From Mesostigma viride (taxonomy: Eukaryota > Streptophyta > Mesostigmatophyceae > Mesostigmatales > Mesostigmataceae), in the NCBI GenBank assembly GCA_009746045.1, contig RPFO01000165.1, positions 186,001 to 250,000 on the forward strand: a stretch of 64,000 nucleotides of DNA. The letters are read 5' to 3'. The position numbers and the translations under genes were made by a program. The notes below the pieces were generated by a model. The model did not search any database. It worked only from the letters and a program-made list of their open reading frames with translations, and was not told where the DNA came from. Shown here in pieces: positions 1 to 64,000 of this stretch; the stretch's first letter is position 1; the number at the start of each line of letters is the position of its first letter.

Positions 1-120
1 AGTGGGTCAGATGCACGGCCGTCCGGTGTGGGGGCTGGGCGTCAGGCCCAGCCGGCGCACCAGTGCCGCGTTGATGAAGGACGTGGAAGCGCCTGTGACG
101 ACCAAAAACTTGACATCCAT
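1..120 (-). pseudogene. TRG-1 retropepsin fragment
   Basis: The minus strand from an ATG at 118-120 encodes the start of an aspartic protease-like domain. The expected active-site triad D-T-G is read as V-T-G (motif VVTGAST), so the catalytic aspartate is missing, as in TRG-2 (VVAGAST). The window edge cuts the rest. The family call rests on the alignment with the longer TRG-2 copy at 14862-15241. Confidence 0.6.
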
Positions 121-673
121 GACGGTTGGTTGGCCGTGTCTGAATATATTATTACAATCTCATATATAAAATATCCCATTACCGCCAACGGTACCCTATA
201 TAAAACCACTAGTGCTAGACGCCTAATAGTAATTTCCCATTACCGCCAACGGCGTCTATGCATGGGGTCAGTGTATGATTCCAAACACCCCCCTTACTGC
301 TGATAGCATGATAACAGGGTGACCTGCTACTGGCAGGACCAATGCACCCTTCGTACTACTGACATCATGATAACAGGGTGACCTGCTACTGTGCAGGACC
401 AATGCACCCTTGGTATTTGGTACAGATGTGGGGCAAAACAGACACCCCCCCCTTGCCCTACACAGGTGGGCATTCTCAGAATGGCTAAGGTGGCCAGCCA
501 CTAGGACTGGAAAAGCGCACCGGAGTGAACATATTATAAAAATATAATTATTAGTTAAATATACTTATATAATATATATTATAGTATACTTCCCAGCGGC
601 AAACTCGTAACCGGCCACTGCTGGTGACTCAAAGGTCGCACGCTGTCCGGAGGCTAGTCGATGAGCCTCGATC

Positions 674-1570
674 TCATTGACCGCGCGCAGCACGCCCTTG
701 GTAGAACTCATCGCTGGCGGCCGCGGCTGCTGGTGCTGAGTCGTGAACTGCCGGGCCTGCTGGCGCCCGCTCGTCCGCGTTGCGGGGCTTGTCCCTTGGG
801 CCGGAGGAGTCCGGGCGACTGCCGAACGCCGGGCCTGAAAACCTGGGCTCGGTCTCCCCCGTGCCACGTCCAGCGTGCCTGCTACGGAGTTTGGGGCAGT
901 CGCGCCTGAGGTGACCCACCTCAAAGCACATGAAGCAACGGGCTTTACTCGCGTCGATGGCGTTGAGGCCATGGTCAGCGTTCCCGTCCTCCAGGTCATC
1001 GGGGGAGTCCTCGTTCCCCTCGCCGTCGTGCGGGGGACCTGATCGGAAGAAACGACGCACCGATGGTGCGCGCCCGCGAGCCACGACGTCGGCCACCTGC
1101 AGAAGATACCTCTGGATATTCAAGATGTCCCACTCCTTCCAAGGACCTCAGCGTAGTGCTTTAGTACCTCGTCCTGCAGCTCGGGGCTGAGTGCCTCAAT
1201 GAATCTGATCTTGTACTCGTACCAGGTCATGTCGGTCAGGTAGGCGGCGCTGGACTCAAACTTGGACAGAAACTCGCGATACGGGTGGTCCCCTGGCGCA
1301 GCTTGCCGAAGGCGAGTCGCTCGTGGATCTCCGCGTCTGGGGGTACCAACTTGCGGCGCACCTGTCCATCAACTCCTCCACGGTTTGCGGGTACGACTGG
1401 GATGCGATGCTCTCACAGTTCAAGATGCTCACCACCGAAGGATCCATGCAGGTGTTGACAACATGCGGGATCAGATCGCAGGTGGCAAGTTCCCAACTGT
1501 GGTGGTTGCGCCAGACGGTATACTGCTGTTGCCACATGCATCCCCATTCGTCGACCTATCGCGGTTTCAT
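674..1570 (-). pseudogene. TRG-1 gag, capsid and zinc-knuckle part
   Basis: Minus-strand remnant of the capsid-nucleocapsid half of gag, equivalent to the intact frame 13339-14205 of TRG-2. The segment 674-1123 keeps the CCHC knuckle (CFMCFEVGHLRRDC, pattern C-x2-C-x4-H-x4-C) and an arginine-rich tail. Upstream pieces (1256-1537) are in other frames, and there is at least one deletion near 1150 and one frame change near 1330. The in-frame TAG present in TRG-2 at 13318-13320 is also present here. Non-functional as a continuous protein. Confidence 0.75.
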
Positions 1571-1925
1571 GTCCGCGTGCAGCTTGGGTACATTCTTGAA
1601 AGTGGGCATCGGTGGGGCCTTTACCGTGTTGATCGTAGGCCCACCGACTCTCTGTAGGAGATGGAGCCGAAGGCTGGGGGCTGCGACCGGGGGAGAGATC
1701 CGGATCTGGACGGCGTACCATGCGTCCGCCGCACCTGTACCGATGAGGGGTGTTCATACCCCGGGTCATCCAATGCCACCCTGCTGAAATTCAGGTTGCT
1801 GACGACCGCAGGCGAGTGGACCATGCTGCTGTCCTGCGCCCGAGGTCGCTGCGGTTGGGGGACGTGTCGCTGGACGGGTGTCTGAGTCCCCTCGTCGTGT
1901 GCGGTGGCGCTGCTTCTGTCACCCC

Positions 1926-2269
1926 CTAGCCGGCCCGTGGCCTATGAGCTCCAGAGGGAGGGTCCTGTGCCCCTGGTTCCTCGATATCCTCCACGGCCCC
2001 CTCCAAATCGCCGGATTCGCCATCTGCCCCGGTGTCCTCCCCGTCATCCTCAGAGTTCCACAACACCATGGGTAGTAGGGAAGTACGGCCAAAGGACACT
2101 CGACGCCTGCCTCGGTGTGTTGTGGCCGGCGGAGGTCCCATGGAGCGGCCGCGCCCAGCCCAGGGCTGCGATGGTCGCTCCGTGGCTAGCTGAGCATGAT
2201 AACGGTAGTACTGCGTGTTTTCATTCTCGTGCCCTGTCTGCTCAGGATACCGCCGCGGCCACTGTGGTC

Positions 2270-2308
<39 letters not shown>

Positions 2309-2564
2309 AACCCCCATGGAACATCTCCTGGCTGCGCCCGTCCCCCCCTTGTTCCAACCTGGAGTCTGGACTGTCATCATCTGATGAATCTCTGCGGCCC
2401 TGGTCTCTGGATCGTGGGGAGCCTTCCGCAGGTCTCTCCATGACCTCACCTGTACCTGTCCCTACTTGGACGTGCGGTGGTACCTCTACCACCTCTATAC
2501 CTTGCTCGTGGTTGTCTGCCTGTTCTATCTCTCTGTTGACAGGTTCTCTCCGTTTTCGTGGCAT
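1926..2564 (-). pseudogene. TRG-1 gag N-terminal region, polyQ-short allele
   Basis: A 212-codon minus-strand frame starting at an ATG at 2562-2564 encodes a charged, probably disordered protein (start MPRKRREPVN). It carries a run of 12 glutamines near residue 88 and an acidic stretch near residue 170. Unlike the TRG-2 copy, it stays open through the glutamine run for another 110 codons and so shows the ancestral frame. It ends at a frame change near 1926, after which TRG-2 continues with the gag linker. Function is inferred only from position before the capsid and knuckle region. Confidence 0.65.
2274..2306 (-). repeat. (CAG)11 microsatellite, short allele
   Basis: Eleven uninterrupted CTG units on the plus strand (CAG in the sense of gag). 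The TRG-2 copy has 59 units at the same place (12416-12592). Confidence 0.97.
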
Positions 2565-3665
2565 GGTGCTCGTACCGATACCTTACACTGCAGGCAACAC
2601 CTCCCCAGAAAGAAAGAGAGAGAGGGAGAGAGGGCAACCACGTGCTATAGATCTTATATATGTAGGACCTAGTACTATTCCCTAGTAATAATCCCCTCTA
2701 TTGTCTGCTAGAGCCAATGGTCAGCTGGGAGAAGATAACTGTAACTGCTGTCCCCACCTCCTGACTGCTGTCTCCCTTGCTGTGCGTGGGTGGCTTAGAG
2801 CATTCACGAGTGGTGTGCAAACCCCCACGGAATGACATACGTTCCTTACTAGACTTATCTGCATCTCCTAGATTATCAAATCCCTTCCACCTAGCAATAG
2901 AGCCCTTATCCTTAATGTATTCCGGCTCACATGCCCTGTAGGGACGTAATGCATTATAGGCTAGCAGAAGCTTGCAAGAAGGAAAAAGGGGAATCCCAGG
3001 CTACCTCTAAATGCAGTGACCTTAAACAAACGAGGAAAGAGCACGGAGTCTAGCACAGCACACGCCCCAGCCTTCCGCGGCAGAGGGCTATACAATAAGT
3101 ACACGGAGGTAAACACCGTCAACACAGTCGGCATGCAACAGCCAGACGGTATCCACCCCCACGACAGGTCAAACAATGAATGGTCGTCATCCGCAACTTC
3201 CATTCGCACCAACGACATTCACAACCTATGGAGGCACGACGTATAACAAGAACCCCCTACGCGTGCGGACCCGGAGAGAAGGCAAGCGTCTAGAAGGATA
3301 AATCTAAACTAGGGGACGTACCATCGTCAATATCGTTGATGACCCCTGAGCTGGCCGCCACCTGATGTCGTTGAAGGCAGAGCCCTGGCCGCCACCAAGT
3401 GTCGTTGAAAACAGGGGTAATGGCAGCTATTGTCGATAGCACCTCACCACAGGGCTATTGCTAGCCCCGCCGAGTATCCCGGACTGGCCGCTTGCTGCCT
3501 AGGTCGTCGTTGAATCCCTTTACGGGCTGGCCGCCGACCTGTCAGCAATCGTTGAATTCCGGAATCTCTATCTACGCCAAGCACCGCCTTGGTATCCTAA
3601 TTGGCTCACTAACCCTCTCCGCGAGAGTTAGCTAACCTTTCCAGCACATTTCCTCCGATAGCCAG
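2565..3665 (-). other. TRG-1 5' leader, no gene
   Basis: About 1.1 kb between gag start and LTR (minus orientation). It matches the TRG-2 leader except that TRG-2 has a 686-bp LINE inserted. The position next to the LTR reads TGGCTATCGGAGG on the minus strand, a likely initiator-Met-type primer-binding site with one extra base. I see no conserved ORF. Confidence 0.7.
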
Positions 3666-4333
3666 TGTTACGTCCCAGCCCAGACACACCTAGCCTGAGC
3701 CACGTAGCGAAAGATCTACCATGCCGGAATTGGGAAGGTTCAAGGTGGCCTAATGCAGATTGCGCTTCACGACTGGGGTCGTGAGATATCTGGCACCGCG
3801 ACTTGATGCCAAGCTAATTAATACACACTTATAATGGCTAGCAATACCAATTACAAATGGATAGTTGCCCCAGGTTTAATGTGTAGGCGTATTCGCACTT
3901 ACCATTCATCAAACCAAGAGGACGAGACTCTCGTCCTCGGACCAATTTCACCTAGGTCTGCCACTACGCTGGCAAGGGGCGCCGACATGGCGCCGACCTT
4001 CCAAAGCATGCAGTCCACACAAGATCCTCGGGTCGAAATCGACCCTCGCCTACAGAATCCACGCATGAGTACAATATCTCAACTAGCTATAAAGTACGCA
4101 GCGCGGCGCGACTGCACCGGCCCCTAGAAGATACACGCATACAACAACCTAGGCCCAAAATAACTGACCCGAATCACACAAACTGTCATAGTTCCATACA
4201 AAAGTCCTGACCAAGGGACAATTCCCAAATTAAGTCCCGAAATGAGTCCCAAAGTCCTACGGACTATGACAACAAGTCAAACTACATAATTTATTCCATT
4301 GTTACGTCCGTCCAAAAGGGCCGGGACGTAACA
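3666..4333 (-). repeat. 5' LTR of TRG-1
   Basis: This 668-bp LTR begins (minus strand) TGTTACGTCCCGGCCC and ends with GCTGGGACGTAACA, so the two ends are inverted copies of the TGTTACGTCCC motif. Two further copies, also 668 bp, lie at 9666-10333 and 18689-19356. The outer flank is AGGCC (minus strand; plus 4334-4338), the same 5 bp found after the TRG-2 3' LTR at 19357-19361. Confidence 0.92.
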
Positions 4334-4924
4334 GGCCTTTTGGCGACAAATGACCTTACTCACCAGCTAATGCGTAGGACCTCATCGCAAGCAATGGGAC
4401 GAGCGCGGCCAGCAGGCGGGGGGACATCGTCTTTCAGGAGGGCAATGAGGTGTGCCTCAGCCAGCCAAGGGCGCGCCGCTGGGGCCAGGTACCCCACGGC
4501 CAAGTTGGCGGCAGCCTCAAAGTCTGAGTGCGGTTGCCTTGCCATGGCCCACCATCACGGAGAGGTGCTCGTAGCGCCAGCCCGAGGGGCCGGTGGATGA
4601 GGCGTTCGGCAGATCCTTGAGCACAGCCGTGAAGATGTCCAGGTCTAGGACAATAGGCGGGGGCGGGGGGTGGCCAGGGCGGGCACCGCAAAGGCAGGTT
4701 TGTCGGGGGCGGTGAAGGTTGCGCAAAGCCTGCAGGGTCGGGGGAGTGGAGGGAGCCAACGCGGTCATTTCGAGTTTTTGCATGGCCCGACTCAATTCAC
4801 CTACCACCGCATGACGTCAGCTTCCACCCGGGCAAAGAAGGAGGCGGCCCCCGACACCCGGGTGGAGGCCGAATGCTGCAGCGCCCACAGCCCTTCCCAA
4901 TCACCGAGGAGGAACCACCGGCTA
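4334..4924 (-). pseudogene. LINE-A1, 5' RT segment (inverted piece)
   Basis: The minus strand encodes the region just before and into the reverse transcriptase of an R2-like LINE. Motif SSTGPSGWRYEHL at 4540-4580 is shared with LINE-A2 (58790-58830). The frame is broken by several indels. The fragment ends at 4334 with codons for RQKA, exactly where the plus-strand fragment at 19357 starts with AHEF. The two pieces were one gene, first split by a TRG insertion (5-bp TSD AGGCC) and later separated by an inversion. The 5' end near 4924 is an ordinary LINE-type truncation or a later junction. Confidence 0.85.
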
Positions 4925-4926
4925 CA

Positions 4927-4960
4927 TACATGATCTCCCAACGGAGTCATGTTATAATTT
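4927..4960 (+). repeat. Inverted repeat, left copy (partner 7285-7322)
   Basis: The sequence around ATGATCTCCCAACGGAG followed by CATGTTATAATTT is repeated in inverted orientation at 7285-7322, with one substitution and small indels. It may be the terminal inverted repeat of a 2.4-kb DNA element, or two 3' ends of LINE-B copies in opposite orientation, because the right copy is also the 3' end of LINE-B. I cannot decide between these. Confidence 0.7.
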
Positions 4961-5654
4961 TATTTAACCCGTGTTTTTTTTTTAAAGAACGCGATATACT
5001 GCGTTGTGAGCTATATTTATAGAACACGTCATAACATCTAGGGATTTTTTTTTTCATAGTCATGTGTATACTTTCCTGAAAGCCTATAAATCAAAGGATT
5101 TTTTGAGCTACATACTCAGACCTACAAAATGCTAATTCATTAGAGAGATACACTGGTTTGAATACAGGGGGGTCTGACCATGACCGCGCTTTGTTGACCC
5201 TAGGTCACAAGTCATGTGCTTATTCACAAATGGTTCATGAAAAAAATCTGGCTTCTTGCACGAGCTATGGGCAACATATGCAGGCTCTGTGGAAAAAAAC
5301 TCAGGCCCATTGGGCCACTGGAGCTAGTTTTCATCAGCATCACAAACACAACGAAGTACAACGCAGTGGGAAAAATGAGAGCCCTTCACAACATGACGCA
5401 ACGACACGAGCCCCATAAACGGTGCCATAATGAGCTAGGAGGGTCAAAACGTTGAAAATAGGTGTTGTATAAGTTACACAGCATCAAACATGCATCAAAC
5501 ATCATGATTGGATGACCTAATATGACTGAATCAGGAAGCCATAGCCAAAGCATCATCCACTCTCACAACGTGTTGAGCACATGCCTCGTGGGAAGGGAGG
5601 TGCTGGGTTTTCATTCCATAACGCGTGCAATACTGATAGAAAGAGGCACGTGTA
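4961..5654. other. AT-rich spacer, no gene
   Basis: About 700 bp with T-runs (4971-4983, 5046-5055) and no credible ORF or repeat beyond the flanking inverted repeat. Confidence 0.6.
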
Positions 5655-5661
5655 CAGTGAA

Positions 5662-5814
5662 CAGCCATACGGCGTATAATACGCCGTATGGCGCGTATTA
5701 TACGCCATACGCAAGATTTCCGTATGAAAATGGGAAAAAAAATACGCACTGCGTATTTTTTGCGTATTTTTTGCGTATTGCGTATTTTTTGCGTATTTTT
5801 TGCGTATGAACCGC
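5662..5814. repeat. GCGTAT subterminal repeats and palindrome
   Basis: Near the left end of the hAT element, a palindrome (GCGTATAATACGC type, 5671-5712) is followed by about five copies of TGCGTATTTTT. The right subterminal region 7017-7098 has similar GCGTAT units. Such arrays commonly bind hAT transposase; that role is inferred. Confidence 0.75.
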
Positions 5815-6074
5815 GTACGAAGTAGCTTCTGGCATCGTTTTGGAGCCGGAACTACCTAGAGACAACTCAAAACGGCCATGCAGATGCAGGTGCCAGGCTG
5901 GCCGTGTACGACTGTGCGTGCATTGCTGCGTGTCATAACAAGACGAGGGACAAATGGAAAGGCATTAAGGTGACAAAGGCAATTAGGTGACAAAGTTGAA
6001 GTTCTGTTGTCTGCCAACAAGGGCGTGCATCTGGCACCTAAAATTAATCGTAGCACAAGTGACAATCAGGCATC

Positions 6075-6383
6075 ATGGCTAGCGACAGCGATCAAATGGA
6101 ACACGATGATGATGGGGCCGACGAGATGCAGGCCATATCCGAGACAGTCTGGACACACATCGTGAAAGAACCGATTCTCAACAAGAAAGGGCAGCCGACA
6201 GGTAACTACAAGCTGACGTGCACACTCTGCGATGCAAGATTCTCAGGTTCTACCACCCGAGCAAGGTGCCATATCATGGGCGCCACGTATGCAAAGGAGG
6301 CAAGAGTGAGCGAGTGCAAGAGGCCGCCGGAGGTATTGCGTCGCAGGCTGCGGGGTATTTGGTGTGACTCGCGATGCACATAA
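6075..6383 (+). pseudogene. BED-like zinc-finger remnant of hAT transposase
   Basis: A 102-codon frame from ATG 6075. After an acidic start (residues 1-25), residues 30-70 carry W-T-H-I-V-K-E-P, then the finger CTLCDARFSG with a C-x2-C pair followed by a downstream C-x-H. This resembles the BED/DUF-type DNA-binding domain at the N terminus of hAT transposases. The RNase H-like catalytic domain, dimerisation domain and the rest of a roughly 600-residue transposase are absent. It may make a DNA-binding peptide, but most likely it is a relic. Confidence 0.6.
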
Positions 6384-7016
6384 ATGCCTTATTTAGCCAT
6401 GCCGGCTGCTGCTAGCCAGCCACCGTACCATATGTGTTAATGGTTTAGGGAAGCTGGGTCAGGTTGCTGGCATGCATGGTATCCTGCACGCTAGCCACAT
6501 TGTTGGCAGCCCGCATGGATTCTTGCTTCATGTAGATCAATATTGCATGGTGGCCTACCGCGAGTAGGCAAGATGTCCGTTTCTGGCATAATGTCTTATT
6601 ACTTTTGGCAAGTTGGCCAACTGACCGTGTGCTGTATTTCAGTCTTAGTATATAGCAATTCCATGCTGCCAGAGATGACGTGGTTTTAAGTTCAACCTAC
6701 AGTAATGGTGGCAGCAATCTCTATACCTCTGCAAGTGTCATTGCGCATGCATAATATCTACTTGTGTTATTATCCTTTTCAGGTGTGCACTGATTGTGCA
6801 TACAACTTTGTTATGGTGTGCTTTTAACAGACTTAACAATTAAACAGGACAATGCTTGTACTTGTAAGCAGCAACGGTAATGCCAATGTCATGAGATGAT
6901 GTGTCACATATAGGCATGTGGTGCATTGCAAGAACACAAAGAAAACATGCCTGATTGGTCAGAATGTTGAGGAACCCCCTGAACCACAAAAAAAACAGCA
7001 TTTTCAAGAGTCAACG
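6384..7016. other. Interior of hAT element, no gene
   Basis: Non-coding sequence between the BED remnant and the right subterminal repeats; no repeat or ORF of note. Confidence 0.5.
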
Positions 7017-7325
7017 TACGATTTGCGTATAATACCCCGTACGAGCGTATTATACCCAATACCCATGGGCCCCGTACGATTGCGTATTGCGTATGCCTGC
7101 TCACTGCGTGTAATGCAAGGCTTGGATAGGTTGAGTGATCCATGAGCTTTACATGCAGGCAAAGATGACGTTGGAATCCATGCTAGCAAATGGTGGCAAG
7201 ATGCTAACAACACATGATTATACACCATGATTATGGGCACCTAGCTGATCTTCTTGCACAATCAACGAAGCATAAAATAAAATTAAATTAAATTATAACA
7301 TGCCTCCGTTGGGAGATCATGTAGC

Positions 7326-9330
7326 ACATATTCCTTGATGGGTGGTGGAGTGGAGAGAGCCGGGTAATCGGACTAACCTAACGTTAATCTAGCTAGTCTA
7401 GAAAAATCCTAACTACCCTACTCATCAAAACGCCTCCTCCTCTTGGGGGGAGGTGGCTTGCCCACAGGGTCGGGCGTGTGAGCCTTGACAATCTTCTTCC
7501 ACCGCGTCTTGTTCTGCATGGCAGTCCAAAGAAGGGAGAGAGAGTGGATGCGGTATTCAAACTGGGCTGGGACCAATAGGTCATCCAGCAACATCTGGAC
7601 GTAGTTCGTGGCATGTTTCCCTACCCTTTTGGGAATGCCCTTGGGGCCAGGCCAGGTCAGAATGTGCCGCCCTGGCTGGCCAAGCCGCTGGGGGCCTGCC
7701 AGACCAAGGGCGGTGTCGACCTGGCTGGTGCGAGCAAGGTGTCCTACAAATGCTATCCTACGCTGTCTAATCTCGTCCGAAATACGAGGCATGCCCTGAT
7801 ACAAAGACTCTGATGACGGGCGCTTGGAAAACCCTACGTTCAGGACCTGTCGGAGCATCCTGTAAACGGTGCCATCTAGCCTAGATGCCAGTGTGGGGGT
7901 GAGTGTCCACGCCTCGGCGCCATACGTGAGCACCGTGAGGACGAGGACCTTCAAGAGCATGCGCTTGCGGTGCTCGCCCACTGAGGCCCTTGGAGCGCCA
8001 GTAGGTGTTGAGCGAACGGAGCCTAGCCCAGGCCAGGCCAATGCGGGTGTCCACATCGTCGGCGGTGTCAGGGAGCCAGACTCCCTAGCAATTTGAAGTG
8101 ATCGCGGAACGGGACCGTCGTCCCGTCGAGCAGGCGCGGCAGCGGCGGTGTACTGGAGGCCCCAATCACCATCGCCTCAGTTTTGACACTAATCTCCAAC
8201 CCCACCGCCCTCGCCTCCAGGCCCAGACAGTCCAGCCAGGTCTGAATGTGCTCGGGGCGCGCGATGAGGGCATGGTGTCATCCGCATAAATCAGGTCGGC
8301 CAGGCGGTAGCCAGGTGCAACCCCGCCGTGCTCTTTCTCGTTAAGGATGTCCAAGCCTGGCTCGAAGTAAAGCGCGCACGTGCTCGGCGCATGACGTGAT
8401 CCACGACAATCATGAACAGGTATGGGGACAGGACACAACCTTGCCACACCCCGTGGTGAAGGGGGAATGGTGGGGTGGTGCCTTCCGCAGTCCGCACTAC
8501 TGCCTGTGAGCCCTCATACAGTCGGCGAATGGCAGCAATAAACGCAGGTGGCACTCGATCCAGAGCTAGGATGGCCCAAAGAGCCTCCCAGAGGACCGTG
8601 TCAAAGGCCTTTATGTAGTCAACAAAAATGAAGACCAGCGGCAAACTGTCAGGGGGGAGGCGACGCACCTCCTCCATCAACCGGCGCGCGACAAACACAG
8701 CCATGACAGTGTTACGACCACGACGGAAACCCATCTGAGACTCACCCAGGTGTGGGTCCAGCGCGGCGCGGAGCCTGTGCAGCATCATGCGCATGAAGAC
8801 CTTCAGCGCGGCGCTCTGGAGGCAGACACCCCGGTAGTTACCGGGGTCAGCAGCAGCCCTTCTTGTACAGCATGACGCGGATGGCCGTCTGCCACTCAGC
8901 AGGCGGAGGCTCGTCAGAAAGCAGGACACGGTTGCAGAACGCCAGCAGAAGATCCCTAACCGCCGGATCAGGGGTCTTCAGCAGCTCAGCAGAAAGGTGG
9001 TCGGCACCGACCGCCGCATCGTACCGCAGGCGAGCAAGGGCGCCGCCCAATACCTTCAAAGTGAAGGGGTGGACGACGTCGTCAGTGGCAAGGCAGCCCT
9101 CCTGCAAGGCGGGGACTTGGTAGTCCGCGGCCGAGGAGGGGGGCGCTGGCGGCGGCGGGGGTCCGGCAACCCCGAGGCGGGCGGCCGTCTCGGGGTGAAG
9201 CGGCGGGAGGCGGGGGCGCGAGCCCCACCGGTCAAGGAAACATTGTGGGCCAACCAGCGGTCAAGGCTGACCGGCGCCGTGCCGTCCCCCGTGTGCTCCA
9301 CCGGGGTGCGCTGCTGCCGGCCGCCGAGCC
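7326..9330 (-). pseudogene. LINE-B, 5'-truncated YADD-type non-LTR retrotransposon
   Basis: Minus-strand reverse transcriptase in at least four frames (9107-8847, 8929-8480, 8447-8290, 8056-7418). Motifs in order: NYRGVCL (8845-8820), FVDYIKAFDTVLW (about 8625-8585), GVWQGCVLSPYLF (about 8455-8415), IYADD (8300-8285), then YGAEAW and the basic tail KRRRRFDE ending at about 7420. This order fits the L1/RTE/Jockey range of LINEs, with the usual 3' domain rich in R and H. No endonuclease is left at the 5' end, so it is 5'-truncated. The 3' end probably lies at about 7326, followed by an ATTTA-rich tail at 7268-7300. Confidence 0.82.
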
Positions 9331-9665
9331 GGTCGAGGTGTATACGAAGTATAAGCCATCAATATCCAATCCTCACGATATATGCACGGCTTGACGACGT
9401 ATACAGCACCTAAATACTGCACAACTGCAACCTGCTATGGCTGACATGCAAGCAACGTCGAGTAGGATGGCGTTCTTAGAGAGGCTGTGCAGAAGTCGGT
9501 AGAAATAAGTGGAAAACTGGCAGAAACTAGGTAGAAACACGATATACTTACGCCTGCAAGCACGCTTGAGCCGGTGGCAGAGGCCATTTCCAGGAAAATA
9601 CAGCATACCGTAGCAATAGCCTCGGTCACGCCTTACGCTATTTGCAGGCACCATCATGCCCGGAG
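9331..9665. other. Unassigned spacer before TRG-2
   Basis: No recognisable gene. The last five bases (9661-9665, CGGAG) flank the TRG-2 5' LTR and do not match the TRG-2 3' flank (AGGCC), which is part of the evidence for an inversion. Confidence 0.6.
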
Positions 9666-10333
9666 TGTTACGTCCCGGCCCTTTTGGACGGACGTAACAA
9701 TGGAATAAATTATGTAGTTTGACTTGTTGTCATAGTCCGTAGGACTTTGGGACTCGTTTCGGGACTTAATTTGGGAATTGTCCCTTGGTCAGGACTTTTG
9801 TATGGAACTACGACAGTTTGGGCGATTCGGGTCAGTTATTTTGGGCCTAGGTTGTTGTATGCGTGTATCTTCTAGGGGCTGGTGCAGTCGCGCCGCGCTG
9901 CGTACTTTATAGCTAGTTGAGATATTGTACTCATGCGTGGATTCTGTAGGCGAGGGTCGATGTCGACCCGAGGATCTTGTGTGGACTGCATGCTTTGGAA
10001 GGTCGGCGCCATGTCGGCGCCCCTTGCCAGCGTAGTGGCAGACCTAGGTGAAATTGGTCCGAGGACGAGAGTCTCGTCCTCTTGGTTTGATGAATGATAA
10101 GTGCGAATACGCCTACACATTAAACCTGGGGCAACTATCCATTTGTAATTGGTATTGCTAGCCATTATAAGTGTGTATTAATTAGCTTGGCATCAAGTCG
10201 CGGTGCCAGATATCTCACGACCCCAGTCGTGAAGCGCAATCTGCATTAGGCCACCTTGAACCTTCCTAATTCCGGCATGGTAGATCTTTCGCTACGTGGC
10301 TCAGGCTAGGTGTGTCTGGGCTGGGACGTAACA
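9666..10333 (+). repeat. 5' LTR of TRG-2
   Basis: Begins TGTTACGTCCCGGCCC and ends GACGTAACA. It has a few substitutions relative to the 3' LTR (for example around 9822 compared with 18838), so the insertion is not very recent. The antisense strand of each LTR copy has a 97-codon frame, which I do not regard as a gene. Confidence 0.93.
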
Positions 10334-10334
10334 C

Positions 10335-10350
10335 TGGTTATCGGAGGAAA
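10335..10350 (+). promoter_or_regulatory. Primer-binding site of TRG-2 (probable)
   Basis: TGGTTATCGGAGG starts one base after the LTR. It resembles the TGGTATCRGAGC-type site complementary to initiator-Met tRNA, with one extra T. Copia-3 in this window has TGGTATCGGAGG, which supports the same tRNA. Confidence 0.6.
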
Positions 10351-12133
10351 TGTGCTGGAGAGGTCAGCTAACTCTCGCGGAGAGGGTTAGGGAAGCCAAT
10401 TAGGAAACCAGGGCGGTGCTTGGCGTAGATAGAGGTTCCGGAATTCAACGATTGCTGACAGGTCGGCGGCCAGCCCGTAAAGGGATTCAACGACGACCTA
10501 GGCAGCAAGCGGCCAGTCCGGGATACTCGGCGGGGCTAGCAATAGCCCTGTGGTGAGGTGCTATCGACAATAGCTGCCATTACCCCTGTTTTCAACGACA
10601 CTTGGTGGCGGCCAGGGCTCTGCCTTCAACGACATCAGGTGGCGGCCAGCTCAGGGGTCATCAACGATATTGACGATGGTACGTCCCCTAGTTTAGATTT
10701 ATCCTTCTAGACGCTTGCCTTCTCTCCGGGTCCGCACGCGTAGGGGGTTCTTGTTATACGTCGTGCCTCCATAGGTTGTGAATGTCGTTGGTGCGAATGG
10801 AAGTTGCGGATGACGACCATTCATTGTTTGACCTGTCGTGGGGGTGGATACCGTCTGGCTGTTGCATGCCGACTGTGTTGACGGTGTTTACCTCCGTGTA
10901 CTTATTGTATAGCCCTCTGCCGCGGAAGGCTCAGGGGCGTGTGCTGTGCTAGACTCCGTGCTCTTTCCTCGTTTGTTTAAGGTCACTGCATTTAGAGGTA
11001 GCCTGGGATTCCCCTTTTTCCTTCTTGCAAGCTTCTGCTAGCCTATAATGCATTACGTCCCTACAGGGCATGTGAGGAATACATTAAGGATAAGGGCTCT
11101 ATTGCTAGGTGGAAGGGATTTGATAATCTAGGAGATGCAGATAAGTCTAGTAAGGAACGTATGTCATTCCGTGGGGGTTTGCACACCACTCGTGAATGCT
11201 CTAAGCCACCCACGCACAGCAAGGGAGACAGCAGTCAGGAGGTGGGGACAGCAGTTACAGTTACCTTCTCCCAGCTGACCATTGGCTCTAGCAGACAATA
11301 GAGGGGATTATTACTAGGGAATAGTACTAGGTCCTACATATATAAGATCTTTTGGTATTTGTATTTGTATTTGCACACTGTCCTCCTGACGGTGGTGCTC
11401 GCCATGATTCGGTCGGTTTTCCCCCACGCGAACATCCGGTCCGAGGATGCGGATGGCGCTGCCTTCTATTCCCCCAACCACCGGCCTGACATCGTGGTGC
11501 TGGACTTTGAGGGGGGTGGCCGGCCTCTGCTTATTGACGTTTCGGTGGCGCGGCCCTTGGCTCTTAGCCACGTGGCTGGGGCCTCCCTCACGGCAGGTTA
11601 CACGGCGGACCGGGCGGAGCGGGCCAAGCTCCTGGCCTACGGCGACGTCGGGCACCATCGTGTGGTGCCCTTTGTCCTGGAGGAGTTTGGGGCCATGGGG
11701 CCCCTGACCTCCGCCTTCTTCAAGTCGAGTGTTGCCGGCTCCGGGAGGACCGGCTGGACCTGGAGGGCCAGCGGGCCCCATGGTCGGCGCGGACCTGGAC
11801 GTCATATTGGCGTCAGCGCTTGTCGGTGGCGCTGACTCGGGCCATGGCGGACATCATGCTCCGCCGTACGCGGGCTGATTTTGCGGTGCAGCAGGGCTAT
11901 TAGGTTCCTCCCGTTAGGCGTTTCCATTGGTCTTATCGTAGTATAGAGCTTTGTCATGGCTCTGTATATAGGTTTATAGCTGGGCGTTTGCTTTGGTTTG
12001 AGTGATTTCACTCTGCTGTAAGTAATTATATTTTTAACATATATAAGATCTATAGCACGTGGTTGCCCTCTCTCCCTCTCTCTTTCTTTCTGGGGAGGTG
12101 TTGCCTGCAGTGTAAGGTATCGGTACGAGCACC
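10351..12133 (+). other. TRG-2 leader, interrupted by a LINE
   Basis: About 1.1 kb of leader, colinear with 3650-2565 of TRG-1, with the 686-bp LINE-A insertion at 11351-12036. No conserved ORF. Confidence 0.75.
11351..12036 (+). mobile_element. 5'-truncated LINE-A insertion in TRG-2
   Basis: The last 686 bp of an R2-like LINE, nearly identical to 60581-61255 of LINE-A2. It encodes the endonuclease region (PDIVVLDF motif near 11485) with a frameshift near 11724, the stop at 11900 and the 3' untranslated tail. It is flanked by a 15-bp target-site duplication, ACATATATAAGATCT (11336-11350 and 12037-12051). TRG-1 has the uninterrupted site at 2645-2665, which proves the insertion. The copy cannot move by itself. 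Confidence 0.95.
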
Positions 12134-12685
<552 letters not shown>

Positions 12686-12729
12686 CCACGGAGCGACCAT
12701 CGCAGCCCTGGGCTGGGCGCGGCCGCTCC

Positions 12730-13320
12730 ATGGGACCTCCGCCGGCCACAACACACCGGGGCAGGCGTCGAGTGTCCTTTGGCAGTACCTCCCTACTACC
12801 CATGGTGTTGTGGAACTCTGAGGATGACGGGGAGGACACCGGGGCAGATGGCGAATCCGGCGATTTGGAGGGGGCCGTGGAGGATATCGAGGAACCAGGG
12901 GCACAGGACCCTCCCTTTGGAGCTCATCGTAGGCCACGGGTCCGGCTAGGGGGTGACAGAAGCAGCGCCACCGCACACGACGAGGGGACTCAGACACCCG
13001 TCCAGCGACACGTCCCCCAACTGCAGCGACCTCGGGCGCAGGACAGCAGCATGGTCCACTCGCCTGCGGTCGTCGGCAACCTGAATTTCAGCAGGGTGGC
13101 ATTGGATGACCCGGGGTATGAACACCCCTCATCAGTACAGGTGCGGCGGACGCATGGTACACCGTCCAGATCCGGTTCTCTCCCCCGGTCGCAGCCCCCA
13201 GCATTCGGCTCCATCTCCTACAGAGAGATCGGTGGGCCTACGATCAACACGGTAAAGGCCCCACCGATGCCCACTTTCAAGAATGTACCCAAGCTGCACG
13301 CGGATATGAAACCGCGATAG
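12730..13320 (+). pseudogene. TRG-2 gag middle region
   Basis: Open frame of 196 codons following the polyQ part of gag, acidic around residues 30-60 (EDDGEDTGADGESGDLEG) and proline/serine-rich later. It ends at TAG 13318-13320. The next 288-codon gag frame (13339-14205) is in the same frame, so only this stop separates them, and TRG-1 has the same TAG. Either it is an old shared mutation or translation reads through it. No domain is recognised. Confidence 0.6.
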
Positions 13321-13338
13321 GTCGACGAATGGGGACGC

Positions 13339-14205
13339 ATGTGGCAACAGCAGTATACCGTCTGGCGCAACCACCACAGTCGGGAACTTGCCACCCGCGA
13401 TCTGATCCCGCATGTTGTCAACACGTGCATGGATCCTTCGGTGGTGAGCATCTTGAACTGTGCGAGCATCGCATCCCAGTCGTACCCGCAAACCGTGGAG
13501 GAGTTGATGGACAGTGTGCGCCGCAAGTTGGTACCCCCAGACGCGGAGATCCACGAGCGACTCGCCTTCGGCAAGCTGCGCCAGGGGACCACGCCGTATC
13601 GCGAGTTTCTGTCCAAGTTTAAGTCCAGCGCCGCTTACCTGACCGACATGACCTGGTACGAGTACAAGATCAGATTCATTGAGGCACTCAGCCCCGAGCT
13701 GCAGGACGAGGTACTAAAGCACTACGCTGAGGTTCCTTGGAAGGAGTGGGACATCTTGAATATCCAGAGGTATCTTCTGCAGGTGGCCGACGTCGTGGCT
13801 CGCGGGCGCGCACCATCGGTGCGTCGTTTCTTCCGATCAGGTCCCCCGCACGACGGCGAGGGGAACGAGGACTCCCCCGATGACCTGGAGGACGGGAACG
13901 CTGACCATGGCCTCAACGCCATCGACGCGAGTAAAGCCCGTTGCTTCATGTGCTTTGAGGTGGGTCACCTCAGGCGCGACTGCCCCAAACTCCGTAGCAG
14001 GCACGCTGGACGTGGCACGGGGGAGACCGAGCCCAGGTTTTCAGGCCCGGCGTTCGGCAGTCGCCCGGACTCCTCCGGCCCAAGGGACAAGCCCCGCAAC
14101 GCGGACGAGCGGGCGCCAGCAGGCCCGGCAGTTCACGACTCAGCACCAGCAGCCGCGGCCGCCAGCGATGAGTTCTACCAAGGGCGTGCTGCGCGCGGTC
14201 AATGA
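13339..14205 (+). CDS. gag: TRG-2 gag, capsid and nucleocapsid
   Basis: A 288-codon frame; the coding part extends upstream in frame to the TAG at 13318. Residues 1-150 are a helical capsid-like region of the Retrotran_gag type (motifs LRQGTTPYREFLSKF and LSPELQDEVLKHY). Residues 197-210 form a CCHC zinc knuckle (CFMCFEVGHLRRDC), followed by a basic, Arg/Gly-rich RNA-binding tail. It would coat the element RNA in virus-like particles. It is intact, unlike the TRG-1 copy. The ATG at 13339 may be internal rather than the true start. Confidence 0.82.
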   Translation: MWQQQYTVWRNHHSRELATRDLIPHVVNTCMDPSVVSILNCASIASQSYPQTVEELMDSVRRKLVPPDAEIHERLAFGKLRQGTTPYREFLSKFKSSAAYLTDMTWYEYKIRFIEALSPELQDEVLKHYAEVPWKEWDILNIQRYLLQVADVVARGRAPSVRRFFRSGPPHDGEGNEDSPDDLEDGNADHGLNAIDASKARCFMCFEVGHLRRDCPKLRSRHAGRGTGETEPRFSGPAFGSRPDSSGPRDKPRNADERAPAGPAVHDSAPAAAAASDEFYQGRAARGQ

Positions 14206-14308
14206 GATCGAGGCTCATCGACTAGCCTCCGGACAGCGTGCGACCTTTGAGTCACCAGCAGTGGCCGGTTACGAGTTTGCCGCTGGGAAGTATACTATAA
14301 TATATATA

Positions 14309-14398
14309 TTAAAAATATAATTACTTACAGCAGAGTGAAATCACTCAAACCAAAGCAAACGCCCAGCTATAAACCTATATACAGAGCCATGTCAAAGC
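14309..14398 (-). mobile_element. 90-bp LINE-A 3'-end insertion in TRG-2
   Basis: On the minus strand this is the last 90 bp of LINE-A (from GCTTTGACATGGCTCTG to the TTTTTAA end). TRG-1 has the empty site (570-590). Both sides are TATATA-rich, so the target duplication cannot be delimited exactly. Confidence 0.9.
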
Positions 14399-14861
14399 AT
14401 ATATTATATAAGTATATTTAAGTAATAATTATATTTTTATAATATGTTCACTCCGGTGCGCTTTTCCAGTCCTAGTGGCTGGCCACCTTAGCCATTCTGA
14501 GAATGCCCACCTGTGTAGGGCAAGGGGGGGGGGTGTCTGTTTTGCCCCACATCTGTACCAAATACCAAGGGTGCATTGGTCCTGCACAGTAGCAGGTCAC
14601 CCTGTTATCATGATGTCAGTAGTACGAAGGGTGCATTGGTCCTGCCCAGTAGCAGGTCACCCTGTTATCATGCTATCAGCAGTAAGGGGGGTGTTTGGAA
14701 TCATACACTGACCCCATGCATAATAGACGCCGTTGGCGGTAATGGGAAATTACTATTAGGCGTCTAGCACTAGTGGTTTTATATAGGGTACCGTTGGCGG
14801 TAATGGGATATTTTATATATGAGATTGTAATAATATATTCAGACACGGCCAACCAACCGTC
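14399..14861 (+). other. Spacer between gag and protease with short repeats
   Basis: Includes two copies of a roughly 60-bp unit (14570-14629 and 14630-14689, with GGGTGCATTGGTCCTGC) and two copies of ACCGTTGGCGGTAATGGGA-like sequence (14730 and 14791). The same repeats occur inverted in TRG-1 at 180-400. No gene seen. Confidence 0.7.
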
Positions 14862-15241
14862 ATGGATGTCAAGTTTTTGGTCGTCGCAGGCGCTTCCACG
14901 TCCTTCATCAACGCGGCACTGGTGCGCCGGCTGGGCCTGACGCCCAGCCCCCACACCGGACGGCCGTGCATCTGACCCACTCGGATGGTCGCCAACACCA
15001 ATCGCCGGTCTGGCAGATATCAAAGGTGTGCTGCAAGGCACCCCGTTCGACCTGGCTGCGACCATCGCACCGCTGGGCGCAGCGGACATCATCATTGGGC
15101 TCGACTTTGGACGCGCTGGATGTGGACATTCGCGTGCGCCGGCGAGTAGTTTGGTTTCCCGATGGTTCCTTTTGGTGCCCTGACGGCGAGTATAGGGCAT
15201 ATCGCATTACACACGAGCGCCCGGCGGTCCAGCATCCTTGA
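14862..15241 (+). pseudogene. TRG-2 retropepsin, catalytic Asp lost
   Basis: Reading with two frame changes, the region encodes a Ty3-type aspartic protease of about 125 residues: active-site strand FLVVAGASTSFIN, middle GTPFDLAATIAPLG, and the typical end DIIIGLDF followed by LDALDVDIRV. The expected D-x-G-A-S is V-A-G-A-S, and TRG-1 has V-T-G-A-S, so both copies lack the catalytic aspartate. In a working element this enzyme would cut Gag during particle maturation. A stop at 14971-14973 and a frameshift near 15105 also break it. Confidence 0.75.
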
Positions 15242-15498
15242 CTCCTTGGCAGTAATTGGACGATCGCGTGGACGCGTCGTCCCCGGGGGAAGGGGAGGGG
15301 TCGCAGAGCGTATGAAACCAGATGGCTACTAATAATACCATATACTTCTTTACTATACCTACCTTTTATATACTAAGTACTTGTACTGGTCCACTACACT
15401 TCTTTATGATACCATACTCTTCTTAATTATATCTAGCTCCTGTATGATCGGCACGGTTCGGCTTTGGATCGAGCCGGCCATCTATGTAGGAATCCACC

Positions 15499-15604
15499 GC
15501 AGCCGCGCGTGGATCCGACGACCCTTCTACTGCCATGCCAGGGATCGATGCGCAGCCGCGCGTGGATCCGACGACCCTTCTACTGCCATGCCAGGGATCG
15601 ATGC
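15499..15604 (+). repeat. 53-bp tandem repeat, two copies
   Basis: A 53-bp unit containing GCAGCCGCGCGTGGATCC and CCATGCCAGGGATCGATG occurs twice head to tail with no difference noticed. Confidence 0.93.
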
Positions 15605-17645
15605 GCCAGTGTGCGGATGTTATATATTTTTGATATTCTCTATTTTCTATGTAATATATTTTCTCCATGCTATATTCTCTATGGGATAATCCGCAAGTGG
15701 TGGTGTGCTTGAACGGGTCGTCCCGAAGAGGACCACGTCAGGCACTCAGCACCGCATGTGCACATGGTCCTAGCCTTTTTGGACATGGGCTCACCGGATG
15801 CTTGATGATTCTACTACTAAGGCGTCCGTACCGAGGCATCTCCGCGTGGGATGCCGGATTCGGCAGCGAGTGCCAGCGACCCCAGACTACGGCCTGACTG
15901 CACGTCGCGTCCCGCGTGACCAACGGACGCGGAGTCCCATGGCACGCGGCCAAGTATTATTATAGGGAGCCTTCCGGTTGGCGGCTATGAGTCACGGCTC
16001 CCTGACTTCCTGGCGCGTGAGGGACGTGCTTGGCTTCTCGTGCACCTGCACGTGATTAATTTCACTAGTGCGGCACGGTGCATGGAGACGGCACGGTGCA
16101 TGGAGGCTGTTGCAACCCCGATGCGACTGGGCGATCAGGCAGGGCGGAGCCTGTACTGAATGACTGAATCGTGGTCGGCCGGCAAACAGATGTACAGCAC
16201 CTTGGTGAATTGTCGGTAGCCAACCAATTGGCTACCCCGGCATTTAGTCGACGCCTAGCTGGGTCAGGGCACTCCTGGGCTCGAGTAACCGTGCATGCAG
16301 GGCGCGCCCGCGTCCGCCGCGACTGTCGGGAGTAAGGGCCCCCGGGGCTGCAAGCATATGCGGGCACGGTGCAGTTGCATGGCGACAGCACGTACTGCCG
16401 GCAGTAGTGGTGGATGACCCAGCCGGTCGTGGTTGCAACTGGTTGCGCTGGTGCCGGTCGTGATTGCATCAGAAGCAGGTGGCGGTGTCCGGTCATTGTC
16501 TCACCGCCTCAACAGTGCGCGTGCATGGTGCCGATGCCACATGATGTGGCGCTGTCGCCCCGCAGACTGCCGGTGTTCGAGTAACACCCGGTATCACTGC
16601 ATAGGGCCGGTACATCCGCTCTGAGGGGACCCGGCGCTGACGCGCGCTGAGCCATGGCAGAGCACTGAGGTACATGGGACGTGCGGGATCGGGCCGTCGA
16701 GGGCGAGTCACGGGGACTGTAGTAACGGCGACCCGAGACTGAGAGGCAGGCAGGATCGAGCTGCTGGAGTCTGAGCACCTAGTCACTGCCCTGTGCATGG
16801 CTACCATCGCGCAGTGTTCGCGTCCCTCCTGTGGGCTGAGCCCGGTAGGGAGTTGTTCCTTGCACCACTGGTGGAGGCCGATCGAGCGTGAGTTGCAAGT
16901 GGCTCGTGTCCGCGCGCCTATGAGGTTGCATGGATGAGGGACTCAGTCAGAGCATGGCGTTCCTTGTGCATGGCGGGCGGGCTGTGTGGGCGGCAAAATG
17001 TGTATACCCCATGGCCATGCACTGGTACAGGGGTGGTGAGAGGTCCTCAAGCTTCGAGTGGGGGATGTGGCAATGCGCGGTGGGGACTCCATACATAGGG
17101 GCGTGTTTCTGTTGCGGGAATCGGGCTTCTGGGCAAGACATCCAAGCGGGGTGGACAGGCAATGATCGGTTGTGCGCGGGATTGACCCCGGCCCACGATC
17201 GCTGTATGTGCTGGAGCACCTGTGTGCTGGACGCGATCAAGCCCGAGGCGCTCTTGTTTGGGACTTCGGGATTGCTTCGGCCCTACTCCATGAGCAGCAC
17301 GGTGTCTCGCAGGGGCAACGTTACTGATACGGCAGTTCCTGCAAGGCGTGTCATTCCCCGACCTGCCCATTGCATTGTATAAGTGCGGGCATTGCGGGTG
17401 CTATGCAGTCCACGTCGGCGGCCTTGAGCATCGCATGCTTATGGGCCCGCGCAAACATTAGCCGTGCTCTTGCTGTGCAAGTGTCACGGAGGGTGTGACT
17501 GAGAGCTGAGGAGTTTTCCCCCGCTTGCGGTGGAGTTCAGGCACATTGGCAGTAAGGAATGCGGGGACCGGCGACTGCTCCGGTCTATGCACGTCGGCCG
17601 GAGTGGTGTTGTGCCTAAACTACTGCAGCTTCGTGGAGGAGTTGG

Positions 17646-17866
17646 CAGGGCGCACTCCAGTGGACACGCTGGGGCCCTGCTAGTTTTGGGCACTTAACGT
17701 GCCATATTATCCAAGTTTCCGGTGTTGATCGACTTTGCCTGTTTCCTGCGCTGGATAGAGACGGCAGGGCGCACTCTAGTGGACACACTAGGGCCTTGCG
17801 GGCACCTGCATGCGTTCGCAGGTGCAGGGGAGGCGCACTCTAGCGGCCACGCTAGGGCTTCCCCCG
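17646..17866 (+). repeat. Three copies of a CTAGTGG/CCACACTAG hairpin motif
   Basis: GGCGCACTCYAGYGGMCAC units with a downstream complementary arm occur near 17648, 17767 and 17830. Each can fold into a short hairpin (CACTCTAGTGG paired with the following CTAGGG side), and the arms vary together (CCAGTGG/CGCTGGG, CTAGTGG/CACTAGG, CTAGCGG/CGCTAGG). Confidence 0.65.
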
Positions 17867-18675
17867 CTATACAGCCACTCCAGCGGCGGCCAGGGACGGC
17901 CACGTTGCATGGTCGGTAATTGGCTCACGGCGCGCCTGTATTTGAGAGGACGCGTACAGCTGTCGGTAGTGAGGTGATGGATCAGATTCTTCTGGTGCAC
18001 GCCCTCGCTTCTGAGCATGGGGCCTGCACTGCATGCTGTGCCTCACCGTCGTCGACGCTAGTAGTACTTCTTAATCGTCATGTGATTACGTGCATCAGTC
18101 GCGCTGTAAGGCTGGGTTTCGGCTGGACGGGATACATGACTGGCCACCTCGTCGGCCGGATCATCAAGTTGTATGCATGAAAAATATTCCCTCCTGCTGA
18201 CAGTCCCGATTGGCTATATAAAGAGTTGCCCTTGCGTGGCAAGTCTGGGGGGACCTGGTTTCACTGGCCCGTTGGTGCACAAGGGCTGGGACATAGTACC
18301 CCTATGGTCAACATTTCATCAAGTTTGAGGCTGCTCAGGACCTCAGGACTGGTTGCGCGGGATAACATGGACTGTGCATTACTATGTGGATGGGACAGGG
18401 CACGCGATGGCGCCCCCTAAGATGGCTCCAGTGGATCGGCGCGTCAACAACGGCGGTCGCTGAGATGGTTGTGAGAGTTTTATGACGGATGGCGGAATGA
18501 TCCTGTCATCCTGTTTCATGCTACTACGTCAGGGTTGGTCCTGTGTATCGACCTCTAGAGGAATTGGTATTACTAACCCGCGGGTGAACCGGGGTTGGGA
18601 CATAGTACTCTTATAGTAGCGTAGCTTACTTGTTTCCTTTCTATCTCTTGTACGGTAGGGACTACCGACCCCCGT

Positions 18676-18688
18676 GGGGGGGGAGGAG
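18676..18688 (+). promoter_or_regulatory. Polypurine tract of TRG-2
   Basis: GGGGGGGGAGGAG-type purine run directly before the 3' LTR; the expected primer site for plus-strand DNA synthesis. Confidence 0.8.
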
Positions 18689-19356
18689 TGTTACGTCCCG
18701 GCCCTTTTGGACGGACGTAACAATGGAATAAATTATGTAGTTTGACTTGTTGTCATAGTCCGTAGGACTTTGGGACTCATTTCGGGACTTAATTTGGGAA
18801 TTGTCCCTTGGTCAGGACTTTTGTATGGAACTATGACAGCATGTGTGATTCGGACCAGTTATTTTGGGCCTAGGTTGTTGTATGCGTGTATCTTCTAGGG
18901 GCCGGTGCAGTCGCGCCGCGCTGCGTACTTTATAGCTAGTTGAGATATTGTACTCATGCGTGGATTCTGTAGGCGAGGGTCGATGTCGACCCGAGGATCT
19001 TGTGTGGACTGCATGCTTTGGAAGGTCGGCGCCATGTCGGCGCCCCTTGCCAGCGTAGTGGCAGACCTAGGTGAAATTGGTCCGAGGACGAGAGTCTCGT
19101 CCTCTTGGTTTGATGAATGATAAGTGCGAATACGCCTACACATTAAACCTGGGGCAACTATCCATTTGTAATTGGTATTGCTAGCCATTATAAGTGTGTA
19201 TTAATTAGCTTGGCATCAAGTCGCGGTGCCAGATATCTCACGACCCCAGTCGTGAAGCGCAATCTGCATTAGGCCACCTTGAACCTTCCTAATTCCGGCA
19301 TGGTAGATCTTTCGATACGTGGCTCAGGCTAGGTGTGTCTGGGCTGGGACGTAACA
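18689..19356 (+). repeat. 3' LTR of TRG-2
   Basis: 668 bp, TGTTACG...GACGTAACA, followed by AGGCC (19357-19361), which is the start of the continued LINE-A1 sequence. Confidence 0.93.
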
Positions 19357-21268
19357 AGGCCCACGAGTTTCGCGCCTACTTCTGCCCCAACCGGAGTGAT
19401 ACTGAGGAGTCCGTCGCGGCCCAGCTTGGCGTCGCCACCAAAGGGGGCAGCGACATCATCGTGCACACAGTTCAGTGTTACCTAGAGGCGCATCCGACCC
19501 ATGTGGCGCTGAAGGTGGATTGCCACAATGCGTTCAAAGCTGTCACCAAGGCGAGCATCTTTGATCGAGGCCGTCGGCGAGGCGTTCCCTGACCTTCTTG
19601 CGTGGACAGCAGCCTGCTACGGCAAACCCACTCAACTCTCCTTCCTCATGGAGGATGGGACGTTCGCCGACGTCGCCGTCCCGCATGGGAACCTAGCAAG
19701 GTGACCCCCTCGGCCCCTTTTACCTGTCCGCCCCGCTGCACAAGGCTCTCCAAGGTGTCCACGCTGCGCACCCGGATGTCGTGCTCCTCGCCTATATGGA
19801 CAATATCCATGCCCTTGGCCCGGCCGACGCTGTGATTGCCGCCTTGGCTGCCCTTGAAGTGGCCATGGGGGCCATCAACCTTCGGCTCACCCTCGATCCC
19901 CAAGTGTGCAGTCAGTTTTCGCCCCAGGGGGACTGCTCTGGCTTCCCCGAGGCTATCCCGGAGGCATTGGCGTGGGCGCGTGGTTTCTTGTGCCTGGGCG
20001 TCCCTGTGGGTGACCCTGACTACGTCGAAGAGGAGCTCCGGGCCACCGTGGAACAGCGCACCCATGTCCTCGAGACTTGGGCGCGCCTCAAGGACCCCCA
20101 GACCAAAGGGCTCCTCCTGTGGTTTTGCGCCACCTGCGGGTGGTTCACTGGCTCCTGGCTCCGTGGCGCCCCCCCCCACTTGGTGCGGCTTGCCGCGGAA
20201 GGCCACGACGAGCGCATTCAGGCCGCCTTGCAGATGCTCCTCCCCGGCCCTAGCCTGCCAGCTCACTCCATGCGCTTGGCCGCCCTCCCCTAGCTGCCGC
20301 ATGGGCGGGTGTGGGCTCACCCGCGCCCCCCGCCTCGCCCCCGCCGCATTCCTTGGCTCTGTTGCTCAGGCCTGGGCGGAGATCCGCCGGTTGGTCCCCA
20401 GCGCCGTCAGCGCCATTCCCGACTTGGTCACCCCATCCCCCTTCCCCTTTGTGCAGGCTGTGCAGGATTCTTACCTCGGGATCCAGCAGGCCTGCGACCT
20501 CGTCCGCCCCGCCCAGGCCGTCCACCGTCGCCTGCCCCGGGGCACGCCTGGCGTGTCCACTGTCGTCAGTCCTAGTGTCTTCCCTGCCTGTGTTCATGAA
20601 AAACAACAAAAGACCTACGCGGGTATACTACACTGTGCCGACTGGATGGGTCTGCATGCGAGCTTGAACGATCAGGGGAAGGCTTGGCTTCACTCCGTTT
20701 CCCTTGAGGGGAGCGTGGGGTCTGCATTCCTGCGCGCCCTCCCCATGAGCCCTTTGTTCACGCTGGTTCCGGCCCTTTAGGCCATCGCTCTCCGCCACCA
20801 GCTGTTTGCCCCGCAACCTCTCATCACAGCGGGTGCGTCCTGCGGCAGCTGTGGGCTTGCTCTCGATACTACTGGGACGCACTACATCGCGTGCATGGGC
20901 GGCCAGCAGAACCAGAACTGGTTCGATCCTCTATCTCCATACCGCTCTCCTCCGGGTGGTGTGTGCCATGGTTCGGTCGGTCTTTCCCCACTCCACCATC
21001 AAGTGCGAGGACGCGGATGGGGCCGCCCTCTACTCACCCAACCACTGCCCCGACATTACCGTGCTTGACTACGACGGGCAGGGTTGCCACCTGCTCATCG
21101 ATGTCTGCGTGGCTCGGCAGCTCTCCGGTGGCCACATCCTCCGGACGGCTGTTGTGGATGCCGGCGCTGCTGCACCGCTGTGGCTGAGCGCGACAAGTTT
21201 GCCTCCTATGGCAATGTGGGGCCCCACTGGGTCATCCCCTTTGTCCTTGAGGAGTTCGGGGCCATGGG
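19357..21268 (+). pseudogene. LINE-A1, RT to endonuclease segment
   Basis: Plus-strand continuation of the fragment at 4334-4924. It encodes RT fingers and palm (KVDCHNAF near 19516), the active-site motif read as AYMDN (19794-19808; LINE-A2 has AYLDD, so the second catalytic Asp is lost), the thumb, and a C-terminal region with the CCHC motif CGSCG...HYIAC (20842-20898) and the restriction-like endonuclease motif PDITVLDYD (21050-21075). At least four frame changes are present. It stops at 21268 where HG-1 is inserted (TSD ATGGG) and resumes at 29721. Confidence 0.9.
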
Positions 21269-21916
21269 AGTTAGCATTTTGGGCAACCAATATGCTAAGT
21301 GGATGCAGTTTGGAAAGACCTTTCCAACGCCGTGCTGACCGCCTGAAACAGACAAGGGACGAGAAAGATATGAGGTCCCGAAGTCCTAGCCGTCCGTGGC
21401 CGACTAGGGTACAGTCCTCTGGTATAGTGGACAGGACACGTGGCAGGCCGTGCCTGCGCAGGCTTAGCCTGACTATCACGTGACTGTGGTCCACGTAGGC
21501 CAGAGGAGCAGCAGCCTGTGGCTGGTGGAATACAGGACTGGCACAGGTCTGCAAGGATACTAGGCCTTGCAGGCTTGTGACAGGTCCTGTACTTCCTAGG
21601 TTGCAGAGTCTAGGCAAATCCAGTTCGTCCTGGCTCTGCACTGATGCCAGTGGACGTTGAGGATTTGCTTGCATGCCTGCACGTGCCTCGTCACGCCGAT
21701 GGGAACGAGGAACAACGCAAAGGATATAGCTTGGTCATGGGGGATGACCAGCTATCTTGGCAAGCACGAACCGAGGCTCCCACATTGGACGTGGAACCGC
21801 TCACCGTGGTCGTGGCTTGGTGCACGGGTTAAAAGGTTGCTGCCTTTGCAACTTTGGCTCATCCCGTTGTGTGGCGCGAGAGACCAGGAACTCACAGTTC
21901 TGGCTGTTCGCTAACT
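21269..21916 (+). repeat. 5' LTR of HG-1
   Basis: 648 bp, begins AGTTAGCATTTTGGGC, ends CTGTTCGCTAACT. The last 33 bases contain a hairpin (21884-21903: CCAG-GAAC, loop TCACA, GTTC-TGG) with one bulged G that is also found, with a compensatory base change, at the end of the HG-2 LTR. Confidence 0.93.
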
Positions 21917-21927
21917 CGTACTATTGC
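21917..21927 (+). promoter_or_regulatory. HG-1 primer-binding position, self-complementary to 3' UTR
   Basis: CGTACTATTGC follows the LTR directly and does not start with TGG, so it does not match a normal tRNA 3' end. The first ten bases are the exact reverse complement of CAATAGTACG at 28753-28762 in the 3' untranslated region of the same element. HG-2 has the same pair. Confidence 0.7.
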
Positions 21928-21950
21928 ATTTCTGTTGTGCAAGGTTTTTC

Positions 21951-23094
21951 ATGTCGGCCGAGGCTCGGGTCGAGACACCTGAGTCATCCCCGGGCACGAA
22001 GCAGCTCCCGAGGCGCCAGCGCGCGAGAACGCGTTTTTCCCCTATTCCCACCCATCCAACGCTTCTACGTTTGTGCAGGCCGCCTACGTTGCGAGGGGTC
22101 TTGCGGAAGGAGGTTGGGTTGCTGTGTTTGGAAACGCAGCAGGGCCGTCGGCAAACGACCCAGTGGTGATGAGGATAAGGGCGACGACGTCGCCAGGGGA
22201 GACGGGTCGGGTCTGCACGGAGCGGCTTGTCGCTATTCGCGACGAAATAGCTTCGTTGATCTACAGTTTGGAGGTCGCGTACCAGGGCGGGCACGTCACC
22301 ATTCAGGCGCTGGACTTAGCGCGTGAAACGCTGGGCCAGCTGGTGGCCATTTGTTTAGGTGGTACCAGATTGTATAACCACTGGGTGGCGACAAGCTCGC
22401 TGGGGGAGGGGACCGACGCGTCACATATTATACGGGACGCGCAGACGCGTGAAGCCGACAGTCCGTGGGATTCGGCTGAAGTGGTGGCTCAGACGTGTGA
22501 GCACCTGGTCAATATCTTGACCCAAGAGGCGCGTGGTCACGCCGATCACTGGGTGATCACACACGACCAGCCGGCATTTGGTCGACCTTGGATACACCGA
22601 GGTTGCAAAGCAGGCCGGGGGCGTGTGGGCCAACGGTGACAGTCATCACCGGTCGGGACGTCACCGACGAGGATTTTCACAGCGAGTTCGTGGATCGCCC
22701 CACGGGCATCATAGCTCGTTCGTCACAGCAGATTGACGAAGGGGACGGCACAAACGAGGCTACTCAGCTCGGCGTAGGGCGGAGTTGCATATCCCGTTTG
22801 AGCCGAACACGACTTCGCTGAGATTGGTCGGGGGTCACGGAACGACAGGCGGGGTGGTGGCAGTCGGTGGGTCAGGAACCTGCAGTGGTATCGCCGTGGT
22901 AGTGCGCCTAGGCTGCCGGTGGAGCAGACACCAGCCGGGAGGCCGGTGAGCCGGGTATTAGGTCCTTACAACGCGGAGGAGGTCCGCTCAGTTCCGCGCG
23001 TGGGGACACCGGTGGCGCGCACAGCGCAGGAGCGTGAGGAGGAGGCCATAGCTGAGGAACGCCAGCGGCTTCTTCAGGCAGCACCAGCGCTTGA
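21951..23094 (+). pseudogene. HG-1 extra ORF before gag (aORF)
   Basis: From ATG 21951, an about 380-residue protein in several frames, homologous to the HG-2 aORF (33623-34766). Conserved blocks are FVQAAYVAR.LAE.GWVAV, SPGETGRV, VAYQGGH.T..LDLARE, FNHWVA/YNHWVA and a later block QQI(D/N)EGDGT. I recognise no enzyme motif, membrane segment or zinc finger; the middle is helical in character. It lies where no ORF is expected in Copia elements. Conservation of protein blocks between two diverged copies suggests selection in the past. An extended matrix-like part of gag is an alternative. Confidence 0.65.
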
Positions 23095-23146
23095 GCCAGT
23101 TTTCCTTGTCTGTCGCCTGTTTTGTTTTGCCATCCCACTGTATATA

Positions 23147-24498
23147 ATGCCTCGTGGCAAACCGGGAGACGGCGACAAGGGCGAGATGGAGGCACCGGCT
23201 GGAGCAAGCCAGGAGCCTCGGCAAGACAAGGAGCAGCTGGTGGGAGAGGCGATCCCAGCCAGCGACGGCGATGGGGGAAAGAGACCAGGCGGCAAGAGAC
23301 GGCATGAAGACGCGGTGGAGGAGGCGCGCAAGGTGCGGGCAACAGGGCCAACGGATGCAATAACGGTGGCAAATGGGCAACCTGCCGTGGAGAAGCGTAA
23401 GAGGGACCCTCCGCTGACGGCAATGGTAAGAGGCCTCACGTGGATGTGCTCTCCCCTGTGCCTGCTGGACCAAGTGGTGTTGTTGTTGTGACACCCGCTG
23501 TGGTGGAGCCAGTGAAGGCGCTGCCAGGGTCGAGACCTCACATGAGTGCTGTCACTGTTATGAATGGTCAAAAGCCTCTTAACCCACCACTAGCACAGGA
23601 AGCTTTGGACAAGTGGCTGAGGACATGGAGCTTGTTGTGTGCTCCGTGGACCCCACTGTCAACCTAGTGCAAGTGTTTCACTCGTCCACGTGCAACAGGG
23701 ACTCGTCAGAGCGTGTCAGGGAGAAGGCTAGGACTGCTGTCAAGGATAAGCTAACCTGGGCACAGTTCCTGGAGGGTTGAGGGAGGAGTTCTCTGACAAG
23801 GTTCTCAACCTCACCAACTATTACAAGCATCAGTATGACACCTTTGAGATAGTGGGCCCTGTGGCAGAGGAATGGGCTAGGCTCAACCGTATCAGAGACA
23901 AGGGGGCCAAGTATGGCTTCCTGGTCACAGATAGGGCCTTGGCAGACTATTTCCTGGACCGTATGGGTTTGAGTGTGGATGGGAGGAACGGTGCCCGCAT
24001 GTTTCTTAACCAGACTGATGGCTCCTTGCGTGCTCTGGAGCTTGTAATCCTCAGCATAAGGAAGCCAGATCCTGCCTGCAAAGCTATCCAGTCCCATGGC
24101 AGCAATGCCACCTCCGCTGTGCAGGGCCAAGGTGATGTCCCCGGGTACCCAGCCCGTGATGGGGCAAGGCCCAACAAGCGTAAGCGCTTCAGGCGCCAGA
24201 GGCAGGGGGCTCAGGGTGGCAAGGGTGCAGGTTCCCAAGGAGGGGTTGGGAGCCAGCAAGCTGGTGGTCAGCAGGGTAAGGGTGGCCAAGGGCAAGGCAA
24301 GGGCCAAGCTCAAGGCAACCAGGGCAAGCAGGGTGGACAGTCTCAGGGAGGCCAGGGGAAGCCTGGCAAGGGTGGGGCTGGGTCTGGGAAGAAGGGTGGG
24401 CATGCTTTGTGTGTGGCAAGGAAGGTCACTGGCGTCGTGAGTGTCCTGACAGGAAGGCCAAGCCTGCTGGGGCAGGGGGCCAGTCTGGGCAGCAGTGA
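23147..24498 (+). pseudogene. gag: HG-1 gag
   Basis: Starts at ATG 23147 just after TATATA and is homologous to HG-2 gag (34814-36169). It has a charged N terminus, the conserved block GSRPHMSAVTVMNGQKPL at about 23530, a capsid-like helical region (EEFSDKVLNLTNYYKHQYD, then ADYFLDRMGLSVDGRN near 23945), a Gly/Gln/Lys-rich repeat region (24200-24390) and a CCHC knuckle ending in GHWRREC near 24430-24450. Frame changes occur near 23420, 23660, 23770 and 24400. The frame reaches a TGA at 24496-24498. Confidence 0.75.
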
Positions 24499-24501
24499 CT
24501 A
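24496..24501 (+). promoter_or_regulatory. gag-pol stop TGA-CTA, candidate readthrough site
   Basis: In the true gag frame the stop TGA is followed by CTA, and the pol sequence continues in the same frame. TGA-CTA is a well-known leaky stop context in other systems. HG-2 has TGA-CTT at the same place. Inference; not tested. Confidence 0.55.
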
Positions 24502-27500
24502 GCATCATCCCCTGTAAATAGTCAATCACCCCTTGGGGAAGGTGTGCTGGATGTACATAAGGATGGGGGTGTGCCCCTTGTGCAGCACCAAGGGTGTAAA
24601 GATGTTGTTCTTCCACTGGATTGCAATAACAATGCTGCAGCTGAATTCCCTATGCCTCATGCAGGTGGTGGGTCTCCAGCAGGTGCTGGCCTGGAGGGCC
24701 AAGGGACCTTGCTGGAAGGGCCTGGAGCGGTCCAGGGTGCAGGACCTGACTTGGGGCGTCAGGACGGCCTGCAGGGAAGCCCTGGAACCTCAGGAGTGGA
24801 TCATGTGTCCCCACACACGGTTCAGACGTCTCGCCAGGTCAGTACTGACAGAGTGCTGAGCTATGCTGAGGCTGGCCATAGTTGCATCACATGTTTGGGC
24901 ATTCTGGGCAGGCAGCAATGTTTGCTTGGAAGCTAGGTAGGGAGCCTTTGTGGGAGGCTGCCAGGCTGCTGCTGAGAACTGTGGTTGCCAGGAGAATGCT
25001 GTTCACCCACCTCAGTCCCATGCTAGGGAGCCTGCTAGGGAGCGTGGCGACATCCAGATGGATATCCAGCATATCAGGGGCTTGTATATATTGGTGGGGG
25101 TGGACAGGTTCAGCAGATACAGGCTGATAGACGTTCTGCCTGGTATGCAGGAGCACCACTTGTTGTTGGGTATGAAGGCCCTGATCCCAGGCTTTGGGGT
25201 GTGCAAGAGTGTGCAGGCAGACTTGCAGTTTGACTGTTTGCTCAAGCATCAGGACCAGCTGCCTTGTAAGCTGGTAGTAGTCCCCAGGGAGAGTCATGGG
25301 CAGCAAGGGGCTGTAGAGAGATCCATACGTGAAGTGAAGACAGTGGTGCTAGCAGCAGAGTCAGTGCCACTTGTGGCATCTGCCTTAGAGAGGGCAGCCT
25401 GGTGTAAGGGGATAGAAGAGCAGCTGAACCACAGGGTTAACTATTACTTTGATGGTGTGGCTGTCTCTCCCCTGGCCCTGCAGTATAGCTTGTTGCCTGA
25501 GAACGTGGTGCAGGCCAGTCTTAGGAAGGCAGATAGGTTATTTGCCCAGCTGAGACGTAAGGACAAGAACTGGAATGTGCTGAGGCCTCAGGTGGGGCTG
25601 AAGGTCAGGATGTGGAAGGAACCATCTATTCCAGGCAAGCGGGGGAAGTGGCAGGATGGGGTTGTCACTCGTGTGGAGAAGCTAACAGATCTTGCCTGGT
25701 GGCTTTGGAAAAGGATCCAAGGCACGTGTACAGGTTGTCCTGGGCTCATGTCAAGGAAAGAAGGCCACATGCAATCTGGCCTGCAGACGGGCCAGGCCCT
25801 CCCAGCTGGGTTGAGGAGCCAGGCCAGAGCCAGGCAGCAGCAGCTAACAATCCTCTGGTGGTGGATGATGGTCTGTCCCTGCTGGAAGATGACGAGCAGG
25901 AGGAGGCTGCTGAAGCAACTGTCACAAGGCCAGAGGGGACGGGGCAGCCACCTAAGGCCCGGGGGCCTCTCATGGCGGACGTCATCCGAGCACTCATGCG
26001 CAGCAAACATGATCCCAAGGTATCCAAGCTCACGGGGTGGGGGTCGTGCTGGGCAGCTACAATGGAGGTAGATACCAACTCACAGGTGTCTGTCATCAGG
26101 GAAGAGGATGCTGTAGGCTTACAGATGTCCCATCCCAGTTGCCTTGCTGTGTCTGATTTCTCAGGAAAGGTGTCCATGAAGATCCTTGGGGAAGTGAGTG
26201 TGCCTATCTTAGGGGTGCCCACCACGTTCTGTGTGGTAGAGGGCTATAAGGGGCCTGCCATTCTGGGTCAGAACTTCTTGTGCATGCCAGGGGTTACTTT
26301 GACCTCTGATGAGTTGGCACTAGAAGGCAGGGGCAGCCTCCCCCTTGAAAGATATCACTATTCCCAGGGTCTTGCAGTGGCGGTGAAGGCTGTTAGGAGT
26401 CAGCCAGCTGAGGGTCCTCAAGGTCAGGAGCCCATAGCTGAGGACTTGTTGATAATCCCAACCACCTTTGATCCAAGGCAGTTAGGGGTAAACAGGTACC
26501 AGATAGCTGCTCACAGTCCTATTCCCTGGCGCCAGCTAGTCGAGATGATGCAAAGCCCCAAGATGGCTAAGGCATGGACTCTTGGCTTTGTTGCTTCTGG
26601 GCATGAGTGGATAGTTTCCAACTGTGCAGAACCTGTGGATGAGCTGCCAGAAGTTCACCAGCTGCTCAGATTGATGTTTGTCCTCAAGCTCAAGGAGGTT
26701 GATGGTGTCCAGGTGCCACATGTCAGACCAGTTGTAACCGAGTATCATGGCACTGGCCAGTTGTTAGATGAGGAGCTCTATACTCCAGGGATGCTGCATG
26801 ACACGTGGAGGATTCTGCTGTGTATATTTCTGTCTTTTCTGGTTAAGGGTGTGCCCTATAGCTCTGTGCTGATTGATTTCAAGAGGGCTTTTCTCAAGGG
26901 TGACCAAGATCAGGCTAGGCAGACTTGGAGAGATATCCCTCCTTTCTTTGTGACTGTACCTGCTGTATGGAGAGCAGAGATAAAGGCCAGGTACCTGAGA
27001 ATTCTGAAAGGGTTGGAAGGTCTCAGGTCCAGTCCCATTATCTGGAGAAAGAGCCTAGAGAATTCTTGAAGATACTTGTGGGTTTTCTGTGTCTCCAGTG
27101 GATCCCTGTTTGTTCCAAGGGTCCCACAATGGCCTTCCTGTCTTTGCCTCACTGCATGGTGATGACCTGCATCTCATAGGTCCACCAGACTGGGTTGAGG
27201 CTGTCTTGGCTAAGATCCAGAAGCGGTTTGAGCTGGGTAAGATACAGCACATGGTGGAGAATGAGCCTATGGTCTTCTGTGGCATGCAGGCTACGTTGTT
27301 CCAAGCCAAGGGCTCGTGGTTCATCAGGATGGAGGGTGGTAAGGACTACCCACAGCAGATTGTAGATGCATTGCAGGAGCCCATCACGCAGGCTAGGTGT
27401 GCTACCATCAGGGGCATGCTGGCATGGCTTGCAAGTATATGTGCCCCTGACTTGCTGGTTCTGAGTCGACTTACTGATTCCCAGCTGGTTGAGGTGGGTG

Positions 27501-28061
27501 CTGAGAGTGTGGTGCAGGCTGTCATGATGTCTCCCCCTCTCATACTGGGTCCTGTGGATTTGTACAAGCCCCTTGACATGGTTCTCTATGTGGACAGTTC
27601 TATGGATAATAGGAAGGTCACAGAGGTCAGGGGGGGCAGCAGCATTAGTTACCCTGGAGCAAGATCACACCTCACTTGTTACCTGGTACAGTCGGTTGCA
27701 GAACAGGGTTACACCCAGCAGTGATATTGCTGAGTGCAGGGCAATCTGTGAAGGGCTGCATACTGCTCTTTACTTGAGGGAGCTCTTCTACCAGCTATGT
27801 CAAGTGGCTTCCTGTAGGTTGCAGCTGCACACACTGGTGAGGACTGATAGCATGGGCATGGTGCAATTTGTGCACAGGCAGCTGGCCAGGAGCAGGGACC
27901 TTGACTACTTGTTGCTCAAGGAGATGTCCTACCTAGCTCACATTGAACATGTGCCTGGTGTGGACAACCCTGCAGATGCCCTCACCAAGCTGGAGGAGAA
28001 GGCGGAGAGGCAGTACCCCCTGCTCCGTGGGCTCATGGACCCCTTACACGGGCGGCCATAG
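24499..28061 (+). pseudogene. pol: HG-1 pol: IN-PR-RT-RNase H
   Basis: Homologous to HG-2 pol throughout. Integrase: VGVDRFSRYR near 25095, ADLQFD near 25217, GAVERSIREVK near 25308 supply the D, D and E residues. Retropepsin follows integrase: EVDTNSQVSVI at about 26068-26100, ending AILGQNFL at about 26260. RT: LIDFKRAFLKG near 26870 and HGDD at 27155-27166 (YVDD in ordinary Copia). RNase H: YVDSSMD near 27590, SSDIAECRA, DNPADALTK near 27965. Frames break near 24870, 25680, 27064 and 27640. A working copy would cut, copy and integrate the element; this one is probably dead. Confidence 0.85.
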
Positions 28062-28521
28062 AGACCAGGCCTTGCTTCAGCTTGGGTGTCCCCAGTGGGC
28101 TGCTTGACCAAAGTACCAAGTGGTGACTGGTGCTTACTGGTTGACAGCCGGTCCTTCAGGGTTAGGTACACCCTCCTGGACAGGAGTTGGTGTGGAATGT
28201 CACTCCTACCAGCTGAGAATCATGCCTGGCCCTCCCCATGGGGTTCAGAAGAGTCGCCAGGACTTAAGTCGACGCCTTTGGCCTCAAACAGTTAGGCCAT
28301 GCAAGGGCAACCCGAATGTTGGTTCTTACAGGTTGCTGTATATATGTTTTCTAGTGCTTGTTTCCAACCTGTTGCTAATAAAGAACCTGGTTGTGTGACC
28401 ATGTGGAACATGGTTGCCAGGGGGCCACATTCTGGGTTATATAATGCTTGAATAAAACATAATCATGTCATGTCATTCTCATGTTGTTCTCATGGTTGTA
28501 ATGTTTCTCTTGTGTAAAGTT

Positions 28522-28568
28522 CCAGGTCACCTATAAACCTGGAGGTTGGGGTGGGGTTCAATTCCCCA
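28522..28568 (+). promoter_or_regulatory. tRNA-like T-arm hairpin (B-box-like) in HG-1
   Basis: A CCAGGT/ACCTGG stem is followed by TGGGG-TTCAATT-CCCCA, a 5-bp stem with a 7-base loop like a tRNA T-arm. HG-2 has TTCGATT in the loop, a perfect B-box. No complete tRNA fold is seen. Confidence 0.5.
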
Positions 28569-28741
28569 GCAGAGCCACAGCCTGGCATGAGTGATTCCTG
28601 GGCTTAACACCCAGTGAAGACATGGGCTCCCCAATGAGGCAGTATTTGTACAGGTGCTACCTGAGTCTCTTTGAGCATAAAAGGGAAAGGCTGGCCAAGG
28701 CGGGCGCCATAAGAACGGGCGCCTGTGATAACTGTGAAAGA

Positions 28742-28769
28742 TCAGGAACTCACAATAGTACGTTCTTGG
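28742..28769 (+). promoter_or_regulatory. HG-1 3' UTR hairpin carrying the PBS complement
   Basis: TCAGGAAC and GTTCTTGG can pair over 8 bp (two wobble pairs) around a 12-base loop TCACAATAGTAC. CAATAGTACG (28753-28762) in loop and stem edge is the exact complement of the ten bases after the 5' LTR. Confidence 0.65.
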
Positions 28770-29054
28770 CATCCTGTAATCCCAGCCATTGGACTAGGTA
28801 ATGTGCCTTGACTTTAATCTAGCACCAAGTTCCCAAGGAAAGGTTGGGAGCTGACCAAGGGGTCAGGGGATAACCTGGGGTGACCTCTGATTCACTGGCC
28901 AGTACACCTAGCCTGGTCCAAGGGCAGATATGTTGTTACCCAAAGGAGGCAGGAACCTGGGCCCTCAAAGGTCTGATCAACCTCAAGGGACCAAGCGGTC
29001 TGTGGCTGAGTGGGCACAAGCAAGGTTAGGCTTGTTTCAAGCTGGTCCAGCTCC

Positions 29055-29072
29055 AAAAGAAGAAAGGGTTGG
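29055..29072 (+). promoter_or_regulatory. Polypurine tract of HG-1
   Basis: AAAAGAAGAAAGGGTTGG directly before the 3' LTR. Similar tracts occur at 61697-61709 (plus) and 63623-63640 (minus), which identifies further HG ends. Confidence 0.8.
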
Positions 29073-29720
29073 AGTTAGCATTTTGGGCAACCAATATGCT
29101 AAGTGGATGCAGTTTGGAAAGACCTTTCCAACGCCGTGCTGACCGCCTGAAACAGACAAGGGACGAGAAAGATATGAGGTCCCGAAGTCCTAGCCGTCCG
29201 TGGCCGACTAGGGTACAGTCCTCTGGTATAGTGGACAGGACACGTGGCAGGCCGTGCCTGCACAGGCTTAGCCTGACTATCACGTGACTGTGGTCCACGT
29301 AGACCAGAGGAGCAGCAGCCTGTGGCTGGTGGAATACAGGACTGGCACAGGTCTGCAAGGATACTAGGCCTTGCAGGCTTGTGACAGGTCCTGTACTTCC
29401 TAGGTTGCAGAGTCTAGGCAAATCCAGTTCGTCCTGGCTCTGCACTGATGCCAGTGGACGTTGTGGATTTGCTTGCATGCCTGCACGTGCCTCGTCACGC
29501 CGATGGGAACGAGGAACAACGCAAAGGATATAGCTTGGTCATGGGGGATGACCAGCTATCTTGGCAAGCACGAACCGAGGCTCCCACATTGGACGTGGAA
29601 CCGCTCACCGTGGTCGTGGCTTGGTGCACGGGTTAAAAGGTTGCTGCCTTTGCAACTTTGGCTCATCCCGTTGTGTGGCGCGAGAGACCAGGAACTCACA
29701 GTTCTGGCTGTTCGCTAACT
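29073..29720 (+). repeat. 3' LTR of HG-1
   Basis: 648 bp, differing from the 5' LTR at about three positions that I noticed (29262 region, 29302 region, 29464). Ends GCTAACT, followed by the TSD ATGGG. Confidence 0.93.
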
Positions 29721-29930
29721 ATGGGCCCCAAGACAGCGGAGTTTTTCCACGAGCGCTGCCAGCGCCGTCAAGACCGGCGCCTCGACCTCGAGGGTCAGAC
29801 CGCCCCGTGGTCTGCCCGTACGTGGTCCTCGTATTGGCGGCAGCGCCTGTCACTTGCCCTCACTCGCACCGTGGCTGATGTGTTAATTCGCCGCACCCAG
29901 GCCAACTTTGTCGCGACCCATGCGGTCTAG
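29721..29930 (+). pseudogene. LINE-A1, C-terminal segment
   Basis: Continues the LINE-A1 ORF after HG-1. Encodes GPKTAEFFHERC, then LDLEGQ, WSARTWSSYWRQRLSLALTR and a stop at about 29928-29930, colinear with LINE-A2 60915-61121. Joining 21268 to 29726 restores the reading frame at this junction. Confidence 0.9.
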
Positions 29931-30240
29931 ATCCCTCCCAGGCCTGCATGGTGGGCCGGCAGCGATGTTGCTGCGTGTCGTAGTTTTGTGATGTAGTTAG
30001 TTGTACCTTGTGCAGCTGGCGTGATCCTTGGATGTCCGTGTCAGATTCCTATTAATTTCTTCAGCTGGGTTCTTCTTCTTTTCCGGGTTTTTCTTATGTT
30101 GCATGCCCCTCCTCCGTTGCATGCCCCACCTCCGTAACTTATCATTCTCAATGAATGTATGTTGCACATATTCCATTCATTGCCATCTTCAATGCCCGCA
30201 CGCTCCAGCCCGACGCTGACCGCTGTCACTGCTGTTGCAC
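29931..30240 (+). other. LINE-A1 3' UTR and unassigned junction
   Basis: Non-coding; the exact LINE-A1 end is not visible to me. Two near-identical TGCATGCCCC(T/A)CCTCCGT units lie at about 30101-30135. Confidence 0.45.
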
Positions 30241-31222
30241 GGATGCGACATGCCATTTGTGGTATTAAATTATCCGGGCGTCCCACCGGGGGTCAATCGG
30301 CGCCCACCGTAATCCGGCGCCAGTGCCGAGGCCATAGTATAGTTGGCAGCCGAGGCAATCCGTGTGGAAGTAAGTGTAGAAGTTTTGCTGACGGACTTGG
30401 CCTTTGCGCCGTAGGCAGACCTAGCGCCTGAACGGGAGTTACGGGACAGCCAAGTGGCACTGCACACACGTTATGATGGTACCTACGGACATTTGGATAT
30501 TTTTCAGGAGAGGCCTCTAGCCGTACTGGTCTTTAATGTGTTCTAGACGGTTCGAGAAGCCCGTCCCTGCGGACCTCGCGTCATGCCTGGTTGGCAGCGC
30601 CAGGCGCAGCCACCAACGGGGACGAAGGGACAAAATAGGCAAGGCACGAGCGTAATTCTCCTGTGGGCTTGAGTGTGAATCCCTCGCCTACTGGGTGTAA
30701 GCCTTCCCGCATAGAGTGTTTTAATCTGTGTGGTAACATTGTAATATACGAAACCAGTTTTCCGGGTTTGAGATTATTCGTATTGTGTGACAAGTATTCT
30801 TAAGCCACCATCTTGCGCTGTGACGCATAGGAAGTCAAAGGTCTTTCGCATTCATTCCCAATCATTAAGGCGCTATTTTAAATAGCCATACGTGTTAAAC
30901 TGGACTCGGAGGAAAGTTTCCTAGTGGCCTCTATCCCGTCCCGTTTTTCTGTAATCTGATCCGGATCATCAACGGAATTAATTTTCGGATCATCAACGGA
31001 ATTATATAAGGGCCGGAACCCTTACTAATTCCGCCTGCAGCAATACATTATGGGGTTCGGATCCTCACAATCCTAACTGTCCATACCCGTTACCCATATT
31101 GCAGTTCCTGCACGCACCAACCTGGCCTTGTCCGGTTGACCTAAGGGATTCGTCCGGAAACGAATCTCCTTATCTTGGGTGATTACGGAAACGCTTTGTG
31201 GGTTACAATTTCACGCATTATT
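30241..31222 (+). repeat. Probable LTR of a Ty3-type element (approximate)
   Basis: No second copy lies in the window, so the limits are inferred. A TATA box (TATATAAG, 31003-31010) sits just after two tandem copies of CGGATCATCAACGGAATTA (30962-30980 and 30986-31004). A candidate primer-binding site TGGCGTCTTGGCG starts at 31223. This arrangement of enhancer repeat, TATA and PBS before a gag frame is typical of an LTR. Confidence 0.45.
31003..31010 (+). promoter_or_regulatory. TATA box of Ty3-type LTR
   Basis: TATATAAG following two tandem 19-bp repeats; likely start of transcription about 30 bp downstream. Confidence 0.5.
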
Positions 31223-31592
31223 TGGCGTCTTGGCGATTGCCTCACACCCTATATCTGGGATACATACGGTCAGCTCCGGCAAGCTGCAGGAATATCTCAC
31301 GTCCTTTAATTGACGTATTTTGGTGCTCGGTCCCCGTGACCCGGTTCCCGTGAAAGTGCCTGAGAGAACGCTTCCACAGATCCATTCCAGCACCGTTCGT
31401 TCAAGGGACTGCGCTTCCAGCGCATTCGCATGGACAACCAGGTACATTGCAGGCTGACAAGGAACATGCCCTATCCTCCTTGTTAGAGCATTGTGTAACC
31501 TGTTTGGAGGTGTGTGTGTGAGGATTATTAATTTATCATCCCGCCAAGCTGACTAGAGGCACATTGTTTCACACTTGACCAGCCACCACGCG

Positions 31593-32940
31593 ATGGCTGA
31601 CGGTATTGAGCGAGGGCGAGGAGAGGCCCATCGCTTCTCTCCTGCCCCTTCCCTCGTGGCAGCACTCGAGGCGGCAGAGAGAGCTACCCAAAATCACTCA
31701 CGCCCGAGTAGTGAGCGTGGCTCTAGGGGGTCATCCCCGGCACAAACCCCACGTGCGGTTAGGAGGGAATTCCTCGGCGGCTGCCGGCGCACCACCTGAT
31801 AGCCCCGTAGTGAATCCCCTTAATGGACCACCAAGTGGAACATCCATCGCGGGATTGTCGGCGGGTCCGGCCCTTGGTGTAGGAGCCGGCGCGGGGGCGC
31901 AGGGGAATAATGTTACCCTGCACTATGTAGGAGTGGGGCCCTGCCTACCCTGCTGCCGCAACCTACATTGGCCACTTGGCCCAGCAGCGCCCCGGCGCCA
32001 CCCTTGTATGATAGCCGAGCGCGGTCTCGCCGCGCTGCGAATCTAGCGTCCTATCATGCGCGTGGACCCCTTGGGGCTAGCCCCTTCGGCCATGCCTCAC
32101 CAATGGCTGGGCAGGGCCAGGACACCGCACGGACCGGTCGGTCTTCCTTCGGGGTCGCAGGGGAGGCAATTCCCCTCCCCAACTCAGCATACGACCGCCT
32201 GGCTCCGGGTGACCCGCGAGCGCAGCACCCAGCGACCGCCGCCGCCCATCATCATGCAAGCCGCGCCCACTACCCACATGGGTATGAGCATCCGGGTGAG
32301 GATGAGTGCAGCCCCCCGGCAGGTTACCCGCGTGGCACACCTCGCAAGGTGTGGCCGGGCCTGGGAGACCCGCGAGTATCATGGGCCATCATGACGATGA
32401 TACTCACAATGTCGGGCGACTACCGCCGTTGCCCAAGCTGTCGGATATTCCCAAGTTTACACCCGACTGCTCGTACCAAGAGTTTGAGGCTTGGGAGATT
32501 GCAGTGTCTCAGAAGATCTACATCTGGGAGACATACAATCGCAAGCTCTTGGACGAGGATATCAAGGTCAAGCTGGTGTCCAGCAAGGCACTGGCTCCCG
32601 ATGTGAGACAACCTCTCCATTGCGAAAGCGCCCTGGCCAATGGCTTCCCCAGCAGCTTGGCGGAATTACTTTCGGCGAGCACGGGCCAAGTACCTGCCAC
32701 CCGACCAAGACAAGCTGGACCGGGAGGCTTTTGGGGCGTTCCAGCAGGGGAACCTGAGCTATCGGGAATATATGACCAAGTTCCAGCTTCTAGCTGGGCG
32801 GGTTGATGTCAGACCTGATGGGCCCAGAAGCCTTGGCAAGGTTCTATGAGGGCTTGCAACCAGAATTCCGGGATGAGGTGAAGCGGAAATTCGCCCACCT
32901 CTCCTGGGCTCAATGGAACCTGCAGGACATCAAGACCTAC
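31593..32940 (+). pseudogene. gag: Ty3-type gag remnant, cut by HG-2
   Basis: From ATG 31593 (MADGIERGRGEAHRFS) a low-complexity, Gly/Pro-rich N terminus passes through at least three frames, then a capsid-like region: LSDIPKFTPDCSYQEFEAW (about 32440), YLPPDQDKLDREAF (about 32690), GNLSYREYMTKF (about 32748) and EGLQPEFRDEVKRKF (about 32850). The order and the LSYREYMTKF block parallel the TRG capsid (TTPYREFLSKF), so the two families are distantly related. It ends at 32940 with the codons for DIKTY, where the HG-2 LTR begins. The rest should lie beyond the right edge of the window. Confidence 0.7.
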
Positions 32941-33597
32941 AGTTAGCATATTGGGGCACCAATGTGCTAGGTGGATGCAGGTTGAGGAGACCTTTCCAAC
33001 GCCGTGTCAACCGCCTAGAACAGACGAGGGACTAGAGAGATATCAGGTCCCGAAGTACTGCCGACCGGCGGGCGGGGGCGGTGCACTCTCAGGGCATAGT
33101 GGACAGGACACGTGGCAGGCAGTGCCTGCACAGGCTTAGCCTGAACCATCGCGTGACTGGGACACAGTGTACTGAGGACGCAACGGTCCTGTGGCTAGTA
33201 GAAGCCAGTAGCCAGCCAGCAGGTCTGCAAGGATGTAAGTCCATGCAGAACTGTGGCAGGTCCTGTGCTGTCCTAGACACAGGATAGCCAGAGATTCCTG
33301 TATGCTGCCTACAACGAGGATGCAGGGCAGCGATACGAGGCTCTGGCAAAGTAGCGTTGCACAGCGTTGCTCATGACCGAGGAACAAGGATGGATCGAAC
33401 GAGGTTGCATATAGCTCGAGGCTCAACGAGGCAACGAGCGTCTTCACACATGAACCTTGGTCGTCACGACGAGTGGCGAGCCTATCGAGGGTCGTAGGCC
33501 TGGTGTGAGGATAAAGGTTGCTAGCCAGCAGCCTAGGGTCATTCCAGCCAGCAAGACCAGGAGCTCACAAGCTCTGCTGACGAGTTGCTGTGCAAAT
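32941..33597 (+). repeat. 5' LTR of HG-2
   Basis: Begins AGTTAGCATATTGGGG and is clearly related to the HG-1 LTR (for example the CTTTCCAACGCCGTG block). The end is set at 33597 because CGTACTATTGC, the first internal sequence of HG-1, follows. The end (TGTGCAAAT) is less symmetrical than in HG-1. Near the end GAGCT-CACA-AGCTC (33561-33574) forms the same bulged hairpin as HG-1. Confidence 0.82.
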
Positions 33598-33608
33598 CGT
33601 ACTATTGC
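33598..33608 (+). promoter_or_regulatory. HG-2 primer-binding position
   Basis: CGTACTATTGC, identical to HG-1 over 11 bases although the sequence around it differs. The first ten bases are complementary to CAATAGTACG at 40415-40424. Confidence 0.7.
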
Positions 33609-33622
33609 TTCCAAGCGTTTTC

Positions 33623-34766
33623 ATGTCTGGTTCATCGTCAAGCAGCCACGGTGCTGGTGAGGCGAACGAGCAGCGGGATTTGCAAGCGTTTTTCCCATAC
33701 CGTAACCAAGCGAACGCCCCAGCGTTCGTGCAAGCGGCCTACGTAGCGAGGCACTTGGCAGAAGAGGGGTGGGTGGCGGTTTGTGGGGGAGGCAACAGGC
33801 CAGCGGCGGCGGACCCGATTGTTCAAAGGGCTCGCATCGTGATTTCCCCGGGTGAGACAGGGCGGGTGGCGGTGGAGGAGTTGGTGCGTATTCGAGACGC
33901 GGTAGCTGAAACAGCCAACAACGTAGAGGTAGCCTATCAGGGCGGCCATATAACGTTAGCCGGTCTCGACCTAGCCAGGGAGGCGCTTAGCCAGATCGTG
34001 GCGACAGGGCTCGGCAGCACAAGGCTGTTCAACCACTGGGTGGCTACTGTCAGCGGTGCTGGGGGAGGGGGTACCGGACGCCGACATAATCCGGAACGCC
34101 AGAGCTCGCGAGGTTGTGAATCCGTTGAGCACGGCGGAGGAATTTGCTCAAACCATTGAGAATCTGGTTTCGGTCCTTTTGCAAGAGTCGAGAGGTTACG
34201 CGGACAGGTTCTATATTACCACACAGCCTTTCGGGGTGTACTCCAGGCTTGACACGCCAAGGCCGGAAGCCACCTCAGCGTGGGGTCCGGAGGTGGAGAT
34301 AGTCACGGGCGTCGAGAAGACGCCTGAGGACGTCCATTACGAGTGGACCGACAAGCCAGATGGCTCCGTAAAGCGCTCGGCCCAGCAGATAAACGAGGGC
34401 GACGGCACTACAGCGACCTACGAGGAGAGGCAGAGGGCAGATCTGCACGTCCCTCGTGAGGTGACTCACGAGTACGATCGTTACGGCCGCGGCGAGCAGA
34501 ACGAGCTTGCTGGAGGCGGTAAGCGGTGGGTACGCAACCTCGCCTGGCATCGCAATCCAGGTGAAGAGCAGCACCCGGTAGAACGCAAAGAAGACGGGCG
34601 ACCAGTAACCTGCGTGCTGGGAGAGTTTAACTCAGACCTCCAGATCGTCGCAGCAGCAGCAGCCACACCGGTTGCTGGGGGTGCTGAGGAGCGTAAGGAT
34701 CGTGAGGAGTCGCAGGCGAGTGCAGGCCAGGAGGCGGCCTCGTCTGGGGTAGGTGCGTCGGCCTGA
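33623..34766 (+). CDS. HG-2 extra ORF before gag (aORF)
   Basis: About 380 residues from ATG 33623 to TGA 34764-34766 with one frame change near 34060, in a G-run (GGGGGAGGGGG). The N-terminal half is helical (FVQAAYVARHLAEEGWVAV, VAYQGGHITLAGLDLARE, FNHWVATV). The middle contains TIENLVSVLLQESRGYADRFY, then a region ending QQINEGDGTTATYEERQ, and the tail is Ala/Glu-rich. No known domain, signal peptide or membrane span is visible. A separate gag start follows 47 bp later (34814). Homologue: HG-1 21951-23094. Function unknown; a silencing suppressor, RNA-binding or matrix-like protein are only guesses. Confidence 0.65.
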
Positions 34767-34813
34767 GTGGTTCCAGCAGCCATATCTGTGTGTGTTGTCT
34801 TTAGTGTTCTATA

Positions 34814-36169
34814 ATGCTTCGTAGCACGCGCGGGAGCGGCAGCGGGAGCGGGGCGAATGATGGCGGTGGTGAGGCAAGGGCGGATACTGGAGGCCCCGCC
34901 AGCGTCGTGCCAGAGGGACAAGCAATCCCAACGGCAGAGGGCGCCAATGGCAGGAGGGCATCCAACCGGAAGAGGAAGGAGGTGGCACAAGGGGAGGAGC
35001 GTGCGGGGTGGCCAACTGACCGGGCGTGGTGCTGACGGGGGTGGGCCAGGAGGAGACTGATCGTCAAGGCACGGGTAAGAGACCTCGTGTGCCTGACTCT
35101 GCTGTCTCTCCACCTGCATCTAATGTTCCTGGGCCTTCAGCAGCGGTAGGAGCTCCTGTCATTGGCAGTGACCCTCGTGCTTTGCCTGGGACTAGACCTC
35201 ACATGAGTGCTGTGGCTGTGATGAATGGCCAGAAGCCTCTCAAGCCTCCTCTGGGACAGGAAGAGCTAGACAAGTGGTTGGAGGATATGGAGCTGGTGTC
35301 ATGCTCTGTAGATCCCACTGTCAACCTTGTGCAGGTATTCCACACATCCACGACTAATAGGGATTCCAGTGAGCGTGTGAGGGATAAGGCTGGGCAAGCT
35401 GTCAAGGACAAGCTGACCTGCATGGTCTCAGTTCCTAGAGGGCCTACGTCAGGAGTTCTCTGATAAGGTACTCAACCTCACTAATCACTATAAGCTCAGC
35501 TATGATACCTTTGAGATCAAGGGCACAATAGCTGAGGAGCTGCAGCGGCTCACACGCATCAGGGAGAAGGGGGCCAAGCATGGCTTCAATCTGACTGACA
35601 GAGCAGTGGCAGATTACTTCCTGGATCGCATGGGGCTGAGTGTGGATGGGAGAAATGCAGCTAGGATGTTTGCTGATCAGACAGATGGGACGTGGCCAGC
35701 CTTGCAAAAGGTTATTTTCAATATCCGTCCATCTGACAATGCTGCTTGCAAGGCAATCCAGGTGACTGGTGCCCCTTCAGCCTCCGCTCATCAGGTCCAT
35801 GGTGATGCCCCTGGGCAGGGTGCTCAGGGAGAAACCAGGCCTAGTAGGCGTCAGAGGGCTAACAGGCGCAGGCAGAATGGTAACCAGGGTGGCAAGGGCC
35901 AGCAGCAGGGATCCAAAGGCAAGGGTCAGCAGCAGGCTGGTGGTCACCAGGGTGGTCAGCAGAACAAGGGTGGCCAAGGGCAAGGCAAGAGCCAGGGCCA
36001 GGGCACCCAGGCCAGTCAGAGCAGCCAGAACCAGGGTGGCCTGAAGAAGGCTGCTGCTGGGAAGGATGACAAATGCTTTGGATGTGGCAGGACGGGTCAT
36101 TGGCGACGTGACTGCCCAGACCAGGCCAAGTCTGCTGGAGCAGGCTCTGGCCAGGTGGGTAAGCCATGA
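34814..36169 (+). CDS. gag: HG-2 gag
   Basis: ATG 34814 follows TTCTATA, as in HG-1 (TATATA). Frame changes lie near 35030 and 35430. Blocks: charged N terminus, then TRPHMSAVAVMNGQKPL at about 35190, a helical capsid region (ELDKWLEDMELVSCSVDP, FSDKVLNLTNHYKLSYDTF), ADYFLDRMGLSVDGRNAARMF at about 35610, a Gln/Gly/Lys-rich repeat (35830-36050) and a CCHC knuckle CFGCGRTGHWRRDC at 36073-36114. The stop is TGA at 36167-36169. It would form the particle shell and bind the element RNA. Confidence 0.82.
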
Positions 36170-36172
36170 CTT
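36167..36172 (+). promoter_or_regulatory. HG-2 gag-pol stop TGA-CTT
   Basis: TGA followed by CTT; the pol frame continues directly in the same frame (CTTGAGATGTTG...). Same design as HG-1 (TGA-CTA). A readthrough product would be Gag-Pol; restart at the ATG at 36176 is an alternative. Confidence 0.55.
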
Positions 36173-36175
36173 GAG

Positions 36176-38356
36176 ATGTTGTCCCCTGTAAATAGTCAAT
36201 CACCCCTAGTGGGACGAACAGTTGTACATAGTAATGGGGGTGTCCCTCTTGTGCAGCAGCAAGGGGTTGGGAATGATGAGGTGCTTCCACTCAATGATTG
36301 CAATAACGCTGCTGCAGCAGTGGAATTCCCTGTGCCTGTGGCAGGTGCAGGGTCTCCAGTTGTTGGGGTTGACTCTGGGAGTCAAGCCGCCAGACTGGAA
36401 GGACCTGCAGCTTCTGTGGGAACCGGGGCTGGCTCTGGGAGCCGAGCTACCTTGGAGGAGGTCCCTGGAGCAAGAGAACAGCAGGTGGGTCGTGCTATCC
36501 CAAGCACACAGTCTTTGTCACGTTCCTCTCTGTGCAGCCAGGCTGACAGGGGGTTGAGCTATGCTCAGGCTGGAAACACACTACACCATATCTTTGGCCA
36601 TTCTAAGCAGGCAGAGATGTTTGCTTGGAAGATTGGCAAGGAGCCTTTGCTTGAGGCCTGCAGTGCAGCTGCTCAGAATTGTGTCTGTCAGGAGAATGCT
36701 GTTCGCCTCCCACAGTCCCATGCCAGAGAACCTGCTAGAGAGCGGGGGGATATCCAGGTGGACATCCAACACATCAGGGGCATGTATCTGTTGGTGGGGG
36801 TGGATAGGTTTAGCAGATATAGGTTGCTGACCATTCTTCCTGGAATGCAGGAGCATCAGCTGTTGATGGGTCTCCAGTCTTTGTTGCCAGGCTTTGGGGT
36901 GTACACCAAGGTGCAAGCTGACTTGCAGTTTGACTGCTTGATCAAGCTGGCTGACCAGCTTCCTTGTAAGTTGGTAGTGGTCCCTAGGGAATGCCATCGG
37001 CAGCAGGGAGCTGTAGAGAGATCTATACGTGAAGTAAAAACAGTGGTGCTAGCAGCTAGGAGTGTGCCTGTTGTGGCATCAGCTCTAGAGAAAGCAGCTT
37101 GGTGTAAGGGGATTGAGGAGCAGCTTAACCACAGGGTAACCTATTACTATGATGGTGTGGCAGTCTCTCCCCTGGCATTGCAGTTTGGTATGCTATCACA
37201 GGACGTGGTGGCAGCCTGCCTGAAGAAGGCAGACAGGGTGTTTTCCAGATTGAGGCGTAAGGACAAGGGTTGGAAAATGCTGAGGCCCCAGGTGGGACTG
37301 AGGGTCAGGATGTGGAAGGAACCGTCATTACCAGGCAAGCGTGGCAAGTGGCAAGATGGGCAGGTAACCCATGTTGAAGAAGCTAACCATTCTTGTCTGG
37401 TGGCTTTGGAGAGTAATCCCAAGCACGTGTACAGGCTATCCTGGGCTCACGTCAAGGAGAGAAGGCCAACTGCAATCTGGCCTGAAGACGGCCCTGATCC
37501 TCCCTTGGAGGGAGATGAGCAGGATGAGAGCCAGGCAGCAGATGCTAACCCACCATGCTTGGATTATGGTCTGTCCTGGATGGATGAGGGTGAGCAGGAG
37601 TCTGCTGAGACGTCTGTCACAAGGCCAGAGGTGGCCAGGGCTGCACCACAGTCCAGGGGGCTGCTTATGGCGGACATCATTCGAGCTCTGCAGAACAGCA
37701 AGCGTGATCCCAAGGTATCTAAGCTCACGGGATGGGGGTCATGTGGGGCACCAGCACTAGAAGTGGATACCAACTCACAGGTGTCCATTCTAAGGGTAGA
37801 GGATGCTGCAGGCTTGCAGTGGTCATCCCCTAGCTGCCTAGCTGTGTCTGATTTCTCTGGGAATGTGTCCATGAAGATCTTGGGAGAAGTGAGTGTGCCT
37901 ATCCTGGGGGTGCCCACCACGTTCAGTGTGGTTGAAGGGTATCAGGGGCCTGCCATTCTAGGTCAGAACTTCTTGTGCTTACCAGGGGTGAGGATATCCT
38001 CTGAGGAGCTAGCATTAGAAGGGCAGGGCCGCCTTCCCTTGCAGAGATATCGCTACTCTCAGGGTCTTAGTGTGGCTGTAAGGGCTGTGAGGGGTCAAGA
38101 GGCAGAGGGTCCTGATACAAAGGAGCCCATTGCTGGGGACCTGCTGATCCTCCCTACTACGTTTGACCCACGTGAGTTGGGTGTGCAGAGGTACCAGATC
38201 CCAGGAACGAGTCCTGTACCTTGGCGCAAGCTAGTGGAGATGATGCAAAGCCCCAAGATGGCTAAGGCATGGACTCTTGGCTTTGTTGCTTCTGGGCATG
38301 AGTGGATAGTTGCCAACTGTGCAGAGCCTGTAGATGTCCTCCCTGAGGATCACTGA
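36176..38356 (+). CDS. pol: HG-2 pol part 1: integrase then retropepsin
   Basis: 726 codons, intact. Residues 1-120 are a variable linker. Residues 130-170 hold an HHCC-type zinc region (LHHIFGHSKQ ... CSAAAQNCVCQ). The integrase core follows with D in QVDIQHI (36761-36763), D in VQADLQFD (36919-36921) and E in GAVERSIREVK (about 37015), then a basic C-terminal part. Residues 500-625 form an aspartic protease: active site EVDTNSQVSI (Asp codon 37766-37768), DFSGNVSMKILGEVSVPILG, and the closing motif PAILGQNFL near 37955. Ordinary Copia elements have PR before IN; here no PR is found between the gag knuckle and IN. RT begins at the end of this frame. Confidence 0.85.
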   Translation: MLSPVNSQSPLVGRTVVHSNGGVPLVQQQGVGNDEVLPLNDCNNAAAAVEFPVPVAGAGSPVVGVDSGSQAARLEGPAASVGTGAGSGSRATLEEVPGAREQQVGRAIPSTQSLSRSSLCSQADRGLSYAQAGNTLHHIFGHSKQAEMFAWKIGKEPLLEACSAAAQNCVCQENAVRLPQSHAREPARERGDIQVDIQHIRGMYLLVGVDRFSRYRLLTILPGMQEHQLLMGLQSLLPGFGVYTKVQADLQFDCLIKLADQLPCKLVVVPRECHRQQGAVERSIREVKTVVLAARSVPVVASALEKAAWCKGIEEQLNHRVTYYYDGVAVSPLALQFGMLSQDVVAACLKKADRVFSRLRRKDKGWKMLRPQVGLRVRMWKEPSLPGKRGKWQDGQVTHVEEANHSCLVALESNPKHVYRLSWAHVKERRPTAIWPEDGPDPPLEGDEQDESQAADANPPCLDYGLSWMDEGEQESAETSVTRPEVARAAPQSRGLLMADIIRALQNSKRDPKVSKLTGWGSCGAPALEVDTNSQVSILRVEDAAGLQWSSPSCLAVSDFSGNVSMKILGEVSVPILGVPTTFSVVEGYQGPAILGQNFLCLPGVRISSEELALEGQGRLPLQRYRYSQGLSVAVRAVRGQEAEGPDTKEPIAGDLLILPTTFDPRELGVQRYQIPGTSPVPWRKLVEMMQSPKMAKAWTLGFVASGHEWIVANCAEPVDVLPEDH

Positions 38357-39758
38357 CCAGCTGCTCAGGTCGATGTTTGTCCTCAAGGTGGATGGCGTGC
38401 AGGTGCCACATGTTAGACCAGTTGTGACTGAGTACCATGGCACTGGACAGTTAGCAGATGAGGAGCTTTACACACAAGGGATGCTGCATGATACATGGAG
38501 GATTTTGTTGTGCATTTACTTGTCTTTTCTGAACAAGGGGATACCCTATAGCTCTGTGTTGGTAGATTTCAAGAGGGCTTTTCTGAAGGGTGATAAGCAG
38601 GAAGCACAGGATACTTGGCGCACAATACCCCCTTTCTTTGTTAAGGTGCCTGCAGTGTGGAGGGCAGAGCTGAAGGCGAGGTATCTGAGGATTCTCAAAG
38701 GCGTGGAAGGCCTTAGATCGAGTCCCATCATATGGAGGAAGAGCTTGGAGAAGTACCTCAGGTCTGTCTGTGGTCTCTCAGTCTCTCCAGTTGATCCTTG
38801 TCTGTTTCAGGGTAGCTATGAGGGGCTGCCAGCGTTTGCCTCCCTGCATGGTGATGATCTGCATCTCCTGGGCCATCCCACTTGGCAAGAGTTGACTCTG
38901 GCCAGGATCCAGAAACGGTTTGAACTGGGTAAGATCCAGTACATGGTTGAGAATGAGCCCATGGTGTTTTGTGGAATGCAGGCGACCTTGGTCCATCAGC
39001 AGGGTACATGGTCCATCCAGCTGGAGGGTGGTAAGGATTATCCTCAGCAGATCATAGATGCCTTGCAGGAGCCCATCACCCAGGCCAGATGTGCAACAAT
39101 ACGAGGTATGTTGGCATGGCTGGCCAGCATTTGTGCTCCTGACCTGTTGGTACTGAGTCGGTTGACCGATTCCCAACTGGTTGAGGTGGGTGCTGAGAGA
39201 GTGGTAGAGGCTGTTCGCATGTCTCCCCCTCTCATGCTGGGTCCTTTGGATTTGTACAGGCCTTTTGACATGATGCTCTATGTGGACAGTTCTATGGATA
39301 GTAGGAAGGTCACAGAGGTCAGGGGCCGTGCAGCAGCATTAATATCCCTGGTGCAGGAACAGTCCTCTCTGGTCTGCTGGTACAGTCGGTTGCAAAACAG
39401 GGTAACTCCCAGCAGTGACATTGCTGAGTGCAGGGCAATCTGTGAAGGGCTTCATACTGCTCTTTACTTGAGGGAGCTATTTTACCAGCTATGTCAAGTG
39501 GCTTCCTGTCGGTTGCAGATGCACACACTGGTAAGAACTGACAGCATGGGCATGGTGCAGTTTGTGCACAGGCAGCTGGCCAGGAGCAGGGACCTTGATT
39601 ATTTGTTGCTCAAGGAAATGTCTTGCTTAGCTAACATTGAACATGTGGCTGGCGTGGACAACCCTGCAGATGCTCTCACCAAGCTGGAGGAGAAGGCTGA
39701 GCTGCAATACCCTTTGCTTCGTGGGCTCATGGCCTCCAAGGGGGGAGGGCCAGAGTAG
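38334..39758 (+). CDS. pol: HG-2 pol part 2: reverse transcriptase and RNase H
   Basis: 474 codons in a frame one step from part 1 (change near 38345; HG-1 has no break here, so this is a copy-specific indel). RT motifs: RPVVTEYHG, VDFKRAFLKG (about 38560), SSPIIWRKSLEKYL, active site HGDD at 38847-38858, FELGKIQYMVENEP. RNase H: YVDSSMDSRKVTEVRG (about 39280), SSDIAECRAICEGLH, RTDSMGMVQFVHRQLARSRDLDY, and AGVDNPADALTKLEE (about 39650) like the Copia C-terminal DILTK. Cytoplasmic particle enzyme. The closest class is Copia by the DIKRAFL-type motif and the RNase H layout. Confidence 0.87.
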   Translation: MSSLRITDQLLRSMFVLKVDGVQVPHVRPVVTEYHGTGQLADEELYTQGMLHDTWRILLCIYLSFLNKGIPYSSVLVDFKRAFLKGDKQEAQDTWRTIPPFFVKVPAVWRAELKARYLRILKGVEGLRSSPIIWRKSLEKYLRSVCGLSVSPVDPCLFQGSYEGLPAFASLHGDDLHLLGHPTWQELTLARIQKRFELGKIQYMVENEPMVFCGMQATLVHQQGTWSIQLEGGKDYPQQIIDALQEPITQARCATIRGMLAWLASICAPDLLVLSRLTDSQLVEVGAERVVEAVRMSPPLMLGPLDLYRPFDMMLYVDSSMDSRKVTEVRGRAAALISLVQEQSSLVCWYSRLQNRVTPSSDIAECRAICEGLHTALYLRELFYQLCQVASCRLQMHTLVRTDSMGMVQFVHRQLARSRDLDYLLLKEMSCLANIEHVAGVDNPADALTKLEEKAELQYPLLRGLMASKGGGPE

Positions 39759-40181
39759 ACCAAACAGCCTTGCTCTAGGTGGGAGGCATCCCAGTGGGCT
39801 GGGCAGCCACGTGGTGGCTGACAGCAGGTCCTTCAGAGTTCAGACACACTCTGCTGGACAGGGGTCAGGGTGGAGTCACTCCCCTGGCTGAGAATTTCGC
39901 CTGGCTCTGTCATGGAGCTGCAGAAGAGTCTTAAGGACTTTGTAATGGGCCTTGGGTCTTCATGGAATGGACCCTGCAAGGGCAGCCCAAGTGTTGGCTC
40001 TAACAGGTTGCTGTACATTTGTATATATTCTCTGTAACCAACCTGTTGCATGCTAATAAAATCCCTGGTTGTGTGACCATGTTGGACGTGGTTGCCAGGG
40101 GCCTCACTATGGGTTATACTTCTTTATAATAAAACATAATCTTGTTATTGTCATGTCTTGTTGTTTGTGATGCTCAGTTCC

Positions 40182-40229
40182 AGGAGCTGATCCAAACCTG
40201 GAGGATATGGGGTGGGGTTCGATTCCCCA
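40182..40229 (+). promoter_or_regulatory. tRNA-like T-arm hairpin with perfect B-box in HG-2
   Basis: CCAGG...CCTGG stem, then TGGGG-TTCGATT-CCCCA. GGTTCGATTCC matches the Pol III B-box consensus. Same position as in HG-1. Confidence 0.5.
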
Positions 40230-40403
40230 GCTGACCTCAGCCTGGCATGTGTGAATCCCGAGTTTATCCCTCAGTGAGGACATGGGCTCCCCATGTGTTG
40301 GCTAACATTTGTCAGGGCTCTCTCAGTCTTTGGAAGGATTTAAAAGATAAGGGAGGCTACGTGGCGGGCGCCATATGAACGGGCGCCTGTGATAACTGGA
40401 TGA

Positions 40404-40431
40404 CCAGGAACTCACAATAGTACGTTCATGG
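40404..40431 (+). promoter_or_regulatory. HG-2 3' UTR hairpin carrying the PBS complement
   Basis: CCAGGAAC and GTTCATGG pair (one mismatch) around the 12-base loop TCACAATAGTAC. CAATAGTACG at 40415-40424 is the complement of 33598-33607. Confidence 0.65.
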
Positions 40432-40737
40432 ACTCCTCTATCCAAACTCCTCTGACTAAGTGAAGACCTAACTTTAATCTACACCAGCCAGGTTCCCAAA
40501 GAAAGGGTTGGGATGTCATGTGGGTCAGAGGGCAACCTTTGAACCAATGAGCAGGCCTAGCTAATATTTGGAGGCACCTCAGGTTCCAAAACAAAAGGCA
40601 GGTCTGGTCTCTGGGAGGGATCAGATGTCTGATGAGCGCTCCCACGGTCCTAAATTTAGGACTTTGTCCTAAATCGTCCTAGTGGTCACTATAACCGAGG
40701 TACCGGGGGGGGGGGTCACTATATGGACCGTACCCCA

Positions 40738-41482
40738 TGTTGAAAGAACTAATGGGTTTGCCTTCTACAATGCTTGTGATTGAAACCCAAATGTGCCTGT
40801 CCTTGCAGGTACAGGCTATGGAGGATGGGAGCAAAGAGACAGAGACTCAGTTTGAGGCAGAATGATAGTGAGGAGTACCTTAGGCAAGGCTCCTCAGTTG
40901 TTTTATTAACTCGAGGAAAAAACACAGGCAGAAAACTGGAATGACCTGATTGGCTGGCTAGGAATGTGCCTAGGAATATTCTCATGTAATACTCAGGCCA
41001 CCAATCAGGTTAGGTCAGTGTACAGGCTACCAATCAGATCTAGACAAGAATAAATCTTATCTTGTAACTGCTGTACAGTCTTATCTTGTAACTGATGTAC
41101 AGCCTTAACTTGTAACTGCTGCACAGTAATCTAACTATTTAATAAAAGATCTCTCTATGTGTGATCTGATGATGATGAAGTAAATCTGGCGTGAACATAT
41201 CAGCGCCACATCTGACATGCACAGTGTACATGTCAATCAGTCAGCTGTCCTGTCATAGATTCTCATCTCACATGTCATAGGTCAGCTGACATAGACAGAT
41301 TTGTCAGCTGCCTATAAGGATCCACTTGGCATAGGTACTAATCCCTGATTACTAAAACTGGCCACAACTTTCTCATTTGTGGGCCAAATCCAACGGGATA
41401 AAGAACAGTGGCTCCTGTACAAGAGCCTCTATCTATCTAGCCAGGTCAGGTGGGTACAAATACAAGGACCATGTCCTTGACA
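40738..41482 (-). repeat. 3' LTR of Copia-3
   Basis: 745 bp; on the minus strand begins TGTCAAGGACATGG and ends TTTCAACA. Apparently identical to 44986-45730. Confidence 0.95.
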
Positions 41483-42824
41483 CCCCCTTACAACACATGA
41501 CCTTGCTCTAGTGCTATCCTGTCAAGTATAACACTTAGAGGAAAAGCTCTCAGCCATAGCTAAGTCAAGCCTTGACCAAACATAGGACTCTAGAATTAAA
41601 TTCAGTACTCACTATCAAGGTGACATTTGGGTACAACCTTGACACCCCCCTTACCCACATGGCACCAAACCAAAAATGGGATGCAACCCAGGCCAGTGGT
41701 AAGGATCAAACACTAACTGATCACGGGTAAGTGGGCGAAAAACATCCACCCCCCTCGCTAGCAAACACCGTGGTCAAAGTAGTCAAAAGACGATCTCCAC
41801 GGAAACTGGAAACTGGAACTCCGGACCGGTGACGCGCCGAGTGTCCAACGAAAGCAGCAGGAAAGATTGCCGCATCGCCCAGCAACTAGCATGTGTTGCC
41901 AAGTCAAAAACTTCGTTGGGAAGATGCGCTTTGGATCACACCCCCCTCACTCTAGCGTCGCCTGAAAACATGAAGAAGCACACAAAATGCTCTAACACAG
42001 GCAAACTCTTAGACAATGCAGGGGACATGATGTATGATTAACGCATAAAACATGTGATTAACGACATAAAGCATCCGACCTACGGCAGAGCACCAACGGT
42101 GAACAAGGAGCAGAACACGTAGTCCTGAAACACCTTAATCACACAGGTAACTAACATAAACCGACATAGTCATGGATCTTAGCATTAGCCAACATGAACG
42201 AACTGAAAAGACAGCTCTGATTAACCAACGATAGTTGAAAGCGACTAAAAACGGGACATGAAGCGACGACAAAGTCAGGAGCACAAACGCAGGCTATGTA
42301 CAAAAGACACAACCGCAAACTGCATGAACAAACCTAGCATGCAACGAGAAAGTATGCCCTAAGAATGGGCAACACACACGACATGAAATGAACGTGCAGA
42401 TTGACCACAAAAAGGGTCAGCAAGAACGGAGACATGGCCAGCAAACCGGCGCTAGCCAAACGTACCAAGATTACAAAGAACTTGGAAAACATACCATTGC
42501 TGGTAGAAGAACGTCATGGGGACGATGAACACAGGTGGTCTAGAACTCAAATAACGCATCCCGACGAAGCGCTATGAAAAAGTCTAGCAGAAACAAAACA
42601 AGACTATGCGAGATGCATAAGGCCGGAAGGACCCCGCACCTAACAGCACAATAGACCACAAAATATTCGTGTCTAAAGCAATTTTTCACGAACGAAAAAC
42701 AGTGGCGACTTGAGATCATAGGGGTTAGTTAAGCTAGCTATCAAATTCCCAACGAACGTGACCATAGCGCATCCCCAAAAATCGCCATGAAAATAGCGGA
42801 AGCAGGGCTCCCGCACCGACCGCC
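41483..42824 (-). other. Copia-3 non-coding 3' region with polypurine tract
   Basis: 1.3 kb where integrase and RT would be in a full element. The minus strand ends in TAAGGGGGG next to the LTR, the purine tract. No ORF of note. Confidence 0.75.
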
Positions 42825-44972
42825 TTAGTGCTCAAGGCAGCACTTGTGCCGGCAACTTGTTGGCTCAGCACAGTCCCAAATTGACAGGGACACGTGGCAG
42901 CCGACGACTCCAGCTCCAGGACTTGGCTCCAGGACTGGGCTTGGACTTGGTGCATCTGGTGGCCTCCCCTCACCAGGAATTCCCCCCGCAGCAAAATCCA
43001 AAATGCTGGCGCCCGAGACGCGCCACGCCAAACCCCCACTTGATTCTGGCCAGGGAGCGAAACCGTCACGCAGCAGGCTTGGTGACGTCTGCGTGTTGGC
43101 ACTAGTAGGCCAAACGATGCCAGGCTGGGGAAGCTCTCCCAGCACGCCACGTAGGTTGACATCCATGGACAACGGCAAGCCAGGTGAGCTCGCCGCTGGA
43201 GGGGTCAGGGAAACTGGTGGAGCAGAGTCCACCTGATCTGGCACGAGAGGGCTATAAGTAGTACTGCCCGACGCAGAACTCCAGGAACCGTCCTCCCCGT
43301 GTGCCCCAACGACCGGTACTAAGCCGATCCCATTCCTTGCCGTCCCCACCACGCCAAAATCCTGCACAATTGCAGGTTTGTCAGCGGAAAAACCGCCCTT
43401 GCCGCCACACGACAGTGGCGACGACACCGGGCGCAGCAAAGCGCCTCGGGAAGAAGCCTGCAGTCCCAAAGGCCGCGAAAAGCCAGGCAGAAAGCCCAGC
43501 GTCTTGGACATGGCCGCCACTGGCAGGCCAGCGCTCCACAGCGACCCCAACGGCCGCACGGTCGTGGCCGCCAGCGCCGCCTTCTTGTTGAGAGCAGGTA
43601 ACACGTAGACGTTGTCCCTCTGCTCCATCTTGTGCGCCTTGTTGTCCACCACAGCGATTTCCTGGTTGAAATCCAGCTTGTGGCCAGCCTTCACGAGCGC
43701 TCCAACAGAGAGCACCCGAACGGGCAGCTCGGGGACCAGAAGGGCTCCATCCAGTCGGAGCTCGCTCCCCGGCAAATGCACAGAAACTGTGCCAACTCCA
43801 GCAGCTTGCAGGTCGCCGCCTGATCCGACGATCTGCCTGTTGTGGGGGATAAGTGACACGAAGTCAGAACGGCACGGGGACATGTGGCTGCTCGCAGCCG
43901 AGTCCAGCACCCAGTTGAGTTTGTCGCCCGTATACTGCGTGAGAGCAGCAGCCTCCAGCGGCGTCGACGGCGACTCCTCGGCGATGGTGACCATGCAGAA
44001 GCCAGGCGGCAGTTCAGCCGCCTCCTGAGTTGCGTTGGCAGCGGATCCAGCAGGTGCGTTGCGTCCCTTGCTCTGGTTCCCTCGGTTGCCGCCCTTGCCC
44101 CCCCTGTGCTGGTTGGGGTACCACCGTGGGGCCTTCTCAGGATGCTCCTTCCAGCAGTCTTTGTCCTTGTGATTTGACAGGCCACAGTGACTGCATTTCT
44201 TGGTCCCCCCGTTCCCCTTGCTGTTGGTGTGGTAGGCCTGGCCAGTGCCAGCACTCTCCTTTTTCACCACAGCACGTCCCCCCTTGAGCAGATCCTCCGC
44301 CTCCATGAGTGCCCTCTTCACCACAGGTAGTGGGTCCTCCTCGTTGAACCGTACAGACACCAGCGCAGGGCGGTACTCGTCTGTCAGTGCTCCCAGTAGA
44401 ATGGCAGCAAAATCACGGTCCTGGATGACTCCCCCTGCAGCCTGGTAGTCAGCACGTAGAAGCTCCGCCCTCCTCACAAGCTGTTGCATGGTCTCGTTAG
44501 GAAGCTTCTGTAGGCGGTGCAGCTTGCTCCTCAGCTCAAACCTGTGACTCTTGGTTAGCCTGGTTTGCTCATAGTTCTCCATGAGACACTGCCATGCTTG
44601 GCTACCAGTTTTGTTGGCCACAGTGGCCATGAGGCGTGCAGCTTCACCTGTTAGACAGGTGAGCAAAGCTGCCCACAGGGCCTTATCAGCCCTGTCATTC
44701 TCCTCAGTGCCCAGCAGGACAGCATCCAAATTGAAAAGACTGACAACAGCCAAAAACAGATTCTTCCACTCCTCCCACTTGCTGTAATCATCACCAGCTG
44801 CACCAACAAATTTCTTGCAGCTCTTGGCAACTGTTGAAACAAGAGAGGTGTAGTCAGGCTGTCTGGTAGCAGTTTGGGTGTCTTGATCCTCCATGGTTGA
44901 TCTGGGTCTGGGTGTTGTCTCTGGGGTAGTCAGATGAATGTCTCTGCTCCTCAAATGCAGGGTAGGCATCAA
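42825..44972 (-). CDS. gag: Copia-3 Gag-protease polyprotein
   Basis: 715 codons, intact; a more likely start is the internal ATG at 44892-44894 (MEDQDTQTATRQ), leaving 689 residues. Residues 27-230 are a Copia-type gag (UBN2-like: WEEWKNLFLAVVSLFNLDAVL, AWQCLMENYEQTRLTKSH, LGALTDEYRPALVSV). Residues 264-277 are a CCHC knuckle CSHCGLSNHKDKDC. Residues 356-450 are a canonical Copia protease (WVLDSAASSHMSP, GSGGDLQAAGVGTV, VPELPVRVLSVGAL). Residues 460-475 resemble the start of the pre-integrase region (EQRDNVYVLPAL), then homology stops and the last 230 residues are unrelated, Pro/Ser-rich sequence. Here PR is in the normal place, in contrast to the HG family. Confidence 0.88.
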   Translation of the reverse strand: MMPTLHLRSRDIHLTTPETTPRPRSTMEDQDTQTATRQPDYTSLVSTVAKSCKKFVGAAGDDYSKWEEWKNLFLAVVSLFNLDAVLLGTEENDRADKALWAALLTCLTGEAARLMATVANKTGSQAWQCLMENYEQTRLTKSHRFELRSKLHRLQKLPNETMQQLVRRAELLRADYQAAGGVIQDRDFAAILLGALTDEYRPALVSVRFNEEDPLPVVKRALMEAEDLLKGGRAVVKKESAGTGQAYHTNSKGNGGTKKCSHCGLSNHKDKDCWKEHPEKAPRWYPNQHRGGKGGNRGNQSKGRNAPAGSAANATQEAAELPPGFCMVTIAEESPSTPLEAAALTQYTGDKLNWVLDSAASSHMSPCRSDFVSLIPHNRQIVGSGGDLQAAGVGTVSVHLPGSELRLDGALLVPELPVRVLSVGALVKAGHKLDFNQEIAVVDNKAHKMEQRDNVYVLPALNKKAALAATTVRPLGSLWSAGLPVAAMSKTLGFLPGFSRPLGLQASSRGALLRPVSSPLSCGGKGGFSADKPAIVQDFGVVGTARNGIGLVPVVGAHGEDGSWSSASGSTTYSPLVPDQVDSAPPVSLTPPAASSPGLPLSMDVNLRGVLGELPQPGIVWPTSANTQTSPSLLRDGFAPWPESSGGLAWRVSGASILDFAAGGIPGEGRPPDAPSPSPVLEPSPGAGVVGCHVSLSIWDCAEPTSCRHKCCLEH

Positions 44973-44985
44973 ACCTCCGATACCA
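44968..44985 (-). promoter_or_regulatory. Copia-3 primer-binding site (initiator-Met type)
   Basis: Directly after the 5' LTR (minus strand) the sequence is TGGTATCGGAGGTTTG, close to the TGGTATCAGAGC site used by many Copia elements. Confidence 0.85.
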
Positions 44986-45730
44986 TGTTGAAAGAACTAA
45001 TGGGTTTGCCTTCTACAATGCTTGTGATTGAAACCCAAATGTGCCTGTCCTTGCAGGTACAGGCTATGGAGGATGGGAGCAAAGAGACAGAGACTCAGTT
45101 TGAGGCAGAATGATAGTGAGGAGTACCTTAGGCAAGGCTCCTCAGTTGTTTTATTAACTCGAGGAAAAAACACAGGCAGAAAACTGGAATGACCTGATTG
45201 GCTGGCTAGGAATGTGCCTAGGAATATTCTCATGTAATACTCAGGCCACCAATCAGGTTAGGTCAGTGTACAGGCTACCAATCAGATCTAGACAAGAATA
45301 AATCTTATCTTGTAACTGCTGTACAGTCTTATCTTGTAACTGATGTACAGCCTTAACTTGTAACTGCTGCACAGTAATCTAACTATTTAATAAAAGATCT
45401 CTCTATGTGTGATCTGATGATGATGAAGTAAATCTGGCGTGAACATATCAGCGCCACATCTGACATGCACAGTGTACATGTCAATCAGTCAGCTGTCCTG
45501 TCATAGATTCTCATCTCACATGTCATAGGTCAGCTGACATAGACAGATTTGTCAGCTGCCTATAAGGATCCACTTGGCATAGGTACTAATCCCTGATTAC
45601 TAAAACTGGCCACAACTTTCTCATTTGTGGGCCAAATCCAACGGGATAAAGAACAGTGGCTCCTGTACAAGAGCCTCTATCTATCTAGCCAGGTCAGGTG
45701 GGTACAAATACAAGGACCATGTCCTTGACA
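44986..45730 (-). repeat. 5' LTR of Copia-3
   Basis: 745 bp, apparently identical to the 3' LTR; followed by CCCCA, the target duplication. Confidence 0.95.
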
Positions 45731-47046
45731 CCCCATGTGGACCGTACCCGGCATGATGTACCCGACCCGTGGTACCGGCACATGGTACCCGGATTCCGTA
45801 CCCGGGTACTGGGTATAATGGCGGGAAAGTAGGTACCTCGACCAAAAATATAACCGATTTTGGAGCGAAAAAGTGGGTGCGCGGGAATGAAGTGAGGTGG
45901 ATATGGCGACCTGACAATCGTGGCCGGCGTTTTCACGTGCGTTTATCATTTCGGGCGCCCAGTAGCAAAAACGAAAGGTTGTTAGTTATGCTTAAAGGCT
46001 GTGAATATTTTCTGCTTAAGTTTTTATGTGTAGCGCTGTAGCACAGCGGCACAACACAAATGGGTCGCAGATCGCCTGCTCGCGGACGGTCGATTTTGGC
46101 ACAAACATGTTAGTGTATTAGCAATCATTGGTGGTGCGAATCAAGCCAGGAAATTTTTGTGGACGATTTTGATTATAGTCTGGAATTTAGAAACGGAGTA
46201 TTTGACATGGGAGCGCCTGGGCCTTGATATTCTTGCCCGATTTCCATTGTCGACCATGTTTTAGGGACGTTCAGGCTGGGCAGCGAGCGCACCTTATAGG
46301 TCTTCACTTTCGGTATTTCTTGGACCTAGAACGCAGCACAAGCGTGGTTTATATCATTGTCGAACCGGTTGGCCAGCTTTGGTGCGCTCAGCTCTCGGAA
46401 AGCTGACCTCGCTGCGGATTTCAGCGACTTTTTTGCAACCATCTGGAATGAGGCGACGTAAGTAGCAGGTACGTGCCGGGTTGTCCTAGATCATGAGTGC
46501 ATGAGTGTAACTGGCAACGCTGTCGTGGTGTTTTGAGTCAGCCAGCTATGCCTAAAAAGAGGGGACGCTCTCTGTGTACATAACTGTCACACATAGTTGG
46601 TTTACGTCATACAATTTTTTACGTCTCTATCTTCGTCGTCCGCTGCAGCTAAAACACACATGCGTAAGAGCAGTTTTACTCATGTGTTAGTTATAATTAA
46701 CCATGGTCCTATGGCCTGCAGTCGTTCAGGGTGTTCTCAGACAGTACATACAGTATGGTTTACGTGTTACATGCACCCTGAATTCGCTCACAAAGCGTTG
46801 CATGTTAGCACAACGTTGTTTTGTAACTTGATTTGGCTGCATTCATGTGTTAGTTGCAATGCAAATGCAATGTTTTTTCATCGCTGGGTGGTGGCCAGCA
46901 TGTCCGTGATGTCAAAGAAGGTTTGGCATATGCTTAGAGAAAGTTTACCGCAAGGGGTGGGCCATGTTCAAGCCGGGCAACCTCAGCAACCATGCAACCG
47001 TATATTGCATTACCTGCACCATCTGTGACACCGTTAATCACGCGTA
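45731..47046. other. Interior of element T, no gene
   Basis: 45736-45836 has at least six GTACC units (ACCCGG, GGTACC palindromes). The rest to 47046 has no convincing ORF on either strand. Confidence 0.6.
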
Positions 47047-47058
47047 TATATAGAGGCA
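47047..47058 (+). repeat. 12-bp target duplication, left of LINE-A2
   Basis: TATATAGAGGCA; the same 12 bases are at 61258-61269 directly after the LINE-A2 3' end. Confidence 0.9.
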
Positions 47059-47345
47059 CGTTTTCAGTGAATTTTGGGCTCCAGATTTAAATGCCACGTG
47101 CGGTTTGAGGCAGGGGAAAACATGCGTGGACGATAGGAATTATAGCACCGGCGGGCTTCAAAGTGCCGGACGGCAGGCGGTACCACCACTCCGTGGCAGC
47201 TTGGCCCAGTTTGCTACCGGCTGGCACACGTTTTCAGTGAATTTTGGGCTCCAGATTTAAATGCAACGTGCGGTTTGAGGCAGGGGAAAACATGCGTGGA
47301 CGATAGGAATTATAGCACCGGCGGGCTTCAAAGTGCCGGACGGAC
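47059..47345 (+). repeat. LINE-A2 5' UTR tandem monomers, period 170 bp
   Basis: CGTTTTCAGTGAATTTTGGG starts at 47059 and again at 47229. The first unit is complete, the second ends at about 47345, and one substitution was noticed. Tandem 5' monomers serve as promoters in some other LINEs. Confidence 0.85.
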
Positions 47346-47363
47346 GGCTTCAAAGTGCCGCAG

Positions 47364-47445
47364 CGCGTTGGGGGGCTGCCGCCCCCCAAACCCCCCGCGT
47401 GGGGGGCTCCGCCCCCCACACCCCCCCGCCCCCCCTCGGTGGCTG
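47364..47445 (+). repeat. GC-rich palindromes (GGGGGGCTSCGCCCCCC type)
   Basis: GGGGGGCTGCCGCCCCCC at about 47370 and GGGGGGCTCCGCCCCCC at about 47402, each a perfect hairpin with a 4-5 base loop, followed by C-runs. They lie in the 5' UTR of LINE-A2 just before its start codon. Confidence 0.85.
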
Positions 47446-47466
47446 CCACGCCTGCCCTGATTGTTC

Positions 47467-47479
47467 ATGGACGAACCAC
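47467..47479 (+). CDS. LINE-A2 ORF, first codons
   Basis: ATG 47467 followed by codons for DEP and one base; HG-3 is inserted here. If HG-3 and one copy of its 5-bp duplication are removed, the frame joins to the PHD-containing frame at 55975 without a shift. This supports both the start codon and the HG-3 borders. Confidence 0.75.
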
Positions 47480-47936
47480 AGTTAGATGAGATGCTTAGGC
47501 TGACACACGGATTTCCGGCCTGCGCGCCGCGTATTGCCTACCGCGGCTGAGCGGGACACCTCAGTACAGTACGGCAGGGTGTACGGTACTGAGGTGTCAT
47601 GTGGACCGATGTGCGGTTAGTGCCAGACTGTGCCTAGACTCTAGCTCGACCCGCCAGACCCGGGTTATCCGGTTCTGGACGGGCCGAGTGTAGTCGATGC
47701 TAGTGACGTGGTCGCATGGCATTGCAGTGTACAGTTGTCCACTGGTCGTGTGCTGCAGGTAGCACCGCCATAGGCATATAGGCGTAGCACTGGGGAGTGC
47801 CACAGCACCCGAGTTTGCCCAGACGTTCCATTCTGAGCCCTCAGCTTCCATTGCTCTCTCATTGTATTATTGTAATACAATCATCATTCGCTCTCAGCTT
47901 TCGCAGTTGTTCGTCGTCCCTAGTCTCCATCCAACT
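47480..47936 (+). repeat. 5' LTR of HG-3
   Basis: 457 bp, AGTTAGATGAGATGC ... CTCCATCCAACT. Confidence 0.93.
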
Positions 47937-47947
47937 TGGACTGAAAA
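47937..47947 (+). promoter_or_regulatory. HG-3 primer-binding position
   Basis: TGGACTGAAAA follows the LTR directly. It is the exact 11-base complement of TTTTCAGTCCA at 55383-55393 in the element's own 3' untranslated region. Confidence 0.7.
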
Positions 47948-47979
47948 GTTCGATATTTTTTTTACAAAAAAAAAAAGAT

Positions 47980-49250
47980 ATGGCTTCCAACAACGGCAAC
48001 AACGGCAACAACAACAAGGGGAAGGCGCCTGCCAGGCGCACCTCACCCCGCCTTTCGCCGGAGGGCACGCCCTCCACCAACGATGCGAGGGTGACGCCCA
48101 ACGTCACCTTCCGCACGGTGGTCGCTGACCAACCCAGGCGTCGGGGCCCGCAGGTGGGGCCCGGCGCCCGGGGATGGCGAGCGGTCGGCCGTTTGCCACT
48201 GGCGGTTCGTCCGCCATGGCACCTGGGGGGCAGGTCCCCCGGGCACGACGTTCCCCCGTCGCAGGTGACGGGGGTCGTGAGCGGAGTGATTCCTCGAGGA
48301 GGATGGCGAGGTGCAGCCTGCGAGGCCTCGGCCTTCGCTCGAGCTTTCGTCGCAGACACCTGCGACGTCTGGCAACCTTTCCGTGGGCCGACAGATGGCC
48401 ACCATGGACATTGACCGGTATGGGGAACATGTTCCGCCCCCGGTCGCGTTCGGGCGCCCCCCCATTTTCTCCCCCTTGGGGAGGACGACATCCCGGCGTT
48501 CATTTCGGTGAACGGCCGGATCTGCTCAACGTTTTCAGTGCTTCCAGATGAGGAGATCACGCGATAGAGGTTCATCGGGTGCACGCATCGAGGGGCGTTT
48601 AGGATGCAGTCTCCTGGTTCAGGTGGCAGTTTGGCTGTACTGTTTCGCCAATCGGCCGAGGCACAACCCCGGCACTGTTGATCAGTGGGCGTCCAGGCAG
48701 CGCCAGAGAGAGGCGCTGCGCGTGGTCGCCAGACAGAGATCGCGCTGACTCCGTTGGGGCCGTGGCCCCAAGTCACGCCAGTTGGCTGGGGCCCGGATAG
48801 GCGTGAGGCGGCTGCGATGCCGCCTGCGACGGGCGCGGGGCGGCAGACGCCCCCAACACGCCCATGGGTGGTGAAGCCACCCAGGACCCTCTGGCAGGTC
48901 AGAGGGTCCAACCTCAGCCGCAGGCTCCCCCGCCCAGCGTGGGGGGCCAGGTGGCTGAGGAGGCCACCGGGGTCGCAGGGACCCCGGCGGCGACACAAGC
49001 GCCCGGGGTCGCAGGGACCCCGGCAGCGACGCCGGCGCCTCCGGCGCTGGCGGGGGATGCAGCCCCCATGGAGGGTGTCACGGGCACCTCCAGCGGCTCT
49101 GGGGGGCAGGCCCCCTCTAGCCGCAACAAGGACAAGGCCCTGGCAGGGCCGGAGGGGCCTCAGGGTCCCACCGCAGCTGGGCAGCAACCAGCACTGCTGG
49201 AGGGCGACCTGCAAGGTCGCGACTTCATCACCCTGGTGATGAGGCCGTGT
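47980..49250 (+). pseudogene. HG-3 N-terminal ORF region (aORF position)
   Basis: From ATG 47980 (MASNNGNNGNNNKGK) a low-complexity protein passes through at least three frames: Arg/Pro-rich to about 48180, then a segment with FGRPPIFSPLG(48450-48480), and a Gly/Ala/Pro-rich part with repeated GVAGTPAAT units (48970-49035). No recognised domain. It occupies the place of the aORF in HG-1/2 but I see no sequence similarity to it. Confidence 0.5.
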
Positions 49251-50518
49251 GGCGTGCCATACAGACAGCCACAGCCTCCTTCCGTGGGCTGGCCGACAGG
49301 AGCCAGCAGATGCACGTCGCGGAGGCGGGCAGCCTGGTGTGTGCAATCATCACGCACATCCTGGGCCTGCCCAACCTCCAAGCGGGCACACGCAGGGTGT
49401 GCGACGACCTGCTGCCTGCCCTGCAGGCTCTCCTCTCAGGGAGGAGGGTGCAGGGCAGCAGGGTGCGTCTGGTGCGTTTGCTGGAGCTCCTGCACAACGC
49501 CATCCTGAGAGGGGCGGGTAGGTGGCTAACTCTGCCTACCTGGCTGCATCATGATCTTACTAACCCTACTGACGATGAAGTGTCCCTCTCTCCCACCTTC
49601 CATGATTGGGAGGAGGCCCGCAGCAGGAGGCGGGAAGTGACACACACTCACACCCCCACCCAGCCCACCCCTATGTTGTCTAACCCTCCTACACAGCCCA
49701 TGTTTGCCCATCCTGCTCAGCTCACTCAAGTAGCACTTCCCTCTCAGCAGGTCTCTCCTGTGAATGCTGCAGCAGCAACACCATCTTCTCCCTCTCCCCC
49801 TGCATCCCCCTCTAGGTTGCCCACTTACAATGAAAACCGTCCTGTGGATAGGATTAATGTCAGGGGGCTGCCTGAGGGGTATACTAGGGAGCAGGGGAAT
49901 CATGCACTTCTCTCTCTGCAGCTGGCTAGGGAGGAACTGAATGTCAAGAATTGGTTTGGATCTCTCATGCAGGGGGATTTCTACCATCAGTCCTCTCTCA
50001 GATTCAGAATCTCATTCTTGTCTTCCAGCGTAGGTATCCCAAGTGGCAGGACACGCAGGCTAGGGCAGTTTGGGAGGCTTTCATGAAGGAGCTAACTGAC
50101 CTCCTCTCCACCCCCTCATCTGTGGACATATATGGGGCATTCAGGTGGGTAGAGGAATACAGGGTCACATCAGTGGACTATGTGGCTGAGACAAAGAAAT
50201 ATGAGCTAGCCATCAAAGCACGTCCTGATGTCCAGCAGCTAGATCACAAGTTCTTGCTGCGTTCTTCCTTGAGAAACTCAAACTTGACAAAAACACCTAC
50301 GCTATGCTTGCCACAGGAATGGCAAAGTACTGGGAGGACATGAAGGAGGCATTGGATTATATCAAGCTGGCCTTGGCTCCCCTTAGCCAGGGGGCCATGG
50401 GCACCTCTGTAAAGAGGGTCAGGGGGGAAGAGAGGGAGGAGGAGGATAGGGAGAGGGAAGACAGGAGCAAGAGACCTGTCACTATGGCAGAAGTCAAGTC
50501 CCTGCTGGGACAAATGTT

Positions 50519-50580
50519 TAAGGGCAAGGGCAAGGGCAAGGGCAAGGGCAAGGGCAGGGGCTGGGGCAAGGGCAAGGGTA
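50519..50580 (+). repeat. GGCAAG repeat encoding KG units
   Basis: About nine GGCAAG/GGCARG units within gag, giving a basic RNA-binding-like tract. Confidence 0.85.
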
Positions 50581-50613
50581 AGGGGCAGTCTCCCTCCAAG
50601 GGGGGCAGCTCCA

Positions 50614-50639
50614 GCAACAACAACAACAACAGCAACAGC

Positions 50640-50691
<52 letters not shown>

Positions 50692-50709
50692 CACAACAAC
50701 AACAACAAG
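50614..50709 (+). repeat. (AAC)n microsatellite in gag
   Basis: About 30 AAC units with few interruptions (AGC, ACAC). The gag frame probably changes inside this array. Confidence 0.92.
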
Positions 50710-50757
50710 AAGCAGGACAAGGAGGACAAGTCTTCTCAGCGGTGCACCCGCTGTGGC

Positions 50758-51984
50758 ATGAAGTACCACCTGCGGCCCACCTGCCGCAAGAACGTGGACG
50801 AGCTGGGGCATTTGGACGTCCTGTGCCACAAGTGCCACGGGCCGCCCCACGGTGACCCCAAGGACTGCAAGCGGCCTCCTTACGGCAAGAAGTGTGAGTC
50901 TCCCTCTCATGCTGGCTTGAGTGTGCCTGCTTCACCTTCTTCTTCTGCATGCCCCACTGTCAGAGCAGTGAGCAGTTCTGGAAAGGTGCTACAGCTGGTT
51001 TCAGAAGATTATGTCTCTAAACCAACCTTCACATCTATGGTTCCCAAGGTGTGCAGAGTGTCCCCAGCAGAGGATGCTCAGATCAGTTTTCAGGAGCTTG
51101 CTTTGCAGTTGCATTTCCTTTATGGGCATGAAGTGAGTGCAGAGGTGGTGGCAGCAGCAATAGGGGGGGCAGCACTCAGACGTGCATGCCAGGTGGTCAG
51201 ATCCCACTGCCAGCATTGTCAGTTCAATGCACCCAAACCCCCTAAGTGGCATGTAGCTACCCCACCTAAGAGCAAGGGCAGGGTGGTAGGAGATGTCTTT
51301 CATATCAAAGGACAATCTTACTTGGCACTTAAAGATGCATGGTCAAGGTACACAACCATTGAACCATTACCTGGAATGGACAAGACACAGTTGCTCAGGG
51401 CTCTCTTGATTGCTCAGGCCAGGTACTACCCTGTGGAGGCATTGTTACTGGATCAGCAGTTCACGTGTCTTGCCAATGAACCAGGGTGTGAGGCTATTGA
51501 TCTGGCTGGGCTAGAAGATCATGAGAGGCAAGGCATTATTGAAAGGGCCATCAGGTCCATTAAAACCCTTGTAGCCAAAGAAGATGGCAATCTGCTGGCT
51601 GACAGTGGGTCATATGCTGACAGAGCTCTGTGGTCCACCAGGTTGTGCCAAGTCCTCAACAGGAGGCCACTCATGAAAACCCCACAAGGGGTGGTCATTA
51701 CACCAGATGGATTGCATGCAGGCATTTATCCACCTGAGGTACTAGCCCTCTACAACGCACAGCGAGCACAGACAGCTAGCAGGTTAGCTGTCAAGGATGC
51801 AAAGCATCCACGTCCCACCTTCAGAGAAGGGGATCAGGTCCTATTCTACAAGGAGTCGGGACTAGGCAAGGTGGGTACCTGGCATGGGCCAGCCACCATC
51901 CTAAAGTTTAACACCACTGGCAGGACAGTGTTAGTTAAACACAATGACACGGGAAAATTCACAGGTGTTCACCTCACAGGATGA
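50758..51984 (+). CDS. pol: HG-3 pol part 1: knuckles and integrase
   Basis: 408 codons shown from ATG 50758; the frame is open further upstream, so the ATG is internal. Residues 1-37 complete the zinc knuckles. Residues 115-165 hold an HHCC zinc region (LHFLYGHEVS ... CQVVRSHCQHC). Core: VVGDVFHIKG with KDAWSRYTTI (51290-51365), LLLDQQFTC (about 51445) and GIIERAIRSIK (about 51535) give D, D, E. A basic C-terminal domain (FREGDQVLFYKESGLGKVGTWHGPATIL, 51820-51905) is like integrase CTD. Integrase starts right after the knuckles with no protease between. Confidence 0.85.
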   Translation: MKYHLRPTCRKNVDELGHLDVLCHKCHGPPHGDPKDCKRPPYGKKCESPSHAGLSVPASPSSSACPTVRAVSSSGKVLQLVSEDYVSKPTFTSMVPKVCRVSPAEDAQISFQELALQLHFLYGHEVSAEVVAAAIGGAALRRACQVVRSHCQHCQFNAPKPPKWHVATPPKSKGRVVGDVFHIKGQSYLALKDAWSRYTTIEPLPGMDKTQLLRALLIAQARYYPVEALLLDQQFTCLANEPGCEAIDLAGLEDHERQGIIERAIRSIKTLVAKEDGNLLADSGSYADRALWSTRLCQVLNRRPLMKTPQGVVITPDGLHAGIYPPEVLALYNAQRAQTASRLAVKDAKHPRPTFREGDQVLFYKESGLGKVGTWHGPATILKFNTTGRTVLVKHNDTGKFTGVHLTG

Positions 51985-52677
51985 AATTGTATTTTCCAAC
52001 TGTGTCAGACGTGGCAGAGGAGGAAGAGCTGTTGGCCGACAGCCCTGTACAGTTGCCTGGCATCCCAGCGTTGCCCAGTGAGTGGTTGTTTGGAACACCC
52101 ACTGGTGAGTGTGAGAGCCACACCCACTGTGACACCCAGGTCACCCTTGATGATTGCAGGCAGTCACTGCAGGCTTGGCCCCCTGCAGCAGAGGGTCACA
52201 TTGGCAAAACAGGTGATCAGCAACCTATCACCTACAAGTGTGAACATAGCTCAGCCACTAGCTGCACCTTCCAAACGCAGCCTAGCAGACGCTGTTCGCA
52301 TTTTACAAGCAGCTCATAGAGCCAAAGCTCAAACTGCTGCAGGATCAGCTAAGGTGGGGAAGGTTGGGCAGAATGACAATAGCCCATTTATGGTTGCAGT
52401 GGACACACAAGCCCAGGTCAGCATTATCAGTGCCCTGGCTGTGCCCCATATGCCTTTGGAACCTTCACCCTGGCACCATGTGGCTGATTTCTCAGGGCAG
52501 TCATCCCTCAAGGTATTAGGTCAGGTCATGTTGACTATACTCGGTATCCCCACTCCTTTTCAGGTCTTGGAAGGTTATAAAGGGAATGCTTTGTTGGGGG
52601 ATCCTTTTCTCTGTTACCCTGGTGTCTCATCTCCAGTGATAGACTATCCATCCAGGACATGGGTGGTGTTGATCTGA
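51981..52677 (+). CDS. pol: HG-3 pol linker and retropepsin (PR after IN)
   Basis: The integrase stop TGA overlaps an ATG (ATGA at 51981). A first frame (51981-52319) gives an acidic linker (VAEEEELLADSP); the protease is in the frame ending 52677. Protease: FMVAVDTQAQVSII with Asp codon 52402-52404, HHVADFSGQSSLKVLGQVMLTILGIP, and closing motif NALLGDPFL at about 52584-52612. The strands and spacing match the HG-2 protease. The frame switch near 52300 is either decay or indel error. Confidence 0.75.
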
Positions 52678-54448
52678 ATCATTTCAAAATTTCTCTTGAA
52701 AAACTTCTTAACACCAACATTGCTTCTGTAAAATTTGCTACACCCAAGTATGCCCCAGGGCAAGAACCCTGTGTGGCAGACTTGGTTCACAACCAAAAAC
52801 TTCATCCCAACTCATTTGGATTGGGCAAGCATGATGTGGCTAAAATGTCTCCTCTTTCTTATGAACAGATAGAGCAAGACTGTCGCACACACATAGGATT
52901 CCTAAAATGGGTGGAGGCCTTTAACAAGGCCAGGGAAGAATGGGTAGTGCCAGATCCTCTTAGTCCTTCTCATACTCCACCTGTCACACCTATTGACAAA
53001 AAGCCTGCAGGGTGCAAGCACTTGCGCCTGAAGTTTGTGTGTAAACATAAGCCAGCAGCAGATGGGTCAGTCATTTTCATGCTAGACCTTGTGTGACAGA
53101 GTTCAAGGGCACCACTGATCTGACAGAGGCAGAGTTGTACACGCCAGGCATTCAGCAAACATCCCTAAAAATCTTGCTGTCTGTCTTTGTGGGTCATCTC
53201 AATGATGGGGATGACTATGTATGTAAGGCTACAGACATTAAAAGGGCTTTCCTGAAAGGCTCACCTGAGATAGCACAACAAGTGTGGCATGGTCAGGTGT
53301 ATGTAGTCTCCACTCCCAGAGTTTGGGCAAAACACATCCCTCAGCAGTACCTGAAAGCTAACATAGGTGTTGAAGGGCTGCAATCAGCTCCTCGCATTTT
53401 CAGGATGTCAGCTCAGGCTGTGTTTGAAAAGCTAGGGGCTAGATATGATGACATAGACCCTTGCTTCTTTGTGGTCCCACACCCTCATGGCATTCTCACC
53501 TTTGTGTGGCATGGGGATGATCAGCTGATTGCTGGGCCAAGGCGTGCTGTGGATGATTTTATTCAACAAGTGTCACAGCATTTTGAGATTGGCAAGCAAG
53601 TAGAGCTGGGCACCACTGCCATAAAATTTTGTGGCACAATGTTACAACTCCAGCAGCATCAAAACCAGTGGGTGTGTGCACTTTACTCTCCCAATGATTA
53701 CATGCACAGCTGCTTGGAGGTTTTGCAAACAAAAATCAAACCTGGAGCCTGTCCTACCATTAGAGGCAAGCTGGGGTGGTTGTGCTCAACGTGTGCACCT
53801 CACCTGGCTGTGGTTAGCAGAGTTGATGATGATGTCTTGATGCAAGTAGGTCACAAAGCCATCACCAAAACTCTCCAGGAAGGCCCTCCCCTTATCTTGC
53901 ACTCCTTGGATCTCCACAAAACCATTCACATCCAAGCTATGATGGATAGTTCCATGGAGTCCAGGCAGATTACCAAGATGCAGGCAAGGGAGTCAGGCTT
54001 GTATTTTGTGCAGAATGATGATGCACCCTTGTCTCTCATTTCATGGTACAGCCGGTTGCATAGACGCAAGGCTGTCAGCAGCAATGCTGCTGAGTGCAGG
54101 GCAGTGGTGTCAGCAGTGCTTCATGCCAGGTACTTGAATCATGTGCTGGTTTGGTTGCAGATGCAAGCAGGCAGCAATGCTGGGGTGGTGGCACACTTGC
54201 TCACTGACAGTCAGTCAGTCCTCAGTTTCCTTGCTAACCCCTATGCTGTCCACACTGATCTTGACTGGGTGGTCCTGAAACAGGAGTCCACCTACTGGGA
54301 GTCCACCCGTCACGTGGAGGACAAACACAACGCTGCTGATGCACTCACTAAAGTGCCTCAGCAGGCAGCTGAACAATATCAGCTGTTGTACCACTTGATG
54401 AACCCCTATGGCAAGCAGGCAACCCTGCCCCATAGGGGGGACGCCTAG
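52659..54448 (+). CDS. pol: HG-3 pol part 2: reverse transcriptase and RNase H
   Basis: Two frames joined near 53090: 52659-53096 (leading part with MSPLSYEQIEQDCRTHIGF and LRLKFVCKHK) and 53093-54448. RT: TEFKGTTDLTEAELYTPG, TDIKRAFLKG (about 53237), APRIFRMSAQAVFEKL, HGDD at 53510-53521, FEIGKQVELGTTAIKFCG. RNase H: MMDSSMESRQITKMQ (53940), SSNAAECRAVVSAVLHARYL, LLTDSQSVLSFL, HTDLDWVVLKQE, DKHNAADALTKVP (about 54322). The frame 53093-54448 (451 codons) is uninterrupted. Copia-related; HGDD as in HG-1/2. Confidence 0.86.
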
Positions 54449-55512
54449 CAGGGTCCTGTTCACCAGGGCCGCCTAGGTCACCCAGTACCCCTTGGGCAGG
54501 TCCAAGGGGTAGGTTGTGGCTTCCAGCCAGGGGGGTTGGTTGGAGTCTGTTTTCATACATCTGCGTGCCCTATGCCCAATAAAATCTGTTTTGATTTTTT
54601 CAACACCATGGAATTTCGTTATGCACACCTTCATAGGTGGGCATGGGATGTATCTCACACTTTTTTTCCACTAGGGCGTATGCCTTGGTGGATTGGCCTT
54701 GAGCTCAGTGGCTCAGGTGCCCCCATTCAAGTGGAGGGTCAAAGCTCCCTTGACAGGTGGTTACCCAGGACCCCAGTTCACTGTGGATATCCTGGGCCAC
54801 CTGGCCTCACTGTTCAGTGGCAGTAAAGGCATGGGTGCTGTCATGTTGTCTAGTACAACGTGCTCAGCCCAGGTGCAGGATGCAATATTCCTGTCACCTG
54901 TCACCAGGACTTCAGTCACCATGTGCAGGGCAGGGGTGGCTGGTCTCACACGTTGTGCAGGTGCAACGTGGCCAGGTCCAGGATGTCATAGTCCTGTCAC
55001 CTGTCACTAGGACTTCAGCCCCTCTGTGCAGTGCAGGGGTGGCTGGTCCTCACATGTTGTGCAGGTACAACATGGACAGTGCAGGGTGCAATAAACCTGT
55101 CCACTGTCACTACTCAGGTTGCAGGTAACCTGAGCTCAGTTGACCCAGCCTGGCTGGGTATTTTTCTCTGAGTGGGCGATGATGATGGAACAACATGGAA
55201 CCTCTTAAACGGTTACCTTGGCATTTTTTTACAATGGCTCTCTTGGCTGGTGGTGCACTCCCTGGATAGGCAGACAGGAATAGCTATCTCCCTTGTGAGC
55301 TCGCGAGGAGGAGGAACTCCCCGGGCATGTTGAGCTAAACGTGATGCCATCACAAGTATTGCACGAGTTCTGGGGCCCATCTTTTTCAGTCCAGATGTTG
55401 CAGTATGGGTGTCAGTTGCTCAGCACCTCAGTCAGCTTGGAGTCAGTCTCCTAGCTGGGCAGGGTCAGGCTTGAAGTCGCTAGCCTTCAACCTGAAAGGA
55501 AAACATAATGGG
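54449..55512 (+). other. HG-3 3' untranslated region
   Basis: No gene. AATAAA at 54580-54585. Two copies of a roughly 90-bp unit (54893-54970 and 54995-55070: CACCTGTCACYAGGACTTCAG ... GGGGTGGCTGG). The PBS-complement hairpin is at 55377-55397, and a purine-rich stretch GAAAGGAAAACATAATGGG precedes the LTR. Confidence 0.7.
55377..55397 (+). promoter_or_regulatory. HG-3 3' UTR hairpin carrying the PBS complement
   Basis: CATC and GATG form a 4-bp stem around the 12-base loop TTTTTCAGTCCA. The loop includes TTTTCAGTCCA (55383-55393), complementary to the 11 bases after the 5' LTR, and ends in CCA like a tRNA 3' end. Confidence 0.62.
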
Positions 55513-55969
55513 AGTTAGATGAGATGCTTAGGCTGACACACGGATTTCCGGCCTGCGCGCCGCGTATTGCCTACCGCGGCTGAGCGGGACACCTCAGTAC
55601 AGTACGGCAGGGTGTACGGTACTGAGGTGTCATGTGGACCGATGTGCGGTTAGTGCCAGACTGTGCCTAGACTCTAGCTCGACCCGCCAGACCCGGGTTA
55701 TCCGGTTCTGGACGGGCCGAGTGTAGTCGATGCTAGTGACGTGGTCGCATGGCATTGCAGTGTACAGTTGTCCACTGGTCGTGTGCTGCAGGTAGCACCG
55801 CCATAGGCATATAGGCGTAGCACTGGGGAGTGCCACAGCACCCGAGTTTGCCCAGACGTTCCATTCTGAGCTCTCAGCTTCCATTGCTCTCTCATTGTAT
55901 TATTGTAATACAATCATCATTCGCTCTCAGCTTTCGCAGTTGTTCGTCGTCCCTAGTCTCCATCCAACT
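55513..55969 (+). repeat. 3' LTR of HG-3
   Basis: 457 bp; one difference from the 5' LTR noticed. Followed by CCCAC and the LINE-A2 ORF. Confidence 0.93.
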
Positions 55970-55974
55970 CCCAC

Positions 55975-57414
55975 GACCCCCTTCGCCCAACGGCTCCCCC
56001 GCTCCCCGGTTGGCACCTCGGCGGTCCTCTCGGCTTGCGGCCCTTCTTGCGGATGTGGGCGACCCGGCTGCGGGGGGCTCGGGCGCCCCGGTCTCCCCCT
56101 CCTTGGTCTGCGAGGTCTGCCGGAGCGGGCACCGCGGGCACCACATGTTAGTTTGTGATGCTTGCAATTCCGGGTGGCACTTGCAGTGTCTTACTCCCCG
56201 GCTCTACCGGGTCCCGCCAGGCTCCTGGACGTGCCCGCGCTGTCCCCCCCCGCGGGCCCCCGGGCTGCCCTCCCCGCCGGGTGCTCCGGCCCCCTGCCCC
56301 GTGCGCCCCCTGCCGAGGCCCTCGGGGCGGGCCGTGGCCTGCCCGATGGGGCCGCCGTTGCTCGGGCCCAGCTGGCGCCCTCGGCCCCGGGGCCCCACCC
56401 GTCGCCTGGCCCCGCCGACGGGGGCGCGGCGCTGCCGCTGGCCGACCCCCGGCGGGCCTGGCGACCCCGGCCCCCCCCCGGCCCCTCGCTCCCCGACGCT
56501 CTGGCCTCCCTTCCCCCGGCCGCGGTTGGCCACCCAGCCGCCACCCCCGTCCTTGCCGCGTGGGACGGCGCCCCCGGGGCCCACTCGTTCACCTCGTGGC
56601 CGCCCTCGCACATTGTCGGCGTGGTGGGCCGAGCCACCTTTTCTTGGGCGTACTGCCCTTTGTTGCTGGACGCGGTCGGGTTGCAGGCCGCCTTTCCCTC
56701 GCTCCCTCGGCCCCCGGCCTTCCTGGCCCTAGTGGCGCGCGTGCGGGCGACATTTCTTTCCGCCGCGCCCCCCCGGTGACGGCCTCGACTCTTTGGGGGT
56801 ATGTCTTGGAAGGATATCACGCCGGCTGCCGGCTGCCGTGGCATCTCCCGGCCGCCCGGCAGGAAGAGCTGCTTTCCCTGGACGAGCGGGTGGGTCAGGA
56901 GGTGGTCGAGTTCGTCACGGCGGTGGCTCGAGACGCTCAGGTCTCGGTGCGGGCGGCCTACCTCGCGGGCGGCGCCGACCTGGGCCTCATGTCCCCGCGG
57001 CAGCTTCGCCTCTTCTTGGACGCCCAGGCCCCGCCTCCCGGCCCGGTTGCCAGTGGGGGCTTTCTCATCACCTCCCTCAGCCTGGCGCAGGCCGCCATGC
57101 TGCGTGTGGAGTTCGGGGCCCCCATCGCGGTTCAGGGCGGCCAGGCCATCTTGGTGGACTCGGCCGGGCGCGCCCAGCCCCTAACCGCGGGGACGCCTGT
57201 TTCTGCCTTCCTCCACGACATCCTGGAGTTGGCAGGCATCCCGCACGAATGGCACCCCGCGGCTGCCCAACCGGTCGGCATCCTCTCGCGCGCCCAGATT
57301 GCTGCTCTCCCGGGTTGCTGGGAGGCCGGCTCCAGGGGACCCGCCCCCCCCTCATGTCCGGTCCCTTCTGGAGGGGGACGACCCCGAGTCGGGCTCCTGT
57401 GCCATCTGCCTTGA
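55975..57414 (+). CDS. LINE-A2 ORF N-terminal part: PHD finger and helical domain
   Basis: Continuation of the ORF started at 47467. After a basic stretch (PRRSSRLAALLADVG) lies a PHD finger at 56109-56243: C-x2-C ... C-x2-C ... H-x2-C ... C-x2-C (CEVC, CDAC, WHLQC, CPRC), a fold that reads histone tails in host proteins. A long Pro/Arg-rich linker follows (56250-56740) where the frame changes. The frame 56155-57414 then encodes an ordered domain, TLWGYVLEGYHAGCRLPWHL and LSLAQAAMLRVEFGAPI (56790-57300), that I do not recognise. PHD fingers have been described in ORFs of some other LINEs. Confidence 0.75.
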
Positions 57415-58282
57415 GCCCTTCCGGCCGGGGGATGGCTTGTGTCGCCTGCCCGCGTGCGGCCACACATTCCATCAAGCGTGCATCGCGCGCAGCTTGCTCC
57501 ACTCCGCGCCGCGCTGCCCGTTGTGCCGGGCTGTTGTGCCGCCCCCTGGGACTGCGCTTCCTCTCGGCCCGCCCCCGGTCTCGCTGGGTCCCCTGCCGGG
57601 TCCCCACCGGGCCCCGGGGCCAGCTGCCTCCCCGACCCCTCGGCCGCAGCCCCCGGCCTCGTTGCCGGGGCCCAGTGGGGTGGTCGCGGGCGCGCTGGCG
57701 AGTCCCCCGGGGAGGGGCGCCGGCGTTCTCGATCCCCCTCCGCTGGGGGTCTCCCCGGTGGGCACTGCCTCCTCCGTGGCCCCGGCGGGCAGGCCGGGCG
57801 CTGGTCGGGTCGTGGTGCGCGCGCCTGCCGGCCCGGCTGGGGAGACGCCGCAGGCCCCACGTCCTGCCTTTGCTGGCGCCGCTCCCCGCCACTCAGCGCC
57901 CGCCGACGGCCTTCACCGGTGTGCCGTGCTGCTTCCCACGGGGTCCCCGTGTGCTGGTGTGTTCCACAACCGTAACCTCCTCTGCCAGCACCTTCGCGCT
58001 GTGCACCCCGATCTCGGCGCGGCGGATCTGCAGGCCATGAGCTGTTACCAGTGCCCGGAAACTCACTGCCAGCGGGTGTACTCCATTCACGGGCGCGCTC
58101 AGCACGCGCGCGCCTGTGTTGCTCAACGGCCCCTCAACCGGCCAGCAGTCCCGGCCCCCTCCCCCCTCCCGCCTCGGCTCCCACCGGCTCCCAGCCCCCG
58201 CCGCCCGACTACTCGGCCAGTTGGCGTTGGCTTGACACGGTTCCCTGGGATGCATGCGCCATCAACCCGACGTCTACCCTGA
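57299..58282 (+). CDS. LINE-A2 ORF middle part: RING-H2 and C2H2-like fingers
   Basis: Frame of 327 codons, one step from the previous part (change near 57330). Residues 34-76 form a complete RING-H2: C34-x2-C37-x15-C53-x-H55-x2-H58-x2-C61-x11-C73-x2-C76 (CAIC ... CGHTFHQAC ... CPLC), the E3-ubiquitin-ligase type. A Pro-rich linker follows, then two finger-like units near 57925-58110 (CAVLLPTGSPC with LCQHLRAVH; CPETHC with H and C), like the DNA-binding fingers of R2 elements. The frame shifts near 58200 into the RT part. A RING inside a LINE ORF is unusual. Confidence 0.78.
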   Translation: MLLSRVAGRPAPGDPPPPHVRSLLEGDDPESGSCAICLEPFRPGDGLCRLPACGHTFHQACIARSLLHSAPRCPLCRAVVPPPGTALPLGPPPVSLGPLPGPHRAPGPAASPTPRPQPPASLPGPSGVVAGALASPPGRGAGVLDPPPLGVSPVGTASSVAPAGRPGAGRVVVRAPAGPAGETPQAPRPAFAGAAPRHSAPADGLHRCAVLLPTGSPCAGVFHNRNLLCQHLRAVHPDLGAADLQAMSCYQCPETHCQRVYSIHGRAQHARACVAQRPLNRPAVPAPSPLPPRLPPAPSPRRPTTRPVGVGLTRFPGMHAPSTRRLP

Positions 58283-59025
58283 CCGACCTCCCCCACCGCG
58301 CGCGTAGCCTTTTCGCGCAATGTGCAATCGTTTCTCTCCGGCGCATGCACGCCGCTCCGGACGACCCGCTTGGCTTTAAACTGCACATGGTGACCCCCCG
58401 CCTGCTCCTCACCCCTCTCGGGCGTGGTGTGCGCGGCCTCCAGGGTGCGGTTATTGCCCGTTGCCGACGCTTTCTGCAGGGAGACTGGCAGGGGCTGTTT
58501 GACGTGCCGCCCCCGCGCACGGCCCGGCTGTCGGGGGAGGTCAACTTCGAGCGGGTGGCCGCCGACGTCATCCGCCTCGTCCGCGAGGGGCAGCTCAGCC
58601 GGGCCATGACCCGCTTGGAAATGGCCAAGCTGGCCCCCGCCAATGCGGCTACCCTGGCGGCCTTGGAGGCTCTTCACCCTGCGGAGCCCGGATTCCAGCT
58701 GCCCGTGCCGGACCCCCTGCCGGCCCCCCTCCGGCTGGACCGCGACTGCTTCCTGGAGGTGATGCGTGCGGTCCCGCGGGCTTCCTCTACCGGGCCGTCG
58801 GGCTGGCGCTACGAGCACTTGGAGGTCCTGGTGGGGCATGGGGGCGAGGACATTCTCTTTGACACCCTCATTGACCTGGCGGCTGGTCGCGTTCCTCCCG
58901 CTGCGCGCGAGTGGTTAGCGGGCGCTCGCCTCCTCGCTCTGCTCAAGGGTGTCTTGCCCCCCCCGAGGGCAAGGTGCGCCCGATCGCCTGCGGTGAGGTG
59001 CTCCGCAAGCTCGTGGGCAAAGTGA
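58200..59025 (+). CDS. LINE-A2 ORF: RT N-terminal region
   Basis: Frame 58051-59025, with homology starting at about 58165. It encodes the region before RT (WRWLDTVPWDACAINP), EGQLSRAMTRLEMAKLAP and SSTGPSGWRYEHLEVLVGH (RT motif 0/1 region). The frame leaves the RT sequence at a C-run (8 C at 58957-58964) and RT continues in the frame 58911-61121. LINE-A1 (4334-4924) is colinear. Confidence 0.82.
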
Positions 59026-61121
59026 TCTGCCGCCAAAAGGCGCCCGAGCTCCGTGCCTTTTTCTGCCCGCCCCTCGCAGCGGGTGAGACCTCGGTGGCGG
59101 CCCAGCTGGGGGTGACGACTCCAGGCGGGGCGGATATCCTCATCCATTCGGTGCAGGCCTACCTCGAGGCCCACCCCACCCACGCTGTCGTCAAGGTCGA
59201 CTGCCACAACGCGTTCAACAGTCTGTCCCGCGCCAGCATGTTTGCGGCCGTCATGGAGTCCTTCGAGGACTTGTACGCTTGGACAGCCGTGTGCTACGGC
59301 CAGCCCGGCCAACTGGTTCACATCATGGAGGACGGCACTCGCGGCGGCCTGCTGTCGCGGTCGGGCACCCAGCAAGGGGACCCCCTGGGACCCCTGTACT
59401 TTGCCGCCCCCCTCCAGGGTTGCCTCCAAGCGGTCCATGCTGCCCACCCGGCGGTCGCTATTCAGGCCTACTTGGATGATATCTACCTTCTGGGCCCTGT
59501 GCCGGACACCACCGCGGCTCTGCTGGCACTGCAGACCGCGGTGGCCGACATCAACCTCCAGTTGACCCTGGCCAAGTGCGCGGTGTACTCGCCCCAAGGT
59601 GATTGCTCCGGCTTTCCGCCCCAGCTCTTGGGCCGGGACGAGCGCCTCCATGGGTTGGATGTCCTCGGCGTTCCGGTTGGCGACCCCGCGTTTGTCATCG
59701 ATGCTCTGCGGGCCGCCCTCGAGGCACGCACTGAGGTACTGCCCTTGATTGCGCGCCTTCATGATTCGCAGACCAAGGGTCTGCTTCTGTGGTTTTGCGC
59801 TCACCCTCGCGTCGTTCACTGGCTCCGGGGCGCTCTTCCGGCTCAGGTCCGGCTGGCCGCCGAGGGCCACGACGAACGCGTCCAGTCGGCCTTGGCGCAG
59901 CTGGTCCCGGGCCCCGACCTCCCGCCACATGCTATTCGCATTGCCTCCCTGCCTGCACGGATGGGTGGCTGCGGTCTGACTCGTGCCGCCCGGCTGGCCC
60001 CAGCAGCATTTTTGGGCTCCGTCGCTCAGTCGTGGGCGGAAAGCTGCCGGCTCCTGCCCCTTTTGGCAACGGCAGCGCCTGACCTCCTGGACCCCAGCAA
60101 CCCCTTGCCCTTCGTCACTGCCATCCAGGAGGCCTATGCTGAGATCCAGCAGGCCTGTTCTCCCGTCCGTGCCGCTCAGGCGGTACAGCGCCACCTCCCT
60201 TGCGGCACTCCCTCGGTCGCCTCCGTTCAATCTCCCGCCGCATTCCCTGCTCGCGTCATCGATAAACACCAGAAAACCTACGCGGGTATTCTGCACACGG
60301 CTGATTGGATTGCTCTTTTCGCGGACCTCGACGCCCAGGGACGTGCGTGGCTGTTCTCGCTTTCCTTGCGGAGTGTGGGCTCGGCGTACCTTCGTGCTCT
60401 TCCCATGGCCCCCCCATTCGCCTTGGCTCCCAGCCACTACTCGGTGGCGCTCCGGCACCAGCTATTTGCCCCGCAGCCTCTTGTTACGGCCGGGCGGCCT
60501 TGTGGTAGCTGTGGGCAGCCGCTGGATCCCACGGGGACTCACTACCTTTCCTGCATGGGGGGCCAACAGAATCAGAATTGGTATTTGTATTTGCACACTG
60601 TCCTCCTGACGGTGGTGCTCGCCATGATTCGGTCGGTTTTCCCCCACGCGAACATCCGGTCCGAGGATGCGGATGGCGCTGCCTTCTATTCCCCCAACCA
60701 CCGGCCTGACATCGTGGTGCTGGACTTTGAGGGGGGTGGCCGGCATCTGCTTATCGACGTTTCGGTGGCGCGGCCCTTGGCTCTTAGCCACGTGGCTGGG
60801 GCCTCCCTCACGGCAGGTTACACGGCGGACCGGGCGGAGCGGGCCAAGCTCCTGGCCTACGGCGACGTCGGGCACCATCGTGTGGTGCCCTTTGTCCTGG
60901 AGGAGTTTGGGGCCATGGGGCCCCTGACCTCCGCCTTCTTCAAGGAGTGTTGCCGGCTCCGGGAGGACCGGCTGGACCTGGAGGGCCAGCGGGCCTCATG
61001 GTCGGCGCGGACCTGGACGTCATATTGGCGTCAGCGCTTGTCGGTGGCGCTGACTCGGGCCATGGCTGACATCATGCTCCGCCGTACGCGGGCTGATTTT
61101 GCGGTGCAGCAGGGCTATTAG
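58911..61121 (+). CDS. LINE-A2 ORF: reverse transcriptase and restriction-like endonuclease
   Basis: 736 codons, intact to TAG 61119. Real homology begins at about 58965 (EGKVRPIACGEVLRKLVGK). RT motifs: VKVDCHNAFNSLSR (59188-59230), GTQQGDPLGPLYF (59365-59403), active site YLDD (59468-59479), LAKCAVYSPQGDCSG. After the thumb, a CCHC motif CGSCG ... H ... C (60500-60556) and the PD-(D/E)xK-type site RPDIVVLDF ... LLIDVSVARP (60703-60777), followed by a conserved tail. The combination is that of R2-superfamily LINEs, which nick the target and prime reverse transcription there. The insertion sites seen in this window are TATATA-rich. Confidence 0.88.
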   Translation: MVSGRSPPRSAQGCLAPPEGKVRPIACGEVLRKLVGKVICRQKAPELRAFFCPPLAAGETSVAAQLGVTTPGGADILIHSVQAYLEAHPTHAVVKVDCHNAFNSLSRASMFAAVMESFEDLYAWTAVCYGQPGQLVHIMEDGTRGGLLSRSGTQQGDPLGPLYFAAPLQGCLQAVHAAHPAVAIQAYLDDIYLLGPVPDTTAALLALQTAVADINLQLTLAKCAVYSPQGDCSGFPPQLLGRDERLHGLDVLGVPVGDPAFVIDALRAALEARTEVLPLIARLHDSQTKGLLLWFCAHPRVVHWLRGALPAQVRLAAEGHDERVQSALAQLVPGPDLPPHAIRIASLPARMGGCGLTRAARLAPAAFLGSVAQSWAESCRLLPLLATAAPDLLDPSNPLPFVTAIQEAYAEIQQACSPVRAAQAVQRHLPCGTPSVASVQSPAAFPARVIDKHQKTYAGILHTADWIALFADLDAQGRAWLFSLSLRSVGSAYLRALPMAPPFALAPSHYSVALRHQLFAPQPLVTAGRPCGSCGQPLDPTGTHYLSCMGGQQNQNWYLYLHTVLLTVVLAMIRSVFPHANIRSEDADGAAFYSPNHRPDIVVLDFEGGGRHLLIDVSVARPLALSHVAGASLTAGYTADRAERAKLLAYGDVGHHRVVPFVLEEFGAMGPLTSAFFKECCRLREDRLDLEGQRASWSARTWTSYWRQRLSVALTRAMADIMLRRTRADFAVQQGY

Positions 61122-61257
61122 GTTCCTCCCGTTAGGAGTTTCCATTGGTCTTATCGTAGTATAGAGATTTGACATGGCTCTGTATAGAGGTTTATAGCTG
61201 GGCGTTTGCTTTGGTTTGAGTGATTTCACTCTGCTGTAAGTAATTATATTATTATAA
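61122..61257 (+). other. LINE-A2 3' UTR
   Basis: 136 bp, GTTCCTCCCG ... CTGCTGTAAGTAATTATATT and an AT-rich end. It contains TGTAA, the usual green-algal polyadenylation signal. Same end in the copies at 11351-12036 and 14309-14398. Confidence 0.8.
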
Positions 61258-61269
61258 TATATAGAGGCA
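61258..61269 (+). repeat. 12-bp target duplication, right of LINE-A2
   Basis: TATATAGAGGCA, matching 47047-47058. Confidence 0.9.
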
Positions 61270-61592
61270 GCCACAGCAGGGTATGGCCTTGTTATACGCT
61301 GCCCCACCATCCCAAGGCCTCGTAGGGTCCCCTAGCGCTTGTAAGATGCTCAAGGGACCGTGTGGATAGCATGGTCATGCGTTGACAATAATTGGTCCCA
61401 ATGGTCCTAAAACCCACATTTTGGCCAAGTTCGCGCTTTGAGGTCTGGCAGGTGGCAGGGCCCATTCATGCACTAAATGTAATTATTTGACCCCAGGTTT
61501 TTGATAGAAACTAAAAAAGTGTGTTATCTGTCATGGGCACGAATGCCAGGGTCAAATTTTAATGTTTGCATATATATTTTTTAATTCCACTT
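61270..61592. other. Right part of element T, no gene
   Basis: Non-coding; GGTCCTAAAA at 61409 and GGTCCTAAATTTAG at 61593 repeat the motif of the left end at 40646. Confidence 0.5.
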
Positions 61593-61606
61593 GGTCCTAA
61601 ATTTAG

Positions 61607-61714
61607 TACTTTTACTGGGAAGATGGACACTGAAGGCTTGTGGGGACAGTGGCTGATACAGTAGGTTCTCAGGCTGGTCCAAGCTCCAAATTAAACAAGA
61701 AAGGGTTGGAGTTA
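61607..61714 (+). other. Displaced end of HG-2 (purine tract and LTR start)
   Basis: GGCTGGTCCAAGCTCC, then AACAAGAAAGGGTTGG and AGTTA closely match HG-1 29035-29077 (end of internal region, purine tract, first LTR bases). It is the part missing from HG-2 at 40645. LTR similarity stops after AGTTA, where CAGGGGC begins. Confidence 0.6.
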
Positions 61715-61732
61715 CAGGGGCAGCTCACGTAG

Positions 61733-61967
61733 GTGGGACGCGAGTGGGACACTTTTCACCTAGGAGAGACACCAGGTTCAGGTACGTGGAACAGCCATGT
61801 TTCAGGTATTCATGTAAGTGGGACAGGGTAGCTTTCAAAATTCAATGTGGTGGGACAGTTGCATGTTCAAAATTCAGGTCGGTGGGACAGGCAAATTTTC
61901 AATTACATGTAGGTGGGACACATGTTCATACACATACAAAACACAGGTTGGTGGGACATGTCCCACC
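61733..61967 (+). repeat. GTGGGAC repeat cluster
   Basis: Units at about 61733, 61744, 61818, 61849, 61880, 61913 and 61951, spaced 11-75 bp, and an inverted unit at 61960. Confidence 0.85.
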
Positions 61968-62378
61968 GAGTTGTGTGGCATGGATGTGTAACACCTATAA
62001 TGCGCTAGTTTCAGCTATACTGTCTGCACTCGTTTCAGTGCTATATAAACTGTGCCGGAAAGGTCACGGCAAGCCCTACCTAGCCTATTCAAGGTGTGCC
62101 AGAAATACGGCAGGCGGGTGCGATTATTAATGACGCAACCCTAATACCTCCGTTTACAACATGATGGCCAGATATTAAAAACATGAAGGGCAGTTGGGCC
62201 CACAGGGAAAAGTCTACATCGCAACAAGGCACCATGCGACTCCATAGTCAGTGATCACAAACGTTTGCTTCACCCTTTCCGTGCGCTTCTGCTCATGCTG
62301 TTTAGGGTACCTGCACATAAGAAACGTGCCAAGACACACAACCACACACCATAATAATGCATTACAAATGCGAAGTAC

Positions 62379-62515
62379 AATGTTGTTGTTGTTGTTGGTG
62401 GTGGTTGTTGTGGTGGTGGTGGTGGCGGCAGCGGCGGCGGTACATGGTGGTGGTGGGGGGTGGGGGTTGGGGTGGGGGTGGGGGTGTGGGGGTGTGGGGG
62501 TGTGGGGGGGTGCGT
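62379..62515 (+). repeat. GTT/GGT microsatellite and G-tract
   Basis: TTG units (62382-62396), GGT units (62396-62425), a CGG run, then from 62454 to 62510 eight or more G-runs of 4-7 separated by 1-3 bases, a strong G-quadruplex pattern. Confidence 0.9.
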
Positions 62516-62556
62516 CCCTGTGTTGTGGTGCGTGTGCGTGTGACAGTGCATATGTA

Positions 62557-62648
62557 CGTGTGATGTACGCGTGATGTGTGATGTGTGATGTGTGATGTGC
62601 GATGTGTGATGTGTGATGTGTGATGTGTGATGTGTGATGTGTGTGTGC
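62557..62648 (+). repeat. 7-bp minisatellite TGATGTG
   Basis: About eleven TGATGTG units with occasional ACGC/GCGA variants, followed by TG repeats. Confidence 0.92.
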
Positions 62649-62659
62649 TCATACGCCTA

Positions 62660-63060
62660 CTAATATGTTGGCCCATTTGATCATGCCGGCGTGACCTGTC
62701 GCATGTGTGCGGTAGACCTATTATGTACTGCATGCTACCTAGTCACACATGGCATGGGTTTGCAGAGTTACATACAGAGTGTACATTCTTGTCACATAAA
62801 TGGTCCAGTATATCTTGGAGCCAACCCATGCAACGATACTTACTTGACCACCATGCGCCAGTGGTTGTCATACTTCTTTGCATACGGGCCCTGTGGGTCA
62901 GGGTTTCCGTAGTACGTCAGGCCGTCACCATACAAGGTGAAAACCCATGGTATTTGGCCCAGTCCGCCGTTGTCAGCACCTCGGCATGCTTTGCCACAGT
63001 GCGCTGTGGCGGAAGCTCGAGAAGTTGTATGAGAGTGAATTCCGCCATGGTTCTTGCAGG
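62660..63060. other. Unassigned, no gene seen
   Basis: No domain or repeat recognised; frames up to 123 codons look random. Confidence 0.5.
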
Positions 63061-63622
63061 AAGTTGCCTTTATTAATAACAAGGAACACAGACGTAAGTC
63101 ACGTCACTTCCAAGACTGCACGCAGCACAGACGACAGGGTCGCAGTGCCAAGAGAACGTGCACGCAAGAACTAGCGTCCTAGAGCTACCAAGTCACACAT
63201 ATAGGTTGCTAGGGACGCGTCCAAGTATTCAGCTGCACTGTCACAGCTGAACTGTCAATCAATTGATTACACAGACTCTGGCACGCCTTTGGCGCGCAGA
63301 TCTATCAATTGTCCATACGGCTAGTCCTGTGGACCTATCCGTACACTACTCAGCATCAATTGTCTCATAGGTCCTGGCGCGCTACAGCACGCCTACCTAT
63401 CAATTGACCATCAAGTCCTGTACAAGTCCTGTCAACGTCCTGCGGACTATCAAAGTGACACTTGTACATCCTGTGTCCGTACGCCGGGCGCGCCGGGTAC
63501 TGTCGGCACAGCCTAGGAAACGTCATAACTTTTACGTTCCTTAACCAAATGAGGCGTTCAAGGTGCCGTTGGAAAGAGCGTAACAATCTATATCCATCTA
63601 ACGTAAATCCTTTACGTTAACT
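63061..63622 (-). repeat. HG-like LTR remnant, minus strand (left limit approximate)
   Basis: On the minus strand from 63622 the sequence begins AGTTAACG and after 45 bp has CTCTTTCCAACGGC...TTGAACGCCT, matching CCTTTCCAACGCCG...TGACCGCCT of the HG-1/2 LTRs. The left limit at AAGTTGCC (63060) is a guess from the AGTT-type end. Confidence 0.45.
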
Positions 63623-63640
63623 CCAATCCCTTCTTTTCTT
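63623..63640 (-). promoter_or_regulatory. HG-like polypurine tract, minus strand
   Basis: Minus strand AAAGAAAAGAAGGGATTGG next to AGTTAACG, compare AAAAGAAGAAAGGGTTGG next to AGTTAGC in HG-1. The element body would extend to the right, out of the window. Confidence 0.55.
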
Positions 63641-63731
63641 TAGGGATCACATCCCCTGCCAGGGACCCTTGAAGTAGCTTGAAATGTCCTTCACTCCAGC
63701 TTGAAGCTTGAACAGATGTCTTTAATGGCCA

Positions 63732-63950
63732 TTGCCATTCCCCCAGCCTTTTCTTTTAAGGAACTGGAAAAGAACAGATCTGCCACAGGGAAAACCATTC
63801 CATGAGAAATGGATAAAAACCTATGGAAGTGGCATTACAGAGTACCACCAGATATTAGAAGCACACAAAATTAAATACATACAGGTTAATTCTATGAGGT
63901 CTTCTCCAGGAATTAATCCCATCACCTCGGTAGAGCCTCCAGTACAATGA
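63732..63950 (+). CDS. Unknown short AT-rich ORF
   Basis: 72 codons (start MPFPQPFLLRNWKRTDLPQG). Composition is protein-like (few low-complexity residues, motif EKWIKTYGSGITEYHQILEAHK) and AT-richer than the rest of the window. I recognise no family. It could be an exon, part of another element, or chance. The true start may be elsewhere. Confidence 0.25.
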   Translation: MPFPQPFLLRNWKRTDLPQGKPFHEKWIKTYGSGITEYHQILEAHKIKYIQVNSMRSSPGINPITSVEPPVQ

Positions 63951-64000
63951 CCTTCTGGCGGTGAGTTACATTAATCCCAGATACTAATCCCATAAAACCC

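Follow-up and report, generated by a model that had tools for sequence, protein, structure and literature searches.

A candidate 3'-end self-primer in copia-like LTR elements of Mesostigma viride

Priming determines how LTR retroelements are copied and binds these elements to host tRNAs. In the literature on self-priming examined here, tRNA-independent RNA priming has been described by one route, in which the mRNA 5' end is used. Tf1-type self-priming has also been predicted for the plant TAR elements, including Houba and Osr-1, and for Tcn1 (PMC4600332, PMC6317226), and self-primers have been sought in the 5' LTR (PMC6317226). In half-tRNA copia elements the primer 3' end arises by internal cleavage (PMC5371799, PMC6317226). 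No paper on a self-primer in the 3' UTR was found in the accessible parts of the open-licence literature on self-priming. In the present study we analyzed a 64,000-nucleotide stretch of M. viride DNA (the window), in which a first-pass annotation had described three LTR elements, HG-1, HG-2 and HG-3, carrying in their 3' UTR the exact complement of their own primer-binding position. Our results incline us, with some reserve, to the conclusion that these copia-like LTR elements prime minus-strand DNA from a stretch of element RNA that is encoded close to the 3' end.

The HG-1 5' LTR (21267..21916; window features are on the + strand unless stated) ends ..CTAACT and is a 99.5% direct repeat of the 3' LTR (29071..29720), before which lies a purine-rich tract. 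The primer-binding position CGTACTATTG (21917..21926) starts at base +1 from the LTR edge, and its exact complement in the 3' UTR, CAATAGTACG (28753..28762), is the proposed primer end. The HG-2 3' LTR is gone, so the 3' edge of the 5' LTR (32939..33597; 77.6-77.9% to the HG-1 LTRs over 339 aligned positions) was set by homology, unlike the edges of HG-1 and HG-3, which come from LTR-LTR alignment; here CGTACTATTG (33598..33607) pairs exactly with CAATAGTACG (40415..40424). In HG-3 the 5' LTR (47480..47936) ends ..CCAACT and is a 99.8% direct repeat of the 3' LTR (55513..55969), and TGGACTGAAAA (47937..47947) pairs exactly with TTTTCAGTCCA (55383..55393). The three pairings are as first annotated in both letters and positions, and the claim that no base separates the 5' LTR from the start of each match is borne out independently by the LTR-LTR alignment edge in HG-1 and HG-3.

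Three further elements, discovered once the hypothesis was already fixed and two of them in DNA chosen regardless of the feature, display the same arrangement. HG-5, whose 3' LTR lies in the window (63023..63623, - strand) and which extends beyond it, has in the adjoining DNA an exact 9-nt complement, TGTAATACG (L047:65-73), of its primer-binding position CGTATTACA (L047:6204-6212), in register with the LTR edge. Exact complements of 12 nt in family M4, where the segment falls within the tail of an open frame, and of 10 nt in HG-7, which comes from an arbitrarily chosen 20 kb, likewise stand at offset 0 to the LTR edge. Together, five distinct primer-binding sequences (HG-1/2, HG-3, HG-5, HG-7 and M4) each have their own exact 9-12 nt complement near the 3' end, and the register is the same (offset 0) in all five families. 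The distance from complement to 3' LTR varies between 119 and 441 nt, the latter in HG-5. Each match stops sharply at 9-12 nt, which is what one would expect of a primer footprint.

Covariation of the two sites, proposed as a check by the first-pass annotation, was found: HG-5, M4 and HG-7 are altered on both sides, in register. The RT regions of HG-5 and HG-7 are 64-66% identical to that of HG-1/2, and both paired sites have changed. When the five families are compared, two or three pair types occur at eight of the first ten paired positions, all Watson-Crick by construction of the test. Positions 4 and 6 are invariant, indicating that part of the agreement between families reflects common descent. 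HG-1 and HG-2, annotated as separate cases, share 75.6% DNA identity across 5.5 kb; they belong to one family and are counted once. HG-3 had been called unrelated, but the HG-2 and HG-3 RTs share 35% identity, which makes HG-3 distant rather than unrelated. The HG and M4 families are a single copia-like clade.

The HG-2-type 5' site reads CGTACTATTG at 7 of 8 loci (one being the window copy) and CGTACTAATG at the other, and the HG-3 complement TTTTCAGTCCA is kept in 29 of the 30 HG-3 loci read (again including the window copy). A decayed HG-1-like copy adjoining the window has CAATAATACG as its 3' site. The element copies are highly uniform and probably recent. One M4 copy (77101-83236 of a joined stretch) gave no offset-0 match with its BLAST-trimmed LTR pair, the trimmed edge being 14 nt off; its flank contains the M4 primer-binding sequence in antisense, and this copy was left out of the counts.

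With respect to classification, HG-3 matches RVT_2 (E 6.9e-6), a weak rve match (E 0.006) lies upstream of it, and RVT_2 is also found in the relatives P0001, P0004 and P0006; none of these matches reaches the Pfam curated cut-offs. No RT domain match in Pfam was obtained for the HG-2 ORFs or for P0005; they are homologous to the RVT_2-bearing sequences at 35-39% identity. The predicted order, an RVT_2-type RT with integrase upstream, is that of Ty1/copia. Viral contigs contained no relatives of the HG-2 RT. Ty1/copia LTRs usually end TG..CA. By eye, such ends are absent from HG-1, HG-2, HG-3, HG-5, HG-7 and M4; the termini are AGTT..AACT in all of these except HG-2, which ends ..AAAT.

The pairing is the firm part of our observations, and the hairpin around the complement is less firm. 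A 12-nt loop had been annotated in all three HG elements. It is predicted for HG-1 in windows of 34-70 nt, with two weak internal pairs, and is absent from the 101-nt minimum-energy fold; for HG-2 it appears in 34-, 50- and 96-nt windows and is absent at 70 nt. HG-3 instead has a 5-bp stem closing a 10-nt loop, in a 35-nt window only, and the predicted fold of its complement region does not improve on that of shuffled sequences (z +0.56). The predicted unpaired probability of the complement is 0.78-0.92 in M4, HG-7 and HG-3 (12-30 nt flanks) and 0.63-0.65 in HG-1/2. The hairpin is lost in HG-5 in a 69-nt window (unpaired probability 0.30) and in HG-7 with 45-nt flanks (0.38). Additionally, a tRNA T-arm-like motif that resembles an RNA polymerase III B box lies in the 3' UTR of HG-1 (GGGGTTCAATTCCCC, 28553..28567) and is kept in HG-2 (GGGGTTCGATTCCCC, 40214..40228, placed by alignment with HG-1 and HG-5), HG-5 and HG-7. 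A GGGCGCC..GGGCGCC block 5' of the HG-1 complement (28702..28723) is conserved in the HG-1/HG-2/HG-5 alignment. A hairpin in HG-1 U5, CCAGGAACTCACAGTTCTGG (21884..21903), was read by eye; its left arm and loop start are common to the HG-1 3' UTR hairpin.

To act as a primer, the 3' segment, which in many cases lies in a hairpin loop, would anneal over 9-12 nt to the bases that immediately follow the 5' LTR. If the RNA were cut just 3' of the segment, the new 3' end would lie at the U5 edge, and reverse transcriptase could extend it to copy U5 and R. The same cut would remove the 3' end of the genomic RNA, and with it the 3' template of that molecule, so that the other template would have to be supplied by another RNA in the particle or by a separate short RNA. 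In plus-strand synthesis the post-LTR site would be rewritten from the primer, so that one cycle later the 5' site would carry any change in the 3' segment; this would explain matched sites amid drifting surroundings. Annealing in particles, the cut, the cutting enzyme and priming are steps that we infer. A broader proposal, which we regard as speculative and rather unlikely in its entirety, is that a 3' UTR primer module, consisting of the T-arm-like element and a primer-presenting hairpin and either cleaved out or produced independently as a short RNA, replaced the host tRNA; with the 5' site rewritten each cycle, the primer would evolve free of host-tRNA constraint.

A single match of this kind is expected about once in 1000 and many features are open to a reader, which raises the question of coincidence or of selective reading in the first-pass annotation. 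When the same prefix-complement test was run from other anchor positions within each element, matches of the observed length arose at 2/3099 (HG-1), 4/3099 (HG-2) and 3/3099 (HG-3) anchors, in keeping with the annotated estimate of roughly 1 in 1000 per element. Per 2283 anchors the counts were 2 (HG-1), 3 (HG-2), 3 (HG-3), 4 (HG-5), 0 (M4) and 1 (HG-7), and Fisher combination over the five families, with the M4 count conservatively set to 1, gave 2.2e-10. Since HG-5, M4 and HG-7 repeat the result at the identical base, and two of them were sampled regardless of the feature, we give chance or selection almost no credence. The feature is absent from the two TGG-site LTR elements in the window, where the complement does not exceed 5 nt in the copia element and 6-7 nt in the other. 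A host RNA, either a half tRNA or another, could instead be the primer, with the 3' UTR copy serving to mimic a tRNA, to act as a decoy or to latch over the primer-binding site. Half tRNAs have been reported to prime the Osser, Bryco, Bianca and part of the Gymco-II copia lineages (PMC6317226), and the T-arm-like motif of HG-1, HG-2, HG-5 and HG-7 would suit mimicry. As annotated for HG-1 and HG-2, TGG is absent at the LTR edge; this also holds for HG-5, HG-7 and M4, so that in four of five families a tRNA CCA end is not expected as primer. The HG-3 site does open with TGG, and HG-3 might be primed by a tRNA. Plant tRNA-Gly(GCC) contains AATAGTAC. A search of the genome with RF00005 gave 10,691 first-look candidates and 63 scored matches, too few for a tRNA survey; none of the 20 matches read, many judged organellar or bacterial from their contigs, contains a primer sequence, and the primers share at most 5-8 nt with these genes, a weak test. 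Within the window, ARAGORN found no tRNA and no known RNA family reached gathering score. A host primer would take five different host RNAs, each copied into a 3' UTR, and we consider it improbable.

Alternatively, the 3' loop may pair with the leader as a cyclisation or kissing-loop contact for strand transfer or choice of full-length RNA, with another primer in use. Ty1 offers a close parallel, in that its 14-nt CYC5 is perfectly complementary to CYC3 in the 3' UTR and the pairing promotes reverse transcription (PMC5454406). Loops of 10-15 nt suit a natural kissing module, and no cut is required. However, Ty1 CYC5 (155-168) is downstream of, and distinct from, the PBS (95-104; PMC5454406), and the Ty1 primer is tRNA-iMet, whereas here pairing runs from the LTR edge in all five families; a Ty1-type leader motif outside the primer-binding site was rejected on this ground. 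Furthermore, the four TGG-less families show no alternative primer site by eye. We hold contact of this type to be possible but somewhat unlikely. The first-pass annotation had left a cis-encoded primer and a kissing contact side by side; covariation and register stand, and cleavage and priming would follow if the former applies. Because register with the LTR edge is expected of a primer and dispensable for mere contact, we prefer the self-primer. Points that tell against this preference are the CGTACTAATG and CAATAATACG variants, the hairpins lost in some windows, the 8-nt LTR match of HG-5, the M4 complement lying in an open frame, the loss of the 3' template on cleavage, the TGG of HG-3 and the invariant positions 4 and 6.

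If true, a self-primer at the 3' end would constitute a second tRNA-free priming route and would explain coevolution of primer and binding site. It would also mean that a whole clade can be overlooked when primer-binding sites are annotated solely from matches to tRNAs or to the 5' LTR.

A Tf1-type primer in the 5' LTR was rejected for HG-1, HG-2, HG-3, HG-5 and M4, in which the longest LTR prefix complement is 0-5 nt; HG-5 has a single 8-nt match in its own LTR, beginning 7 bases past the edge. As in Tf1 and Tj1, the bases that follow the 5' LTR have their pairing partner in RNA of the element itself, and a tRNA would be unneeded (PMC4600332, PMC6317226); the partner there is the mRNA 5' end in the 5' LTR, whereas here it lies 119-441 nt before the 3' LTR. 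In Tf1-type self-priming the primer is element RNA that is cut inside an RNA duplex. The fungal GalEa elements are similarly copia elements without a tRNA-type PBS, but their Conserved Hairpin Site is wholly beside the 5' LTR, and the accessible description mentions no 3' partner (PMC5445492). In Drosophila copia, Ty5 and Osser, too, the PBS is not complementary to the CCA end of a tRNA (PMC5371799, PMC6317226), although the primer there is a host tRNA. Finally, the bipartite PBS of Ty3 resembles the present arrangement in that a 5' PBS and a 3' U3 region both serve initiation (PMC5371799). Both Ty3 parts bind the tRNA, whereas here the 3' part would be the primer's own sequence.

In each of three LTR elements of a copia-like clade in the window (HG-1, HG-2 and HG-3), an exact complement of the primer-binding position was found in the element's own 3' UTR, and all three (3/3) pair from the first base 3' of the 5' LTR, as the first-pass annotation had described. 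The LTR edges of HG-1 and HG-3 were set by LTR-LTR alignment; HG-2 has no surviving 3' LTR. Control anchors in the same element attained the observed length in 2/3099 (HG-1), 4/3099 (HG-2) and 3/3099 cases (HG-3), in line with the annotation's chance estimate of about 1 in 1000 per element. HG-1 and HG-2 form a single family. HG-3, previously called unrelated, belongs to their clade at some distance, with 35% RT identity. The genome examined comprised 440 Mb in 2243 contigs; the published M. viride assembly measures 441.8 Mb, and LTR elements make up its largest class of repeats (PMC6947507).

The annotation had proposed a covariation check in more elements, and each of three further members of the clade pairs at offset 0. 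HG-5 lies on the minus strand across the window end and into the adjoining 40 kb; its LTRs, at 63023-63623 and 70213-70829 in window numbering, are 96.3% identical, and its RT region is 66% identical to that of HG-1/2. It carries CGTATTACACG directly after the LTR, with which TGTAATACG, located in its 3' UTR, pairs over 9 nt; this 3' site aligns with the HG-1/2 site, 3' of a conserved GGGCGCC block. M4, selected via P0005, a Mesostigma gene-model protein (Mesvir1; 37% to HG-2 RT), has TGTATTCATAAA directly after the LTR and TTTATGAATACA 339 nt upstream of the 3' LTR, within the tail of an open frame, giving a 12-nt pairing; a second copy (116737-122891 of the joined stretch) shows the same pairing, and the 3' site is present in 8/8 loci. 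HG-7 came from an arbitrary 20 kb of a different contig; its two LTRs agree at 99.1%, and its RT region matches that of HG-5 at 66.5% and those of HG-1/2 at 63.9-64.4%. It pairs CAAATTACAA, directly after the LTR, with TTGTAATTTG in the 3' UTR over 10 nt. By eye, the LTR termini of HG-1, HG-3, HG-5, HG-7 and M4 are AGTT..AACT, not TG..CA.

Per 2283 control anchors, the observed length was attained by 2 for HG-1, 3 for HG-2, 3 for HG-3, 4 for HG-5, 0 for M4 and 1 for HG-7. With the M4 count entered as 1, these counts combine by Fisher's method to 2.2e-10 for the five families; HG-1/2 and HG-3 had been picked by the first-pass annotation, and HG-5, M4 and HG-7 had not. At 8/10 of the first paired positions, two or three pair types occur across families. 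Paired positions 4 (A) and 6 (T) are invariant, which makes common descent likely. Between HG-5 and HG-7 the complement core TGTAAT is common, and positions 2-3 carry a compensated difference.

Two other LTR elements served as controls. One, a copia element on the minus strand at 40735-45734 with 100% identical LTRs, adjoins the HG-2 remains just past the HG-2 3' UTR. At its inner LTR edge stands TGGTATCGGAGGTTT, which we take to be a tRNA-iMet type site, as in plant elements; its longest 3' complement over seven offsets was 5 nt. The element at 9662-19356, with LTRs TGTTACGTCC..ACGTAACA and TGGTTATCGGAGG just inside the LTR, gave at most 6 nt in plus and 7 nt in minus orientation. Thus the pairing is present in five clade families and absent from two other TGG-site LTR elements; within the clade, HG-3 has a TGG primer site and the other four families do not. 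By eye, CCCCA flanks the copia element on either side. The 9662-19356 element contains a long poly-glutamine (CAG) tract within an open frame and has an inverted partial copy at 1-4333.

Among copies, the HG-3 3' site is preserved letter for letter in 29/30 loci (window copy included), the thirtieth diverging upstream of the site; the loci are near-identical and recent, and their agreement says little about constraint. HG-2-like 5' ends (n=8, window copy included) read CGTACTATTG in 7/8 and CGTACTAATG in 1/8, and one decayed HG-1-like 3' end reads CAATAATACG. All scored RT matches have 99-100% protein identity (94 for HG-3; 70 for M4, each 100% to P0005), and HG-3 and M4 were therefore probably active very recently.

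The complement lies in a predicted apical loop in at least one fold window in every case. The loop measures 10 nt in HG-3, 12 nt in HG-7 and in HG-1/2 (where it encloses two weak pairs), 14 nt in M4 and 15 nt in HG-5, and the 3' end of the complement falls at most 2 bases from the 3' arm. The M4 loop is stable in 52- and 72-nt windows, the HG-1 loop appears in 34-70 nt windows and is absent from a 101-nt fold, the HG-2 loop appears in 3/4 windows, and those of HG-3, HG-5 and HG-7 are lost in wider windows. The claim of a 12-nt loop in all three window elements thus held for HG-1 and HG-2 in some windows and failed for HG-3. The 3' UTR folds better than shuffles in HG-1 (z -3.0) and HG-2 (z -2.2), which may be owed to the GGGCGCC block; the HG-3 region does not (z +0.56). 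We regard a hairpin presenting the complement as probable. The U5 hairpins of HG-1 (21884-21903) and HG-2 (33557-33579) have CCAGGARCTCACA in common with the complement-bearing hairpin (one mismatch in the HG-1 3' UTR), which looks as though the primer letters had entered the loop of one hairpin.

Counting both strands, a strict B-box-like pattern, presumably the polymerase III B-box or tRNA T-arm form, matched three times in the window plus the adjoining 40 kb, and each match falls in the 3' UTR of a different element (HG-1, HG-2 and HG-5). The motif, GGGGTTCRATTCCC (28553-28567 in HG-1, 40214-40228 in HG-2; also in HG-5 and HG-7), is one of several conserved 3' UTR blocks. M4 has a looser form by eye, GGGTCGATACC, and HG-3 does not match the strict pattern. 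The motif may be a sign of a tRNA-like function or of one involving polymerase III.

In retroviral replication the primer 3' end sits at the first bases after the 5' LTR, an RNA pairing from exactly the first post-LTR base can prime, and plus-strand synthesis recopies the primer-binding site from the primer. The partner of the post-LTR site lies near the element's own 3' end in 5/5 families, and on the sequence we lean, by a small measure, toward the view that these elements prime minus-strand synthesis from a segment of their own 3' UTR. Because the site is recopied, such a primer would overwrite the 5' site every cycle, keeping the pair matched. A primer in the element's own LTR was also considered: no match starting at the edge exceeded 5 nt in HG-1, HG-2, HG-3, HG-5 or M4, and an 8-nt match in the HG-5 LTR lies seven bases off the edge.

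A host RNA might instead be the primer, with a copy of its sequence in the 3' UTR, which we regard as improbable. An RF00005 search of the genome gave 63 scored tRNA matches out of 10,691 candidates, and of the 20 read, none has more than 8 nt in common with any primer. Nor do those 20 include a sequence that fits the control copia site (the best covers 8/15 nt), which makes plain that tRNAs are missing from this sample. Eight of the 63, with eight different anticodons, lie on one 1.49-Mb contig (G000:C2011), possibly a bacterial contaminant or symbiont within the assembly. The main difficulty for self-priming is that a cut RNA would forfeit its 3' end, and a second RNA or separate short transcript would be needed. 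The strongest rival, which we consider unlikely though less so than a host primer, is that the two sites form a 5'-3' RNA contact instead of a primer. Such a contact would be like that of Ty1 CYC5:CYC3 (PMC5454406). Searches of the open-licence literature on self-priming, Ty1 cyclisation and Mesostigma brought up no paper devoted to a 3' UTR self-primer. Among LTR elements with unusual primer sites are Ty3, in which a 5' and a 3' part both bind the tRNA (PMC5371799), and the fungal GalEa copia elements, which lack a tRNA-type site (PMC5445492). Priming from the 3' UTR would take its place beside the self-priming of Tf1 (PMC4600332, PMC6317226).
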